This document shows, piece by piece, positions 1 through 64,000 of a stretch of DNA of 64,000 nucleotides; positions within the stretch are counted from its first letter, which is position 1; the number at the start of each line of letters is the position of its first letter. The DNA lies in NCBI GenBank assembly GCA_012862575.1, contig BLSF01000055.1, positions 127,698-191,697 of the forward strand, in the 5' to 3' direction. A program made the translations under genes and the position numbers. The notes below the pieces were generated by a model, which ran no database searches, was not told the origin of the DNA, and saw nothing but the letters and a program-made list of their open reading frames with translations. This DNA is from Parietichytrium sp. I65-24A. Taxonomy: Eukaryota; Sar; Bigyra; Thraustochytrida; Thraustochytriidae.

Positions 1-1828
1 ACACGGTGGTACTCGAGTAGCAGTATTGCAACATGAACGAATGGTAAACTAACCTTGCTTCCAATTCTCCCTCATTCATCGCCACCTTTCCGACTCAGAG
101 GCTCGCTCTTGATGTAACAGGTCTCTCTAGAGCTAGACTAGTAGAGCTCGAGCACGCGTGAACTGCGTACGGATGGCGGTACTAACTGTAAATTACTGCA
201 ACTGTATCATTTCAAGTAACTTTGCCAAAAATCGCCGTGAATTTTGGAGCGATTCCACAACGATTCGATTGTCATTCTCTCATTCTCTCCCTCTTGGCCG
301 AAAGCAAACGCTCCCGCATCATTCGCGCACATTTCTTACAAGACCCCGCGAAACCCCTGCAGTCGCCACATCAGTATTACAGCATACTGTTGCATACTGA
401 CTGTGAATACGAGTAAACTTACCGAGTACCAGGACAGTTCACCGCAGACTCACGGCAGCAGCTGGCATACTGCGCTCGTGTTCTCCGGGTCATTCATTCC
501 TTTTGATCAAGAATAGCCAATTCGAGCGTTCGAGCCGCGAAACCCAGCGCCAGTTCATTACTCGCTTCAGAACATAGTAGCCTAGCTATCAAAGCGCTAG
601 GCAAATACTCGCTCGCCTCGAAACCCCTTGTATTCCTTCCTCCAGGGGACACTCACTGTACTGAGTACTGCCCCGGACTGGCGAGAAGAGTAGCATGGAC
701 GTGGAACCTCACCCAACAAATTTTGCCAAACTCGAATGTAATTTCCAGTTCGTGGCTCTCCTGTCTCTCCTGAATAGTTTCCTGGCCATGGAAGCGATCG
801 CGGTGGTCGTGGTCGTGGATACCAATGACGGTGCCAAAGTTGACTAACGCAGACATCTGGAAATGCGCCGTGTCTGGTACCACATGATCCCACCAGATGG
901 TCAGGAGTTCTCTCTGGTGGGCGATAGGCCGTCGCACACTCCTATCAGAGTGCTAGTACACACCTGGCTAGAGAAAATGGCGGATCCTGTTATGTCGCAC
1001 TAGCCCTCAAGGCTTACCCCGCCCACTATAACTCCTATCACAATCTCGTAGGTCAGTCAAACGTTCTCGCTTGTTGGTAGCGAGACTATGATTGGCCTAC
1101 CAATTTCTCTACTTACTGGTTAACTGCATATGCGCGGTAGAGCAATTTTGATAATGAAGCAACTATCAGTCAGTCAGCCATTTCCTTGGCAGCTCTACTA
1201 ATTATACTAGCACACACCTCGTCCTTTTCTAAAGGCATATCGTCTGAAGGACTTCTCCTGTTATGATTGATGATTAGTCAATACTATAGATGGCCATAGC
1301 TCCCGCCCTCTTTACCAGATATCTTACATGCTCCTATCGAAATCCGTATGCCTACCTAGTATCTCACTGCAGCAGCTGTCTTCTACCGCGTTCCGTGATA
1401 CAAGTTTACAAGTTCTATCTTTTGGCTACGTAGAGCAGCTATCATCACCCGTAATTCCTGTGTCCTTACTAGCCCCTCTTATCTCCTAGCATTAACCTAC
1501 CTTTTTACCTAACCTCCCCTACCAGTATGCATGCCCGTACTCCCACCCTAACCCCCACTACCCCTATACACACCCACATCCCCTAGCAGCATCTATTCCC
1601 CCCTAGCCCCCGCGAGGTGTGCAGAACCCGGACCTCCTAACCAAGACTACCCCGCATTACCTACAACTACCACCGGCTACGCTTCACCAGGGGCCGGAAG
1701 CCGTGGCAGCGCAGTAGGAGCTCCTAACCCATTAAGCGGTGAGAGTAGCCCATCGTAGAGTGTGGAGGAAAGCGGGATTGTCTTAACTCATTCAGTGAAC
1801 TCATTTCACAACATTCATTCACAACAGA

Positions 1829-1897
1829 ACAGAGAGAGAGACGCAAAGAGAGAGAGAGAGTAGAGAGAGACACACACACACATGAACATATATACAT

Positions 1898-1928
<31 letters not shown>

Positions 1929-1949
1929 CAGAGAGACAGAGAGACAGAG
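1829..1949 (+). repeat. GA / GACA microsatellite upstream of PH-Costars gene 1
   Basis: A purine-rich run of AG, AGAC and GACAG units with a short CACACA insert. It lies about 330-450 bases before the ATG at 2284, with the purines on the coding strand. The same kind of tract precedes many other genes in this window. Confidence 0.85.
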
Positions 1950-2063
1950 GAGCGGGGCACGAAGCAAGAAGCAAGAAGCGAAAAGCGAAAAGCGAGAAGT
2001 GAGAAGCGAAAAGTAAGGGGCGTCGTTGCGGTGCCACGTTGCGCATCTCCCACTCATCCCGTC

Positions 2064-2140
2064 GTTCATCCATTCACTCACTCACTCACTCACTCACTCG
2101 TTCACTCATACATACATTCATTCATTCATCCACGCACTCA
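2064..2140 (+). repeat. CACT / CATT tetranucleotide repeat in the leader
   Basis: Tandem CACT units grade into CATT and CATA units about 145-220 bases before the ATG at 2284. It is probably promoter or 5' leader sequence. Confidence 0.8.
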
Positions 2141-2283
2141 TCCACACACGTTGGCGGCTGCGAGAGTGAGAATAGTGAGAGGAGTGAGCAGGTGGCGGGA
2201 GGGCCTTGTGGAGGAGTGGGGTGAAAGGCGATCGTAGTCGTAGTCGTCGTCGGCGGCGGCGGCCGGTTGGAGGGCGAAGCAAA

Positions 2284-5088
2284 ATGAGTGAGACAGGCCG
2301 GCAGCAAACGATGTCGCCGGGGATGAAAATGTTCTTGCAGGAGAACGGGATGACGGCTCTGATCAACATGTTCCGCCAGCTGGAAGAGGCCGAGAGACTC
2401 GTGGAGGCAGGCAAGCTCAAGCGCGATGTGTACGAGCGGCTGCGGGATAGCACGGTGGAGTCGATCAATGCGATGCAGCAAAAGGACGGGCCAAGCATGA
2501 AGAAGAAGGAGAAGAGTATGTTTTCCGAGATGCTCGCTTCGCTAAAGCCTGCGAAGAAGGGCCAGCCACAGGCGCATGCACAGGCACAGGCGCAGGCACC
2601 TTCCGCGGGGGATAAGGTACTGCTGGAGGATACGCTCTTCCGATACGTGAAGAACGGTCTGGGCTTCGGGTCGTGGAAGAAGAGGTACTGCAAGCTTTAT
2701 TCTCGCCACATCGCCGTGTACAAGCACAAGGGCGACAAAAACCCCAAAGAAACCATCATCCTCACGCCAGACCACTTTCTGCAAAAGTCCGGCGGACGAC
2801 AGAGCACCCGGAACATGGACGGGGTTATGGTGGATGATGACGCTGAGAGCGTGTCGACCGACGAGACGACACGCGGCAAGAAGGACATCGAATTTTCATT
2901 CATGCTTAGCGACCTGGAGACAAAGTACTGGTTTGGCTCCAAGCGTGAGACAGTTGTGGACACTTGGTTTCTCTTCATCGGCAAGGTTCTGGGCTCGATC
3001 CGAACGGACGAGGAATACTTTGACACCCCACAATTCATTGGCCAAGCCAGTCAGACTCCGGCGCAGATTCAAGCTGCGCTTGAGGAACGTAAAGCTGCGT
3101 ATTTGCAGTCTCAGAGGAAAAAGACGCTCGAGAGGTCCCGTAGAAAAAGTATTTTCGGCAAAACTAAGATAAAGCGTCTCACCGACGAAGAGTTGGCTGC
3201 AATTGAAAAGAAGTGGGAAGAAGAAGGCAATGAGCTCGCCCGGATCGAAATGACCCGCAAGCTGCTCGAGGACGAGCGCAAACATGTCAAGGCTCTTGAG
3301 GAGGAGCAGTCAAAGCGGGAAGAGGAGATGAGACGGCTGCGCGAACTCACAGAAGAATGGCGGTCTAAAGCCGAATCGAATCAGCGCAAATACGAGGACG
3401 CTGAACACAGAGCCGAAAAGGCGATTAACCATGAAAAGGAGCTCGAGTCGCAGCTCCTGCTCTTGCAACAAATGCGAGCCCAAAACATTGAGCGAGAGGA
3501 TGCAATTAAAGCTGAACAGGTCACCACACAGCAGCAGCTGGAGAACATGCAACAGCAGCGGCGGATGAGCCAGCACCCTGCTGCGCTGAAGCAGTATGAA
3601 CAGCAAATCGCTGCTTTGCAGGCAAAACTAGCTGCTCTACAGTCTGCGCTGGAGGTGGATTTGGATGGTCTCGACTGGGACGGTACTCTAGAAGATGCTG
3701 AGAATAAGATGAAGGCGTGTATTCCACGGCTCATGAGCGAAAATGTGAACGAGGCTCTCGACGCCCAAGCCGAGTTCGACCAGTGGGACAAGATCATCCG
3801 CAACCACGCTGATTACAAGAAACGCGAAGAGAGCAAGTGGAAGGACTGGGAGCGAGACAACGAGGGGCCAAACCTCCGGGCCTTGGAGGAGATGCGACAG
3901 CTCGTTCCTCGCGAAGTCTTGACTGGTGTGTCCGAATCTTTCCTCAAGCAGCGAGGTTTGAAACCATCTGCTGCCAAGAGAGTCATGTCCACCAAGATCT
4001 TACAATTCCTCTGGATGGACAAAGACGAGATTGCCAAAGTCCACATTGCTGACCTCAACTCGCGCTATGTCCCGCAAGGTCTGGACATCGTGGAGCTCCG
4101 AGCGGTGTACTGCTGCCTTCCACCAGAGTTCCAAAATGATCGCGACGGGTCAAAAAAGAACTGGCTCGACACTCTCCGAGGCAAGCTATTCGCCCTGACA
4201 GAAAAGGAGAAGAAAGGAGAGCTTACTCGGCCCGAGGAGCGTCATCCTGCGTACCGGTCTGCTGCGGATAACAAGGCTGCAGCCGCAGCTGCAGGGCCAC
4301 GCCCAGCGCTTGCAAAGAAACCGCAAGTCGGAAAGAAGATTGACACATCCAAGCTCAATGCTCTCTTCGCTGGCGGTGCTCCACCAGGGGCGAAGGGTGG
4401 TCCTCCAGGACCCCCTGGCGCAGGTGGACCTCCCCACCATGTGCTTGCTATGTTGCAAAAGGGGGCCGGCGCTTCCGAGGAAGCGCCAACAAGAAAGTCA
4501 ATCACCCGGTCGATCAGGAGCACGTTTTCCTCCGTGAAAAATCTTCTTGGCGGCGGTGGCAGCAGCAGTTCCAGCTCGCCTCCCGTCACAGAGCCAGAAC
4601 CAGATGTCCCTGACATGAGCGCGCCAGTCAAGGGCCGCAGGAGGGGGAAGAAGCCCCCTATGACTGAGGAACAGCAACTGCTCTCCAAGGGGGTCCGTAA
4701 CATGATGGACTCGGTGAAGGAAAATTATTCTGTTGATGTGGACGACTTTGACGAAAAGAATGCCCCGGCCTTCGACTTTGGCGGGGACTACTCCACCAAC
4801 AAGAAGCAGACCCTCAGCAAGCAGCGCGCTGGCGAGTTCTCCAAGGGTATTGAGGAAGGAATCGAGAATCTGTGCAAGGTGATCAAGGAAAAGGGCACCT
4901 TGGACCGAGCTGAAGGCGGCGTCGCTACCATGACGTTCGGCCAGCTCTTCGAAGAGTATGAAAGCATTAGCGATATGCTCGTTGGCCTCCTGATGCGTGC
5001 CAAGAAGCGGAAGCGTGTCAAGTACGTTGGGGACATGCTCTTTCAGGGTATCCACGACAATGTCAAGATTACATTGCTCAATGCATAA
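2284..5088 (+). CDS. PH - coiled coil - Costars domain protein 1
   Basis: A single-exon protein of 934 residues. The frame is open further upstream but has no earlier ATG, so the ATG at 2284 is the start. Residues about 109-245 read as a PH domain, with a basic first half (SWKKRYCKLY) and a closing helix (WFLFIGKVL). Residues about 260-460 form a long charged coiled coil. Residues 460-660 are helical and unclassified. A Gly/Pro-rich linker follows near 700-717. The last about 80 residues match the Costars family (ABRACL and the ABRA C-terminus) through FGQLFEEY, AKKRKRVKY and GDMLFQGIHDNV. Costars proteins regulate actin assembly and motility in Dictyostelium and animals, and a PH domain would add a membrane-lipid anchor. 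A shorter relative lies at 32920-34188. The domain calls are firm. The actin role is inferred from the family. Confidence 0.88.
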   Translation: MSETGRQQTMSPGMKMFLQENGMTALINMFRQLEEAERLVEAGKLKRDVYERLRDSTVESINAMQQKDGPSMKKKEKSMFSEMLASLKPAKKGQPQAHAQAQAQAPSAGDKVLLEDTLFRYVKNGLGFGSWKKRYCKLYSRHIAVYKHKGDKNPKETIILTPDHFLQKSGGRQSTRNMDGVMVDDDAESVSTDETTRGKKDIEFSFMLSDLETKYWFGSKRETVVDTWFLFIGKVLGSIRTDEEYFDTPQFIGQASQTPAQIQAALEERKAAYLQSQRKKTLERSRRKSIFGKTKIKRLTDEELAAIEKKWEEEGNELARIEMTRKLLEDERKHVKALEEEQSKREEEMRRLRELTEEWRSKAESNQRKYEDAEHRAEKAINHEKELESQLLLLQQMRAQNIEREDAIKAEQVTTQQQLENMQQQRRMSQHPAALKQYEQQIAALQAKLAALQSALEVDLDGLDWDGTLEDAENKMKACIPRLMSENVNEALDAQAEFDQWDKIIRNHADYKKREESKWKDWERDNEGPNLRALEEMRQLVPREVLTGVSESFLKQRGLKPSAAKRVMSTKILQFLWMDKDEIAKVHIADLNSRYVPQGLDIVELRAVYCCLPPEFQNDRDGSKKNWLDTLRGKLFALTEKEKKGELTRPEERHPAYRSAADNKAAAAAAGPRPALAKKPQVGKKIDTSKLNALFAGGAPPGAKGGPPGPPGAGGPPHHVLAMLQKGAGASEEAPTRKSITRSIRSTFSSVKNLLGGGGSSSSSSPPVTEPEPDVPDMSAPVKGRRRGKKPPMTEEQQLLSKGVRNMMDSVKENYSVDVDDFDEKNAPAFDFGGDYSTNKKQTLSKQRAGEFSKGIEEGIENLCKVIKEKGTLDRAEGGVATMTFGQLFEEYESISDMLVGLLMRAKKRKRVKYVGDMLFQGIHDNVKITLLNA

Positions 5089-5533
5089 CACCCGATGCGA
5101 CAGTGTGACCAATACTCGTCTCCTATTTCTGTGTCTATTGCTTGTTTTGGAGAATCGTGCTGCACTGCTCTGGAAGTTGTTGTACTTGCGCATCTGATCA
5201 TTGCGAGAGACCGCTTTGGACATGTCAGGGAGAGGGAGCAAAGGAAAGGAAAGGAAAGGAAAGGAAAGGAAAGTCGCCTACAGCAGTGGAGGATTGTCGC
5301 GATAATTTCTTCCCCGCGTTGCCCTCTAGTGACAGTGAATGAATGAATATACGTGTTGGTGTACGGAATTATCGAAACGTGTAGCCCGTGCTTACCACAT
5401 TTGTTTCCAAGAAAATTTTGCTTGTTGTTTTATCTTGTGCTTTCTCCGTCCTCAATCTGTTATTTTACAAGTGTTGCCAAATGTCATTGACACTCGGGCA
5501 GTCTGGTGCTCGCTGCAAGTTCAAAGTGATGGG
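5089..5533. other. Convergent 3' gap
   Basis: This holds the 3' ends of the PH-Costars gene and of the minus-strand orphan gene. It contains a (GGAAA)n repeat at 5241-5273. No gene is seen. Confidence 0.6.
5241..5273 (+). repeat. (GGAAA)n pentanucleotide repeat
   Basis: About six GGAAA units in the 3' gap, roughly 150 bases after the PH-Costars stop codon. Confidence 0.9.
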
Positions 5534-6661
5534 CTACAAAAAGTCCGGATCCTCCAGACCCTGGCTCCAGTTCAATAATGCATCAACATCTTCCATGGTT
5601 GGGGAGAACATGCTGTCCGTATTCGTTTGGGCATTACCTGCGATATTGTCATGTTCGTGGGTCCGCTTCTCCTCACCTCCCTCGGCCAGAGAGGTCAAAG
5701 AAGGTATGCTAAGGTGAGAGTTGCCGATTGCCGGAATCAGGACTTGCTGCTGTCTCCTGTTCGAGTCTGGGGGTGATCCGTAAGAGTGGTACGAATGCGA
5801 TTCAGCCTCAGGAAGTGCCCCAGGCACAAGCTGATCCAAGAAATTAAAGTTCATCGACTTTTGAAGGTACGCTTCAGCCTCCGCAACAGAAAACTTGGGA
5901 GCATCGCCCTCCTCTGGCAAGGCGCTATCTACCCCAGCGCTCCATCTCGACCCAGAGGTGTGTTCCACTGGCAGCCTCCTCTCCTCCTGCTCGGGCTCCT
6001 CCGATCCCACAACCACTCGGTTCGATGGCATGAAGGTGCTGAATAGGAGACTTGGACGGGTCGGGAGAATACTAGAAGAGGCTCGATTCGTTTGACCAAT
6101 CTCTGCCATTTGATTCTGCAAAGTGGTGAGAGAGTCATCGCTGGGGCTCCCCTGAAATCCGCAAAGTGAATTGTTGTCTTCTGTTCGGTGGTCTTGACGA
6201 CTCTCATACTGCTTCATAAAATCCGCTTTCTTCCGCTGCAACTGCTGCAGTTTTAGTGGACCAGCCTCGCGGCGCACTTGCACCATTTTGCGCTCATTCT
6301 CTCGTTCTTGTATCATTCTTGTTCGCTGCGGATCCAAGTCGAACTGCACGTTGTTTGCAGCTGTCTGCATTAAGGCGTGTTCCGCAAGGAACTGTTCCAA
6401 GACGTCCTGCTGCTGCTTCTCGCTCCCCTGCGAGCCTGCTGCCTGCAAGCGAAGCATTAATGCGCGAATCGCATCGCCAGACACATTCTCAAGCGTGCTC
6501 TTCGCTGTCGCAAAGGAATCAATGCTAGAGCTTGACCGCGCTGACAACCTGGACTCGCTCCGATCGTCCCCGCTCGCTCCGAAAGCTGCCTTGCGTGATC
6601 TCCTCCGACCGCCTCCCACGGCTTGCGCAAGCCGATACTCCTGCCACGGGCCGATGTACAT
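5534..6661 (-). CDS. Unrecognised 375-residue protein starting MYIGPWQEY
   Basis: A single-exon gene on the minus strand. The frame is open upstream of 6661, but the first true ATG gives MYIGPWQEYRLAQ. This looks like a conserved N-terminal signature rather than random sequence. Next come a basic patch (GGGRRRSRK) and a Ser-rich stretch. A helical, Gln/Arg-rich middle contains RMIQERENERKMVQVRREAG and can form a coiled coil. The C-terminal half is low complexity. The end is acidic (MEDVDALLNWSQGLEDPDFL), which could be a short docking helix. I do not recognise the family and assign no function. The gene shares a 1.4 kb divergent promoter region with the armadillo gene. Confidence 0.72.
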   Translation of the reverse strand: MYIGPWQEYRLAQAVGGGRRRSRKAAFGASGDDRSESRLSARSSSSIDSFATAKSTLENVSGDAIRALMLRLQAAGSQGSEKQQQDVLEQFLAEHALMQTAANNVQFDLDPQRTRMIQERENERKMVQVRREAGPLKLQQLQRKKADFMKQYESRQDHRTEDNNSLCGFQGSPSDDSLTTLQNQMAEIGQTNRASSSILPTRPSLLFSTFMPSNRVVVGSEEPEQEERRLPVEHTSGSRWSAGVDSALPEEGDAPKFSVAEAEAYLQKSMNFNFLDQLVPGALPEAESHSYHSYGSPPDSNRRQQQVLIPAIGNSHLSIPSLTSLAEGGEEKRTHEHDNIAGNAQTNTDSMFSPTMEDVDALLNWSQGLEDPDFL

Positions 6662-6888
6662 CCTCCCTCGATCAAGGTCTCGACCGCCGCCCCTCGCGCT
6701 CCACAAGCCAGGATAACTTGGGAGTCGACAGGACAACCTATGCCGCGCCTTCTACACTCGCAGCAGCCAACCTCGGCCACAGCTTTGCGAATGGGAGCGA
6801 AGAAAGCGATGGCCCTTTCTCCTAACTAATCTCAGAAATTGGCAATTCACGAATGCAGCTTGAGGAGCTAAGCTATTCATTCATAGCC

Positions 6889-6962
6889 GTGAGTGCTGTG
6901 AGAGCTGTGAGAGCTGTGAAAGCTGTGAGCACAGGACGGGCATGGGCATGGGCATGGGCATG
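6889..6962 (+). repeat. Two adjacent minisatellites (AGCTGTGAG and GGGCAT units)
   Basis: Four GAGAGCTGT-like units are followed directly by four GGGCAT units. They lie about 230 bases upstream of the minus-strand start at 6661. Confidence 0.8.
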
Positions 6963-7591
6963 TGCCAATTGTTCTTGAACACGTCCAACTAATCAGACCG
7001 GCTTATTCACAGGCACTCAGTCCCAAGGACACCTGCGCTCCTAACCACGTCCAGTCAATCGCGCAGCGCGAGGAGTCGCCTATTGGCTCACAGTTAAATT
7101 GTTACTCCCTTTCTGGGAGGGACTCTTTCTTGGGCTGCTATTCATGCATGGCTTGTGCGAGACAAGAGTGGAGGAATATTTGGCACTCACGGTCACCAAA
7201 AGAGCAAAGTTGGCCGGACTCAATCTGAGACTCTGCTTTTCTTCTTTCGACCAGCCACGCAGTACTTGCGAGACAGAGCCACTTTTCCTTATTTCCGTCA
7301 ATACCATTTCACTTTCGCTTTCACATTCGCTTTCACATTCACTTTCATTCACTGTCAGAACATTCATTCACTAACTCAGAGAGTCCAGTCCGTGAACGGA
7401 TCGAAATTGAGGCATTGCGGGGGCTCTTCTTATAAATCGCATAATGAAGTATTACCATGCTCCCCCGGAGTTTACCCAATATCCGTTCATCGCTTTCTCA
7501 GCCTGAGCTGAGCCTTAGCCGAGCGCATCATTGACAATGAATGCATGGATGGCGGTGTATACACATCCATGGGAGACGTCGGAGAGAGCTG

Positions 7592-7650
7592 CAAATAAAT
7601 AAATAAACAAATAAATAAATAAATAAATAAAGAAAGAAAGAAAGAAGGGA
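7592..7650 (+). repeat. AAAT then GAAA microsatellite
   Basis: A run of AAAT units turns into GAAA/GAAG units, about 430-490 bases before the armadillo ATG. Confidence 0.85.
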
Positions 7651-8082
7651 AAGAAAGAAGCAAGGCTGAAGAGGGAGGCGACAGGCGGTACATGTGCAAT
7701 ATGTTCAACATGTTGTAAAAGAGAAGAGAACAGGGCTGTGCTGTTGTGTATCCGGGAGGCAGAGATCTGTCTTCGCCAAGCCATTTTCCGAGGGACACCA
7801 CACTAACCTAGAGAAGGAAGAGACAACCAACTAACCAACTAACCAGCGAGCCAGCCAGCCAGCCTGCCTGCCTGCCTCTTTGCCAGACCCTCGCCGGACT
7901 GTCCAATCACAGCAACTTGGAAACGAGACTGTCGTGGTCTAACGATTGGCGATAGTTTTGACGAAGAAGACGTGTCGAGACGCGCGGGTGGTCGTGCTAG
8001 TCACGCGATAGATCTTGCCGGATAGAGACGCGGTGGGGAGAGGAGCTGTGACACGCTGCTGGCTGTGGAGCGTCGCGGGAGA

Positions 8083-10035
8083 ATGGCGGATCTAAGAGAT
8101 ATTTTCGCGGTGGAGGATGCCGAGCTAGATGGGCAGGAAAAGGTGAAGAAGAGCAAGAAAAACCAGCAAAAGCTGGCAATGGCACAGGGCACCATCGCAA
8201 GGTTGTCGAGGCCACCGAAGAAGAACTTCCGCGTGGAGGACCTAGATGTGTCCACGCTGAGGCCGCTGGTAGACTTGGCGTATTGGTCGACATTCTTGGA
8301 GGTTCGGCGCGACGCCGCTGCTGCCTTTGCAACCCTTGCGATGAATGAAATGAACCTTTCTGTCCTCTCGGAGGCAGGCGCTCTGGGAGCTGTGATCGCG
8401 CTGATAGGCATCAACAATGACATGAATGACTCGCAAATTCATCGGGACGCTGCAACGGCGCTGTCGTACCTCTTGACAATCGAGGACGTGAAGCGCAGAT
8501 TTCTCAAAGCGCCTGACGGCCTCCGGTCAATCTTTTACATTTGTAGGTCGCCTAGCATCGAGGTAAAGCGCGCTGCTGTCAAAGTGTTTGCCAACCTAGC
8601 CACTCTCCCTGATACGCAAGAGGCTCTCGTGGCAAATGGAGGAGTAAAATATTTGTTCGCACTGGCAACGTGCAACGACGAAAAGACCAAGCGCCGAGCT
8701 AGTGTGGTTTTGAAGAAGCTTGCAACCCACCCGAACAATCACGAGCGCATTTGCTCAGATGACAATGTGATTCGTAGTGCGATATCGCTGTTGCTAGAAT
8801 CCAACGACCTGACCATCAGAAGAGACATGATTAGCTTTGTGCTGGCCATCGCGTCGGACAATGAGAAGAAAAAAGTTCTCGTGGACCACGGAATCCTGAC
8901 GCCCCTCATGATGCACATGGACCCTGGGCACGCATCCTTGGAGACAATTGCTCTGGTGAGCCACTGTCTTTTAGCACTCTCCGGTTGCTCCGAGGTTCTT
9001 CCAGTGATGGTGGAGGAGGGCGTTGTGGAGACACTAAGCAAGGTTATCTTTCAAGAGTTGGCAGAGATCAGGACCTACCGAGCGATGCGTCGTGCTCATC
9101 TGGTGCGAATGCCCTCAGGCAGGGCGAGCGAGTCCAAAGAGGGGGAAGAGGGTCCAGAATCGGGACCGGGTACCAGTGGCGGCCATAGAAGCAGCAGGAT
9201 CCAGACCCAGATTGAGCTTGAGGAGGAGACGTTACGATATGGATTGTCCATTTTGCTGAACATTGCCGCACACAAGGGGCTGCGCGATGATCTCGTGGAG
9301 CGCGGAATCCCTTTGTACTTATACGAAGACGCCATTTTGGAGTCTCCAGACAAGAAGACACGACGAACGACTGCAAAAATTTTGGTCAACATTTGCAACA
9401 GCGAAGGCAAGTCAGCCGAGCGACACGAAAAGCTGATTGAGAGCGGCATATTGCATGCCGTTCGAGTGTTTCTCCGTTGCGGTGATTTTGTGCTGAAGAC
9501 ACAAGCAGTCAAGATCGCTGCATGTTTGGCTGTATCTAGCTGCGGAAAGAAGGAGTTAGCGCGCTCACCAGAAATGATGAAACTTGTGGTGTCCCTGTGC
9601 AACCCGCACGACGAAGAAGTAAACGAATGGGTGGCGAGAACTCTTGCAGAGATCTCGGATAACCCAGCCAACTATAACTCGATCATGACGGCGGGGGGCT
9701 TGTCTGCCCTAATATTCTTGATTTCGCCACGATCAAAGAGCAAAGTGGTTCGGGAAGAAGCTGTCCGCTGTCTCTCCAACATCACTACGAGCCGCGAGAT
9801 TCGAATGAAGGTAGTAAGCTCGGGTGGCCTTGGTTATTTGATCAGTATATCGAAGTCTGGCAGCGGCCTGGCAAAGATGTATGCCCTCGCGACATTGACA
9901 AACCTTGAGCATGATACAGCAGCTATTCGCATCCAAATGGTCTTCCGAGGATACTTGTCGCGAAAGGCTAACTCGCGAGCATCACACTACCGCGATGATG
10001 TCGAATCCAAGTCGAGTCGCGAGTGGAAGAAGTGA
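8083..10035 (+). CDS. Armadillo-repeat protein with C-terminal IQ motif
   Basis: A single-exon protein of 650 residues starting at the ATG at 8083 (MADLRDIFAVED). From about residue 60 onward it is built of repeated helical units typical of armadillo/HEAT folds. Signs are blocks such as RDAAAAFATLAMNE, AAVKVFANLATLPDT, RRASVVLKKLATHP, VREEAVRCLSNITT and MYALATLTNLE. A loop rich in Gly, Glu and Ser (near 350-375, with SGRASESKEGEEGPESG) interrupts the array. The C-terminus holds an IQ-like calmodulin or light-chain binding motif, IRIQMVFRGYLSRK. Armadillo proteins are scaffolds, so no specific partner can be named. The N-terminal basic stretch KVKKSKKNQQK could be a nuclear signal. No relative is seen in this window. 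Confidence 0.85.
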   Translation: MADLRDIFAVEDAELDGQEKVKKSKKNQQKLAMAQGTIARLSRPPKKNFRVEDLDVSTLRPLVDLAYWSTFLEVRRDAAAAFATLAMNEMNLSVLSEAGALGAVIALIGINNDMNDSQIHRDAATALSYLLTIEDVKRRFLKAPDGLRSIFYICRSPSIEVKRAAVKVFANLATLPDTQEALVANGGVKYLFALATCNDEKTKRRASVVLKKLATHPNNHERICSDDNVIRSAISLLLESNDLTIRRDMISFVLAIASDNEKKKVLVDHGILTPLMMHMDPGHASLETIALVSHCLLALSGCSEVLPVMVEEGVVETLSKVIFQELAEIRTYRAMRRAHLVRMPSGRASESKEGEEGPESGPGTSGGHRSSRIQTQIELEEETLRYGLSILLNIAAHKGLRDDLVERGIPLYLYEDAILESPDKKTRRTTAKILVNICNSEGKSAERHEKLIESGILHAVRVFLRCGDFVLKTQAVKIAACLAVSSCGKKELARSPEMMKLVVSLCNPHDEEVNEWVARTLAEISDNPANYNSIMTAGGLSALIFLISPRSKSKVVREEAVRCLSNITTSREIRMKVVSSGGLGYLISISKSGSGLAKMYALATLTNLEHDTAAIRIQMVFRGYLSRKANSRASHYRDDVESKSSREWKK

Positions 10036-10366
10036 GAATCCGCGAACATTAGGATCTTGAAAAAAAAAGTAAAATAGATTGTTTCAAGCCGCTTGATTCG
10101 TTTCCAATGTGTGTACTCTTAATTTGTTCCCATGCAAGTTGCGATTGAGCTAATTGTGGTCTGCAATCCGGCCCGCAAAGGTCCAAAATAACAGGATGGG
10201 ATTGCAACCTTTGTGCTTTTCCAATTTTTGGAGACCGGCCTAAGCAAAGCAGTCGGAGGAAGCTTTTCCCGTTTTGAACGTCGTATTTTCTTCTTTTTTG
10301 ACAGTGAGTTCGACATAAGTGCCAAAGGAGGGAAAAGGACGCGTCAAAGTTGTCAATGCTATTAGT
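10036..10366. other. Convergent 3' gap
   Basis: 331 bases between the armadillo stop and the stop of the KDEL protein. An A-rich run lies just after the armadillo stop. No gene is seen. Confidence 0.6.
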
Positions 10367-11848
10367 TTACAACTCGTCCTTGCGCTCATCCTCATCCTCT
10401 TCATCATCATCCTCTTTAACAATTTTGGTGGCTGGGTAGTCGTGGCTGATCTGTGAAACTACTTCAGAATCGCGGCGAATCTCGGAGTAGATTCCGCTGT
10501 TCCTTCTGAAACGGCCAGCATACTTTTTGAAGATCGGCCCACTAACACGCTCATGGCAGTTGATGCATTTATTCCTGTTCGTATACTTTGCATTCATATT
10601 CCACAAGCAAGTACCGATGCAAGTGCTTCTAGTATTGATGACACTCCCAGTCCAGATCACTGCGCACTCAGTAGTGAAACCGAGGTTGATGAAACAACCA
10701 ACCGTGAGGTCCGCGCTCAGAAAGCTGTACGCTGCACATTTGCGCACAGGGGTAGTAAGATCTTGACGCTCGATGTACACTGCCAAGTCTTGCAAAGAGC
10801 TGCAGTATCCGCACTCGCCAGTATGAGTGACGTATGCACCCGCCTTCTTTGCAGCGGCTTCTGACTCGAAAGTCTTGAGGTCGTACTCCTTGTTGAGGTC
10901 GTCCTTGAATACCACGGCGCATACCGAGCCCCTCTGCACAATGTATTCTGCGTTTGCATCGCTAAAGGGGTCCACTTTAGGCAACGGCAATGGGTTCGCA
11001 AGAACTTTGGTCCGCAGGTCCGCAATGACCTCATGCGAGTACTCAGGTTGCTCCCAGTTCTTGGCAGTTTGGCGGATCTCGTAATTCAAATCTGGGAGCT
11101 TTTCAACCAGTTTGTGCGCAGAATTGTCCATGTCCAAGTGGCGCCCAGCGTACTTGGCAAAAAGAGGCGCGGAGACTTCAGCGTCGCACTCCTTGAAGCA
11201 GTCTCCGACGACTTGGGCGTTGTAGCACCTTGGAGTGCAGGCTTTGAGACTGTTCCAGGACCTCTTCTGGAACAGATCTGCGCAAGGTTCACTGAAACCT
11301 GCGTTGACGAAGCACGATGTAGCATGGCTAGCCAAAGTTACCCCGCTCAGGGCGCAGTAAAGGTAGTCGAAACGTTTAACGCCCCTGTCTCCGTCGTGAT
11401 AGATAGTAGCAAAAGCATTAAAGTTCTCAATCGAAGAGCACACTCCACACTCGCCATTGTGATTAATGACAACGTTGTCCGACTCCTTGAAGTCAGCTGC
11501 ACGTACGGTCTTGAGCTCGTATTCGTAGCGAGATGGTTCCGGAAATTCCGCAACGCAGAGAAAGTCTTCCTCCGAGCGGGCGACCTCCACCTTGGTCTTG
11601 GCAAGGTCCCACTCTTCGTCGTAAGGGTTCTGCGGGAGTGGTCTCCTCACGTTCGTCTCGATCACGAGGGCCATATGGGCACTGTGGTACGTTTTCAGGG
11701 ACCCAAGTGCCTCGACATTCTCCGCCGTGTTATTCCTTGGCACATTTTTGTGGTAATGGTAGTTCACGGCCGCTGTCAGCCCGAGAAACACATACCACAG
11801 CGCCAACACCGTTACCACCGTCCACACCAGCGTCGAAACCCCCGTCAT
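10367..11848 (-). CDS. ER type II membrane protein with duplicated Cys-rich domain and C-terminal KDEL
   Basis: A single-exon protein of 493 residues starting at the ATG whose complement is 11846-11848. One hydrophobic segment (about residues 6-28, LVWTVVTVLALWYVFLGLTA) near the N-terminus should act as a signal anchor with the bulk in the ER lumen. Two related Cys-rich domains follow, near residues 130-250 and 345-460. Both carry the pattern H-x-GECGxCSS, then a CF(V/I)N-x-GF-x-x-x-CA block and later Cys pairs. Both also end in a (G)PxFxKYAGR-like stretch. An acidic tail leads to the last four residues KDEL, the classic ER retrieval signal. The Cys pattern recalls uncharacterised proteins of algae and protists. 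Disulfide-rich luminal function is inference, and the substrate is unknown. Confidence 0.85.
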   Translation of the reverse strand: MTGVSTLVWTVVTVLALWYVFLGLTAAVNYHYHKNVPRNNTAENVEALGSLKTYHSAHMALVIETNVRRPLPQNPYDEEWDLAKTKVEVARSEEDFLCVAEFPEPSRYEYELKTVRAADFKESDNVVINHNGECGVCSSIENFNAFATIYHDGDRGVKRFDYLYCALSGVTLASHATSCFVNAGFSEPCADLFQKRSWNSLKACTPRCYNAQVVGDCFKECDAEVSAPLFAKYAGRHLDMDNSAHKLVEKLPDLNYEIRQTAKNWEQPEYSHEVIADLRTKVLANPLPLPKVDPFSDANAEYIVQRGSVCAVVFKDDLNKEYDLKTFESEAAAKKAGAYVTHTGECGYCSSLQDLAVYIERQDLTTPVRKCAAYSFLSADLTVGCFINLGFTTECAVIWTGSVINTRSTCIGTCLWNMNAKYTNRNKCINCHERVSGPIFKKYAGRFRRNSGIYSEIRRDSEVVSQISHDYPATKIVKEDDDEEDEDERKDEL

Positions 11849-14160
11849 TCTTCCTCCTCGCCTTGAGCGCCCACTGCACGCTGCTTGCCACCTCACGGTT
11901 TACACCGCTATCTCCACTTTCCTAGCTTTCTTGGCTTTCCCAGCTTTCCCAACTTGGCAAGGTGTCGAAGGTATCGATCCAAGTCGAAGGTATTACAGGT
12001 CTGCTGAGACAGCCAAAGTGAAATGGACCAAGCCGCAGCGCCACTACGCCTGCCGCTAGCCCCACGCTAAGAGCGACGCGCTGGGGCATAAGTCCAGATA
12101 GTTGGCCCTTATGTTCGTCTCGCTCACGATCATCGCGGTCATCATGTTCACCACATGCTCATCATGATGTAAGTATGGAAAAGAAAGATGATGGTCATGC
12201 ATAACGTAACGTTGACAGCGTTTGTTGGCGCCGGAGCCTGTGAGAGTGCTGACTGTGAGGAGTGGAGGTCAACGTAGTGGTTCTCTCCTCTGGGGAGATA
12301 TGTGCATTTGTGCTGTGATAATGCTGTGAACGATTGTGAATGAGAGAATGAATGCAGTCTGTGGGATAACTTTTTTTGGTTTTATGTTAGTCAATGAGAT
12401 GAATGGCTTGGTAGAAGTTCCAAGAAGAAAGTACTTTCGCTTTTTCGCTTTTCCGCTTTGCACAGAGTTCAGGTTGATGTGGCTTATGCAAACAGCTAGG
12501 TGTTCAGGTCGTGAGGCTAGGTGAGGTGGCACTCTAGCGGCGGCTACTGCTCGTCATATCTCCATCTAACCATCTTCTAACAACTCTTACAGTTTGTCTT
12601 CACATGCCTCTGGCATAGGCCTAGGTTCTATTCCTTTCAATAGAAAAGCCCTACTCGATCGGAACTCGAGTCATCTAGCTTGTGTCCTCCTCCTACGATT
12701 ACGAGTAGAAACACTTAGCCTTCCCGCAGAGGTTGGTTTGCTAGTAAATAAGGGTATGCCACCTCATCGCTATGCATACATATGGATGAATACTAAGAAG
12801 GGTGTGCGTGCGTAGGGTATTGATGTACCTAACCAGGGACTACCAGGTCGACTAGTGAATGGTCTGCTATGGTCTGCTCCATAAAATGTAAAATGTAAAG
12901 CACTGTAAAATTGCTTTTGTTGATTGGCTGACTTTTCAAGGTTTGAATTAATTATTCTGTGAAAGGCGTTTATTCATTCGTGCACAATACGAACTACACT
13001 TGCTGCTGGCGCTGCTGATGATCTTCATGGTGACTGCCAAGGGATTTGAGAGATCAAGAAAGCGCAGAGGCAATTACTCGATGAGTTCAAGGAAGCCAAG
13101 TCAGGGTCAAAACTGTCAAAACCAAGGTTACCTTCACAGCTGTCAAAGCGTGCCAAAATGTGCCAAATCCCTGCATCGTCACGACGTTACGTTCACTGCT
13201 CCTCCTGCCAACTGCCGGTGGATTTTTGAGAGCGAACTAAGCTTTGTGCCGATTCTTTTACGCAATCTGTTCGCCTGTTTGAGAGAAAAGACAAGTTGTG
13301 GCACTTTCCAAAACACTTGCCTGATTGCTCGCAAGAGACAGGCAGACATTGTGACTTCTATACCGGTGCTGAGTACTCACTGTCAGTGCCGAGCAAGGGT
13401 TGTGTAGAGGTCACGGAGTTGAGCGAGCACAAGCAGCTAGCCACGCCAGTTTTACCTCCCCGTCCCCGGCACACCTGTAGAGGTGCATGGCATGGCAATG
13501 GCATCATTTGCCATCATCATTCGAGAGTTACAAAACAGAATTTCGGTCAGCTTAGGTGGTAGAGAGGTCATCAAGGTAAAGTAAATTTGCTCGACACAAA
13601 AGATGAGATGAGGCACCTCGGGTGGCACCACAAATGTAGCAGTTGAGGTGTGCAAAGTACAGGTGGCAGTTCCGAAGCGACCGGTCTCTTTGCAGCAGCG
13701 CAGGGCGATACACCGCGCAATCAGGAGGTATTGTGACCACTGTCCTTGAGACCGTCTAAACCAAGCGGAGTCATAGTCTGATTGCAATGGTTTTGCAACG
13801 CAAGGAGACACAAAGAGAGCATCGCACAAAATTTTGTGTCTGGCGCACACCTGCAGGGTGAGAGCCCCGATCCGAAGACGGACTCAAAAGTCTGCACCAA
13901 GAATGATTTCGCTCGTTCTAGAACAAAGCGGAAGGCCGGGAAAAGGACTAATGTGAACAAGCAGATTTTCATTCTTTAAATTTTCACATACGAGCGAATA
14001 CGTGTACTGTACATTGCGATTCACTCTAAATCAGGAGACCGGAGGCATTAATGGGTCAGTGCGAGAAACGAGGGCTTGAAAGAGCGCAAGTGGAAAATGG
14101 CGGACCGTTACCAAACGGAAGTGCAGTGCAGTGGCCACTGAAGCCACTGACTGACGTTGA
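11849..14160. other. Intergenic region with one decayed coding-like patch
   Basis: 2.3 kb between two minus-strand genes. Except for the patch at about 13056-13560, which is listed separately, I see nothing recognisable. The short open frames near 12270-12820 look accidental. Confidence 0.5.
13056..13560 (+). pseudogene. Decayed coding-like patch with a possible BED/C2HC zinc-finger pattern
   Basis: A plus-strand frame keeps protein-like composition for over 150 codons but is interrupted. It includes a charged helix-like start (KKAQRQLLDEFKEAK). It also has a Cys-x2-Cys pair (CSSC) followed about 30-40 residues on by HFPKHLPDC. This C-x2-C then H-x3-H-x3-C spacing resembles zinc fingers at the N-terminus of hAT-type DNA transposases, but it is also compatible with chance. 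No transposase core, terminal repeats or target-site duplication were found. Family assignment is not possible by eye. Confidence 0.25.
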
Positions 14161-16239
14161 TCACCGAAGATTACCAACAACATGAGTTTTCGGTTTCAAA
14201 ATGCGACGCGACTCCAAAGACCCGCACAACTCCAGAGGAGTCAGGCCGTCTTGATTCGTAAGGCTCAGCAAGGCAGTTGGGTCCGCAATCTTGGTGACGT
14301 GGGTCATGAGCGTGTTAAGAAGTACCAAGTCGCCATTCCCTGCAGCGAGGTGTAAGGGGGTATTGTTCCACTGGTCACGCTGGAACAAGCTTGCCTCCTG
14401 CTCGATGAGAGAGTTGACAATCTTAACAGCCATTGGCTCGCTCCAGTTGACTAGGCAGCACAAATGTAGCGGCGTGCGGCCCTCCTTATCGTTACTGCGG
14501 GAATCAGCTCCAAGGCGGATCAGCAGATTGACTACATCGGCGTGCCCAAAGAGTGCAGCCATATGCAAGGCAGTAGCTCCTGAGCTGTCCAGTGCATCGT
14601 TGAGCCCTGCTCCCGCGCTGATTGCACTCTGCACGTCCTCAATGTTTCCTGCACGGCACGCTTGCTCTAATTTGCGATTGAGCGCATTCTTATGCTCAAT
14701 TTCGAGCCGTTTGCGCGTAAGCTCCTGATTCCTCTTCAACGCCTCCTTCTCTTTCTCAATCTGAACTTCAATCGAGACACTCAAGACCTCCAGATTCCGC
14801 TGTACACTAGGAAATTCGCCTACGAGTGCCCTCAAATTGTCTGAAGAAATGACGCCCAACTCGGCGCCGTGCATGTACATTGTGCAGTGCTGGTTGGCGA
14901 CTGCGTGGCCAGATTGCTCATTGACCTCTGGGCCAGAGGATACAGCGGAAAGTCGCTGGAGAGAGACTGATTGCTGCTGCTGAGTAGTCTCGTGTGCGTT
15001 TTGCTGTTGTTGTTGCAAGTGCTGATCCTCCTCTGCAGCGCAGATACTGACGGAACTCCATGAGAACATGACGTGCTCCTTCTCCGCTTGCATGGAGAGG
15101 CTTCCCCGTCTCTCCTCGCCTGCGCTGCGGCGGCGATGCAAGAGGCCAAACGCGTTGACTAGGGACCTTCTTCGCTTGGAGATGCCACTCCCGGAAGAGT
15201 ACCCGGAAGCAGTGCCGAATTTGCCGCTCTCCCGGGCGTAGTTGCCAAGGGATTGTCCGCTGCTAAAGTAGTCTTCGCCTTCGTCACAGCTGGACTCAGT
15301 GGTTTCGTCTTCGTCCATGGTGAGCTCCTCCGCGCTATCCGAGGCAGCAAACACAGTGTTTAGCATTCGAGCAGCGCTGCCTTGGCCAAATGAGCGCACC
15401 TCGCTGGCATCGTCTTCGTCATCGTCGTCATCATCTATGTCACACTCGTCCAAGTCCTCGTGAATCGATCCGTCAGTAAGTTTGGACTCTGAGTAGTGTC
15501 GAGAGTCAAGCACAAGGTCAAAGGGGCTGTTAGTTGCACCTCCAAGGTGCACCTTGGAATGGTTCACATTAAGAACCTTGTGAATAGACACGTATTGGTC
15601 TGCCAAGCAGTTGATCTCGAACACCGACCCACGTTCCAGAGTAGCCTTCAACACTCCCTTTTGGTATATTCTTACGCATCCTCGCCGCACCACGTACAGG
15701 GCACCGCGGGGGGACACGGTCAAGTATCTGCTGGGTCCAATGTGCTCACGCGAAAAACTTTGTATGAGTCTGCACTCGAATGCAGCGAGCTCGTCCTCTG
15801 GCACCGCGCGAGCCAAGCCTTGAAAAAATTCGTTGCTGTGCACCAAAGGCGCGTAGATGTGCCGAAAGCACGCGATGCGATTCTTCTCCGGCAGCGTGCT
15901 CATCACCAGCGCTTCCACACACGCGACGTCTTGGCTGGCATGCATGCGTTTAAGCACTTCCTTCAGGTCGCCGTTCACACTGTGCCCGTGCTTTCGGAAC
16001 TTGCGGACCACCTTGGAGGCCAGCTGCCGATCGAACCCCATTTCCTTGACGTAGAATATCACCAGCGACAAGGCATCCTCCTCGTCCGACACGCCTGTCG
16101 AGGATACGATGCGCGTATCGCCTGGGCTGGACTGATGCCCCGATCCTTTGGCCTGCCCGCTAGACCATCTCAGCAGCTTTTTCTCCTTGAGCGACTTGAT
16201 CGACGACGACCCTTTGCGCCCCACGAATTGTTTGATCAT
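14161..16239 (-). CDS. Cyclic-nucleotide-binding-like and ankyrin-repeat protein
   Basis: A 692-residue single-exon frame starting at the ATG at 16239 (MIKQFVGRKGSSS). The upstream open frame has no ATG. Residues about 65-110 are helical. The region 110-215 (SNEFFQGLARAVPEDELAAF ... RYLTVSPRGALYVVRRGCVRIYQKG) has the layout of a cNMP-binding beta-barrel as found at the C-terminus of plant-type K+ channels. The usual phosphate-binding cassette is not evident, so ligand binding is doubtful. A long disordered middle holds a pure Asp/Glu run and Gln runs. The end is about four ankyrin repeats (GATALHMAALFGHADVVNLL, GRTPLHLCCL, NNTPLHLAAGNGDL, DGLTPLELC). The cNMP-plus-ankyrin order matches AKT-type channel tails, but no membrane segments are present. 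It is either a soluble relative or is missing a 5' exon. Confidence 0.75.
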   Translation of the reverse strand: MIKQFVGRKGSSSIKSLKEKKLLRWSSGQAKGSGHQSSPGDTRIVSSTGVSDEEDALSLVIFYVKEMGFDRQLASKVVRKFRKHGHSVNGDLKEVLKRMHASQDVACVEALVMSTLPEKNRIACFRHIYAPLVHSNEFFQGLARAVPEDELAAFECRLIQSFSREHIGPSRYLTVSPRGALYVVRRGCVRIYQKGVLKATLERGSVFEINCLADQYVSIHKVLNVNHSKVHLGGATNSPFDLVLDSRHYSESKLTDGSIHEDLDECDIDDDDDDEDDASEVRSFGQGSAARMLNTVFAASDSAEELTMDEDETTESSCDEGEDYFSSGQSLGNYARESGKFGTASGYSSGSGISKRRRSLVNAFGLLHRRRSAGEERRGSLSMQAEKEHVMFSWSSVSICAAEEDQHLQQQQQNAHETTQQQQSVSLQRLSAVSSGPEVNEQSGHAVANQHCTMYMHGAELGVISSDNLRALVGEFPSVQRNLEVLSVSIEVQIEKEKEALKRNQELTRKRLEIEHKNALNRKLEQACRAGNIEDVQSAISAGAGLNDALDSSGATALHMAALFGHADVVNLLIRLGADSRSNDKEGRTPLHLCCLVNWSEPMAVKIVNSLIEQEASLFQRDQWNNTPLHLAAGNGDLVLLNTLMTHVTKIADPTALLSLTNQDGLTPLELCGSLESRRILKPKTHVVGNLR

Positions 16240-16633
16240 CTCCCGGTCCCTGCGCCTCACCCACTCCCAAAGACCTCGGCCTCTCAGCTCTTCCAAATCG
16301 CTCGAGTGGGACTCGAACAATATCGAAGGCCGTCCAACGAACAAACACAACGCGCTGGCTGGCGCGCCCCGTCAACACTCTCAACAGCCCAAAAGCCCGG
16401 TCACTGCGTCTCCAACGCGAGCTAGTCGACTGCCACACCGACCTCCTGCACGGCCAGAGCAGGCGAGCACACTGTCCTTCCAAAGCGGGCGACTGACTGA
16501 CAGACACAGACACAGACTGACTGACTGACAGACTGACACCAAGGTATGTACGCCCAACGCACCAATCTCGTTCCGACTGATGAATCAACGAATCAATTGG
16601 ATCAATGGATTAATGAACCGACCAACCAGCCAA

Positions 16634-16661
16634 CAGTCAATCAATCAATCAATCAATCTTG

Positions 16662-16693
<32 letters not shown>
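16634..16693 (+). repeat. (TCAA)n tetranucleotide repeat, copy 1
   Basis: Two blocks of TCAA units separated by a TTGATC step. A second repeat with the same interrupting TTGATC lies at 20050-20090. Confidence 0.9.
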
Positions 16694-16694
<1 letters not shown>

Positions 16695-16749
16695 CGAGCG
16701 AGCGTGACCGACCGAAGTGCTCTTGCGTCTCGTCACTGTCAGTCCGCGT

Positions 16750-16818
16750 CCTCTCTCTCTCTGTTTCTGTCTCTCTCTGTCTCTGTCTCTGGTCTCTCTG
16801 CGTGTCTCTCTCTCTCTT
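16750..16818 (-). repeat. GA-type microsatellite upstream of the cNMP/ankyrin gene
   Basis: CT/CTGT units on the plus strand, which are GA/GACA on the coding strand of the minus-strand gene. It lies about 510-580 bases from the ATG. Confidence 0.8.
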
Positions 16819-19800
16819 CGCACTTGGCTAAACTGAGCTATCCGCTGTCCTTCCTTCTACCATAGGACTACCTCCCATCCCTACCGAGCGCATAGGCGGC
16901 TGGCTAGCCTTCATAAGATGTGCTGCTACAACTACTGTCGGTGCCTGTACTGAATCGGTACGAGTCGGATGGACGAGAGTACGCAGTACCAGGGTTTATG
17001 GTGGCGAAGCGGTAGTAGTGGTAGGTGCTGCTTGTTTCCCTCTGGTCATCTCTGGTCTCTCCCAAATCGCTTGGGAGCTCCTTCTCTTTCTGGTTGGCCT
17101 ATAATTGACCGCAGTGGTTTTGACTAAGTGCAATTACGCCGGGGCTGTTAGAGGGCCGCCCAATAAGGGGGATGTGCTATGCGAGACTACTGAGACGCCT
17201 AAAGAGGGTGCTACTGAAACTACAAAAGCGCAAGTCCCCGGGTCGGGTAACGGGCAAGTACTAATAATCGGTAGGTTGGAGTAGTGGAACAGTAGAAGAG
17301 TGTTTAATGACACTAGAGTATCAATTGATAGCGCACTCGTAGCGAATGCTGAGTGCTGAGTAGTGGACAATTCGGAGTAGTAGTTCTGCGCTAGCTCGTA
17401 CTGTAGGCCTGTTCCTCCTTTGTTTTTGCGCTGGCGATGCACTTTTATACAGAAACTTTCATTCATTTCTCGCTTGGCAGTGACTTGATTGAGTTGATTC
17501 TTTTCATCTGTTCTGGAAATCTGCGCGTTTCCACACCGTCACTTCCAGTCTCACACGATTCAATCTGCACTCCACCCCCGAGGACCTGTTTGCCTTGCTT
17601 CCCCCCGTCGTCGAGGTGCAGTATCTAAAATAAGATGTGACATGAAATGCACTCTGTTCCCGGTGCTGGAATCGCTCGAACTCTAGAGCTAATGATAACT
17701 ATTGGCCTATTGGCCTAATGGCCTAGCGGCCAATGCCAAGTACGACCGGGGTCGATCAATTGGTCGATGATTTCGATGATTGGCTTTCTCAAAGCTCTTG
17801 TTTGTTTCATTTTTATTTTTCGATTGATCTCGCCTCAATGAGCTGACTCACGATGGCACTCGCTCTTGCACTGTGGCACTGTGGCGCCGTGACGTGTGAA
17901 CGTGTGAACGTAGCTGCCCAGTGAAGACTTCAACCGATCCGATGGACTGGGCTGCGGTGTAGACTGGCTGTGCTGGTACACAGAGTACTCAGTAGAGGAG
18001 CGGTACTAGTAATCAGTACTCAGTACTGCTGAGATGAAAACTTGATCGTCATGATAGATCATGATGGTTCAATCGAGGTAGTTTTGCGTGTGTTAAGTTT
18101 ACTTTTGAGTTTTAGTGCTACTAGTAGTGGACGCAACCAACCCAGATTGCGGTCCTGCTGATGTCGGTAGTGGTCAAGTAGCCAGGCGGAGAGGAAGCAG
18201 AATGTGGACTCAAGAGCTTTATCTTTGCGGTGACTGCGAAACAAGAACTGTTCTGGCTTCTGAATTCTGAATTCTGAATTAATGATTCTGAATTCTCCTG
18301 TTTTAAGTACCTGTGAATCCTGGAATTTGCAACGAGTCGTAGAGAAGAGAGGAATTATGGACCTCACTGCTTGTCGAGTCACTCTCTCACCCAGCTCTAG
18401 TAGCTAGCTAGCCTATTAGCTATCTGACTGGTAGTAGTAGAGCAATGCGCTTGCTCTGGTTCTCGCTGCCACCAGACTGATCTCACTCTCACTCACGATT
18501 TCGGCGTCACAGTCAACCCGATTCAGTTCTGATTCGCAAGTCATCGCCGCAATCTTCACAGCAAAAAGTTTTGAATTTTCTCTTATCCAAGTGAAGTAAT
18601 TCCTCGTGGTGCATTACACTCTGTCTTCACTGTTGTAAAGAGGAGAGCCTCCATCTGTCAATCATATCACAAGGTGCGGGTCCCACCACGTTGGCCGCCG
18701 GTGTGGCTTTCAGGCGGCTCTCAGTCTGTTAAGCATCGACGCATTCGGCGTCACTCGAAGTCTAGAGTTCCTTCGTTTGTGCAAATGGTGGTTTTCACGG
18801 AGGGAGTCGAATCTTTTCTCGCTTTTCATTGCATTTAGCAGGATTTCTCGAGTAATTTGACTCACTATTAACGTGCGCGCGTCTTCACATGGTTACACCT
18901 GACTGGGAAGTTGGATCCTTAACATTCCTTTACACAAGTCCTTCTTCTCTATGTAACTTGGCTGTAAACTTAGTCGATGGCGTACGCCTTCTTGTGATGG
19001 TTTTGTTTGCAAACGAAAAAATGAAAACTTGTGAGGTGCCAGGTGCCGTGCGAAGGAAAAAAGACCACGCGTTTGGATCCGTTATAGCTCTGTCAGGCCC
19101 GGCCACCTTCACCTGGGTCACTGCGTTCATCGCAATTCGAAAGACAGAGCGTGCTTCGAATTGTGCGTGAATCGGCTCGGTTAATCGTCCAGAATTAGCG
19201 AGCCCACCTCCCAGACTTCCCAGACAGTCGTTGAGCTGCAACAGTGCCAATACACACTCCGTGCACACAGGGTTGCAACGGCGTGATGGCGGTGGCATTG
19301 CTTTGTTCTGCTCTTGACACTTGTCGAACCTGATGGCTTGCCGCTCACTCACACTCATACACACTCACACTGACCGCCTGGCTTTAAAAAAATGTTTCAA
19401 GGCGTGAATAGCAGACACCTCGACAGCTTTGCTGCGCTTCTCTCGCCATTCTACAAGCGCATACGTTCGCAAGCCCCGACCCACCTATATCTATACACTT
19501 CAGATGTCAGAAAAGCTCTTCCCGATTCCCAACGCTTCGTGCTTGCCGCCGCGATGGCCCATTGCTTGCTGCAAGCTGGTCGACCATGTGACAATTTGTC
19601 CACCCGAGGGCCTTTCCAACGCTTTCCCCCATCTCCATCCACATTGAAGAACACGCCCCAGGTCTTGTATGCTCACGCCTCCCTCCTCTCTTCTAAGGAA
19701 AGGGGAAGGAGTTCCGTAAGGAGGGGCTGGTTCGCGGCTGTTCGCGAACAAGTGAACGCTCGTGAATACTTCTTTGATCGCGAACAGAGAATGCAGGGAA

Positions 19801-20049
19801 TAGTGTGCGCAGTTTTGTGATCGAAGTGTCACACATGACTCACACGTCAAAGCCTGTGTGATGCTGAGTGTCAACTTGGATGGACGAGCATGATGGTAAG
19901 AGGGCGAACGAACAATGCACCCACACTGCGGCATCTCCTTCCAGAGTAGGTTGTAAGTGTGCCATGGGAGGGTGACGTTCGAGGAACTGGTCCGCTTGTT
20001 GCGGTGTGATCATGCTGTAACTTACCACTGAGTAATACAAAATTGTTCT

Positions 20050-20051
20050 TG

Positions 20052-20087
<36 letters not shown>

Positions 20088-20090
20088 GTC
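20050..20090 (+). repeat. (TCAA)n tetranucleotide repeat, copy 2
   Basis: TTGATC followed by about eight TCAA units and closed by TCAGTCTTGATC. It has the same unit and flank as copy 1, 3.4 kb upstream. Confidence 0.9.
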
Positions 20091-20636
20091 TTGATCGTAA
20101 ATCAAAAAACAAAATTCAACTAACAGCTGTAAACACAAATTCGAAACAACGCACTCTTTGGCCAATTGGAGACAGCGCTCGAATGTTCTTTGAGGATGAC
20201 AATGTTTAGCAGTAGGTGATTGATTGGACAGTCCATGCATTTCATCGCATTTCATCGCGTTTCATTGCGCTTCATTGCATTTTGCGCACCTGAAGTCGCT
20301 TAGCTTTCAAATTGATCGTTGCGGAGACTCTTCAAGGCTTCGGAATCTATATTATTAGGGTCCCTTGATGTCCCTCGCAAGCGTTGCAGGCGCAGTTCAT
20401 CGCAGTCCGGCCAAGGCATCGTCGGGGGAGAAGGGGAAACTGCGTCCGCAGGCCTGCCGCACTAGCCGCACTGCATGGTTGTTACAGTCCCGCTCGGTTC
20501 CTTTTTAGATTCCTCTCCTCTCCAATCTCTCCAACTCATCACTCATCATCCAAACATCTCCAACTTTCAATTACTAATCCAGCTACTGCGCACTATCCAT
20601 CATTACTCATCGCAAGTAGCACATACCAACGCCACG

Positions 20637-20780
20637 ATGTCGGAAGCTGCCGAGAACAAGTCCTACGAGAAACGCCAGGATGAGGTGCGCGCTAAGACTC
20701 GGTCAGCGCATCTACTCCCTGCCAAGACACATGGGGTAGAAGCCTGCTCTATACTAGAGAATGCTATAAGGTGGGCGTAG
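20637..20780 (+). other. Short open frame resembling the N-terminus of chaperonin CCT4
   Basis: An ATG-initiated frame of 47 codons. Its first 20 or so residues (MSEAAENKSYEKRQDEVRAK) resemble the N-terminus of the TCP-1/CCT delta subunit, where a basic helix ending in DVR or EVR leads to the first conserved segment. After this the similarity fades, and no equatorial-domain motif (SLGPRGMDKM) follows anywhere downstream. It may be a truncated 5' duplicate of a CCT gene, the first exon of an unresolved gene, or coincidence. The following 600 bases hold a GA microsatellite (20794-20816) and no further exon that I can find. Confidence 0.25.
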
Positions 20781-20793
20781 TGTAAGGTGTGGG

Positions 20794-20816
20794 GAGAGAG
20801 AGAGAGAGAGAGAGAG
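20794..20816 (+). repeat. (GA)n tract upstream of the DUF885 gene
   Basis: About eleven GA units on the coding strand, about 560-580 bases before the DUF885 ATG. Confidence 0.85.
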
Positions 20817-21373
20817 CGATTCCTTACGAGTCAGACCAAGTGCCGACTTGAGGGATGCTTATAGTTGAGTCTTGGGAGAGGCAGAAAGGGAAAGTGTACT
20901 CACAGTCAGTACACGGTTAGAGTGCTCGAAAGCATTGACAAAGCGAGTGTTGATACAGCGGCGGCAGTGGTGGCAGTGGTGGCAGTGGGTGGAGCACGTG
21001 GCGCTCGCGAGATTCCCGAAAGTAGAGTTGCGTTCGCCGTTTTCTTGTTCGGCGTTGTGGCCGGCCTTGGTTGTTTCTGCGAGCCGGGGAGAGGAGCTGA
21101 GTGGACCGACTCATTGGTTTGGGATTTGGCCCGGAGCACGCTGATCTGATTTGGCAGTCAGGATTGTGTGCTTGCACTCGGGAAGATCGCACATTTGCTT
21201 TTCTTTCTTTCTTTGTTCCTAGCTACTAGTAAGCAAGAGGACCGATATTGTGCGGCGTGATTTGGGATATCTATCCTAGTTTCAGTGGTTGGTGGTCCGG
21301 CGTGGAGCAAGGCAAATCTGTAACTAGGCTTTCGTTTGTTGCCGACGACTCGATCAGCTTTGCCATCAAAAGG

Positions 21374-23236
21374 ATGGGAAAAGTACTGGATAACATCACT
21401 GCGGCGGTGAGGCGCAGCCTCACCCCGAGGTCAAGCAAGTCAAGCAGAGATTACAGTGAGTTGACACGGATCCTGAAGGAGTATTGGGAAGCTACGTTGA
21501 GACACAAACCAGAAGTGGCCACCTTTGTTGGTGATCATCGATATGATGCCCGTTTGTCCGAGCTCACGGTGGAGGACTCGAAGGCACACCTCAAGGTTCT
21601 TCGATATTTTGAAAAGGCAGTGGAGTCCCTTTTCCCGGTGAAGGACGAGGCGTTCAGGGCGCTGAGCTGGTCGTTGGACGAAAGGCTCAACCTCATGATC
21701 GTCAGAGATGACATCTCCCGGGAGATCAGATTTATCGAGCTCGGGTTTCACTACATGCCAGAGAATAGTATGCAGAACTTTGTCAGTTCGCTACCAATGG
21801 TGGTGGAGAAAATGAATTTCGAGACAGAGAAGGATTTCAGAGTCTATAGGGCTCGTCTTGCCGATATCCCTCGCTACCTTCACAATCTTACACGCATTTT
21901 GCGGCTGGGCGTCAGAAGAGAAATCATCCCAACGAAGCTATCAGTGGAGATGATTCCAGGGCAAATTGACTCCTTCATCGCCGAACTGGAGAGTTGCCCG
22001 CTGTATGAACCAATTGCAAAACATTTTGAAGCGTCGGGCTCCCCGCGATCCTTGCGAGAGCGTCTGACTGGCATACTAATCGATGAGGTGTTCCCGGCGT
22101 TTGAAAAGTACGCAACTTTCTTGCGCAACGAGTACATTCCGGCGCTCAGTGAAGATGTCTGTATGTCGAGTCGCATCCCTCAAGGGGCTGAAATGTACAA
22201 CTTTCTTCTCGCAATGCACACCACTACAACGCTCAGCGCCCGCGAAATCCACGATATTGGAGTTCAGGAAGTTGCGCGCATCATGAATCGAATGGAAAGC
22301 GTAGCAAAGCGTGAAGGATTCGCGTCATCTCTCGAGTACAAGCAATACCTCGATCGAGAATATGTGTGCAAAGACGAGGACGAATTACTGTCACATTACG
22401 AAACTATTGCGGAGCGAGTGTCTCCAAAGCTGCCAAAACTTTTTGGGAAGCTCCCTCGTCTATCGTTCGGCATACGTCCTGTCCCGGCTTTCATGGCTGA
22501 AGATGCACCAGCCGGCTATTATGTTGAGCCTCCGTCTGATTTATCGGAGCCTGGATACTTTTACCTGAACACATCTATGATCGAAACTCGCAAGACGTAC
22601 ACAGCAACAGCCCTGCTCTTGCACGAGGCTGCACCCGGGCACCACTTCCAAATCGTAAGTTGACTTGTATTTATGTATCGCTTCACTCGCTGAAAGTTCT
22701 GTCCTGACCATAACTTATATCCCTTTTAGGCTTTGGGCCTGGAGAAGGAAGAACTTCCTGACGTGCGCAAGTTTGCCGATTACTACAACGCTTTTGTAGA
22801 AGGCTGGGGGCTTTATGCAGAATATCTCGGAGAAGAACTTGGTATGTACGAAGATTCCGCCACGCTCTTTGGAAGGCTTGTCGAGGAACAAACGCGTGCG
22901 TGTCGACTTGTCGCGGACACTGGTCTGAACGCCCTAGGATGGACTAAACGTCGTGCGATGGAGTTTATGAAGCAGAACAACGCAGGGACCGATGAAGAGA
23001 TTGACTTTGAGACTACACGCTATCTTTCAATTCCGGGTCAAGCTTGCGCGTACAAAATGGGTGAATTGAGGATACGCGAGCTGAGAAGAATTGCCCAGGA
23101 CCGTCTTGGCGACATGTTTGACGCTAGGTCTTTCCACGATCTTATTCTTGATATTGGCCCAGGAGGAGCGCCGCTCACTTCCGTAGAGGAAGTCGTCCGG
23201 TTCTGGCTTGACAGCCTCGAATCTCAGCCGATCTGA
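21374..23236 (+). CDS. DUF885 family putative metallopeptidase-like protein (2 exons)
   Basis: Exons 21374-22654 and 22730-23236 encode 595 residues. The intron is 75 bases, opening with GTAAGT, with CTGAC about 20 bases before the TTTTAG acceptor. It splits the protein right after HEAAPGHHFQI, and the frame resumes at ALGLEKEE. HEAAPGHH (residues 417-424) is the conserved DUF885 signature and looks like a zinc-binding HE...HH site. Downstream NAFVEGWGLYAEYLGEELGMY and the C-terminal IPGQACAYKMGELRIRELR are also typical of the family. Length matches bacterial and protist members at about 550-600 residues. No clear signal peptide is seen. The substrate is unknown and peptidase activity is inferred. 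The open frame extends upstream of 21374 without an ATG. Confidence 0.92.
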
Positions 23237-24215
23237 AGGGATCGTTGAATGTGTTTATAGTGTATCCATCGGAGAGCATCCAATTATTAACATCGATTCT
23301 CGCTCGCGGCGTTGCTTTTTTTTTTTTTTTTTTCACACCAACATCGAGACTCAGGCGAAAATCGTGTCATAATTTACTGTTTAAAAAACACCATCGTCAC
23401 TTTTCAACTTTCAAAATGTATCAACATCATCGAGGTAGAGTCCTGTAACGCTGACAGTACGACTTTCTGAATCCGAACTTTCAAGACTCCCTGAGTCCGA
23501 CTCCAGAGCGAAGAATTCTGTAATGGTGTGCGTCGATTTCGCTCTTATTTCACTTGCCAACTGTTGGGACGTGCCTTAGCAAAACCATGGCATTGCAGAA
23601 GTCCCAAATCCAACACTGCACATTCCATCTGACTTATTCCATGAGCATTTTTCACAATAAGTTATTTCACATGCAACAACAGACCAGGGCTCACACGTGA
23701 GTCGACCTGCCGCACGCAAAAGCGGCCTGTGAATGCCTGTGATTCATATCAAATTCAACTCACACACTCCAGAGCAAAGCAAAGCAAAACATAGCAGAAC
23801 ACAACTTCGGTGAAGTTTTGTTTTTAGAAAGTACTCGCAGCCAGTACTCAGTTCTCAGTATCTGGTACCATCTGGTACCGACGAAGAGCGAGCATGGAGA
23901 AGAAAGAAAGCGCAAAAGATTGTCTCGCGAGGTTTCCAGGCACTGAAGGTGCTCACTGTCAGTACTCGGGTAGCGTGGCATAGCGCAGCCATAGCTCGGC
24001 TGCTCGACTCGAGCTTGATAAGCTTGATCCAAGATCGACTGTATCGACTGCTAACTAACTTGTTCATGTTCATGTCATGTTTGAGATAGAATCAAAGTTG
24101 AACGAACGACTCGATCGATCAGACCGTAAACGGAGCGCGCGAGAAGTTGAACGGAAGAAGCAGCACGTCCGCGAGAGAATATAAGAGAAGAGAAGAGAGA
24201 GAGAGAGAGAGAGAT
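23237..24215. other. Intergenic region
   Basis: 979 bases between two plus-strand genes. It contains a T-run at about 23314-23332, AGTACTCAG-like palindromes near 23830-23870 and, just before the next ATG, a GA tract. No gene is seen. Confidence 0.6.
24184..24214 (+). promoter_or_regulatory. (GA)n leader touching the GlcG/HbpS-like ATG
   Basis: AGAGA units run to within two bases of the ATG at 24216, so they must lie in the 5' leader. A regulatory role is inference from recurrence of such tracts upstream of other genes here. Confidence 0.4.
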
Positions 24216-24674
24216 ATGGAGTTGAAAGCAGCAAGCCAGATCGTGGAGAAGGCGTTGGAGGTTGGCCGCAAGAACAAGCTGCAGCCGCTGACCGTGGCAG
24301 TGCTGGACGCTGGCGGTCACTTGGTTGCTTTCAAGAAGGAGGACGGCGCCACGCTCTTTCGTGAGGCGATTGCCAGGGGAAAGGCCATGGGGGCACTGGG
24401 CTTTGGAATGGACAGCGCTGGCTTGGCAAAGGTGGCGGCTGCTCGCCCAGCCTTCATCAACTCGGCCTTCGTGGCCACCGGAGGACAGACTGTGCCAGTT
24501 CCTGGCGGAGTGCTCATTCGCGATCACTCTGGCAAGGTGATTGGCGCTGTCGGTATCAGTGGAGATGTTTCCGAGGCTGATGAAGCTTGCGCAATTGCAG
24601 GAATTCGTACTGCAGGGCTCTCGTGCGAGGCGATTCGCGACAACCGCGAGTGCTACCTCAAAGCGCACCTCTAA
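24216..24674 (+). CDS. GlcG/HbpS-like (DUF336) protein
   Basis: A single-exon protein of 152 residues and full length for the family. It begins with a helix (MELKAASQIVEKALEVGRKN). It then shows the family core TVAVLDAGGHLVAFKKEDG, SARP-like AARPAFINSAF, PVPGGVLIRDHSGKVIGAVG and ISGDVSEADEACAIAGI. GlcG/HbpS proteins are small alpha/beta proteins. Some bind haem, and others are encoded beside glycolate or diol genes in bacteria. A standalone eukaryotic copy may have come from bacteria, but its base composition does not stand out from its neighbours. No targeting peptide is visible if this ATG is right. The function in this cell is unknown. Confidence 0.9.
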   Translation: MELKAASQIVEKALEVGRKNKLQPLTVAVLDAGGHLVAFKKEDGATLFREAIARGKAMGALGFGMDSAGLAKVAAARPAFINSAFVATGGQTVPVPGGVLIRDHSGKVIGAVGISGDVSEADEACAIAGIRTAGLSCEAIRDNRECYLKAHL

Positions 24675-25259
24675 GGCGCATGGCGTTCATGTATTGCACC
24701 TCTTTTCCTTTCCTATAGCGCTTCTCAGCGAAGACGCTGTTGACATCATTCGCAGAAACAAGTGCATTTGTTCCCTATCAAATTTGTCTTTGCCCACGGA
24801 GTGCCAATTCTATAAGACCCACTCTTTTCATCAATCTGCACTCTTCCTACTTCCTTTCTTTTCTTTTCTTTTCTTTTTTCAAATTTAAAAAACGGATGAC
24901 GCCGAGGACCACTCTGCTTTGTCACGGAAAGCGAGATTGAAGTCCAAGTCCTCTTTGATTGGAGTCATACCGCCACAATACTTTGGTCAATTGACAGAGA
25001 ATACAAACCATCAATACCCCGAAATCTCGTTACGTTTACGATCTTTTTCAAACTACAGGCACTGCCTCGAATCAGGTAACTTGGAGACAAATAGCGGATC
25101 AAAAAAAGACTGTCCACCCTAGAAGCAGGTACAAATCATCTCTCCGGGAGTTTTTTGTCTCACTTTCCTTTGTGTCCGAGACGCGAGTCGTGAGAGCTCA
25201 GTAACCGTGCTCAACAAGGCTTTCACGCCTTGGCTCTATCCCGTCAGATCAGAAGCGTC
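24675..25259. other. Convergent 3' gap
   Basis: 585 bases between the GlcG-like stop and the transporter stop. A TTTTC repeat lies near 24855-24880. No gene is seen. Confidence 0.6.
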
Positions 25260-26909
25260 TTACAAGGTGTGGTTACTCGCGACGCAAAGCAGCTCCTCCT
25301 CACGCTTTGCGCCAGCCACGGAGCTCACAGTCCCCGCCACCATGGCGACTACTCCAAAGACGAACATGAACGCCGGCACAAAAAAGTCCCCAGTCTTGCG
25401 TATTCTACCTATTAGGCTGGGAACGTACTGCGGGTGATCGCTTCTCCAAGCGTCAAAGCTTCGATGCCAAAGGCCTTTGAAGGAGAAGACCTTGAAATAG
25501 CACATAGCTGAACAGTTTCCGTACGAGGTGAGTCAAGCGAACATCAAAAGAGATCGACGGAAACAGCCACTTACACGGCAAGATATACGCCAAGACACTC
25601 GCACCGAGCGCGCCAGTTACCTCGATGACAAGCCCCAGGTCAGTTACGAGGATGCCGACGATCACTGACGCCAGCCAAAGAGCAAACGTCAAGCCATAGT
25701 GCCAGGCATTACTCATTCGCTTTGGCCCCACGAGCTCTGGCGAGTAGCCTTTGGCCATGGCAAAGATGGAATGCCGCGCGACAAAGTTTTCCATCGGAAA
25801 GGTAAACACCTACGTGCATTCCAAGGGAATTAGGATTGAGTGTCGAAGCAACTTCCAAAGCCGTTGTTATTACAACTTACCATCGTAAGAGCGAGCAGCA
25901 ATCTCGCAAAGTTCATCGCACGGTCATCACACGTAAAATTCTTCAAAATGTTCGCCTTGGTGGTATTGTAAAAGTTCAAGTAGCCTCCCAAAGCCAAGAC
26001 AATCGACATCACCATTGCGCTCCACACCGAGCCCTTGTTGACAGTCCTCCAGTTTGACACGGTGGGCTCCTTCAGCGTATTGAACACGATGAAGGAGGAG
26101 TGCTGGCAAACATAGGCAAAAGATATGGCACCCAGTCCGGCAAAGACAGCGCGATTGCCGAACGTTACAGATCGATCGATTTCTCCTTCCTGCATCGCAT
26201 CGGCTCCAGCTGGGCCACGAATGATGACAAATACCACAATCAGAGCATCTGCGCACACACTGACAATCGAGCTCCACGACAAGAGCGCGAGATCGCGCAA
26301 GAGATTGAGGGGCAGGATTACCGCCACCGCAAACACAACTATCACCCAGGTCCTGTCCACCTCAACACCGAGCAAGTGCAAAATGACAACCGGCACGGTG
26401 TCCGCAACAATTAAAAGGTACGCGCACATGGCGCCAAAGGCGAACACCAGCATGAACAGCGACACGACCACAAAACCAACTTTTCCGAAACACTCTTCGC
26501 ACAAGCTCTCGTAGCTGCGCTTTTTCAGCTTGACGCCACACTCTATGATCATATTCACGCTCACGTATGTCAAGTACGCGACTAGCAAGAGAAGAATCAC
26601 GCCCATGCCAAGGCCACACTCCTGGACGGCGAACGCCAGGCCAATGATCCCGGCTCCCACGATACTATTCACAAAATTGAATGCCGCTCCGAGCATCCCA
26701 GAGTTGCCCGGCACGACCTGCTCCTCTTCGTCTTCGCCGCCCCGCATTGAGATCGAGTCGAACCCCACGCTTCCTTCATTCGTCCGTTCGTCGCTCGTCG
26801 CGCGAACCGACCTAAACTCGCCAGCACCAGCACCAGCACCAGCGGGAGCTGCATCTTCCAACCCCAGGTCGTTCAGCTGCACGTCCGTCATGCTCACCTT
26901 CGCGGTCAT
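25260..26909 (-). CDS. Amino acid/auxin permease family transporter (AVT6/SLC38-like), 3 exons
   Basis: Exons on the minus strand are 26909-25881, 25809-25575 and 25507-25260, encoding 503 residues. The introns (71 and 67 bases) both begin with GTAAGT, and joining restores one frame (LLALTM to VFTFPMENF, AYILP to SMCYFKVF). The N-terminal about 65 residues are hydrophilic, with GAGAGAGE and an acidic stretch. The first membrane segment is the hallmark FNFVNSIVGAGIIGLAFA of the family. Roughly eleven hydrophobic segments follow. These carriers move neutral amino acids, often by H+ or Na+ symport, at vacuolar or plasma membranes. Direction, substrate and membrane cannot be told from sequence. 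The start is the ATG at 26909 (MTAKVSMTDVQ). Confidence 0.92.
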
Positions 26910-27530
26910 GCCCGACGACGCCCCTCAAACTCCAAAACCTGACCACCCTCCACGAGCACTCTTGCCCGACACTCCACCTGCTCGCCGCCGCAGCAGAGTG
27001 AGCAAGTTACTCCCCGCGGAATTGGCACGTCGCTATCACGTCGCTATCACGTCGCTATCGGTCGATCCAGCGCCTGGCTCGATATGCGCTTTTTAAAAGC
27101 TCCCGACTGTGTCGCAAACGGTGTGAACGAACGATCCTTGGCATGCAAAAGACTTTCGATCATCGATGTGAAGGTTCATTTTGGAAAGAGTGGAAAATGA
27201 GATGATGATGAGTATGGGTTATGAAACACTTAGTGTCCTTGGTGGTGGCGTTTTTTAGTGGGTATGCGTGAAAGTGTGCTTCTGGGAGACAATTGTGGTT
27301 TGGTTGACGTGCTCGCCAAGTCGAAAACGATGTGGTCTTTGATGCTGCACGTTCGCTTAGCGGCTCGATGTTTGGAGAGTGGATGAGAGTGGTCGAGAAA
27401 GCTGGGCGTTGCTTTTTGTTGCTGTTATTGTTGTTGGTGGTGCTGCTGATGGAGAAAGTGAAGGAGGTAAATGAGTTAGTCAAAGGTGAATGAGGTAGAT
27501 AAGTTACATAGTTTATTAACAGATTGGAAT
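26910..27530. other. Intergenic region
   Basis: 621 bases between the transporter 5' end and the 3' end of the TPR gene. It contains a short TTGTTG run near 27410-27440. No gene is seen. Confidence 0.6.
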
Positions 27531-30191
27531 CTACAACCTCTTGGAGACAAGCTCGAGCTCCTCGTCTGTGAGGCTACGAATTTGATAATCGGGTCCGAGG
27601 CAGCACGTTCCGCTAAGAATACCGGTGTCTGTGAATTGAAGGCCGAGATTGCCACGCTCGAGGAACTCTCGAGCAGATCGTTTGCCTAAAAGATGCAAAG
27701 AAAAGTCGCGGCCGAGGCAGAGCCGCAAGAGTTGCTTCTTTTCTTTGGGAGCTTCTGTCAGCACTAGTCCAACAAGTGTCGGCAAAATATCGAGCGAGCT
27801 GGAGATTACAATGGGCTCAGAACCGAGCGTCGCTCTTTTGCGCAATCGGCTGAATGGAATTCGAAGAAGCTCACGACCACTAACGCAAACAATGTTGGCA
27901 GTCCTGTCCTCCAGGTTGGACTCAAGCACAATGGCATCCTGCCAGACGCTTTCTTCGTTAAGAACCTGGACTTTCTGGCCACTACATATTTCTGACCCGG
28001 TGAACCTTTTTGCAAATAGGCCCTGGCACACGAGATGCGCAACTGACTTGTTGCTCGCGTCTCGTCCCAGAAGAATAGTCAGGACAGAGCCATTGTCGCC
28101 GGAGTGGAGCTCTTGCAGGAGAAAAGTGGTCATTGTAGATTCGCTCGTGCATGCTACAATAAACTGCCGGTCGTCATTTGGCTTGACAACAGAAGAAAAA
28201 GTCTCTTGTGATACCTGTTGCCCGCCGCTGGCACGAGTCGCCAAGTCCCCAAAGGTAATCAGGTCGAATTTTCCAGCTTGGAGCAGGTGTTTGAAGACTG
28301 TGCAGTCAGCGTCTGACTTGGATGATAAAATATTATTCAACGTGCGCTCAGGGCAGTCCCCGGATTCGACATAGTGTGCCAATGAGATCGCGAAGCCTGC
28401 CAGATTCTCCGGCAACTCAACTGCCTGGTCCGTTTGCATGATGATTGCAATCTTTGTGAAGGCTGGAGGAGGGAGCTTTTTGCCGGCGCCCTGCATGGTT
28501 TCCGGCCAGCTGGATTCTCTCCCGTACTCATACGCAAGGGTCGGCTTCTGGCGCGGAAAAGAAACCTCTCCGGCTTTTTGCAAGAGAAGCCGACAGGTTC
28601 GGAGGCTTTTCACAATCTCCTTGCGCAACGCACGAACTTGCTTGAGAGACTCTTCGTCATCCCCCATAAAGTCGTCCTTGAGCGCCTGTGCAAAATTAAC
28701 AATTGGCAGACCCACAAATTGCTCGTGCACACCAACTGAGCCGAGAAACTTGGAAATGAGGACAGCACAAGCTGATCTAGCTCGTTCTAAATCCTCTATC
28801 GCTGCTGTGTAATGCCCAAGTTGTTTTCGAGCTTCGGCGCGATAAAAGAGTGCTTTGGGGTTCTCCGAGCCCGTGCGAGACTGCACAAACAGAGCTCGAG
28901 TACATGATTCGACAGCGGCCATGGTGTCCTGTCCCCTCTCAATGTGACAAGCTGATTCACTTAATAGACACGAGACATTCAGCATCTCCAGCTCTTCGTC
29001 GCCTGGGAAACCAGCCTTGGCGAGAGCTCCGAGGCAAGTTGCAAACTGGATGGCTGCAGAGAAATAAAAGCCCTCGAGCCGAAGTCGATCGCCTTGCGCT
29101 TTGTGTTTCCGTACAAACGAAACGAACTTTGGCTTGTCTACTAAGGCTTCCATGGAGAGTCCTCGGTCAAGCTCAAGCAGTGCCAACTCGTTGACTCCCT
29201 TTGACTGTCGCGACTGAACGTCCGCCACTATGCGATCACGTAGCATGGAAATTTGCTTTCCCTTGAACTGGCCTTCAACTTGCGAGAGGTGTAACTCCGC
29301 AAGGAGAGGACCACCCATCTCAAGAAATGCGCCAGCGCGTAAGACCCATGCCTTGGTTACTTTGCGATCGAGAAGGAGCAACTCACGAAATACGTCGGCA
29401 GCGCCAACCCAGTCTTGCATGTCTAATTTCGCTTTGCCCAAGGACATAAGAATATCCTTTTCCGACTCTGCAAGCATTCCACCGAGCGAGTTATTTACGG
29501 CGGCATGCTGGCGCTTATCGCTTTCGTGGCTGTGACCATGTCCGTGATCATGCGAATGCCCACAGCTTGCGTGCTCGTGACTGTGGCCATGTCCGTGATG
29601 GTGGCCATGGTCGTGCGCGTGGCTGTGGCCATGTCCTTGTTGGCAGTCCCCGTGCCCATCCGGCGCCGCGCAAGATGTCGTTGCGGTGGCACTTTCCTCT
29701 TTTTCTTCAGACCGGAGTTGTGCACCCAATTGACGAGCAGCAAGCAGTGCCTCGGAAAGGTGGCGCACAACCTCCTCCGGACTGCTAGTTTCCGCTGCTC
29801 GTTCTCTCGCTTTAACGCACGCATCCAACCCGTTCTGTACCAGCACAGCCTTCTCCAGCTTCTCTCGTTTCTTTTGTGCTTCGGCATCGGCATTCGTCAA
29901 ACCGATTGAGGAGTTTGTGCCCCCAGACCTTTCCAAGTCCCGTTCCTGTGCATCATTCGTACTGTCCGAGACCTTTCCAGCTCCAGCTCCAGCATTCTCT
30001 TTCGCCCTCTGCTTCTTTGCCTTGAGGGCCGCCACTCTTGCAGCGCGATCTGCTTTGGCGGCTAGTTTGCCGGCTTCCTGCCGAGCATTCCGTTCTCGTC
30101 TGCGCAGTTCGACATTTGCATCGTCCTCCGTTTCCTCCAGTTCCAGCGCGTCATAGTCCAGTCCCGCCCAATACGACGCCGGTTTCAGCAT
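27531..30191 (-). CDS. TPR-like protein with histidine-rich metal-binding-type insert
   Basis: A single-exon protein of 886 residues from the ATG at 30191 (MLKPASYWAGLDYDALELEE). The N-terminus is acidic, then strongly basic and Ala-rich (AGKLAAKADRAARVAALKAKKQRAKE), like a coiled or nucleolar-type segment. Residues about 180-225 are an extreme His/Gly/Asp insert made of HGHSH, HDHGHHHGH and HSHDHGHGHSH units, as in Zn or Ni chaperones. From about 230 to 500 helical pairs such as KAWVLRAGAFLEMGGPLLAE and KALFYRAEARKQLGHYTAAIEDLERA read as TPR repeats. The C-terminal third is a folded but unrecognised domain. Metal binding is inferred from composition. Protein-protein binding through TPRs is family knowledge. 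The 5' flank carries a 150-bp tandem repeat. Confidence 0.8.
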   Translation of the reverse strand: MLKPASYWAGLDYDALELEETEDDANVELRRRERNARQEAGKLAAKADRAARVAALKAKKQRAKENAGAGAGKVSDSTNDAQERDLERSGGTNSSIGLTNADAEAQKKREKLEKAVLVQNGLDACVKARERAAETSSPEEVVRHLSEALLAARQLGAQLRSEEKEESATATTSCAAPDGHGDCQQGHGHSHAHDHGHHHGHGHSHEHASCGHSHDHGHGHSHESDKRQHAAVNNSLGGMLAESEKDILMSLGKAKLDMQDWVGAADVFRELLLLDRKVTKAWVLRAGAFLEMGGPLLAELHLSQVEGQFKGKQISMLRDRIVADVQSRQSKGVNELALLELDRGLSMEALVDKPKFVSFVRKHKAQGDRLRLEGFYFSAAIQFATCLGALAKAGFPGDEELEMLNVSCLLSESACHIERGQDTMAAVESCTRALFVQSRTGSENPKALFYRAEARKQLGHYTAAIEDLERARSACAVLISKFLGSVGVHEQFVGLPIVNFAQALKDDFMGDDEESLKQVRALRKEIVKSLRTCRLLLQKAGEVSFPRQKPTLAYEYGRESSWPETMQGAGKKLPPPAFTKIAIIMQTDQAVELPENLAGFAISLAHYVESGDCPERTLNNILSSKSDADCTVFKHLLQAGKFDLITFGDLATRASGGQQVSQETFSSVVKPNDDRQFIVACTSESTMTTFLLQELHSGDNGSVLTILLGRDASNKSVAHLVCQGLFAKRFTGSEICSGQKVQVLNEESVWQDAIVLESNLEDRTANIVCVSGRELLRIPFSRLRKRATLGSEPIVISSSLDILPTLVGLVLTEAPKEKKQLLRLCLGRDFSLHLLGKRSAREFLERGNLGLQFTDTGILSGTCCLGPDYQIRSLTDEELELVSKRL

Positions 30192-30229
30192 TTTCGCGCG
30201 TCCACCACGTTCGACAATCAACAACACCT

Positions 30230-30577
30230 TTTTCTTCGTCTGAATTTCGTTTCCAATGGAAACTCAAGTTGCGACCAAACACCGCTCCGGGCTAAACAAT
30301 CGAAGGCGTTTGCACTTTGACTTATCGGCCTTCAACTTGCACAATTTGTCCTGGCTGGCACTGCTTTTTGCTTTTTGCTTTTTCTTCGTCTGAATTAATT
30401 TCGTTTCCAATGGAAATTCAAGTTACGACCAAACACCGCTCCGGGCTAAACAATCGAAGGCGTTTTCACTTTGACTTATCGGCCTTCAACTTGCACAATT
30501 TGTCTTGGCTGGCACTGCTTTTTGCTTTTTCTTCGTCAGAATTTCGTTTCCAATGGAAATTCAAGTTGCGACCAAAC
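30230..30577 (+). repeat. About 150-bp tandem repeat, two full copies plus a partial third
   Basis: Units start near 30232, 30382 and 30530. Each begins CTTTTTCTTCGTC-GAATT and runs through TTTCCAATGGAAA, CAAACACCGCTCCGGGC, GACTTATCGGCCTTC and TGGCTGGCACTGC. The copies are nearly identical, differing by a few substitutions and a four-base TTAA-type insertion in copy 2. The third copy breaks off after about 48 bases. They begin about 40 bases upstream of the TPR gene ATG at 30191, so they sit in its leader or promoter. The high identity implies a recent duplication. Confidence 0.9.
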
Positions 30578-31606
30578 TAAACTATTTGATGGCCTCAATT
30601 GGAGTGACATTCAATTTCCCAAATTCCAATAGCTCTCTTCGCCAGAACATGGACCACCGCGCACCTTTACTTACACCTTTACACCTTTACAGTTGCTTTG
30701 CGTTTCTTCCCTCGAACGTTCCGCCACACGGAGCGCTCGCCGGGGACAGCCTTCTCTTTCAAGCAACGCAGCGAGGACACTCGCTCGCGAATTACACAGT
30801 ACGCGCACGTCAAAGTGTCCTCGCAGACGGTTGGCGTGGTAGGGAACTCTTCGTTGCCGGGCAATCCTGGGATGCGAGTGCGGGCGTACCGGACTTGGGG
30901 CTGCTGGTGGTTAGATACGCGACCAGGTTCGCGTTTTGCAACGGTCAAATTCTCTTCTGACTGAGTGACTGACTGAAAGTGAGTTGATTGATTGATTGAT
31001 TGATTGACTTTGATTGACTGTGACTGAGAAAATTTTTTCAGCTTCTGGAGACGGCTCACTTTTTATCGACGACTTTTGTACAGTACTTTAAATTTTGTTG
31101 GTTCGTCGCTCTCTTTTGTTGATAATGAGCTCGCAGCTCGAAGCTCGCACGAACACACAAAAACGCACTCGCACAGATCTGTGGTTCAAGATGGGATCAG
31201 CATCTTTGTGCTTTAGGGTTCGATACTTGCGCGTGTTTCCAGCAGTTGTTGAGCGTGAGCTTCTCGTTCTTCTTCTTTCGCTGCCGAGCCTTGCGAATCC
31301 TGATGCTGGGAGAAATGTGTTCGTTCGATGTCTTCGTGAGACGGGACCAGTACGGTGCATGCGGCTTTGCCATTGCTATTGCGAAGTGGCCTTCCGAGCC
31401 ACGACAGTACGGTCGCCACCGGATAGTTGGATAGATGGATAATGGATAATGGATAGAGAACTTGAGCTGCGAGCGTTATCACGATTCATGACTTCAAGTG
31501 CCATTAAAATGTACCGGTACTAATACACCACTGCCATGTATCTCTCTCTCTCTCTCTCTACCTATTTATCTCTATCCGTTCGTTCCATTCGTTGCCTGAG
31601 GCAACC

Positions 31607-31630
31607 CTCTCTCTCTCTCTCTCTCTCTCT
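31607..31630 (+). repeat. (CT)n tract in the SF-assemblin-like leader
   Basis: Twelve CT units about 230 bases before the ATG, with a similar tract at 31541-31559. Here the pyrimidines are on the coding strand, opposite to most other leaders in this window. Confidence 0.85.
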
Positions 31631-31855
31631 TTTCTCTGTGTGTGTCTCTTCTCCTCTTGCGTTGGCGGGAGGCAATCGGAGCTCGAGAGGAGAACGAAGG
31701 CAGACTTTTTTGGCGAGCGTCTTGCGATCGGCGTCCCTCACTGCCTTGCAGGTAGCGCGAGGAGAAGGCCAACGCAGGTCTCGTTTGCACGGAGCAGAGA
31801 AGGTTGCAGTTCATTTGGAGTTCGTTTGCCTTGAGGAGGTCTGGCGCGGGAGAGA

Positions 31856-32704
31856 ATGGAGGAGTGCAAAGACCGAGACTTTGAGCAGCCAGAGACATCC
31901 AAGATGATCTCGGCGTCGTGCAGGAAGCTCCCAAGATGGCTTGCGCTGGAAGAGATGGAGCGCGATCGCGAGCGTGTATCTGTGAATAAGGACCGCGTCA
32001 AGTCCATCACGCAAAAGCTGTCCAAGCTGCAGCAAGGGCTCGAGGTCGATAAAAACAGGAGCAAGCTGGCCTTCGAGAAGAGGCTCAAGGAGCTGGAGGC
32101 CAAGATCGGTGAAGTGTCCGGCGAGCAAGACCAGCGTCTTGAGGAAGCTGATCAGCAGATCGAAAACCTTATGGAGGCGCTCGGCCAGGAGCGCCTCGCT
32201 CGTGAGCTTTTGGATGAGCGGAAGACTAAAGAGGGCGAGTTGTTGATGAAGAGCATCAATCTGCAGCTAGAAGAGTTAAAGTTGGGATTCGTCAAGACTC
32301 AAAGCAACCACACTGAGCAAATTGAGCGACTGCAAGCTCAGATGGAGGCTGACAAGAAGCTTCGGGAGGAGGCGGAGCAAAAGTTCGGAGTTCAGCTTGG
32401 AGACCAGGTTGCCAAATTGACGGAGGAGGTAGCTTTGACAAGAAGACAGAACGCAGAGCTCTTGGAGCGCCTGAGCGCATTGGAGTTGCAAAACACGCAA
32501 AAGACTTCACAATTGGAGGCAGAGAAAAAGGCTCGCACCGAGCTGGAGGAACACGTTGTAGATATGCTCGAAGACTTGTGCTCCAAACTTCGCGGAGAAA
32601 TCGTCAAAGAGCGAAATGACCGTGAAGGTATGGAGGAGACGTTGCTCAAACTCATCGAAGAGACATGTTCGAGGGTTGAGGGAGGCCTCGTAAGCGCCAA
32701 CTAG
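31856..32704 (+). CDS. SF-assemblin / beta-giardin family coiled-coil protein
   Basis: A single-exon protein of 282 residues, the usual size for the family. After a short non-helical head (about 40 residues, with CRKLPRWLALEEME) nearly the whole chain is an uninterrupted heptad coiled coil. Blocks such as SITQKLSKLQQGLE, RLKELEAKIGEVSGEQDQRL and ERLARELLDERKTKEGELLM fit. The C-terminus ERNDREGMEETLLKLIEETC resembles the SFA C-terminal segment. SF-assemblins form striated fibres of flagellar roots in algae and fibres that guide daughter-cell assembly in apicomplexans. The assignment rests on length, head-plus-rod layout and heptad character without an alignment, so another coiled-coil family is possible. 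If correct, the organism has basal-body roots or a derived division fibre. Confidence 0.72.
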   Translation: MEECKDRDFEQPETSKMISASCRKLPRWLALEEMERDRERVSVNKDRVKSITQKLSKLQQGLEVDKNRSKLAFEKRLKELEAKIGEVSGEQDQRLEEADQQIENLMEALGQERLARELLDERKTKEGELLMKSINLQLEELKLGFVKTQSNHTEQIERLQAQMEADKKLREEAEQKFGVQLGDQVAKLTEEVALTRRQNAELLERLSALELQNTQKTSQLEAEKKARTELEEHVVDMLEDLCSKLRGEIVKERNDREGMEETLLKLIEETCSRVEGGLVSAN

Positions 32705-32919
32705 TGCACTTGGCACCACCCCGAACATGCCAGGTTCAGGCCGTTATTTGTTCAGCCCGCCATCATCTTTTGGAAGACGGGAAAAAGCTGAAAACCAAAA
32801 TTGTATTTCAAAACTGCATCTTCTTGTTGCCCTCTGGTATTCTCTTTTCGCGCATCTTGTAAAGATCTCGTATGTTCATTGATTTATATTATGTATACGT
32901 ACTCTCTCTATCTCTATGT

Positions 32920-34188
32920 TCATGGTCCACCTCTTTCTATGGTGACGATCACATGATCATGACGCCCTTGGAAAAGCATGTCGCCTTCGTAGTGGATGTG
33001 CTTGCGTTTCTTGGCCCGCATCATGATCCCCACAAGTGAATCTCTGTTCAAAAGGCAAGGTCGACAAAGGTAAGCTTGGATTTCCCACTTCATGCAGCAC
33101 AATTCAAATACCGGGCACAGCGGCATCAACCCCTCGAGGTCAGTAACTTACGAAATTTCTTGATAAGCAATGAAAAGCTGGCCAAAAGTGACCTCAACCT
33201 TGCCATCCGGGGAAGGTTTTCCGAGTTCTCGAGCAACGCCAAGAAATTTGTCGATTTCCTTGTCGACCCAGGCCTGGGCCATTTTGGCTCGCTCGGCAGT
33301 TTTCGACCCTTCCTTAGGGCGCCCATATCCTTCTTCGCCCACGCGCGGCTGTGAAGACGACTGTGCGCTTCCCGAAAATGGATTTTCTGCTTGCTTGTCC
33401 TGGTGCTCCCCAACTTTACTGTTCCATTGCTGAACTCTGCTCTGTATGCCTTGAACGCCGCCGGCCATGCGCAAACTGGCGCGCTTGTGTTCCTGTCTTT
33501 GCTTGGCCTGGATTAGTAGCTCTGCGTCCTCACGCTCTTTCTGGCGGCGCTGCTCCTGCAAACGCCGCAGCTTGTCTTGCTGCTCTTTGTTCTTTCTTTC
33601 AGTCTCTTCCCGGACGCGCAGGGCTTCTTTGCGCTCGGTCTCGGCCTTCTTGGTCGCTTCCAACTTTTTCGCGAGCTCTTCTTGGGAGAGAAGCATTTTG
33701 TAAGCTCTAGACTCGGCATCTTTGCGTAGCTGGGTTCCGATGGTCTGCAGCTTGAGCATTTCGTCGCACAGCGCGGTGACCTGTTCGAGGCGCAACAGCG
33801 CCTCTGACTTTTGCTGCGTCTTCTGCGGCTCATCAAGTTCGGGGCGTTTCGCATTTTCCTCGGGCGCATTCTGCTTCTTCTTTGTGCCAAGTTCGCGCAA
33901 ACAGATCGCAATACTCTGAAGCCAGCCCTCCTTCTGGCTCTTCGTGTCCACTGCCAGGAACAGTGTCTCCACCAGATCCGAAACGATGAAAGCATTGGCT
34001 TTGCTGCTGCTGTCTCCCACATAGTGCTCCGAAGTCAGCTCAAACACGTCCGTGCTCTTCCCAAACTCAACTTTAATCACCGCGTCCGTGAGCACAACCT
34101 TCGCCTTTTCCCATTCTCCATCATGATCGAGCCGAACCCACGCGCTGCCTTCCTTCACCGCCCCGTTCGGACTCGCTGACGCAGTCAT
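32920..34188 (-). CDS. PH - coiled coil - Costars domain protein 2 (2 exons)
   Basis: Exons 34188-33152 and 33043-32920 on the minus strand encode 386 residues. The 108-base intron starts GTAAGT and ends AACAG. Joining gives QEISDSLVGIMMRAKKRK, which lines up with ISDMLVGLLMRAKKRK of the protein at 2284-5088. The ATG at 34188 (MTASASPNGAV) is the first in frame. Residues about 12-105 read as a PH domain ending in a helix (KEGWLQSIAICLREL). A charged coiled coil runs from about 120 to 240. A linker leads to the C-terminal Costars domain (FGQLFIAY, GDMLFQGRHDHV). It lacks the large central region and Gly/Pro linker of the first protein. The role is probably at the membrane-actin interface, inferred from the domains. 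The intron cuts the Costars domain, while the larger paralogue has none. Confidence 0.88.
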
Positions 34189-34401
34189 GCTGCTCGAACC
34201 TTCCGCAACAACGCAAACCACAGTCAAATGCTAGTTAACCTAACGCCCTTGTCCACACCTCTTCCCAGGCCGGGGAGCTTGAGAGGCCACTCCACGAGCT
34301 CACAACAACCAAAGTATGAAGTATGAAGACCGCGACCCGATATGAGATAGATAGATAGATCCTCAGCCCCTTCGCAGTCTGAACAACGTTGGAAGTGCCG
34401 G

Positions 34402-34422
34402 TGTTGTTGTTGTTGTTGTTGT

Positions 34423-34458
<36 letters not shown>

Positions 34459-34482
34459 GTTGTTTGTTGTTGTTGTTGTTGT
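34402..34482 (+). repeat. (TTG)n trinucleotide array
   Basis: About 25 TTG units with occasional TTTG interruptions, about 215-295 bases upstream of the PH-Costars 2 ATG. The long valine or leucine frames it creates are not genes. Confidence 0.9.
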
Positions 34483-35168
34483 CGGCAGTATTGCTCTCGT
34501 TAAAAGCTCGCAGTCAGTTTTGCAGTGTTCTTTATCTCTTTGTTTGTTTGTTTGTTTGTCTCTTTCTCTTTGTCTCTCATTGTCTCTTTACGCTCTGTCG
34601 AAAAGTGTTCGCGACCTTGGATACGGCTTGAATAGGACTCCTTATGCTTCTTATAAAGGCGCGCAAGGAGGTTCTAGATATGTCCATGGTAGCGGTACCG
34701 AAATATTAATTCAATTGGGGTAGGATAGGGTTAGAGTAGATGCTAAGTGAGAGGGGAAGCGTTTGTTTGACCAACGCGAGTGTGATCAACTCTTAGTGGA
34801 TGGCTAGACGGATCCCACACCCCGATTGTCAGGGAACAGGTCGTCGCTCATTTTGTTCTCTGTCATGCACAAGTCTGGTGCATCCGCGCCAACCATCGAC
34901 TACGACGTCTATCGTAACAAGCACCTCCAAAAACACGAGGGCATACATTAACTTCAAAAGCCACACATAACACAGGTAACCAACCGTTATCAGCCAGTAC
35001 CGAACAGACCGAACAGTTCATCACTCCCTGTCTTCCCATGCATGTCTTCCCGCGTCACAAGCACGCCACCGCGACTTGCTCCCATGCTAATACACGTCAC
35101 ATCCCCCCCTTCGTGACGTGAGGAACGTCGCGGGAACGCTTTTCGATGGCGATAGGTGGTGGGCAAGT

Positions 35169-35206
35169 GGAGAGAAAGAACAGAGAGAGAGAGAGAGAGA
35201 AAGAAG
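35169..35206 (+). promoter_or_regulatory. GA tract in the RLP24 promoter or leader
   Basis: AGAGA-rich run on the coding strand, 110-150 bases before the ATG at 35318. A regulatory role is inferred from its recurrence near other genes. Confidence 0.4.
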
Positions 35207-35317
35207 CGGTCCACGGAGGGTGATAGTACAGTAGTGGGAGTGTCCCCGCGCACGAAGGGTACGCGTACGTGCGTACGTGCGTTTAGTGAGTTCAAGTAGT
35301 AACGGTTAGGAAGTAAG

Positions 35318-35818
35318 ATGCGCGTGGAGACGTGCTTCATCTGCTCGGGGCCGGTGTACCCTGGGCACGGGATCACATTTGTGCGAAATGACTCCAAGTC
35401 GTTCAAGTTCTGCAGGTCCAAGTGCCACAGCGCGTTCAAGCTGAAGAGGAACCCGAGGAAGATCAAGTGGACGAAGGCGTTCCGCAGAGCCAGGGGCAAG
35501 GAGATGGCTGTGGACTCTACGTTCGATTTCGAGAAGAGGCGCAACCGCCCGCTCAAGTACGATCGCGAGGTTATGGAGAAGACTGTGAATGCGATGAAAC
35601 GCATCCGCGAGATCCGCACCGCACGCGAAGAGAGACACTACAGACTGCGCATGAAGAATGTCAAGCAGATCGAGAACACCATCGCGCGCAAGGACATTAT
35701 TCAGAACATCGATCTGGTTGCGCCTGCGGCTTCCAAGCAGCGCCAGACTACCAACGTGGTCGAGAAGGCGAAAGCCAAGCTCGAAAAGCAGAAGGCTACC
35801 GCTATGGAGATCAATTAG
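35318..35818 (+). CDS. Ribosome biogenesis protein RLP24 (eL24-like)
   Basis: A single-exon protein of 166 residues starting [18 protein letters not shown]. The zinc site is Cys6, Cys9, Cys32 and Cys36 (CFIC and CRSKC). The segment [20 protein letters not shown] and the later [14 protein letters not shown] match RLP24/RSL24D1. Ribosomal eL24 itself lacks the same extended helical C-terminus. RLP24 takes the place of eL24 on pre-60S particles in the nucleolus. It recruits the AAA-ATPase Drg1/Afg2, whose action releases it in the cytoplasm. The C-terminal helical tail here (from about residue 110) is the part expected to contact that ATPase. The gene is divergent from PH-Costars gene 2. Confidence 0.95.
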
Positions 35819-36269
35819 AAAGAAAGCTCACATTCCTGTTTGTACATCTGTATGTTTCTTCTAAACCCTGGAAACAAGATTTTTTACTTGAGAAATCTTC
35901 TCAATTCTCATTTTTCAATAGATGGTCCATCCCCGGGAGCTCTTCACCGAAAGCGAAGTCGTGCTTGGGTGCTTGGGTGCTTGGGTGCTTGCTCTCCACA
36001 GACGATGGGATCTAGCAAATTGGCAAACGCACGAAACGGTTTCAGAAACAGAGAGGTGCCTGTTGTGCAACTCTTTGTTTCTTCTGCTCTGGTCATTCAT
36101 TGAATAGTGTTTGAGTTGGAGAGCGAAGCAGTCAAAAGAGGCCAACTTTGAATCGAAAGGAAGTGAAATCTGAATTCGGTATTCTCTTTTTTTTGTTTTG
36201 TTTTTTTTCGCTTTTCTGTTCGCAATCAGTCAAGAGCAGATGATATACTAACCATGCAGGAACGAGCTT
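35819..36269. other. Convergent 3' gap
   Basis: 451 bases between RLP24 and adenosine kinase stop codons. It includes four GTGCTTGG units at 35961-35992 and a T-rich run near 36186-36210. No gene is seen. Confidence 0.6.
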
Positions 36270-37334
36270 TTAGATGTCTGGCTGGGAAGGCACAGTGCAT
36301 CCGCTTCTCTGGATGACGACACGCGCGGCGTAGTGGCCAGCGCGGACGCACTCCTCAATGCCAAAGCCTGCAGCAAGGCGGGCAAGGAAGCCTCCAACGA
36401 AGGCATCCCCGGCGCCGTTGGTGTCCACGAGCAGATCTGAAGAAAGTGGTGGGACTGGGAAGAGGGTGACCTCGCCGTTGCAAGCGACGATGGTTGGCTC
36501 CGCACCCTGGGAGAACACAACCACGCGTGGGCGCGCGCCGTTCTCCTTTGGGAGAGCGCTGAGCTTGAGAGCCACCTCCTTGAGGTCGCCCTCCCAGCCC
36601 TGCTTCTTGCCGAAGCAAGTGGCCTCCACCTCGTTTCCGAACACGTAGTCCATGTATGGGATGGCGGCGTTCATTGGGCCGTCGAAAAAGTTGATGAGGA
36701 ACTCGGCGCTCAGGTTCATGGCGAAGATCTTGTTGTGCTTGGCTGCGTGCTTGGCGACATGCATGATGCTCTCCGGGCCCTCTGGCACGGTGAGGAAGAA
36801 GCTGGCGGAGTAGAAGATCTTGGCCTTCTTGATGGCCTCCTGCACCTCCTTGCCCTCGGTGTGGCTGTGCTTGTACTCGTTGGCGGCGTCCAGCTTGGTC
36901 ACGAGGCTGCGCTCCTTGTCCAAAATGGCCACACCGCACACTCCGGTTGGCTTGTCGGACACATGGTAGAGCGGCTTGACGCCGGCCTCCTCACATGCCT
37001 TCTGCAGAGTCTTGCCAAACTCGTCTCCTCCGATGGACCCCACGTACACGGTAGCACCAGGGCTCTGCGACATCCACTGCGCGATGCGGATGGAATTCTG
37101 CGTAGCTCCCCCGGCCACGTAGTCCACCTCGTACTCCTCGACCAGCTCCTTGTACAGCGGCTCGTGCTTTTCCTCGGCCAGGATGGCCACTCCGGAGCCA
37201 ATCTCATACTTGTCCAAAAGCGACTTTGGAACGTGAGCGGAGATGTCCAGCAGAGGGTTGCCCATGCCGTAGATGGCGCCCTCAGACACCTTGCGCGGGG
37301 CACCAGGGCCCTCGAAAACCTTTGCTTCAGTCAT
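36270..37334 (-). CDS. Adenosine kinase
   Basis: A single-exon protein of 354 residues from the ATG at 37334 (MTEAKVFEGPG), close to the family's typical 345-360. It belongs to the PfkB ribokinase fold. GMGNPLLDISA starts the core, and GGATQNSIRIAQWM matches the first PfkB signature. GSIGGDEFGKTL follows. DTNGAGDAFVGGFLA (about residues 303-317) is the second signature and contains the catalytic Asp and anion hole. The enzyme phosphorylates adenosine to AMP in purine salvage and keeps the S-adenosylmethionine cycle running. It is a cytosolic enzyme with no targeting peptide at this start. Codon use is strongly C/G-ending, more than in its neighbours, which suggests high expression. Confidence 0.96.
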   Translation of the reverse strand: MTEAKVFEGPGAPRKVSEGAIYGMGNPLLDISAHVPKSLLDKYEIGSGVAILAEEKHEPLYKELVEEYEVDYVAGGATQNSIRIAQWMSQSPGATVYVGSIGGDEFGKTLQKACEEAGVKPLYHVSDKPTGVCGVAILDKERSLVTKLDAANEYKHSHTEGKEVQEAIKKAKIFYSASFFLTVPEGPESIMHVAKHAAKHNKIFAMNLSAEFLINFFDGPMNAAIPYMDYVFGNEVEATCFGKKQGWEGDLKEVALKLSALPKENGARPRVVVFSQGAEPTIVACNGEVTLFPVPPLSSDLLVDTNGAGDAFVGGFLARLAAGFGIEECVRAGHYAARVVIQRSGCTVPSQPDI

Positions 37335-37508
37335 CGCTCTTCTTCTTGGCCAGCAACCTCCTCCCCCGTCACGTTTGGAAACTAGGAGACCTATCTTTCT
37401 CGACTCTTCCTTTCGAGGATCTTGATTGAACAAGATCCTCGAAACCTCTTATCCACCTCTCTCCACTTATCTATATAGAATATGTACACCGACCTACACG
37501 TCCACCCC

Positions 37509-37544
37509 TATCTCTCTATCTCTCTAACTCTCTATCTCTCTCTA
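37509..37544 (-). repeat. GA-type microsatellite upstream of adenosine kinase
   Basis: TCTCTCTA units on the plus strand, about 175-210 bases upstream of the kinase ATG. They read as purine-rich on the coding strand. Confidence 0.8.
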
Positions 37545-39899
37545 TGTCCCTATCCAACTTGGCACACACCGCTTATGCTCTTGAGTATCGACCAGATAGT
37601 CTGTCTCGCTCTCTCGCTCTGCCACAAAAAGCAGTGTACTAGTACAATGCTCTTAGTTTACTCTCTCTTTCTCTCGCTCTGGGTGGGTGAGTGGATGGGT
37701 GACGACACGACCAAGTGCGTCTAGCTCTATGTGTAGAGCCTGCTGAGCCTGCTGCCTATCTACTGATTCGAGCTTTGTACTACTAAATAGTACGGGACGA
37801 AATGGATGGACGGATCGATGCAATGATGCAGTGATGCAATGATGCAACAAGAGCAGTGCCAACAATCTTTTTGGGATTTCCTCAAAGGCCTCAAAGCAAA
37901 GATGCAAAGTATGCAAATTATGCAAGATGCGACTGTGTGTGTGTGTCTGGTGTTGTTGTTGCTCACGATCTCGCGCAAAGCTCCTTTGCTCACGCTTCCA
38001 ACTTCCAAATTCCAACTTGGACTTTGGGACCTCAAGACCTCGAGACCTGGGACAAGCTCGCAGTTCGGGCAAACTGGGTACAAGTGCTGAAAGTGAGCAC
38101 TGTTGTCGACAGCTCTTTGATTCTCTTTGGCTTTCGCAGGTAACGCGCTTTCACTTTCACTTTCACTCTCTATGGCAGAGGTGACGGACGTGCAATGGAA
38201 GAATGCAATGGCAATGACAGACTGGCTGGGAGATTCTAGGCAGCGATCGAATGAATGCTCGTTCGAGGAGCAAGGGAACGCTCGTGAACGAGAGAATGCT
38301 CTCCGCTTGGCCGGCTTTGCGGAACGATTGCTCTCCTTTTGCGGCTTTCGAAATGTCTTCGACAATAATGTCCAGAGAATTAAGTGCGAAAGCAAACGAA
38401 GCAAGAAACAAAAAAGAAACGCGCGCAAATGTGGGCAACCGAAAGGTTCTTTCAAGATGCCAACCAGCAGCTGACTTGATTCGAGCGGGCTTTCCGTCTT
38501 TGCACGCAAATAGCACCGCCGCCGAAAGTTAGCTTGCTTGCCTGCCTGCCTGCAAACGCAGCGAGTCAGACGCCGCTCAGCACGCGCCTTGCCTGTGTTG
38601 CTGGAAACCGCGGGAGACTCCGCAGTCCTTGCTTTCCGCGCGACTGATGCCCGCGGCGACTCGCCTGGTTATGATCCTCCTCGCGAGCTCGCACTGTCGC
38701 CCGCCCGCGCTGCAGTCGCCCGTCTCTGCGTCACTTGCACCGTAGAGAGGAGAAGAGGAGAGGAGGGAAATTGCTTGCAGCACAGCTCAGCTCCTTTGAA
38801 GTTGCGGGTGTAACTTACCGGCAATCAACGGGACAGCTATGCTCGCTGCCAGTACGCGGGGAATAGGTGTTCGAAATAGCAGCTCAAGCTGCTCTAGTTG
38901 ACGATGCATCCTGAGAGCCAAGCCGTGAGTACAGTGAGTACAGTGAGACATTGCCTTGCATGCATTGCACGTCCTGGTCGCCCTGGTCCCGACACCGACT
39001 TTGTTCACAGCGTCTGCCAATGTCTGTCAGTCATCCGCGCTTTCCACACCTTCCACATCCTTCCACACGCAAGTGCGTTGGTCTTCAGAAGCTTCAATCA
39101 TCTTCAAGCCCTGAGATGGAGATGAAAAGGTGGGCGAGGTGTGCTCCCTTTCTTTTGCAAAGTGACGCCTTCCTTTCGTCATTTTCGTCATCCTCGCAGC
39201 TTGGAAGCTGCTCGTGCAGGAGGAGACGGTTTCCCAACTTGCAGTGCGGCGCAGCGATAGCTTGCAGGAGGAAGAAAGAAATGAAGGAAGCAGGAGGGAA
39301 GGGAGCTCACAGTCGATATCAATATATAAATGAATTAGCCAATCATTCAAGCAAGGAACGTCATGCGGCATCATTGGCCTTTCATTTCGTTTGTAAACGA
39401 AGGCATTCTCATTTCTGTGATTTCTGTGAGCTTGTCTTTTTATTTCTTGCTGTGAATGTTGTCAATGTTGTGAACGAATGATTGATTGTATTGAGATTGA
39501 CAATAAATGAATGAATGGGATTGTTCGAGTTGGGATGAATGGTGTTGTGCACTGTGTAATAATACATACTAATACATAATAAGAATTTCATCGAAGTTAC
39601 TGACAGTACCTTTTACTTGCGCCTGTTGCGAGTAGCTCGCGCAAGTAGGACAGGTGTGCGATTGTTGCGAATTTGGCGAGGGTAAAGTTGTACAAAGTTG
39701 TGGAGGTACGAGTAAGAGCTGCTATTGTTGGCTGTAAATCGTGAGTCCAAAGAGTGCCTGATTGCAATCGAAGTCTCACTGATTGGTGTTGCTGTGAACC
39801 AACTCGGAAATGATTTTCCGGTTTGATGTGTTTGTTCACAAGTGCCCAATCAGCCCAATCAGTCAATTAATCGGTCAGTGAATCAATCAGTCAATCAAT

Positions 39900-40730
39900 C
39901 GACGAATATCTGCATCAGAAACGACGGCAACTTGACTAGACGTCTTGGCCAACGTCGAAGTCGGTGTAGCAGTCGGCCACTGAATGACATCAGGAGGAAG
40001 TCGCACAAAAGCGCCAAGATGAATTGTGTCGACCGAAAGTGCGAATCGCGCTCAAGATCTTTCGCATCACAGACCAGACCGCACCGGAGGATCCGGGAGA
40101 CTTTCATTGAACTCATCTCGAGGTGATACTTGTCGGTACGACCAGATAAACTGGATGATCGAGGTCTTTGGTTCTCGCAAAAAGATGAAGCCCGAGCCGT
40201 TCGGGAAATATACTGACCCTTCAAGTTAAAATCGATGACGCGAACAACTTGAGTCGCGCGGATCCCTGACCCACGTTTGCGGTTGTACAGGTTCTCACCA
40301 ACTGCCGCAAGAACCCTGGAGACCCATGCAGAGCCCAGCAAGAGCTCCGTTGCCTCGTTCCAATGTCGGGTCGTGCACAATTGATAAACCAGCTCAAAGG
40401 GTAAAATACTTTGTCGTGCTCATGAGCATCGGCGCAGAGAGCCTTATGCTCGAGGCTTGTTTGGACATTGAGCGGTATACCAGCCCCCCGTGGGTGGCAC
40501 AGCTCGACAGTCACCTTCTCTGAGCAACGGAAACCAGAACTCGCGTCGAGATTTTGGCATGCATGTGCATGTGCGGTGTCGGGTCATGATTTGGCGAAAC
40601 AAAACGCCCGGAGGCGCCCAAAGTTTTCGTCGAAACTGTCCCCGTTTTTTGCGAGTGCGATGCGAATCGCGTCAAACACCAGAGAAGAATAGCGCCAACT
40701 TGGATGCAGTTCCATCGCTTCTCCCCTGAT
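39900..40730 (-). pseudogene. Unrecognised, interrupted coding-like patch
   Basis: Minus-strand frames overlap and replace each other through this stretch, with protein-like composition. One example is a frame of about 160 codons with WNEATELLLGSAWVSRVLAAV and SASSF-type helices. Another includes PLSWFINCARPDIG. No single intact frame covers the area and I recognise no family. It may be a decayed gene or an old element. Chance open frames are not excluded. Confidence 0.2.
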
Positions 40731-41096
40731 TCCACTTCATTTCACAGACACTCACTTCCTGCACTTGCTTTCATTAACTGTAAATGTTCTGAATGAATAT
40801 GTGTTGCAAGATGTTGCAAGTGCGGCAAACGCGACGAGAAGGAGGCGAACAACGAAGTGCTCACCTGACTCTGAAGGTCCTCAACGTGACACAACGTGAC
40901 ACAACGTGGCTCGAACGTGCAACGAGAGATTGAATGAGTGATAGTGAGTGAGTGAGTGCGAAAGAGACACGCAGTCAAGCAAGTGCCCATTGGAATTGAC
41001 ACGGAGAGCGGATAGCTCTCTTCGCGTGGTAGCAGGAGAAGCAGGGGCGGCGGCTTGGCGGTATCAAGCGACGTGGCAAGGACTCCGAAGGCGGGA

Positions 41097-42626
41097 ATGG
41101 CGAGCCGCGGAACGGTGCTCGCTGCGGCAGCGCTTGCCGGCATCGGGTCGCTGGCAGTGATGGGGAGCGGATCTGCGAAAGAAGCAATTCGGGATGTGGC
41201 CGAAAGGGCGATACAGTGGATTGCAGCGCAAGGTGAGCTGGCGCCAGTGTATTATGGGCTGTTCCTGGCGGTTTGGATCACCATCCTCCTCCCGTGCTCC
41301 ATCATGGAAATCGTGCCCGGGTATTTGTTTGGAGTCTCGAAAGGCTTTTTTGCGTCCTTATTGGGGAAGACGCTTGGGGCGCTCATGAGCTCGCTGCTCG
41401 CAAAGTACTTTCTCAGAGATCGCGTTCAGAAAATCCTTCGGTCTAATCCGCGGCTCGAGGCAACGGGGGAAGCGATTGAGGAGGAAGGGGTGCGCGTCAT
41501 GGTCGTTGTCCGGCTTTCATACCTGCCGATGTTCTTCAAAAATTACGGAATCGCTACACTGAATGTACCCATGTCAGAGATCATGGCCTCTTCAGTCATC
41601 TCGAGCCTCCCTTTCTCCCTTCTTTGGTCCTTTATAGGGAACTCATCCCATGATCTTCAGAGCATTTTGGACGGGTCAAAGTCTCTCAAGGAAGTGATTC
41701 CAGAAAATCCATGGGTGTTGGCCGCCGGAGGTGCTGGGCTACTTGGTCTTCTTGGTACCATTGCAATTGTCGTAAACAGTATTTCGAAAAAGGTGGATGC
41801 TAAACTGAAAAGCAAGGCCGAATCAAAGGCACTCAAGAGTCCCTCTCCGAAAGAGCTCGACCCGGAAAACAGCGTGCAGTCTGCGTTTAGCGTGAAAACA
41901 ATCTCTGGAATACTTTGTGCGATTGCACTAGGCGGTCTGTACTGGGTCAACCGCGACGAGCTCCCGAGCTTGAAAGATGTCATGCTTGCCGCCGTGAATT
42001 GGATTTTGGAGCAGGGGCCCCTGGGACCAGTGTATTATACAATCTTTCTGGCGGTGTGGGTTGCAGCTCTCTTACCCTGCTCGATCTTGGAAATGGTTCC
42101 TGGCTATTTGTTTGGGTTCAATGTCGGGGTGGTGGTTAGCATTGTGGGCAAAAACATTGGAACGGTCATTAGCCTTCTTTTGGGGCGCTTTCTCTTGAAG
42201 GGCATGATCCAAAACCACATCTTGCGAAGGTACCCAAAACTTTCGGCTTTGGAGAAGGCCGTCAACGAAGGCGGTTTCCCAGTGCTCATCATGATTCGAT
42301 GCGCCTACATGCCGATGCTTGTGAAGAATTATGGGCTCAGCTGCCTGAACGTGTCGCTGCTCCAGGTTTGGGCCGCCTCGGTATTAGCCTCGTTTCCTTT
42401 TGCTGCGTTTTGGACGTTCTTGGGAGCTTCTGCGACAAACCTCGCCGACATATTCGATGGCAAACTTCAGGCTAAGGACATTCTGCCTGAAAACACCTTG
42501 CTTGTTGGTTCGGTCGGTGTTGTCGTTGGCGGTGTATTCTTTTACTACTTTTACAAGTTTATGCACCAGTTTCAGACAATTCTTGCCCAGGTGGAAAAGA
42601 AGGAAGCGAGCAAGAAAGCTCAGTAA
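41097..42626 (+). CDS. Tandem VTT-domain (TVP38/TMEM64/DedA-like) membrane protein
   Basis: A single-exon protein of 509 residues from the ATG at 41097 (MASRGTVLAAAALAG). It has two copies of one VTT unit, about residues 30-225 and 290-490. Each starts with (A/G)PVYY...FLAVW-x-x-x-LLPCSI(M/L)E(I/M)VPGYLFG and continues with GK-x-(L/I)G. Each then has a re-entrant region and a conserved R(L/C)(S/A)Y(L/M)PM(F/L)-x-KNYG block, ending in a WxF(I/L)G(N/A)S segment. VTT proteins of the TMEM41/VMP1/TMEM64 group act at the ER or Golgi, and several are lipid scramblases. Most members carry one VTT domain, so the internal duplication is notable. A Lys-rich loop links the halves. The C-terminus KKEASKKAQ is basic and cytosolic-like. 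Scramblase activity is inference. Confidence 0.9.
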   Translation: MASRGTVLAAAALAGIGSLAVMGSGSAKEAIRDVAERAIQWIAAQGELAPVYYGLFLAVWITILLPCSIMEIVPGYLFGVSKGFFASLLGKTLGALMSSLLAKYFLRDRVQKILRSNPRLEATGEAIEEEGVRVMVVVRLSYLPMFFKNYGIATLNVPMSEIMASSVISSLPFSLLWSFIGNSSHDLQSILDGSKSLKEVIPENPWVLAAGGAGLLGLLGTIAIVVNSISKKVDAKLKSKAESKALKSPSPKELDPENSVQSAFSVKTISGILCAIALGGLYWVNRDELPSLKDVMLAAVNWILEQGPLGPVYYTIFLAVWVAALLPCSILEMVPGYLFGFNVGVVVSIVGKNIGTVISLLLGRFLLKGMIQNHILRRYPKLSALEKAVNEGGFPVLIMIRCAYMPMLVKNYGLSCLNVSLLQVWAASVLASFPFAAFWTFLGASATNLADIFDGKLQAKDILPENTLLVGSVGVVVGGVFFYYFYKFMHQFQTILAQVEKKEASKKAQ

Positions 42627-42969
42627 GATAGAGAGGGAGCACCGGTGCAAGTCACCTTGCACGTTAAACCTAGTGCTCCAATACAGATCGGCGGTGCCTT
42701 CTTTCTGATTTCTTTTTAAGAGGAGATTTGCCACCACTATCTGCACTGCCCAAGTTTGACTGATTATTCTGATTACTCATCAAAAGAGAAATAAAAAAGA
42801 GAAATTTGATTCCACCAGAGTGGGAAAACGAGAGATCATGTTCAAGTATAGTTATGGATGGCTCCTGAAAATAAGGGGTGAAGCATGCGGTAACTCCTTG
42901 TGGCGCCATGAGTGGGCTAAACAAACGAAAAGGGGAAATCGAAAAAGACCGGGACGGCGAGACAGTCGC
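42627..42969. other. Convergent 3' gap
   Basis: 343 bases between the VTT gene and the calponin-homology gene. No gene or repeat of note is seen. Confidence 0.6.
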
Positions 42970-43714
42970 TCACTCAAGGACAGTGTTCTTACCGCAACCG
43001 CACAACGCCTTGATCTTGTCAAGCATTTCTTGAAGCGGGTTTCCATCTGCAGCTGCTGACGCGCGGACGCTTTTGCGCTTGCTGCTCCTCCTCTTGGACG
43101 CACGGGAGCTTCTGCGCTTCGACTCTTGTTCGTCGTCTTCTTCTTCTTGCGGAACTTCCGCAACGAAGATAGGCTCCAGACCGTCCTCGTCGCAAATCTC
43201 CTCCAACAGGACGAGGACAGAGATGACGTTAGAAGGCGAGCCTTCAAGTAGCTCTGCGCTGGTGATGGTGTCCGTGATTCCAAGGCGCCGGCAAGCGTCC
43301 TGGAACATCACCATGTTGTCACGGCCCTTGAAAATCTGCGTGTGCTCTGGGCTGGTTTTCACGTCGTGTACATCCTTGACGCCGCTGTCAGAGATGCGCG
43401 AGATTAGCTTCAAGAGAACCACACCATTGGACAGGTCCTCGCAAAAGCTGTCCGACGAGACAGGCTCCCCGGTCATGCCTAGATCAACAACGCAAGTTTG
43501 TCAGCATTCTAGCACCTCGCACACCCACCTTCCATGCAAGCCAATAAAATAAAATCCACGCAAACCTACTCATGAGCCATCCGGCATAGTACTCGGTGAG
43601 AGCCGCATCCTCCATCTCCAGCAGCTCCTTGCGCTCCGCGGTGAACCTCCCCCTCGGGTTGGTGTGAAGCTCCTTGCGATATTGCTTCACGGCCTTCATT
43701 TTCGAGCTTCCCAT
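42970..43714 (-). CDS. Calponin-homology domain protein (2 exons)
   Basis: Exons 43714-43570 and 43478-42970 on the minus strand encode 217 residues. The 91-base intron begins GTAGGT and has CTGAC about 25 bases before its TCTAG acceptor. It rejoins AGWLMS to MTGEPVSSDSF in frame. Residues about 30-130 form a single CH domain. It has DLSNGVVLLKLI, then the FKGRDNMVMFQDACRRLGI block and a final SPSNVISVLVLLEEI helix. This layout resembles single-CH proteins of the transgelin/calponin class that bind or bundle actin. The C-terminal 60 residues are Glu- then Arg/Ser-rich (KRRSSRASKRRSSKRKS) and end in a short helix. The basic Ser stretch could be phosphorylated and change filament binding, which is inference. 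The start is the first ATG (MGSSKMKAVKQY). Confidence 0.85.
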
Positions 43715-45475
43715 ACTCTGCCACACTGACAAGCACCGGCCTTCGCAGACCTGACCGACTGACCCCGCTCCGACTCCGACACTCCTCCGTCGAAAATGCA
43801 ACAGCCTCCCCGAGTCCTCGTGGACACTCCGCTCACTCTGTCAATTACTCGTGCTTCTGTCCGGGATGGCAGGTAAGGCAGGTAAGACACACCGCCACCT
43901 AGACACTCTCATTTGGTCAACACTGTCAATTGGTCAATTGCTGGCAATTGCTGGCAATGCTCTTACTAACAAGCCTCCACGTGTGTTCCTCTCCGCTCCT
44001 GCACTTGCATGCAATCCCATAATCCCATGCCTTGTTGCCATGCCATGTTATCACTGACTTATTGGAACGGTGTGCGCTTGCTCAACTTGTAATCGTCAAG
44101 TTTACAACAAAAACTCTGAGTCAGTAAGCTTACGTGTACAAGTACACTCTCGGGCAGGGCGAGTGCACTAACAACAATTACTCAGTACTTAGCCACTTAT
44201 TTCCTCCTTCCTTCGTGCTCTTCGCGCACACCATGCTCAGGGGAAATGCAGGAAATGAGAATGGGAATGGGAATAGGAGGGACGAGAGGGACGAGGCGAT
44301 GAAAAGCAGAGCTTCTACTAGCACGCCATCGTGGTGCCCACTCCAAGCCGGAAATGCTCAAGAGAAAGATCGATCGATCGATCGATCGAGGGAAGAAGGA
44401 AGGAAGGAGCAAGCGAGTTTAGGAGGCTTGGCGTGGATCTTTCCGGTGTGTATGTTTGATAACAACTTGAATCGTCGTTCGATGCTTTACATCTTCACAC
44501 TCACTCACCACTCAAGGGGCGCCAACGTTGCGCAAGTGTGGAATATACGCGTTAGGTGGAGATGGCTTCGTTCGGGTCCTGAGCCGTCTGTCTGGAAAAT
44601 GGGGTGAGCGAAGCTTATCAAGTGTGCCGGACCGTCCGCAGCATCCTCCTCGCACCAGCTACTTGAGATCAGATCCAGAACTCAGGACTCAGAAGTCATG
44701 ACTCAGGTTTTGCTCTGGGGAGTGGCTTGAATCGTGGTGCTCGTGATGCGGTCGCTTCATGTCAGGACATGTGAGAACTCGGTACTAGTACTTGTCGAGC
44801 GTTAACTAATCGTCGGTTGTCTCACTTCCAGGTGGACTCGCGTTGGCTCGTGTTGGTTCTGTGTTCAAAGAATTCAAAGATGGGCAAAAGATCCCCGAAT
44901 TTCCAATCGCTTGACACGATTGACGATCGATCAATCCATCAATCCAACAAATCATTATTTAATAGCACTTGCTAATGTTAGGTTATAGAAGAGGTGACCT
45001 AGGCTAACAGTAGGAGTGCCCACTCATCGCTACGTGCACACTGCTGCGCATTTCGGTAAGTAACTCCGTAAGGAGAAGAAAACCCATGCGGACAGTCCTA
45101 GTTGGTAAGAGTGAGTAGGAGAACTCGGCTAAACTACTCACGGTGTTACTCCGAAGTCACCATAAGAAATGACCATTTCAGCACAGTTCGACACGACGAA
45201 AAACAAAAATGAACAAAACAATTCAATTGAAAGCTAAAAATAAATAAAAACAAACAAACAAACAAACCAAAGAGCCTGGCTCAGACAAGACCATCTTTTC
45301 CATTCCTTCTCCTCTTCACTGAAACCAAAACTACAGAACCGACCGGCACGTACAGAGGAGCAACAACTCCTGGGTACCTGGGTCCAACTGAGTACTGAGT
45401 ACTGAGTACTAGCTTGGGCGGTGGAACGTCCAAAAAACGTTATCTACGAGTGTACTCGTACCGGTACACGTACAC

Positions 45476-45520
45476 CGTGAGACCGTGAGACCGTGAGACC
45501 GTGAGACCGTGAGACCGTGA
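45476..45520 (+). repeat. 8-bp GTGAGACC minisatellite
   Basis: Five to six perfect GTGAGACC units about 210-250 bases before the nucleotidase ATG. Confidence 0.9.
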
Positions 45521-45564
45521 CGTGAGGTGCGTGTACTCGAGTACACCTATCACAGTACGCTGAA

Positions 45565-45620
45565 AAGAGGTCAAGAGAAGAAGAAGAAGAAGAAGAGGAG
45601 AGAGAGAGAGAGAGAGGAGA
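45565..45620 (+). promoter_or_regulatory. GAA / GA tract upstream of the nucleotidase gene
   Basis: GAA units followed by GA units on the coding strand, 110-165 bases before the ATG. Confidence 0.4.
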
Positions 45621-45642
45621 TTGAAGCGAACGAGGTGGTGCG

Positions 45643-45700
45643 TGAAAGCAGTGAAAGCAGTGAAAGCAGTGAAAGCAGTGAAAGTGAAAGCAGTGGAAGC
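45643..45700 (+). repeat. 9-bp GTGAAAGCA minisatellite in the leader
   Basis: Five GTGAAAGCA units with one shortened unit, ending about 30 bases before the ATG at 45730. Confidence 0.9.
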
Positions 45701-45729
45701 GGAAGGGATAGACGGAGTTGGAGTTGGAG

Positions 45730-45882
45730 ATGGAGATGGCGGCGCAAGATGGGAAAGTGACGGTGCTGGTTGACATGGACGGCGTGCTGTGCAACTTTGA
45801 TCTCGCGGTGAACAAGATATACTCGAGGCTGTACCCGGACGAGCCGGTGCTGGACTTGGACTGTAAGTGCGCTTTGCGAGAA

Positions 45883-45917
<35 letters not shown>

Positions 45918-46479
45918 TGGAGCTCGCGGAGAGTAGGCCGGCTGACGCACGCGGTGGAGCGCAACGTTAGCGCACAGGAATGACTTTTACATGAGCAAAA
46001 ATTACGAAGCACAATTCGGCCCCCAAGCCGCCAAGCGCGTCAAAGATATCACGGAAGCTGAAGGGTTCTTTGCCGAGTTGGAGCCAATTCAAGGGAGTAT
46101 TTCGGCCCTCAAGCGCCTAGCCGGGGATGACAGGGTGAACCTGCTGTTTTGCACTTCCCCACTGTCGTGCTACGACTTTGTGTTGAGGGAAAAGTTTGCC
46201 TGGGTGGAACGGCATCTTGGATTTGAGTGGACAAAGAAGATTGTCATTGCAAAGGACAAGACTGTGGTTGTCGGCGATATTCTCATTGATGACCGACCAA
46301 TCATCAAAGGTCTTTTGGGCACGCCTATTTGGGAGCACGTGGTGTTCGACCAACCTTACAACCGCCACATAAAGGATAAGCGGAGACTTAACACTTGGGA
46401 CGAGTCGGAGGTAGAAGAGCTTATCCAAGCGACACTTTCGCGGAAGAGAAAGCGCAGCAAACCTTCTTGCGAGACCTGA
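45730..46479 (+). CDS. 5'(3')-deoxyribonucleotidase-like HAD phosphatase (2 exons)
   Basis: Exons 45730-45862 and 45971-46479 encode 213 residues. The intron is 108 bases, GTAAGT to GTTAG, with CTGAC about 25 bases before the acceptor. The nearer CAG acceptor at 45977 would give a stop codon, so the upstream TAG acceptor is preferred. That choice yields LDSHRNDFYMSKNY, matching the LEDRRGFWVSEQY region of the animal enzyme. The HAD motif I is LVDMDGVLCNFD (Asp15 and Asp17). Motif II is near FCTSPL. The Lys motif is AKDKTVV and motif IV is ILIDDRP. The family dephosphorylates deoxyribonucleoside monophosphates and helps balance dNTP pools. No mitochondrial peptide is apparent. Two in-frame ATGs (45730, 45736) could both serve as start. 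Confidence 0.9.
45887..45916 (+). repeat. (TG)n inside the nucleotidase intron
   Basis: About 15 TG units lie between the 5' splice site and the CTGAC branch motif of the 108-base intron. Confidence 0.9.
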
Positions 46480-46787
46480 TTGGCTGCTGTCTTGCTTTTA
46501 TATGTATATGATTGTTGCAGAGGGAGCGCAAACTTTTATGCTGGATATATCAGACGCAACCGCTTCGCCGAAGATCTGGCTCTGAGCTTTACAAGACTGA
46601 GGCGAACGATCGCAGAGAAAACTAACAGTGGGTAAACTACGCGTACAACTGGGGGGTGGCCCGGAGTAGGAAATGTAAAACAGCACAGGAAAGGGGGAGG
46701 GGGGGGGGGATGACTTTATTATGCACTTCATGTCCAGTTTGGCAAATTCTTGACCAAAATCATTTTTTAAAAAACCAATCATTTCTT
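46480..46787. other. Convergent 3' gap
   Basis: 308 bases between the nucleotidase and PI4K stop codons, with a G-run near 46691-46709. No gene is seen. Confidence 0.6.
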
Positions 46788-49520
46788 CTACAAGCACGGC
46801 TCCAGCCCGTTGCTCCATTTCTGAAACTTTTCGTAAAGGATGGTGCGTTTCGAGGTGCTCGCATGGGCAACGAGCCGCCGCATCTTCTTCCCCGCTTGTT
46901 GATCAGAATACCCGCTCAGCAAAAGCCTCTCTTTCAGCTCGCGCACAACACGTTTGACGCCCCCGCCAGGCTGGTTGAAGCATGGAAGCTTGGACTTGTG
47001 ACCGCTGATCTCTATCAATGTAACCAGAGTGGTTGCGTGCCTGCGCGCCTCCAATAAGCCGTCCACAACGAGGTCATTAAAGTACTTCCAATTGGCCGAC
47101 GACTTACCACCCATCGCCTCCACAAGCTCAGGAGTCATCTTGAAAGCAGCTTTCTCCAAGCTAAAGTCTGTGTGCTTAATCTTGTCCTTGCCGGGCGCCA
47201 TGCCAAAAACGAAGCCAAAGTCAATATGGGTGACATGCCCAGTCTTCTGATTCAGCATAATATTGCCATTGTGCCGATCCTTGATCCCGAGGATATACGT
47301 TGCAACGCTGTAGCCGGCCATTGATTGGATGAAATGTTTTTGCGCCTTTTCAAATTCGTCACCTTCGAAAGTCTTCTTGAGGTATTCTCCGATTTTGCAG
47401 CTATCATTGTTTTTCTTGATACCGTCAAATGAATCCGAGTCCTTCACCACCTCAAGCAGGCCACAGGTTTGAGCAGTCGACATAATTCTGTATGGATTGA
47501 GGTACAGCTCGAGATTTTTATCCGCCCATATATCGTGAAGGAACTGAATTAGTTGCATGATAAAAACCTCCTGCCGTAAGTCGTCATTGCTTTTTGCAAT
47601 GAGCTTCTCCTCAAACTTTGGCGGTTCCAAGCCCGCATCGTTTTGAGCAGCCTTAGACTGCTCTGCGCCAGAGCTCGACGCAGGGTCGCTGGCCTCGTCG
47701 TAGTCCAAGAACTTGCCTAACGCTGCGAGAAATTTGCCGCGCCTCTTGCGGCTACCAAGAGAGATCTCCTCTCCGGAGTTTTCCAAAGGCTTCTGGTTGC
47801 GATTCTGCTCTGACTTGTGTGCCTCCACCTCAGGTACGTAATCGCCACCGTGACCCAAGAGAATATGTACAGCATCACATTTCAGGATTGCCGAGCGGAA
47901 TTTGCGGCGGTGCTCGGATGCCTCGTCTGTGTTGTTCTGCTTGGAAGAGTCCCTCCACAAGTTGGGCGGCTGGGAGTCCAGAGTGCTCGATCGGTGCTTG
48001 CGAAGCGAAGCGTCCGAGTCTTCGGTTGTGAGATCCATTCCAGCAGGCAATTTGGTGACCGAATTTCGCGCGCTGCGCACAAACTCGTTGCGAATGAGCG
48101 CTCGCTTGGAGCTACTGGACTGGTCACGCTCGAGCTGCTCAATGTCTTCCTCGTCCAGGATGTCTGCGGTAGCATCAAATCCCAACGTTTGGTACAAGTA
48201 CGTCGACACGTCCATGGCATGCTCCGGATCGTCCGAGGTGACTTCAAAGACCATCAGACACGGGCACCTCTCTCGAGTCGAGAATGCAGTGGAGCTTTCG
48301 GCCACTGGATTGACGACCCGCTGCCAGGGGTCAGTACTTCCACACAAGGGTACGTACACACAACCAGCAACTTCCAGCTTTCGTAGCTTGGCGCGCAGCT
48401 CTTCTTTCCTCTTGGAGGTGTCCACAAATCGAAGCTCCTCGCAGATGTCGGTCATCGTACGCACAAAGTTCCGCTCCGACTTGTAGAAACCGTAGCGCGC
48501 AATCTGCGCGGAAGAGAGGACGCTCAAGTCGATGTCTGCGTCTCCCACGCGGCGTTGGGTGTTTAAAGCGACGTCACGCGGCGGCGCATGGATGGCCTCC
48601 TCTATAGCGCGAATGCAGTCTTCCATGGCCTCCTGGGATTTCGCCTTCAGCAGATATTTGCGCTCGCGGTCAATCTCATGCAGCTCAAAGTTGAACTGCG
48701 GTTGGCCCGATTTCGGCTCCACTCTCACAACCTTGCAGTTTTCCAAAGGGATAGAGCGCTTCACCTTGTTGTCCTTCACCCTCAGGCAGTACAAGACCCG
48801 GCGGCAAATGACGAACCTGCGTGTGATCCACCTCTCTCGATGAAACCCTCCACGCTTCTTCCAGCGCATATAGCCCAGATCCCCGGTGTACGTGAACTCG
48901 CCTTGTTCGTCCACCTCGGTGGCGATCCGCAGCGCCTGAAACCTCCTGTCGCTGCCTTCCAATTCCAGCAGCTCGTCGTAGTTGATCTTCCGGTCCTTGT
49001 ATAGCTGCTCAATCTGGTCGTTCAGTGGAGTCCCGTACACCACTGACAGCTCAAGTTTCTGCAGCAGCATCACGCAGCGATTGTACAGCTTGAGGTCTGC
49101 GCGCGGGTTCCTGTTGCCGCTGCCATCTTCTATCTGGTAGTCCTCCATCAGCCCGCACAGAATCCAACTCAGCTGCAGCGCCAGGTGCAGCGACTGCTGC
49201 GACACGAACAACGTGAACTGCTCGATGATCGCGTCTGGCCACTCCACCTCCAGGTGCACCAGCATATGTGCCAACTGCGGCAGGTAGAACTCGATCCCGC
49301 TGAACGAGTTGGCCTCATTCGCGTAGATGGACAGCAGGTCCGTCACGATACGGTTGAAATTAGGCTGGTCCCGTGCCCTCCAGATGAGCGTCACTATGCC
49401 TCGCACGTCCAGCGCCTCCTGCTCCAAGGTGGCGTCCACCTGGTTCACGAACAGCTTCAGTGTCTCCTTCGCGTACGATTCGCCTCCTGCGCCTCCTGCT
49501 GTGCTCGACGAGCACCCCAT
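46788..49520 (-). CDS. Phosphatidylinositol 4-kinase beta-type with PH domain and acylation motif
   Basis: A single-exon protein of 910 residues from the ATG at 49520. The N-terminus MGCSSSTAGG fits an N-myristoylation signal (Gly2, Ser6) with Cys3 available for palmitoylation. Residues about 20-200 are helical and resemble the lipid-kinase-unique region (QLSWILCGLMEDYQ). Residues about 215-310 form a PH domain (RWKKRGGFHRERWITRRFVIC ... AMEDCIRAIEEAI). Two disordered stretches flank a FYKSERNFVRTMTDICEELR segment typical of PI4K-beta. The kinase domain occupies about 640-900. It has DDLRQEVFIMQLIQF, the catalytic loop KDRHNGNIML (near 746) and DFGFVFG (near 765). It closes with LPCFNQPG and ILYEKFQKWSNGL. 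It makes PI4P for Golgi traffic. A PH insertion is absent from animal and yeast PI4K-beta. Confidence 0.93.
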   Translation of the reverse strand: MGCSSSTAGGAGGESYAKETLKLFVNQVDATLEQEALDVRGIVTLIWRARDQPNFNRIVTDLLSIYANEANSFSGIEFYLPQLAHMLVHLEVEWPDAIIEQFTLFVSQQSLHLALQLSWILCGLMEDYQIEDGSGNRNPRADLKLYNRCVMLLQKLELSVVYGTPLNDQIEQLYKDRKINYDELLELEGSDRRFQALRIATEVDEQGEFTYTGDLGYMRWKKRGGFHRERWITRRFVICRRVLYCLRVKDNKVKRSIPLENCKVVRVEPKSGQPQFNFELHEIDRERKYLLKAKSQEAMEDCIRAIEEAIHAPPRDVALNTQRRVGDADIDLSVLSSAQIARYGFYKSERNFVRTMTDICEELRFVDTSKRKEELRAKLRKLEVAGCVYVPLCGSTDPWQRVVNPVAESSTAFSTRERCPCLMVFEVTSDDPEHAMDVSTYLYQTLGFDATADILDEEDIEQLERDQSSSSKRALIRNEFVRSARNSVTKLPAGMDLTTEDSDASLRKHRSSTLDSQPPNLWRDSSKQNNTDEASEHRRKFRSAILKCDAVHILLGHGGDYVPEVEAHKSEQNRNQKPLENSGEEISLGSRKRRGKFLAALGKFLDYDEASDPASSSGAEQSKAAQNDAGLEPPKFEEKLIAKSNDDLRQEVFIMQLIQFLHDIWADKNLELYLNPYRIMSTAQTCGLLEVVKDSDSFDGIKKNNDSCKIGEYLKKTFEGDEFEKAQKHFIQSMAGYSVATYILGIKDRHNGNIMLNQKTGHVTHIDFGFVFGMAPGKDKIKHTDFSLEKAAFKMTPELVEAMGGKSSANWKYFNDLVVDGLLEARRHATTLVTLIEISGHKSKLPCFNQPGGGVKRVVRELKERLLLSGYSDQQAGKKMRRLVAHASTSKRTILYEKFQKWSNGLEPCL

Positions 49521-49827
49521 TTTCAACTCAAAGGGATAGTTCCCGCTACGCTATTGTCTCCAATCCTGTCACAAGTCCCGGCCGTAGAAGGGACGCCGCC
49601 GTCGCGGGACACGAGCACTTACTGGCTAGACGCGGCGAATTTCAACAGCGCGCCTCAGTTTGCCACAGTATATACGATGAGTTCCCCCGCAAGCTCCTGA
49701 CCTGTGGGCACGGTGTCCTGACCGTGTGAGTGTTTGAGTATGTGAGTGTGTAAGTGTGTGAGTGTGTGAGTGAGGCGGTGACTTGTATCTCCGTCTCTAA
49801 TTGTTCCCGCTGCCTCCCTCCACTGCT

Positions 49828-49938
49828 GCTTTCTGCTTTCTGCTTTCTGCTTTCTGCTTTCTGCTTTCTGCTTTCTGCTTTCTGCTTTCTGCTTTCTGCT
49901 TTCTGCTTTCTGCTTTCTGCTTTCTGCTTTCTGCTTTC
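49828..49938 (+). repeat. Heptanucleotide GCTTTCT minisatellite
   Basis: About 15 nearly perfect 7-bp units (GCTTTCT on plus, AGAAAGC on the PI4K coding strand), about 310-420 bases upstream of the PI4K ATG. There are no spacers, so it is not a CRISPR array. Confidence 0.93.
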
Positions 49939-50872
49939 CAGTATCCTCACTCGATGTGAGGTTGAGCCTCGCTATGTACTCGATGTACCATACACCTATC
50001 CTCCCATTCCTCCTATCCTCCGCTCCTTGCTGCTGCTACCTCTCCTGCTGAGTGCTCTCGGTAGTGCAGTAGTATGCGCCGACTCTGAGGACATTTTGAT
50101 AAGCTGGACTAACTAGTATGTGATTGTCAGTGAAACGCTTCTCCCTCTGTTTCCCTTGTTCCCTACCCACTGCAACCACTCTGCTCCCTTGCATTTGAGC
50201 TAGTGCCCCGCCCACCCACAGTTACCAATGATCACTGATCAGTGATGTGTGGAACCAGCAGTGCTCCGTTATGGTGCGCCAGAACGGTACGCGAGGACAC
50301 CCTGTACGGTTAAAGTATGGCTATGGAGTGCGCGGGGACTACTTGGGTTCTTTTGACGACCGAGCTCCAGGTCTTGTAAAGCATAATCATAAGTCCTCCT
50401 ACCAGGGACCGACATCACTGTCTAACCACCCCTCACTAGTAGTCCACGATTCCCACATAGTCTACCAGTTAAGCCTTCCCTAGTGGCCTGGCTGATCCGT
50501 TTGACTATTACGTCCCTTAGTAATTACGCAGCGTAGGCTGTGTTAGGTCAGGGTGGAGCTTTGGAAGGCATGGTGGAACACCCAATACAAGCCACAGCGT
50601 CAGTGCGTTCGCAAAATGGAGGTTTTCGGTTCTTGGCCATCGTTGGACGCGGCGATGCTGATGCGCGAGGACAGTGCGGAATCAGAGAGGGAACCAGGAA
50701 CCAGGAACTCACGGAGCCATTTCGAAACGCCTGCGGACATGTGGACAATGTCCAGCGCTTTCTAGCTCCAGCTCAGAGATGCAATCCAGTCGTCAAATAG
50801 GACATTCTCTCGAATAGGAGCCTCGATCAGTTGATAACTTCTGAGTGCAAAGTGCTGAGGGAAACGAGCCAA

Positions 50873-51352
50873 ATGCACGGTATCACATTTGAAGAGAAGG
50901 GGTGCGGTCTTGGTCTTCAAGCAGTGCAGTCGGTCATCTACAATGACTTCACCCTGCCCTACTTGCGTAAGTATTGCGTCCAGACTGAACTCAAGCGCGT
51001 TCGTGGGAGTACCCAAATGCTCTTCACTGATTGCTTTAAACTAGGCACAGCGCCGTCCTACCTCCAGCTCACGGAGTTGAAGGGTGAGGTAATTGCTGAT
51101 GACTTAGCAACCATTTTAGCCTCTCTCCCGCTGTTTAGACGCATTTCGGCTTTTGTAAATGCTCGACATAGACTTCGCCAAGAGGTGCCAAACTTCCTTA
51201 TTGGCGTCCTTGGAGAGCTGAAGGACATGTTTCGCGAGCTGAAGGACATGTTTTGCAATGAGGTCATTGCCAAGTCGCAACTCCCAATAAAGTTGCAACG
51301 TGTTGAACTTGGCAGCCATGTGGTGGAATTTGTGCATCGAGTTTCGACATAA
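50873..51352 (+). CDS. Unrecognised 159-residue open frame, possibly a gene remnant
   Basis: An ATG-initiated frame of 160 codons, open for about 14 further codons upstream. Its composition is protein-like: helices with regular hydrophobic spacing (LRKYCVQTELKRVRG, LPLFRRISAFVNARHRLRQEV). It also contains a short internal duplication, ELKDMFRELKDMF, from a 21-base tandem repeat in the DNA. No family is recognised. Neighbouring frames at 50540-50800 and 51410-51820 are also coding-like but do not join in one frame. It could be a remnant of a longer gene, an exon of an unresolved gene, or chance. Confidence 0.3.
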   Translation: MHGITFEEKGCGLGLQAVQSVIYNDFTLPYLRKYCVQTELKRVRGSTQMLFTDCFKLGTAPSYLQLTELKGEVIADDLATILASLPLFRRISAFVNARHRLRQEVPNFLIGVLGELKDMFRELKDMFCNEVIAKSQLPIKLQRVELGSHVVEFVHRVST

Positions 51353-52337
51353 AAGGGGGAAGACCGAAACGTGCATCCACGAAAGGCTGTCCAACCTTCT
51401 CTCTAGTGCGCTCTTGTCGCATAGCACGGACGACATTGATGGAGAGCGGCTTCGATTGCAAGTGGAAAGAGAGCCCCTTGCATTCTTCTGCTACAGTATA
51501 CCTTTGCTGGTCCGCACGTTCATACACAAGTGATGCAAGAAGTGAAAGATGTTTGCGCAAAACGAATTACCGAGTGCAAAATCTTCCATCAGCAGAGGCG
51601 CGCGATTGAAACAAAGATCGACGCGTGCTATGCGGCTAACTGAAATGTACTTTCGAGACAACTTCGAAGGTATCCAGGCGGATGACGATGTTGTCAAGAT
51701 GTTAACTGTAAATGCATTTGAATTGGCGAGTTGTTTTCGGGTCGGGGGAGAAAAAGAAGAACATCCTGCGCCAGTTGATAAGCATTTGGTGCACTTTCTC
51801 CCTACCATTGACCATCCCTAAAGATAAAAAAACTGCAATGTACAAAATATTGAATACAATCCATTTTCAAACGGTTGGGCTCTTATTGAAAGGACCCAGT
51901 ACACAAACAAACAAACAAAGTAATCAAATTAGACAGCGTCGATTATTGTTGCGATGAGGGGGAGGTGGCATCAGTACAAGCTCTCCAAGTCTAGTTCGCA
52001 CATCTGCTCGGTTCGGTTCCATCATCACACTGTCAATCTCTTCCGTCTACTTCTCAACCTGCACCTCCTCTGTCACCTAGTAACTCGTTTACCCCGCTAT
52101 GGCAAAACCTATCTATCCCTCCCCTCCGCAGCCCACATTCCCCACAGTCCCCACAGAACAGTCCCCACAGAACAGTCCCCACCCCGGGTCCTCTAACAAA
52201 GACCGACCCCGCCGTGCCAACCGCGGAGCCAGGGCCTCGCCGCGCTACTATTACCCGCTCGCGAGTTTCGCGAGATTCGCAATAGTTCGCATCCCATCCC
52301 ATCCTTTCCGTTCCGCATCTTCGCGAAGAAGCAAACG

Positions 52338-52446
52338 CAGAGACAGAGACAGAGACAGAGACAGAGAGCGAAGGAACAGCAGGAACAGCAGGAACAGCAG
52401 CAAGCACACGCACGCACTCACTCACTCACTCACTCACTCACTCACA
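52338..52446 (+). repeat. GACAGA, GGAACAGCA and CACT repeats in the GET2-like leader
   Basis: Three short arrays in succession: GACAGA units (52338-52370), a 9-bp AGGAACAGC unit (about 52372-52401) and CACT units (52415-52446). They end about 50 bases before the ATG at 52498. An in-frame ATG at 52099 would translate them as low-complexity peptide, so that start is unlikely. Confidence 0.85.
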
Positions 52447-52497
52447 CATCCAGAGAGAGAGCGAAGGAAGGAGGGCAACAAAGGCAACAGAGGCAAC

Positions 52498-53592
52498 ATG
52501 GCAGACGCGACTCCTCCCGAGGGCCTGTCCAAGGCGCAGCTGCGCGCATGGAAGATACGCCAGCGCGTGCAGAACGCGGGTGAGTCGCGCATAGGACTGC
52601 TCAACGTGTCGCGCGATAGTGTGGCCGATGCCGCGCGCCAAGAGGCCGCTGCGGACGCTAACGCTGGGCAGCAGCAGCAGCAGCAGCAGCAGGCGGAACA
52701 TCCTGAAGAGACTGCACAGGCGAAGCAGGAGGAGCAGGCCGATGCCAAGAACGCGTCGGCAGCGGAGCCAGAGAAGGAGAAAGAGAAAGAGAAGGAAGAC
52801 GGACCGAAGCTGGCTCGCTGGGAGCAGCGCTGGCAGGACGCTGCCCAAAAGGCGCCAGTGATGGAGCTGCAGTTCGACAATGCCACGAAGCCAGCGGAGG
52901 ATGGGCTGAGGCAACGCAAAACGGCCGGCGACCAGAGTGCGAACGCGAATAGCGCGAATGAGAGCAGAGACGGGAGCAAAAATAAGATGGAGAGCTCGGA
53001 GTCTGAGACGCCAGAGGTGACCGCCAGTATGGAACTGCTGCGCAACAAATTGCGCAAGGCTCGGGCGCTGCTCGTGGAATTTTGGGTGAGACAGGCGCTC
53101 GTCGTGGCCTTAGCCTTTGCGGCCGCTGCTCAGCTCAACGGCATCGGCGGCCTGGTTCTCGGTGGCAAGACTATGACCGCGCAGTTGGACGGGTGGGCAG
53201 ACGACCAGGAAGAGGTGTTTCTGGATGACTCCGGTCCCAATCATGGCGAAGAGCCGGCGATTAAGGATAGTTTACCCGGCGTTTACACAGTCGAAGCACC
53301 GTGGGCCGGTTGGCTTAGCATTCCCGTGTTTATGTTCATCTTGAGGGTTCTGGTGCATAGCGGGGCAGCATTGCTCGCGCAGATGCCATTCTCGATCTTG
53401 GAGACAGTTCGGCCTGGAAAGGCAGATTCTGGCTCGGGGTCTATGCTCTCCAACCTCGCGGCCATGGTCCCTCTGCTGCAGCAAGTCAGTAAGACGCAAG
53501 CGCTTGTTCGGGATGTGATCGATGATGCGCTCTTGTTTTTCTTCGTGACAATCTCAGCTTCCGCCCTTGTTGCATTGTTTTCCGGTGCATGA
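52498..53592 (+). CDS. CAMLG/GET2-like tail-anchor receptor subunit (putative)
   Basis: A single-exon protein of 364 residues starting MADATPPEGLSKAQLRAWK. An ATG at 52099 in the same frame would add 133 residues of repeat-derived sequence, so it is rejected as the main start. The N-terminus has a basic helix (LRAWKIRQRVQNAGESRIGLL) comparable to the R(E)RR-type motif with which GET2 and CAML bind the ATPase GET3. A long Gln/Glu/Lys-rich disordered linker follows. Three hydrophobic segments then lie near residues 200-220, 265-290 and 340-362, the expected GET2/CAML layout in the ER membrane. The similarity is architectural and short in sequence. GET1 is not in this window. Another three-span ER protein remains possible. 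Confidence 0.55.
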   Translation: MADATPPEGLSKAQLRAWKIRQRVQNAGESRIGLLNVSRDSVADAARQEAAADANAGQQQQQQQQAEHPEETAQAKQEEQADAKNASAAEPEKEKEKEKEDGPKLARWEQRWQDAAQKAPVMELQFDNATKPAEDGLRQRKTAGDQSANANSANESRDGSKNKMESSESETPEVTASMELLRNKLRKARALLVEFWVRQALVVALAFAAAAQLNGIGGLVLGGKTMTAQLDGWADDQEEVFLDDSGPNHGEEPAIKDSLPGVYTVEAPWAGWLSIPVFMFILRVLVHSGAALLAQMPFSILETVRPGKADSGSGSMLSNLAAMVPLLQQVSKTQALVRDVIDDALLFFFVTISASALVALFSGA

Positions 53593-53990
53593 GCTGATCT
53601 TCATTCCACTCACTTCTTCCTGAACAAACGCGCACGTCGCTGCAAAAGCCTTTCGTCAAATGTGTTGCTCTCCATCGAGACCGTGAAAAAAACAAAAAAT
53701 AAATAAAAACTGCTCCCATCGAGATCGAAGGGGAAAAAATATATAATTTTAGTAAGGCGGATTTTAGCTAGCTCTAGAGCCACGCAAATACTTGCTCCAA
53801 AATCCTTCTTCACTAGCAAGATCAAGCGCTGCTTGAGGCTATTGATTCACTGTCAGTTGACATTGACACGTTTCTCTTCCAGCCCGAGCTCTGCACGAGA
53901 CCACTGTTCTTCTTCAAGACCAGACACTACACATTGATTTCCATGTCAAAAAAAAATCTATTTGCGCAAGCACAATTATTCGAACAATGC
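53593..53990. other. Convergent 3' gap
   Basis: 398 bases between the GET2-like and DNAJC11-like stop codons. A-rich runs lie near 53686-53710 and 53947-53957. No gene is seen. Confidence 0.6.
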
Positions 53991-56186
53991 TCAACGCTTG
54001 CTAAAATCGGCCGCGCGGTCGGTGAGCTCGTTGCCTATCAGAACAGCCCTTGCACAGGGCAGCTGGACAGGCTCGAGATCGTCGCATGAATATTCAAACA
54101 CCCAACTGGCAAGCTTGTAGCGGATGTAGAGCCGCGGCTCTTCCTCGGCCCTCCTGCCCTTGCAGGGGTTGTAGAATCCCACCAAGTTTGCCTTGGTGGT
54201 TCCACCGTGAAGTTCTAGCTCGCTTCCATTGCACAAAAAGTTTAGCTGCTCGGTCACATCAATATTGGCTGGATGCTCAGCGTAAACATTGTCCTTCCTC
54301 GTGGCAGGCGTATCTTCGGACTCGAGACTCGAGGCCGGCTCGGTAGGAACCTCCGCTTCTACCTCATCCTCGACGTCCCAGTCGCTCGGAGCACGCGGAC
54401 GATTCGAGTCAGGGGAGACAAAGTCGTCCATGGCGGGAGCAAGTACCTCGCGCCAGTCGCACGGCTTGTGAAGGTCCGAGCCGTACCTGGCCGCGAGAAT
54501 CACGAGGCCAAAGTTCTTTTCAGCCTCCGCCTTCCGGGCGCTCGATGCAGCCGACAGCACTGCCCTCTGCTGGCGAGCTTTTTCTCGCGCTGCCAAAAGT
54601 TGCACCTCCGCCTCGTAGAGTCCGCGAGCGCGGCGCCGTTCCTGGTATGGCCGGAGGAGGCGCACCACAGTATAATTGATTGCCATGGGAACCATGCCGC
54701 CGACTACCGCAGCTCCAAGCGAGAAGGCCGGGGTGAGGGTGAGAGGGACCACGTACCGCATCCCGCCGCGGTCGTAGCGCAAGGTGATGCGAACGCCAGT
54801 CAGACCCACTGCCAATGATACGTTGCCCTTCGAATGGGCCGAAAGTGCCCTGGTGGAGGTGAGTTCCACCTCGATGTTGCTCGTGCCAAACTTGAGACCA
54901 AACTTGCCGTGCGCTTTCTCACTGAAGCTTCTGGACCAGCTGCTTTGAATTCCAAATCCGCCACCGCCGAAGAAGAGCGCGCCACTAGCATTGCTGAAGA
55001 AGGAGCGGGTCAAGGACTCTTCTGACTCGTTTTCATCATCGTTTTCGGTACTAGGACCAGTCTGTGCATATTGCCTGGCATAATACGAGGCATCGTCGCC
55101 ATCCATATCTTCCTCCTTGCTCTCCTCCTGGGCGTAAAAGGTGCGAAAGTACTCCTCTTCCTGCTCTCGCTTCGACTTTGCCTTTTGCTGGCGGAACCTG
55201 CTAGAATGGTTCAGCTGCACAACGAGGCCGGACTCCACGCCAAACCCTAGCTGCAGGATTCCGGTCACTGTGTCTGATAGTTTTCTGGCCGCCTGGAGGT
55301 TCAGCCCCGGTTTGAAGTTGTCCCTGAGCACCAGCTCCAGGGTGCCCTTCGTGTATTGGTCCAATGTGCGGTGCCCTTTGAGCGAGATGCCCAGCGCGTC
55401 TCTGAGCGAGTTTGAGAGCGCGAGCTCAGAGGAGGTCGAGTCAGAAAACTTGTGCTCGTGGCTGATCGTGAGCGAGTGAAACGCCCTTCCGCCGCGGGTG
55501 ATGACTTGCGCGCCGAGCGACACCGAGTCCAACCTGGAAACGCACGCGTCCACGCTCTGCTGCAGCACGACGCCGGTCACCGCTGGCGCTTCGAACGACA
55601 GCTGTCTGTCTCCCTCTCCGTACACCAGATCATACTCGCTTGGAGGACTGAACGCGTTCCCCACGAGCCCCGTACCGTCCACGTTCACCTGCACCGCGCC
55701 GCGCACGTTGAACCTCGCGATCGCCTCCAGCTCGCGCTCCAGCTGCACCTGCCCCAAAATCTTGTCCCGCAGCGCCTTGCCCCTCTCGTCCACGAACCCC
55801 AAAACCATCTTCTCTGCCAGCCCCGAATCATTGTAATTCCTCTTCCCATTTCCATTTCCATTTCCAGACCCAGACGCAGACGCAGACGCAGACGCAGTGT
55901 TGACCTGGTGCAGAGCGGCCAGGCCCTCGTGGCCGTACAAGTCGTAAACGCGGCGCTCTTCCGCGTGGCTGAGCACCTTGTACGCGCGGTCCACCAGGAT
56001 GAACAGCTCCTGCGCCTCCTGCCGTTCCGACGGGGTCAGCGCTGCGCCGCCCGACCGCGCGTACTTGTCCGGGTGCAGCACTCGCGCAAGACGCGTGTAC
56101 GCCGCCTTCACTGCGTCCCGCGGCGCGTGCCGGGGAACGTTCAGCAGCGCGTAGTAGTCCACCGCCTCAGCGCTTGACTTCTCCAT
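53991..56186 (-). CDS. DNAJC11-like J-domain protein
   Basis: A single-exon protein of 731 residues starting MEKSSAEAVDYYALLNVPRH. The J domain spans about residues 9-85, with HPD intact in RVLHPDKYAR and a closing KVLSHAEERRVYDLYGHEGL. A short GNGNGNGK low-complexity spacer follows. The middle (about 150-480) is beta-rich, with repeated segments such as FHSLTISHEHKF, GTLELVLRDNF and GILQLGFGVES, resembling the porin-like barrel of DNAJC11. The C-terminal about 190 residues (EVQLLAAREKARQQ, AARYGSDLHKPCDWREVLAP and LCNGSELELHGGTTK) fit the DUF3395/DNAJC11_C region. In animals DNAJC11 sits at the mitochondrial outer membrane and associates with MICOS. An acidic insert near residues 345-385 is not seen in most relatives. 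Confidence 0.9.
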   Translation of the reverse strand: MEKSSAEAVDYYALLNVPRHAPRDAVKAAYTRLARVLHPDKYARSGGAALTPSERQEAQELFILVDRAYKVLSHAEERRVYDLYGHEGLAALHQVNTASASASASGSGNGNGNGKRNYNDSGLAEKMVLGFVDERGKALRDKILGQVQLERELEAIARFNVRGAVQVNVDGTGLVGNAFSPPSEYDLVYGEGDRQLSFEAPAVTGVVLQQSVDACVSRLDSVSLGAQVITRGGRAFHSLTISHEHKFSDSTSSELALSNSLRDALGISLKGHRTLDQYTKGTLELVLRDNFKPGLNLQAARKLSDTVTGILQLGFGVESGLVVQLNHSSRFRQQKAKSKREQEEEYFRTFYAQEESKEEDMDGDDASYYARQYAQTGPSTENDDENESEESLTRSFFSNASGALFFGGGGFGIQSSWSRSFSEKAHGKFGLKFGTSNIEVELTSTRALSAHSKGNVSLAVGLTGVRITLRYDRGGMRYVVPLTLTPAFSLGAAVVGGMVPMAINYTVVRLLRPYQERRRARGLYEAEVQLLAAREKARQQRAVLSAASSARKAEAEKNFGLVILAARYGSDLHKPCDWREVLAPAMDDFVSPDSNRPRAPSDWDVEDEVEAEVPTEPASSLESEDTPATRKDNVYAEHPANIDVTEQLNFLCNGSELELHGGTTKANLVGFYNPCKGRRAEEEPRLYIRYKLASWVFEYSCDDLEPVQLPCARAVLIGNELTDRAADFSKR

Positions 56187-56187
56187 T

Positions 56188-56250
56188 CTCTCTCTCTGTT
56201 TCTTTGTCTCTTTGTCTTTGTCTCTCTCTTTCTCCTTTTGCTCTTGCTCT
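56188..56250 (-). promoter_or_regulatory. GA-rich leader touching the DNAJC11-like ATG
   Basis: On the coding strand this is AGAGA, AAGAG and GACAAAG units running right up to the ATG at 56186. Confidence 0.4.
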
Positions 56251-56993
56251 TGCTCCCACCAAGTGTTCTCTCCTTCGTTCGTGTCTGGGCTTTGGGCTTT
56301 GCGGAACGCAACAGGGTACGCGGAATGGGTTCCGGAAGTGCGCGACGGTTCCGCTTCTTGTTGTTGTCTCTGGCGCTCTTTCTCTTTTCCTTTCCCGTGT
56401 CCCGTGTCCCTTGCTATGTCTCTTTCTTTCTCTCTCTCTCTTTCTTTCTTTCTTTCTCTCTCTCTCTCTCTCTCTGCCTCTGCGCGTGTCCTCGGTGTAC
56501 ACCGCGGAGGAGAGGGGACTGCGAGATGGGAGGAGGAAGGGGTCAGTCGAGGAGTGGTGTGTGGCGCTACAGACTATAGACTATGCTAGCTGTTTAGAAT
56601 AGTACTCCAGAATCTCCAGAACCTTTACTCGGGTTCTCCTGCTCTCTCTCTCGATCTCGATCTCTCTTGGTTCTGGTCTCGGTCCCGGTTCTTACGGTTA
56701 CGTGAATGGGTAGTTAGACAATCAAGTATCTTTATGGTCTGGAGGTAAGCGAGCGCTTTACTCCCACTTTACTGCAAAAGTTAACTGAGACTATAGTTCC
56801 CTTCGTAGTTTCGTTATTCCAGTCCTACTCGTTAGGATACTCTTTGGAATATACAACTCCTGCTAAACTAAGCCTTGCTATCCTCAGCGTATGACAGACC
56901 AATAAAAGCTCTTAAGTAATCCCGCCTATCGAAAAGTGCTAAGTACATGCCAATAATTGACAGCAGCAACGTTGTGGCGGAGCAACACAGCAA

Positions 56994-57117
56994 GAGCGAG
57001 AGAGAGAGCGCGCGAGACAGGCAAACAAAGGGAGCAAGTGTGTGTGTGAGTGTGAGTGAGTGAGTGAGTAAGAGAGTGTGTGTGTGAGAGAGGAAGGAAT
57101 AAAGGAAGAAAGGAAAG
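56994..57117 (+). promoter_or_regulatory. Purine-rich GA/GTGA leader touching the prefoldin-6 ATG
   Basis: AGAGAG, GTGTGAGTGAG and GGAAGGAATAAAGGAAG segments run to the ATG at 57118, with purines on the coding strand. Confidence 0.4.
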
Positions 57118-57849
57118 ATGGCAATGGACTTGGAGCTGGAGGGAAACCGCATGGTGGAGAAGTACAACGCCATCGAGGCGGAGCAGCTCAAGATTGAGCA
57201 GTCCATCACTGCGCTGCGCTCGCAGATGTTAGAAAACAACGCCGTGAAGGAAGGTGAGTGACTGGAGGTACTTTTGTATCTGGGCCTTGGGCGTTTCGGG
57301 AACGAGCTTGGCTTGCGCGAGACGGGGCGACCAAGTCCCAAGGCCGCGGAAAGTGCCAACAAGATACGGGCCATTTTGGGGTTCGTGTTTGGGGTTTGAC
57401 TGACTGTGCTCTATTGCTTTTGCGTCTTTTGCGTCACAGAACTTGATCTTCTGGATGACGATGCTGAGATCTTCAAGGCTCTTGGACCTGTCCTTGTAAA
57501 GCTTGACATTTCAGATGCCAAAGCCACTGTGAAGCAGCGTATCGACCGCCTGGAGTCAGAGGTGTAAGTTGATCTGGCCAACTCGTCAAGTATTTGGCGC
57601 TTACTTACGACCCGAGTGTTTTTTGGGGTGTTGTTTCGTACGCAGTGTGAGATTGGATGATCAGTTCAAGGAGAAGGGAGCAGAGAAGATGAAGGTGATG
57701 GAAATTGTACGTTCTTTGCAACACGTGTTTTGCTTGCGACTGCGAGATGAAAATTGGAAACTAACCAAGTATCTCGATGTTTCTCCCAGATTCAAAAACT
57801 CCAGAATGAAATGCGCAGCGCAGGCGCCACAGCTGGAGGGGAGGAGTAA
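57118..57849 (+). CDS. Prefoldin subunit 6 (4 exons)
   Basis: Exons 57118-57253, 57440-57563, 57646-57706 and 57790-57849 encode 126 residues, a typical length for this beta-type subunit. The introns are 186, 82 and 83 bases with GTGAGT, GTAAGT and GTACGT donors. The first has CTGAC and the third CTAAC shortly before the acceptor. The protein is two helices around a beta hairpin. ENNAVKEELDLLDDDAEIFKALGPVLVKLD is split by intron 1 and is the prefoldin-6 hallmark, also seen in human PFDN6 as NNIVKEEL and FKLLGPVLVK. The prefoldin hexamer captures unfolded actin and tubulin and passes them to the CCT chaperonin. This is the most intron-rich gene in the window. Confidence 0.94.
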
Positions 57850-58190
57850 CACAGGTGGTCAAACAACTTAGCAGTGCGATCTTTTGGGAGGGGTCGAATG
57901 ATTTTCTGGGATGGGAAATACAAGTCTTTTAACAAGGAGGAAATATTAGTGGGCAGCTGCGCTTCGTTCTGAACTGTTGGTCAACATCGAGAGGGAAGAG
58001 GACAGGACGAACCTAACATAAAAATCATTCTATTCTCTTTCAAAGATATCCACTTCTCTCTCCTTTTAATTAATTGATTGAGATTGACAGTGAAAGAATT
58101 TCTCCATGTTCCCCTTTTTTATTTTTAAACAAAAGTTCTCGTTTCTATTGTAATTGGATCCTACTCCTCTGAACCACCAAGCACAAAAGC
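57850..58190. other. AT-rich 3' region of prefoldin 6
   Basis: Contains TTAATTAATTGATTGAG and short A and T runs. No recognisable gene. Confidence 0.55.
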
Positions 58191-58445
58191 ATGGCGGCGT
58201 GCACGACATTGCTATTTCATCAGATGCAGACCGCCTCGCTTGCAAACCGAGGCATGAAAAAAACTCACCACAGCGCTACAAGGCTCAAGCGTGGAGCAAA
58301 GGGCGCTTGGCGGGAGAGCAGAAGAGGAGGATCTGCAGGGTTTCGCAAAACGAAGACCTTGACCTTGTCTGGACGAGAGACCGCCTCCTCGATTACCAAG
58401 GCTGACGTCCTCATCGCAGACACCATCGATACATTTTGGCCTTAG
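58191..58445 (+). CDS. Small basic hypothetical protein, 84 residues
   Basis: A plus-strand ATG with A at -3 and G at +4 opens a frame of 84 codons. The chain is strongly basic (RGMKKTHHSATRLKRGAKGAWRE and a GFRKTKTLTLSG block). Its N-terminus, MAACTTLLFHQMQTASLANRG, is poor in acidic residues and could be an organelle presequence. This composition would fit a small mitochondrial ribosomal protein, but I cannot name one. The stop codon overlaps the last bases of the clathrin light chain gene on the other strand by four bases. With no homologue recognised it may instead be untranslated 3' sequence of one of the neighbours. Confidence 0.35.
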   Translation: MAACTTLLFHQMQTASLANRGMKKTHHSATRLKRGAKGAWRESRRGGSAGFRKTKTLTLSGRETASSITKADVLIADTIDTFWP

Positions 58446-59185
58446 GCAGTGTGAGAAAGCGGTGCGCTCTTGAGCTGAATGAGAATTCCGCGGAGCCTGG
58501 AAACGTCCCTCTCGTTAAATTCAGAGTTGCCTGTCGATGTATCCACCAACGTTGAAATCCGCTCCCATGGGTTCTCAGCGGTCAATGCATCGTTAATAGA
58601 GGCCATAGTGTCTTGCTCGTGCTCGCTACTCGCACCATATATATTAAAACCATGCATCGGAAAAAAAAAATAAAAAAATAAAAGGTCAGACGTCGCTCGC
58701 CCTGCCCCCGGCCTGAAGCACACCTGAAAGACTTACCGATTCGCAGCGGCTTTCTTCTCCCCGTTCGACTTTTTGGTCTCGTAAAACTGCTCGAGCTCTT
58801 TTTTCGCGCTGGACTTCATAGATTGCTTGTGTTCGTCGTCCTTAGAATCCTTCTCCTGTACCTCGGCCTGAAACTTTTTCTCAAAAGCGCGAAGCGGCCC
58901 GTCGTCTTCCACTTCCGGCGTCTGCATTGCCTGCCCGCCCTGCTCCTGCGCCGGCTCTTCGGCCACATCATTCTGGGTCTCCATGTGCTGGCCGAGCATG
59001 TCGCCTTCCTCTTGCAGAGTATCATACCCGCCCCCAAGGTTGTCTTCGTCGCCAAAGGCCTCGTCGTCCTTCACTCCCGCGTTGTCGTCGTCAGCGAATG
59101 CGTCGTATCCGCCGTTGCCATCGCCTTGAAACACATCATCTTGGGCGCTGCCCTCTCCAAAGCCGAAAGGATCTTCTTCTGCCAT
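58442..59185 (-). CDS. Clathrin light chain (2 exons)
   Basis: Exons 59185-58737 and 58625-58442 on the minus strand encode 210 residues. The 111-base intron begins GTAAGT. It has CTGAC followed by a long T-rich tract and ends GAGTAG, and joining gives AAANR to EHEQDT in frame. The N-terminal half is acidic and Gly/Asp-rich with DPFGFGEGSAQDD, as in other light chains. A central helix (LRAFEKKFQAEVQEKDSKDDEHK ... ELEQFYETKK) would bind the heavy-chain hub. The C-terminus NPWERISTLVD then RDVSRLRGILIQLKSAPLSH is the most conserved part of the family and identifies it clearly. It regulates clathrin lattice assembly at the Golgi, endosomes and plasma membrane. The start is the ATG at 59185 (MAEEDPFGFG). 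Confidence 0.95.
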
Positions 59186-60371
59186 CTTCTCTCCTGAGCT
59201 TTTCCTCTGCGAAACCTCCGCTTTCCCGTTCCTTGCCAAGGTCGTCAATGAAACGACCAAAGATATCTATCTATCTATCTATCTATCCTCTCCGTCGTGT
59301 CCGCACCGCCTTGACAAAGTTGAACAGCTTATCTCGACAACCGCTGCGTCTCTACTCTTCGACGCCTAACAGCCGTGAGCGAACTGTGCTGCCTGTCTCC
59401 GATGATAGTTGCACGAGTCTCGGGCCGAGGCTAAAGGCTAAAGCGCAGCTTGTATCTTGGGTCTTGAGCACTGTCTCCTTCCCTCCTTTGACTCCTTTGT
59501 TCTTACGTCCGGCTCGTTTACGCCCTCCTACCGCGGCCCGCAGTAGAGTTGTGACGTGGCTTTGTTGACTATGATATGGTACAGATACCAACAGTACCAA
59601 CCAGTGTATGAAAGGCCAAGTTGAGGCACTTGATGCGCCGTGGATGTGGATGCGGATGGGGACCAACAGCTCTGCAGAGTCGTGCGAATCCATTGTCAAG
59701 TTGAGCTCTCTGGACTGAGACGGGTTATTCATTCATATTTTCTCAGAACAGTCGAAGGACGATACGGACTTGGTGCCTGATTTGGGAGAGAGAGTCTGCG
59801 ATAAATGTGTTGGCCGCGCAAATTATGGAAAGGAAGAAACTGCGTTCTGTGTCTTCTCTCGTCGAATTCTGCATTCGACGCGGAATGAGCCCTTCGCTTA
59901 CCCCGTACGTGGCATATTCTGAGGCAGTGATGTTGCAGCAGAGGGGTCTTGTAAACGGTTTGAAAACCAGGTTTACCTGCTGCACCGTTAAAACATGAAC
60001 GTTTTCCGGCCCCAAACCTAGACATTCCTCCTTGAAGTCCAGATAGCTGAGTCAAGATTCATTCGTTAAGTTACTTTGTCAGTCTAAAATAAAGAAAGAG
60101 GAAAGAGTGGGTCAAAAGAAAAAGCAATGCCCAACAAGAGAAGGAACGGGTGCCAAACACTGCATTCATGCGAGTCAAATATATTGTTCGGGTTTCATGT
60201 CGAGTCTATTGCTAAAATAGGGGCGGTCGGTCCCCTGTAGGTTGGTCTCATGGAGAGTTTCATAATGTTGGCAATACAAGAGTTTTGGGCACATGGACAA
60301 AAAGGTATACGGATGCATTGCTGCAAACCCCAGCTCGCCAAGGTGCCGCGTTTCCAAAGTCTCACTGCAGC
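59186..60371. other. Intergenic region
   Basis: 1.2 kb between the 5' end of clathrin light chain and the 3' end of mL54. It has an (ATCT)n run at 59265-59287. An open stretch near 59740-60055 on both strands has no recognisable product. Confidence 0.5.
59265..59287 (-). repeat. (ATCT)n tract upstream of clathrin light chain
   Basis: Five to six ATCT units, reading as GATA on the coding strand, about 80-100 bases before the ATG. Confidence 0.85.
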
Positions 60372-60683
60372 TCAGATCTTGCCGGAGTTCATGTTGTCTG
60401 CCTTAATCTTCTTCCGGTTGGCCAGCTTGTAAAACCGCTTGCCTCCGTTCTCCCACGTCATCGTCGTCTTGTCCACATTCTGCTGCGGTCCCATGTCCTC
60501 CAGCACTGTGAACAACCACTCCGGGTACTCTGCGTCCTCCTTGATCTCCGGGTCTGCCTCTGCTTTCATCACTCCGATGGGAATCTTGTCTCCCACCGCG
60601 GACCCAAAGTGGCGCACAGTGCTCGCCTGACGCCGCAGCACCGACCTCACGGCCAGCGACAGGCCGACTGTGCGGAGGCTCAT
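60372..60683 (-). CDS. Mitochondrial large-subunit ribosomal protein mL54
   Basis: A single-exon protein of 103 residues starting MSLRTVGLSLAVRSVLRRQAST. The first 25 residues are rich in Arg, Ser, Leu and Val and lack acidic residues, which fits a mitochondrial presequence. The mature part has the mL54 core. KEDAEYPEWLFTVLEDMGP is the conserved YPxWL segment. The C-terminal ANRKKIKADNMNSGKI matches the usual (R/K)xxIKxxN end. mL54 is a small surface protein of the mitochondrial 54S/39S subunit. The gene follows clathrin light chain on the same strand but 1.2 kb away, so they are separate units. It is divergent from CENP-X. Confidence 0.88.
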   Translation of the reverse strand: MSLRTVGLSLAVRSVLRRQASTVRHFGSAVGDKIPIGVMKAEADPEIKEDAEYPEWLFTVLEDMGPQQNVDKTTMTWENGGKRFYKLANRKKIKADNMNSGKI

Positions 60684-61421
60684 TTCTACACCCTACTTGA
60701 AACAAAAAACAAAGTATCAAAATTACCCACGCGCACGAGTAAGGCGATTGCGATTGCGGTTGCGACTGCGGTTGCAAATGCAAATGCAAATGGAATGTAC
60801 ACCCCGCGTACACCTCAAAATTAGTGTTGGCTCTCCTCCTGTCCGCACCCTCTCTCCACTCTCTCTCTCCATCAGTCACTTCGACCCTACCGCTTTCGTT
60901 AACTAGCAGTAGTGATATCCCACACTTACGCGGGGCAGTGGGGTCGGCTTAGTGGTTTCGAGCAGACCAGACTACCAGACCAGACTCACATTCATGGAAT
61001 AGAGAACTGCTCTTTGAAGGTATTTAGCTGAATACCTTAATTCCCGACTAAGTTAGCAGAAATGATTACTGGTATATACTGTGGTAATAGGGTATCTGCA
61101 TGAGTTGCTCTATCATCACCTACCAGTCCTTCTCATACTGGATATCTATAGATAGATCCTGCCAAGCTACCTAACAGTACCATCACAGTTCTCAGTATAT
61201 TGCGTTTACTGCAGAAGAATCGGGGGTTATAATAAGAGCTAGTAAGGAAGTAGACACAACAAGCGCTTTCGATTCTTTCTGAATTCTGATTTTGAAAAAT
61301 CAAAAGTGAATCGGAGTAATCGGAGGAGAAATCTAGGGTCTAATTTCGCAAGGCGTCGAACGAAGCGGAGCAGGAGACGCCGCGAAAGCAAGCAAGCAAA
61401 GAGCGAAGCAAGTGTCCGAAG
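60684..61421. other. Divergent promoter region
   Basis: 738 bases between mL54 and CENP-X. It contains GCGATT/GCAAAT hexamer runs (about 60742-60791) and a CT tract at 60849-60871 (GA on the mL54 coding strand). No gene is seen. Confidence 0.6.
60742..60791 (+). repeat. Hexanucleotide repeat (GCGATT grading to GCAAAT)
   Basis: About eight related hexamers in the mL54 leader, 60-110 bases from its ATG. Confidence 0.85.
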
Positions 61422-61793
61422 ATGTCTTCAAAAGGAGAGCTGGAGCCTGTAAGTTGTCTGTTTCGTGTTTAGTGTTTAGTGTTTAGTGTGCTTGTTCGCG
61501 GTTTTGACTGGACGGGTTGAGTGGGATCATGACGAGACGATGTGGCAACTGACAACTCCTCTTTGGAATCGCAGGCGGTCGCCAAGGAGCTGCTGAAAAC
61601 GGTCCTCGGCGAAGACGTCAAGGTCAGCCCTGAAGCTCTCAAGCTGGTTGCAGAGTACATTAGAATCTTCGTGGAGGAGGCCGCGGAGAGGAGCCTGAAA
61701 GCTGCGAAAGAGTCTGCACACGCGTCTGCCTTGACCCATGTTGAGCCCTCGCATGTGCTCGAGATTGCTCAGTCAATGCTTTTGGATTACTAA
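61422..61793 (+). CDS. CENP-X / MHF2 histone-fold protein (2 exons)
   Basis: Exons 61422-61448 and 61575-61793 encode 81 residues, the normal size for this family. The first exon codes only nine residues (MSSKGELEP). The 126-base intron begins GTAAGT and has CTGAC about 20 bases before its CGCAG acceptor. The second exon holds the whole histone fold. It comprises a first helix (VAKELLKTVL), a long second helix (PEALKLVAEYIRIFVEEAAERSLKAA) and a third region (LTHVEPSHVLEIAQSMLLDY). This is the CENP-X/MHF2 pattern. MHF2 pairs with MHF1/CENP-S. The dimer acts with FANCM in DNA-fork repair and with CENP-T/W at kinetochores. The partner gene is not in this window. Confidence 0.9.
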
Positions 61794-62969
61794 ATCGCCT
61801 TTGGGATACGCACGCACAATGACCCGGGGGAAGACTTGCACTGACACGCCCCACGTGATGGTAGTTCACGAATCCGCGTGATTTGTTCCACCGAATTGTA
61901 TTTTGCATTCTGATTCTCAAGAATGCGAGATTCAAATGCGAGAGGCACTGTAACTAGCACATATACACCTTCAGCCTGCTCCGATCAGACAAAAGTTCGA
62001 TTCTAAAATGGTGGAGAAAATATACTTGTTTCGACTTTGCATTCCTCGACTGGCTTCTGAAAGAATAGTTCCACGACACGCGACGTCAAAATCCATAAAC
62101 AATAACGCAGCATCCCTTTGACGCGAACCTTGACTCCAGTCCTGAATCCAAAGTCCTCAAACTCACACGAGTCGAATCCGTCGACAGCGCATTACACAGA
62201 GCTTTCCGAGAAAGTCCTCCCAGGGAATCTTCAAAAACGTGGAGCCGAGCTATGAATTTCAGAAGGGATACTTCAAGAGAAGATGATCGCCAAAAAAATT
62301 CTGCGTTTTTGGAGTGTTGCAACCACTTATCGAGCAGGTCAGAGAGAGGGTCTGGACTATCGGCCAAAGTTTTCTATTTCTGAGTCACTACAGAGCTGGA
62401 GAACCTGAGATAGTGCTCGCAACTGGAGAAGGATGAAACTTAAAAGAAGCAAAAAGTGATGCTGCGGCAAAAGCTCTCAAATACGCAGACACTCACTTTC
62501 TTGACTGTGAATTCAAAGCACGCACGTTACTTCGGGAGCGAAGGAGGAAGCTCTTGCACCCTCATTTTCCGTCTCCAAACATTCGGCGCATTGGAAAAAT
62601 ACCTAATCGAGCATCTCAATGACCAGGAGCCGCAAGAGCGAAGAAAGCAAGCTTCTCACATTTCCGATTTTATCACGCACTAAACTTCTCTTTCCAGCTT
62701 CACCATTGCAAAAAGTACATTCAGACATTTCAGACAGAAGATAGCAAGCGAACCCCTACTCTATGCTCTAGCTAGCTACTATCTCTACTAGGCTAGAGAG
62801 ATTCCTTGAGTTAATATACCAAGCCATTGATGCACTACTATCCAATCCTGTAGCCAGGTAGTAGGACACAACCGAGCGCTGACTCTGCGCTGGTGACATA
62901 CGGCGGCGTACAGCGAGATACATCGGCGCGAGGACACATACGTGCGGGTACACTCTAGACTGGCGAGCC
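61794..62969. other. Intergenic region
   Basis: 1.2 kb between two plus-strand genes. A minus-strand frame without ATG at 62086-62367 is open for 93 codons but has no recognisable domain. Nothing else is seen. Confidence 0.5.
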
Positions 62970-64000
62970 ATGGCTGAGGAGACGAAGAAGAAGAAGAATC
63001 CTGTGCCCGAGTTCCTGGTGTACTACCTGGGCACGTTGGCGCTGTTGGGTACGTACGATGCGTGGCGGAGTGGACCAAAAGCCGCGGATGTGCTGCCGCC
63101 CTTCGCGTTCGATTGGCGCGAGCTGGTGTGGGGCGCGTGGGGAAAGTTGGGTGTGACGCAGAACGCGTACGTGGTGCTGGGGTGCATGGCGCTGGCGTGG
63201 CCGATGAGCCTGTGGCGAAAGGTGGTCAAGTCGCAGTTCACGGGGCTGGCGACAAAAGGCGCGGGGTTGCACCCCAAGACAGCCAAATATGCAAAGTTTC
63301 TCGAACAGGCATGGCTGGCGGTACATTACACCCTGTCCACGACGCTCGCCGTGCTAGCCGTGCAGGAGTCCGGGCTGTGGCCCGCTCTGACGACGGAAGC
63401 ATCGAGGCATGCGCTGGTCATGGATAATGATGCAATACACAGAACGCACGAGGGCACGTGGGTGAGGGCGGTGTATGTGCTGCAGTTCACGTTCTATTTC
63501 ATGGAACTGGCCACGCTTTTACTGGACCCCAAGAGCAGATCGCGCTCGGACGCATTCGTCTACGCCATCCACCATGTGCTCACGGTGTTTTTAATTGGGT
63601 TCAGCTATGTGTTTTACGGTAACCACGCCGGAGTGCTCGTGCTGCTGTTCCACGACTGCGGGGATATCTTTCTTCCGATCGCCAAATGCTTTGTCTACAC
63701 CGAGGATCACGCCAAAGTCGCCTACTCTCGGTCGACGTTCAAGTTTCTCGAGGCGATGGGTGTGTTCTTTTTCATACTGTTCCTCATCTTCTTCGCTATC
63801 CCCAGGCTGGTGCTTCTTCCAATCCTGATATACATTGGGGTTTATAACTCGGCGTGGTTTTCCAGAGACTACGTGCAAGAGAGGGACGGGTTTGATGTCA
63901 CAAGCCAGAGAATTGAGGACTACACTTTCCGCTATGAATTTGAGCAGTCCGCGCTCACCTTCCTCCTCGTTGGGCTGATTCTGCTCCTCCCTTTGCATGT
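62970..64000 (+). CDS. Ceramide synthase (LAG1/TLC family), truncated by window end
   Basis: The frame opens at ATG 62970 (MAEETKKKKNPVPEFLVYYLG) and is still open at the last base, giving 343 residues. The first hydrophobic span precedes a stretch like the pre-Lag1 region of ceramide synthases (GLHPKTAKYAKFLEQAWLAVHY). The TLC core has several membrane spans. The Lag1 motif is present: the catalytic double His in YAIHHVLTVFLIGFSY, followed by LLFHDCGDIFLPIAKCF with the conserved His-Asp and Asp. The enzyme N-acylates sphingoid bases with acyl-CoA in the ER membrane to make dihydroceramide. A basic cytosolic N-terminus is typical. The C-terminal part, usually one more span and an acidic tail, should lie just beyond the window. 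Confidence 0.92.
   Translation, partial: MAEETKKKKNPVPEFLVYYLGTLALLGTYDAWRSGPKAADVLPPFAFDWRELVWGAWGKLGVTQNAYVVLGCMALAWPMSLWRKVVKSQFTGLATKGAGLHPKTAKYAKFLEQAWLAVHYTLSTTLAVLAVQESGLWPALTTEASRHALVMDNDAIHRTHEGTWVRAVYVLQFTFYFMELATLLLDPKSRSRSDAFVYAIHHVLTVFLIGFSYVFYGNHAGVLVLLFHDCGDIFLPIAKCFVYTEDHAKVAYSRSTFKFLEAMGVFFFILFLIFFAIPRLVLLPILIYIGVYNSAWFSRDYVQERDGFDVTSQRIEDYTFRYEFEQSALTFLLVGLILLLPLH

Follow-up and report, generated by a model that had tools for sequence, protein, structure and literature searches.

Two PH-Costars genes at the locus

The window, i.e., the whole stretch of 64,000 nucleotides that was analysed, contains two genes, referred to here as A and B, whose proteins combine a PH domain, a module of the membrane-docking type, with a Costars domain, an actin-regulating module known chiefly from proteins of muscle. 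Residue numbers refer to the encoded proteins; C and D are two related genes elsewhere in the genome, described below.

2284..5088, + strand: gene A, 934 aa in a single exon and frame, laid out as N-terminal extension, PH domain, coiled coil, novel helical domain, proline-rich linker and Costars domain
2611..3069, + strand: PH domain of A, residues ~110-262, with a long insertion; placed by PF00169, a profile of the PH domains of C and D, and alignment
3229..3576, + strand: charged stretch of A free of proline and glycine, residues 316-431, with heptad periodicity in part
3547..4278, + strand: central all-helical domain of A, common to three other proteins of the genome
4849..5079, + strand: Costars domain of A, residues 856-932 (PF14705, E 4.5e-24)
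32920..34188, - strand: gene B, 386 aa after splicing, with PH domain, charged stretch, STARS-like block and Costars domain
33871..34155, - strand: divergent, acidic PH domain of B, residues ~12-106; placed by homology to C and D, its pI of 4.8 and its fold
33463..33735, - strand: charged stretch of B free of proline and glycine, residues 152-242, a probable helix with no heptad signal
33271..33450, - strand: STARS-like block of B, residues 247-306, immediately before the Costars domain and common with C
33316..33330, - strand: GYGRP motif of B, residues 287-291, the gapless equivalent of rat Ms1 279-283 (start of the AT-hook)
32938..33270, - strand: Costars domain of B, residues 307-381, split by an intron (E 7.1e-26)
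33044..33151, - strand: predicted GT..AG intron of B, 108 nt, within the Costars domain

The architecture of PH domain, long charged stretch and Costars domain in genes A and B is a real observation: the PH domain lies N-terminally and the Costars domain C-terminally in both proteins, on the basis of profile searches and, for the PH domain of B, of homology to its paralogues and a structure model, which upholds the domain order claimed in the original prediction. The Costars assignments are firm, with scores of 84.8 bits for A and 90.6 bits for B against a curated PF14705 cut-off of 24 bits, and the Costars domain of A matches that of rat ABRA (2krh) with an E value of 8.5e-12. An intron inside the Costars domain of B had also been proposed, and the predicted GT..AG intron of 108 nt lies there. 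A coiled coil had been foreseen between the two domains; heptad periodicity is present in part of A but not in B. Among all four proteins, the charged stretches of A and C give a heptad signal (uncorrected) and those of B and D give none; in A the stretch has a weak match to a keratin coiled coil (E 0.079).

A family of PH-Costars proteins in the genome

A profile search with PF14705 of the assembly from which the window is taken (42.5 Mb, 172 contigs; counts are lower bounds) gave at least eight matches, corresponding to at least seven Costars genes (A-G). In four of the seven genes found (A, B, C and D), which encode proteins of 386-1047 aa, the Costars domain is preceded by a PH domain. Gene C, on contig C46, encodes 590 aa with one predicted intron of 355 nt, and has a PH domain (E 1.8e-11, 44.9 bits) and a Costars domain (E 1e-27, 96.5 bits); gene D, on contig C9, encodes 1047 aa in a single frame, with a PH domain (E 1.3e-13, 51.8 bits) and a Costars domain (E 5.2e-19, 68.6 bits). 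Thus, the PH-Costars class postulated from A and B is real and comprises four genes in this genome, but the C-termini of B and C are longer than that description allowed, having a STARS-like block beside the Costars domain. We ruled out that A and B arose as a tandem duplication, because the closest relative of B is not A but C, which lies on another contig.

The other Costars genes have different layouts. Gene E (contig C60) encodes 972 aa; its Costars domain lies close to the N-terminus, and the protein also matches a CCDC53/WASH-type motif (E 4.3e-7). Gene F (contig C45) is ABRACL-like, with an open frame of 82 aa. At the E locus (L014:2782-5697, - strand, and L010), the E protein also contains poly-Pro/Gly. 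An independent PH gene in the same orientation terminates about 3.6 kb further upstream. A PH-Costars fusion was considered for this locus and rejected: the upstream PH gene ends in its own stop codon, and the frame of E starts near the Costars domain. Gene G (contig C64; L013, reverse-strand frame 7415-8224) encodes a 257-aa protein with a LIM domain and a partial Costars match of 27.7 bits. The pairing of Costars with LIM is notable in view of the association of animal STARS with ABLIM (LIM) proteins (PMC3520124, accessible part).

Within the non-eukaryotic collections searched, no Costars relatives were found in viral contigs, and no relative of the C-terminus of B was found in prokaryote genomes, results that have little bearing on how widely the family occurs. 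Text searches of the literature, covering mainly papers outside subscription journals, found no PH-Costars protein. Both domains are individually known; judged by these literature searches, the new elements are their combination, its four-fold recurrence and a STARS-like block in a stramenopile, and databases may already hold the architecture.

PH domains differ in charge

The curated PF00169 cut-off of 25.1 bits is passed by C (44.9) and D (51.8). In the case of A, PF00169 matches residues 123-160 with 21.8 bits (E 2.8e-4), below the cut-off, and B is not reported at all. The structure model of B has the PH fold, with seven strands and the C-terminal helix. The PH domain of A scores 43.6 bits against a profile of the PH domains of C and D. 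The identification of the B domain as PH rests on homology to its paralogues C and D and on the predicted model, which matches the PH domains of Akt and TAPP1. The structural matches of B also include protein-binding PH-like domains, namely Exo84 with RalA and the Homer3 EVH1 domain. The PDB matches of the PH profile include phosphoinositide-binding PH domains.

Phosphoinositide-binding PH domains have a basic segment of the K/R-x-R type between strands 1 and 2. The aligned position reads KKR in A, EKA in B, KKK in C and RRR in D, and the calculated pI of the PH domains is 7.0, 4.8, 9.8 and 10.1, respectively. With their basic PH domains, C and D are plausible cases of the coupling of lipids to actin that the original prediction envisaged; for B, with an acidic PH domain and EKA in place of the basic segment, it is doubtful. 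The case for A is weaker and unclear: its PH domain is neutral (pI 7.0), with KKR kept.

Costars domains and a STARS-like block in B and C

For comparison, the sequences of rat ABRA (2krh) and human ABRACL (2l2o) were taken from printed alignments. Judged by BLAST bits, the Costars domains of all five proteins A-E match rat ABRA better than human ABRACL, and that of F matches ABRACL better. Identity to rat ABRA is 45-52% in A, B, C and E, and 35% in D. In a small tree of Costars domains, only the grouping of F with ABRACL was well supported (95); the other nodes had values of 37-74, so that the ABRA-type placement has low support.

The proteins B and C share 54% identity over 135 aa (153 bits), a region that reaches ~60 aa upstream of the Costars domain. 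For the 70 aa before the Costars domain, the B-C score was 117, compared with at most 53 in 1000 shuffles, and the other five pairs among A-D gave no signal, their observed scores being reached by 172-455 of 1000 shuffles. This upstream block is common to B and C, and not to A. Animal ABRA presumably has a very similar stretch at the position of the upstream block of B.

The accessible text of PMC4682817 describes the corresponding region of rat Ms1/STARS as follows: ABD2, the Costars domain, spans residues 294-375, with helix 1 starting at R302, and is preceded by ABD1 (193-295), the stronger actin-binding region; an AT-hook with a conserved GRP core starts at residue 279, and a construct starting at 281 still shifted DNA, while one starting at 287 behaved like ABD2 alone. 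Residues 234-279 of STARS are required for actin binding (PMC7922284 and PMC3520124, in the parts accessible). The STARS-like block was placed by spacing and motif, using an ungapped count from the start of helix 1, and not by an alignment with ABRA. Residue 310 of B aligns with rat R302 and, counted without gaps, GYGRP at 287-291 corresponds to rat 279-283; rat residues 234-279 would map to B 242-287, mostly within the stretch common with C. Among A-D, only B has a GRP at the AT-hook offset; the motif is absent in C, and the GRP of D sits inside its Costars domain. Based on the ~60-aa shared block and on the GRP at the AT-hook equivalent in B, the C-termini of B and C can be read as STARS-type, i.e., B and C look like PH domains joined to a STARS-type C-terminus.

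The central domain of A

The large extra central region noticed in A proved to be a separate helical domain. This domain, of about 215 residues, occurs in four proteins that are otherwise unlike each other: A and three relatives encoded at L021:2583-3278 (+), L022:3902-4603 (-) and L023:2881-3549 (-), to which it is 39-45% identical (E 2.1e-28 to 8.8e-55). It matched no Pfam family, and no relative was found in the viral contigs of the non-eukaryotic collection. Its structure model has a pLDDT of 84.6. One of the carriers has a SAM-like domain and proline-rich repeats of the LFAG type.

Other observations in the genome

A PH domain fused to a MAP-kinase-like protein kinase was read by eye from a reverse-strand frame of 736 codons (L030, G000:C58). 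In animals, the STARS/MRTF pathway has RPEL proteins as its G-actin sensors. In this genome, a 505-aa frame at G000:C49:51172-51369 has one RPEL motif above the Pfam cut-off and a second one below it; its presence means that missing RPEL proteins cannot be used as an argument against a STARS-like SRF/MRTF pathway.

PUFA synthase is known from thraustochytrids. No TIGR02813 match above the cut-off was found in the genome; open frames of 1965, 5583 and 4180 aa (L015 and L016, on G000:C68 and C66, and G000:C40:226094-226624) match segments of the omega-3 PfaA synthase model and possibly encode modular PKS and a type I fatty acid synthase.

The mitochondrial contig C141 (L026-L029) measures 39.3 kb and has a G+C content of 28%. 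The codon count covered the reverse strand, where 23 frames free of masked letters and 170 codons or longer were used, some of them duplicate copies. After the first ATG, TTA is absent in 18 of the 23 frames, restricted to the last 20 codons in four and internal in one, and TTG is used in all 23. TTA would be nearly absent in this way if it served as a stop codon; a change of UUA from leucine to stop has been reported in labyrinthulean mitochondria and in organelles of some other lineages (PMC12574857, accessible part). The codon use therefore suggests a labyrinthulomycete, a placement to which the PUFA synthase marker adds no support. On the same contig, a nad7-like frame and one other frame each occur twice, and cox1 is represented by two overlapping matches, which may reflect duplications in the contig or redundancy in its assembly.

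Proposed function

We propose, giving the idea about an even chance of being right, that A-D are cytoplasmic adaptors that connect the actin cytoskeleton with membranes or with partners close to them. Docking would be the task of the N-terminal PH domain, which would bind phosphoinositides in C, D and perhaps A, whereas in B a protein is the likelier target. The long charged helical stretch would act as a spacer and perhaps as a dimerisation element, and the C-terminal Costars domain would contact F-actin. Since a STARS-type block precedes the Costars domain in B and C, stronger F-actin binding is predicted for this pair; A and D, having the Costars domain alone, may work mainly via other actin regulators. 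Direct actin binding need not be expected of the Costars domains of A and D, because ABRACL alone binds F-actin poorly (PMC7922284, accessible part).

The architecture could instead be an artefact of joined neighbouring genes. Two points would fit this explanation: a separate PH gene lies near the Costars gene at the E locus, and the intron of B, like that of C, is a prediction. However, A and D are each encoded by one continuous frame, B reads from its PH domain into the Costars domain within one exon, and the same order is found at four loci, which leaves this explanation hardly any credit. It is also very improbable that B is a nuclear, DNA-binding relative of STARS, in which the winged-helix Costars domain would work jointly with the GRP motif as AT-hook. 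Rat Ms1 does require both the AT-hook from 279, with its GRP core, and ABD2 for DNA binding (accessible text of PMC4682817), and GYGRP lies at the gapless equivalent of that hook. Yet the motif is found at that place in one of the four proteins, and the PH domain and charged N-terminal part point to a cytoplasmic role.

The two remaining alternatives concern the partners of the two domains. Instead of binding filaments, the Costars domain may act as in ABRACL and recruit or tune cofilin, in which case the family would confine the regulation of cofilin to places where the PH domain is bound. An interaction with cofilin and no more than weak F-actin binding in vitro are described for ABRACL (PMC7922284, in the part accessible), cofilin/ADF domains are present, and A and D have no STARS-like upstream block. 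We nevertheless consider this unlikely, if far from idle, given that by score the Costars domains of A-D and E resemble rat ABRA more than they do human ABRACL, and that B and C carry the longer STARS-like block. Alternatively, the PH domains might bind proteins rather than sense lipids, which would make these proteins cytoskeletal scaffolds without a link to membranes. The acidic PH domain of B without a basic segment, the neutral one of A with its long insertion, and the presence of Exo84 with RalA and Homer3 EVH1 among the structural matches of B agree with this; the strongly basic PH domains of C and D, and the phosphoinositide-binding PH domains among the PDB matches of the profile, do not, and we find this reading improbable.

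Labyrinthulomycetes are stramenopiles that form an ectoplasmic network, an extension of the plasma membrane with an actin cytoskeleton. The proposed adaptors may function at actin-rich membranes such as this network, whose builders are so far candidates only (PMC12221091, accessible part). Among the candidate ectoplasmic-network proteins in the accessible part of PMC12221091, there is no Costars or PH protein; that list left out proteins with high-scoring homologues outside the labyrinthulomycetes, a filter that may have excluded proteins of the A-D type. The PH-Costars family would thus provide specific candidates for building the actin-containing network. The multidomain Costars proteins (386-1047 aa), including the pair that has a STARS-like block, suggest an ancient origin of the STARS C-terminus and its incorporation into membrane adaptors. 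Taken further, a labyrinthulomycete family of PH-STARS adaptors would tie phosphoinositide membranes to F-actin and help to build the ectoplasmic network, and the actin-binding C-terminus of STARS, including the motif at the AT-hook position, would predate animals and outside animals be attached to a membrane-docking domain. We regard this extension as speculative and rather unlikely.

Comparison with known systems

Like the PH-Costars proteins, anillin combines a PH domain with actin-directed regions, and the anillin PH domain (2y7b) is matched with an E value of 2.6e-5, a comparison of the PH domains alone. We know of no Costars domain in anillin. With ABRACL and the Costars protein of Dictyostelium, the family shares the winged-helix Costars domain, and the 82-aa open frame F is their likely counterpart in this genome; unlike A-D, with their 386-1047 aa, those proteins consist of ~81 residues and have no other domain (PMC4682817, accessible part). 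ABRA/STARS/Ms1 resembles the family in its C-terminal Costars domain (ABD2) and, in the case of B and C, in the conserved block just upstream, with a GRP at the place of the AT-hook in B. According to the accessible text of PMC4682817, however, Ms1 is folded only in its C-terminal domain and flexible elsewhere, and so has no PH domain, whereas A-D carry a PH domain and a long charged stretch before the Costars domain, and do so in a stramenopile.
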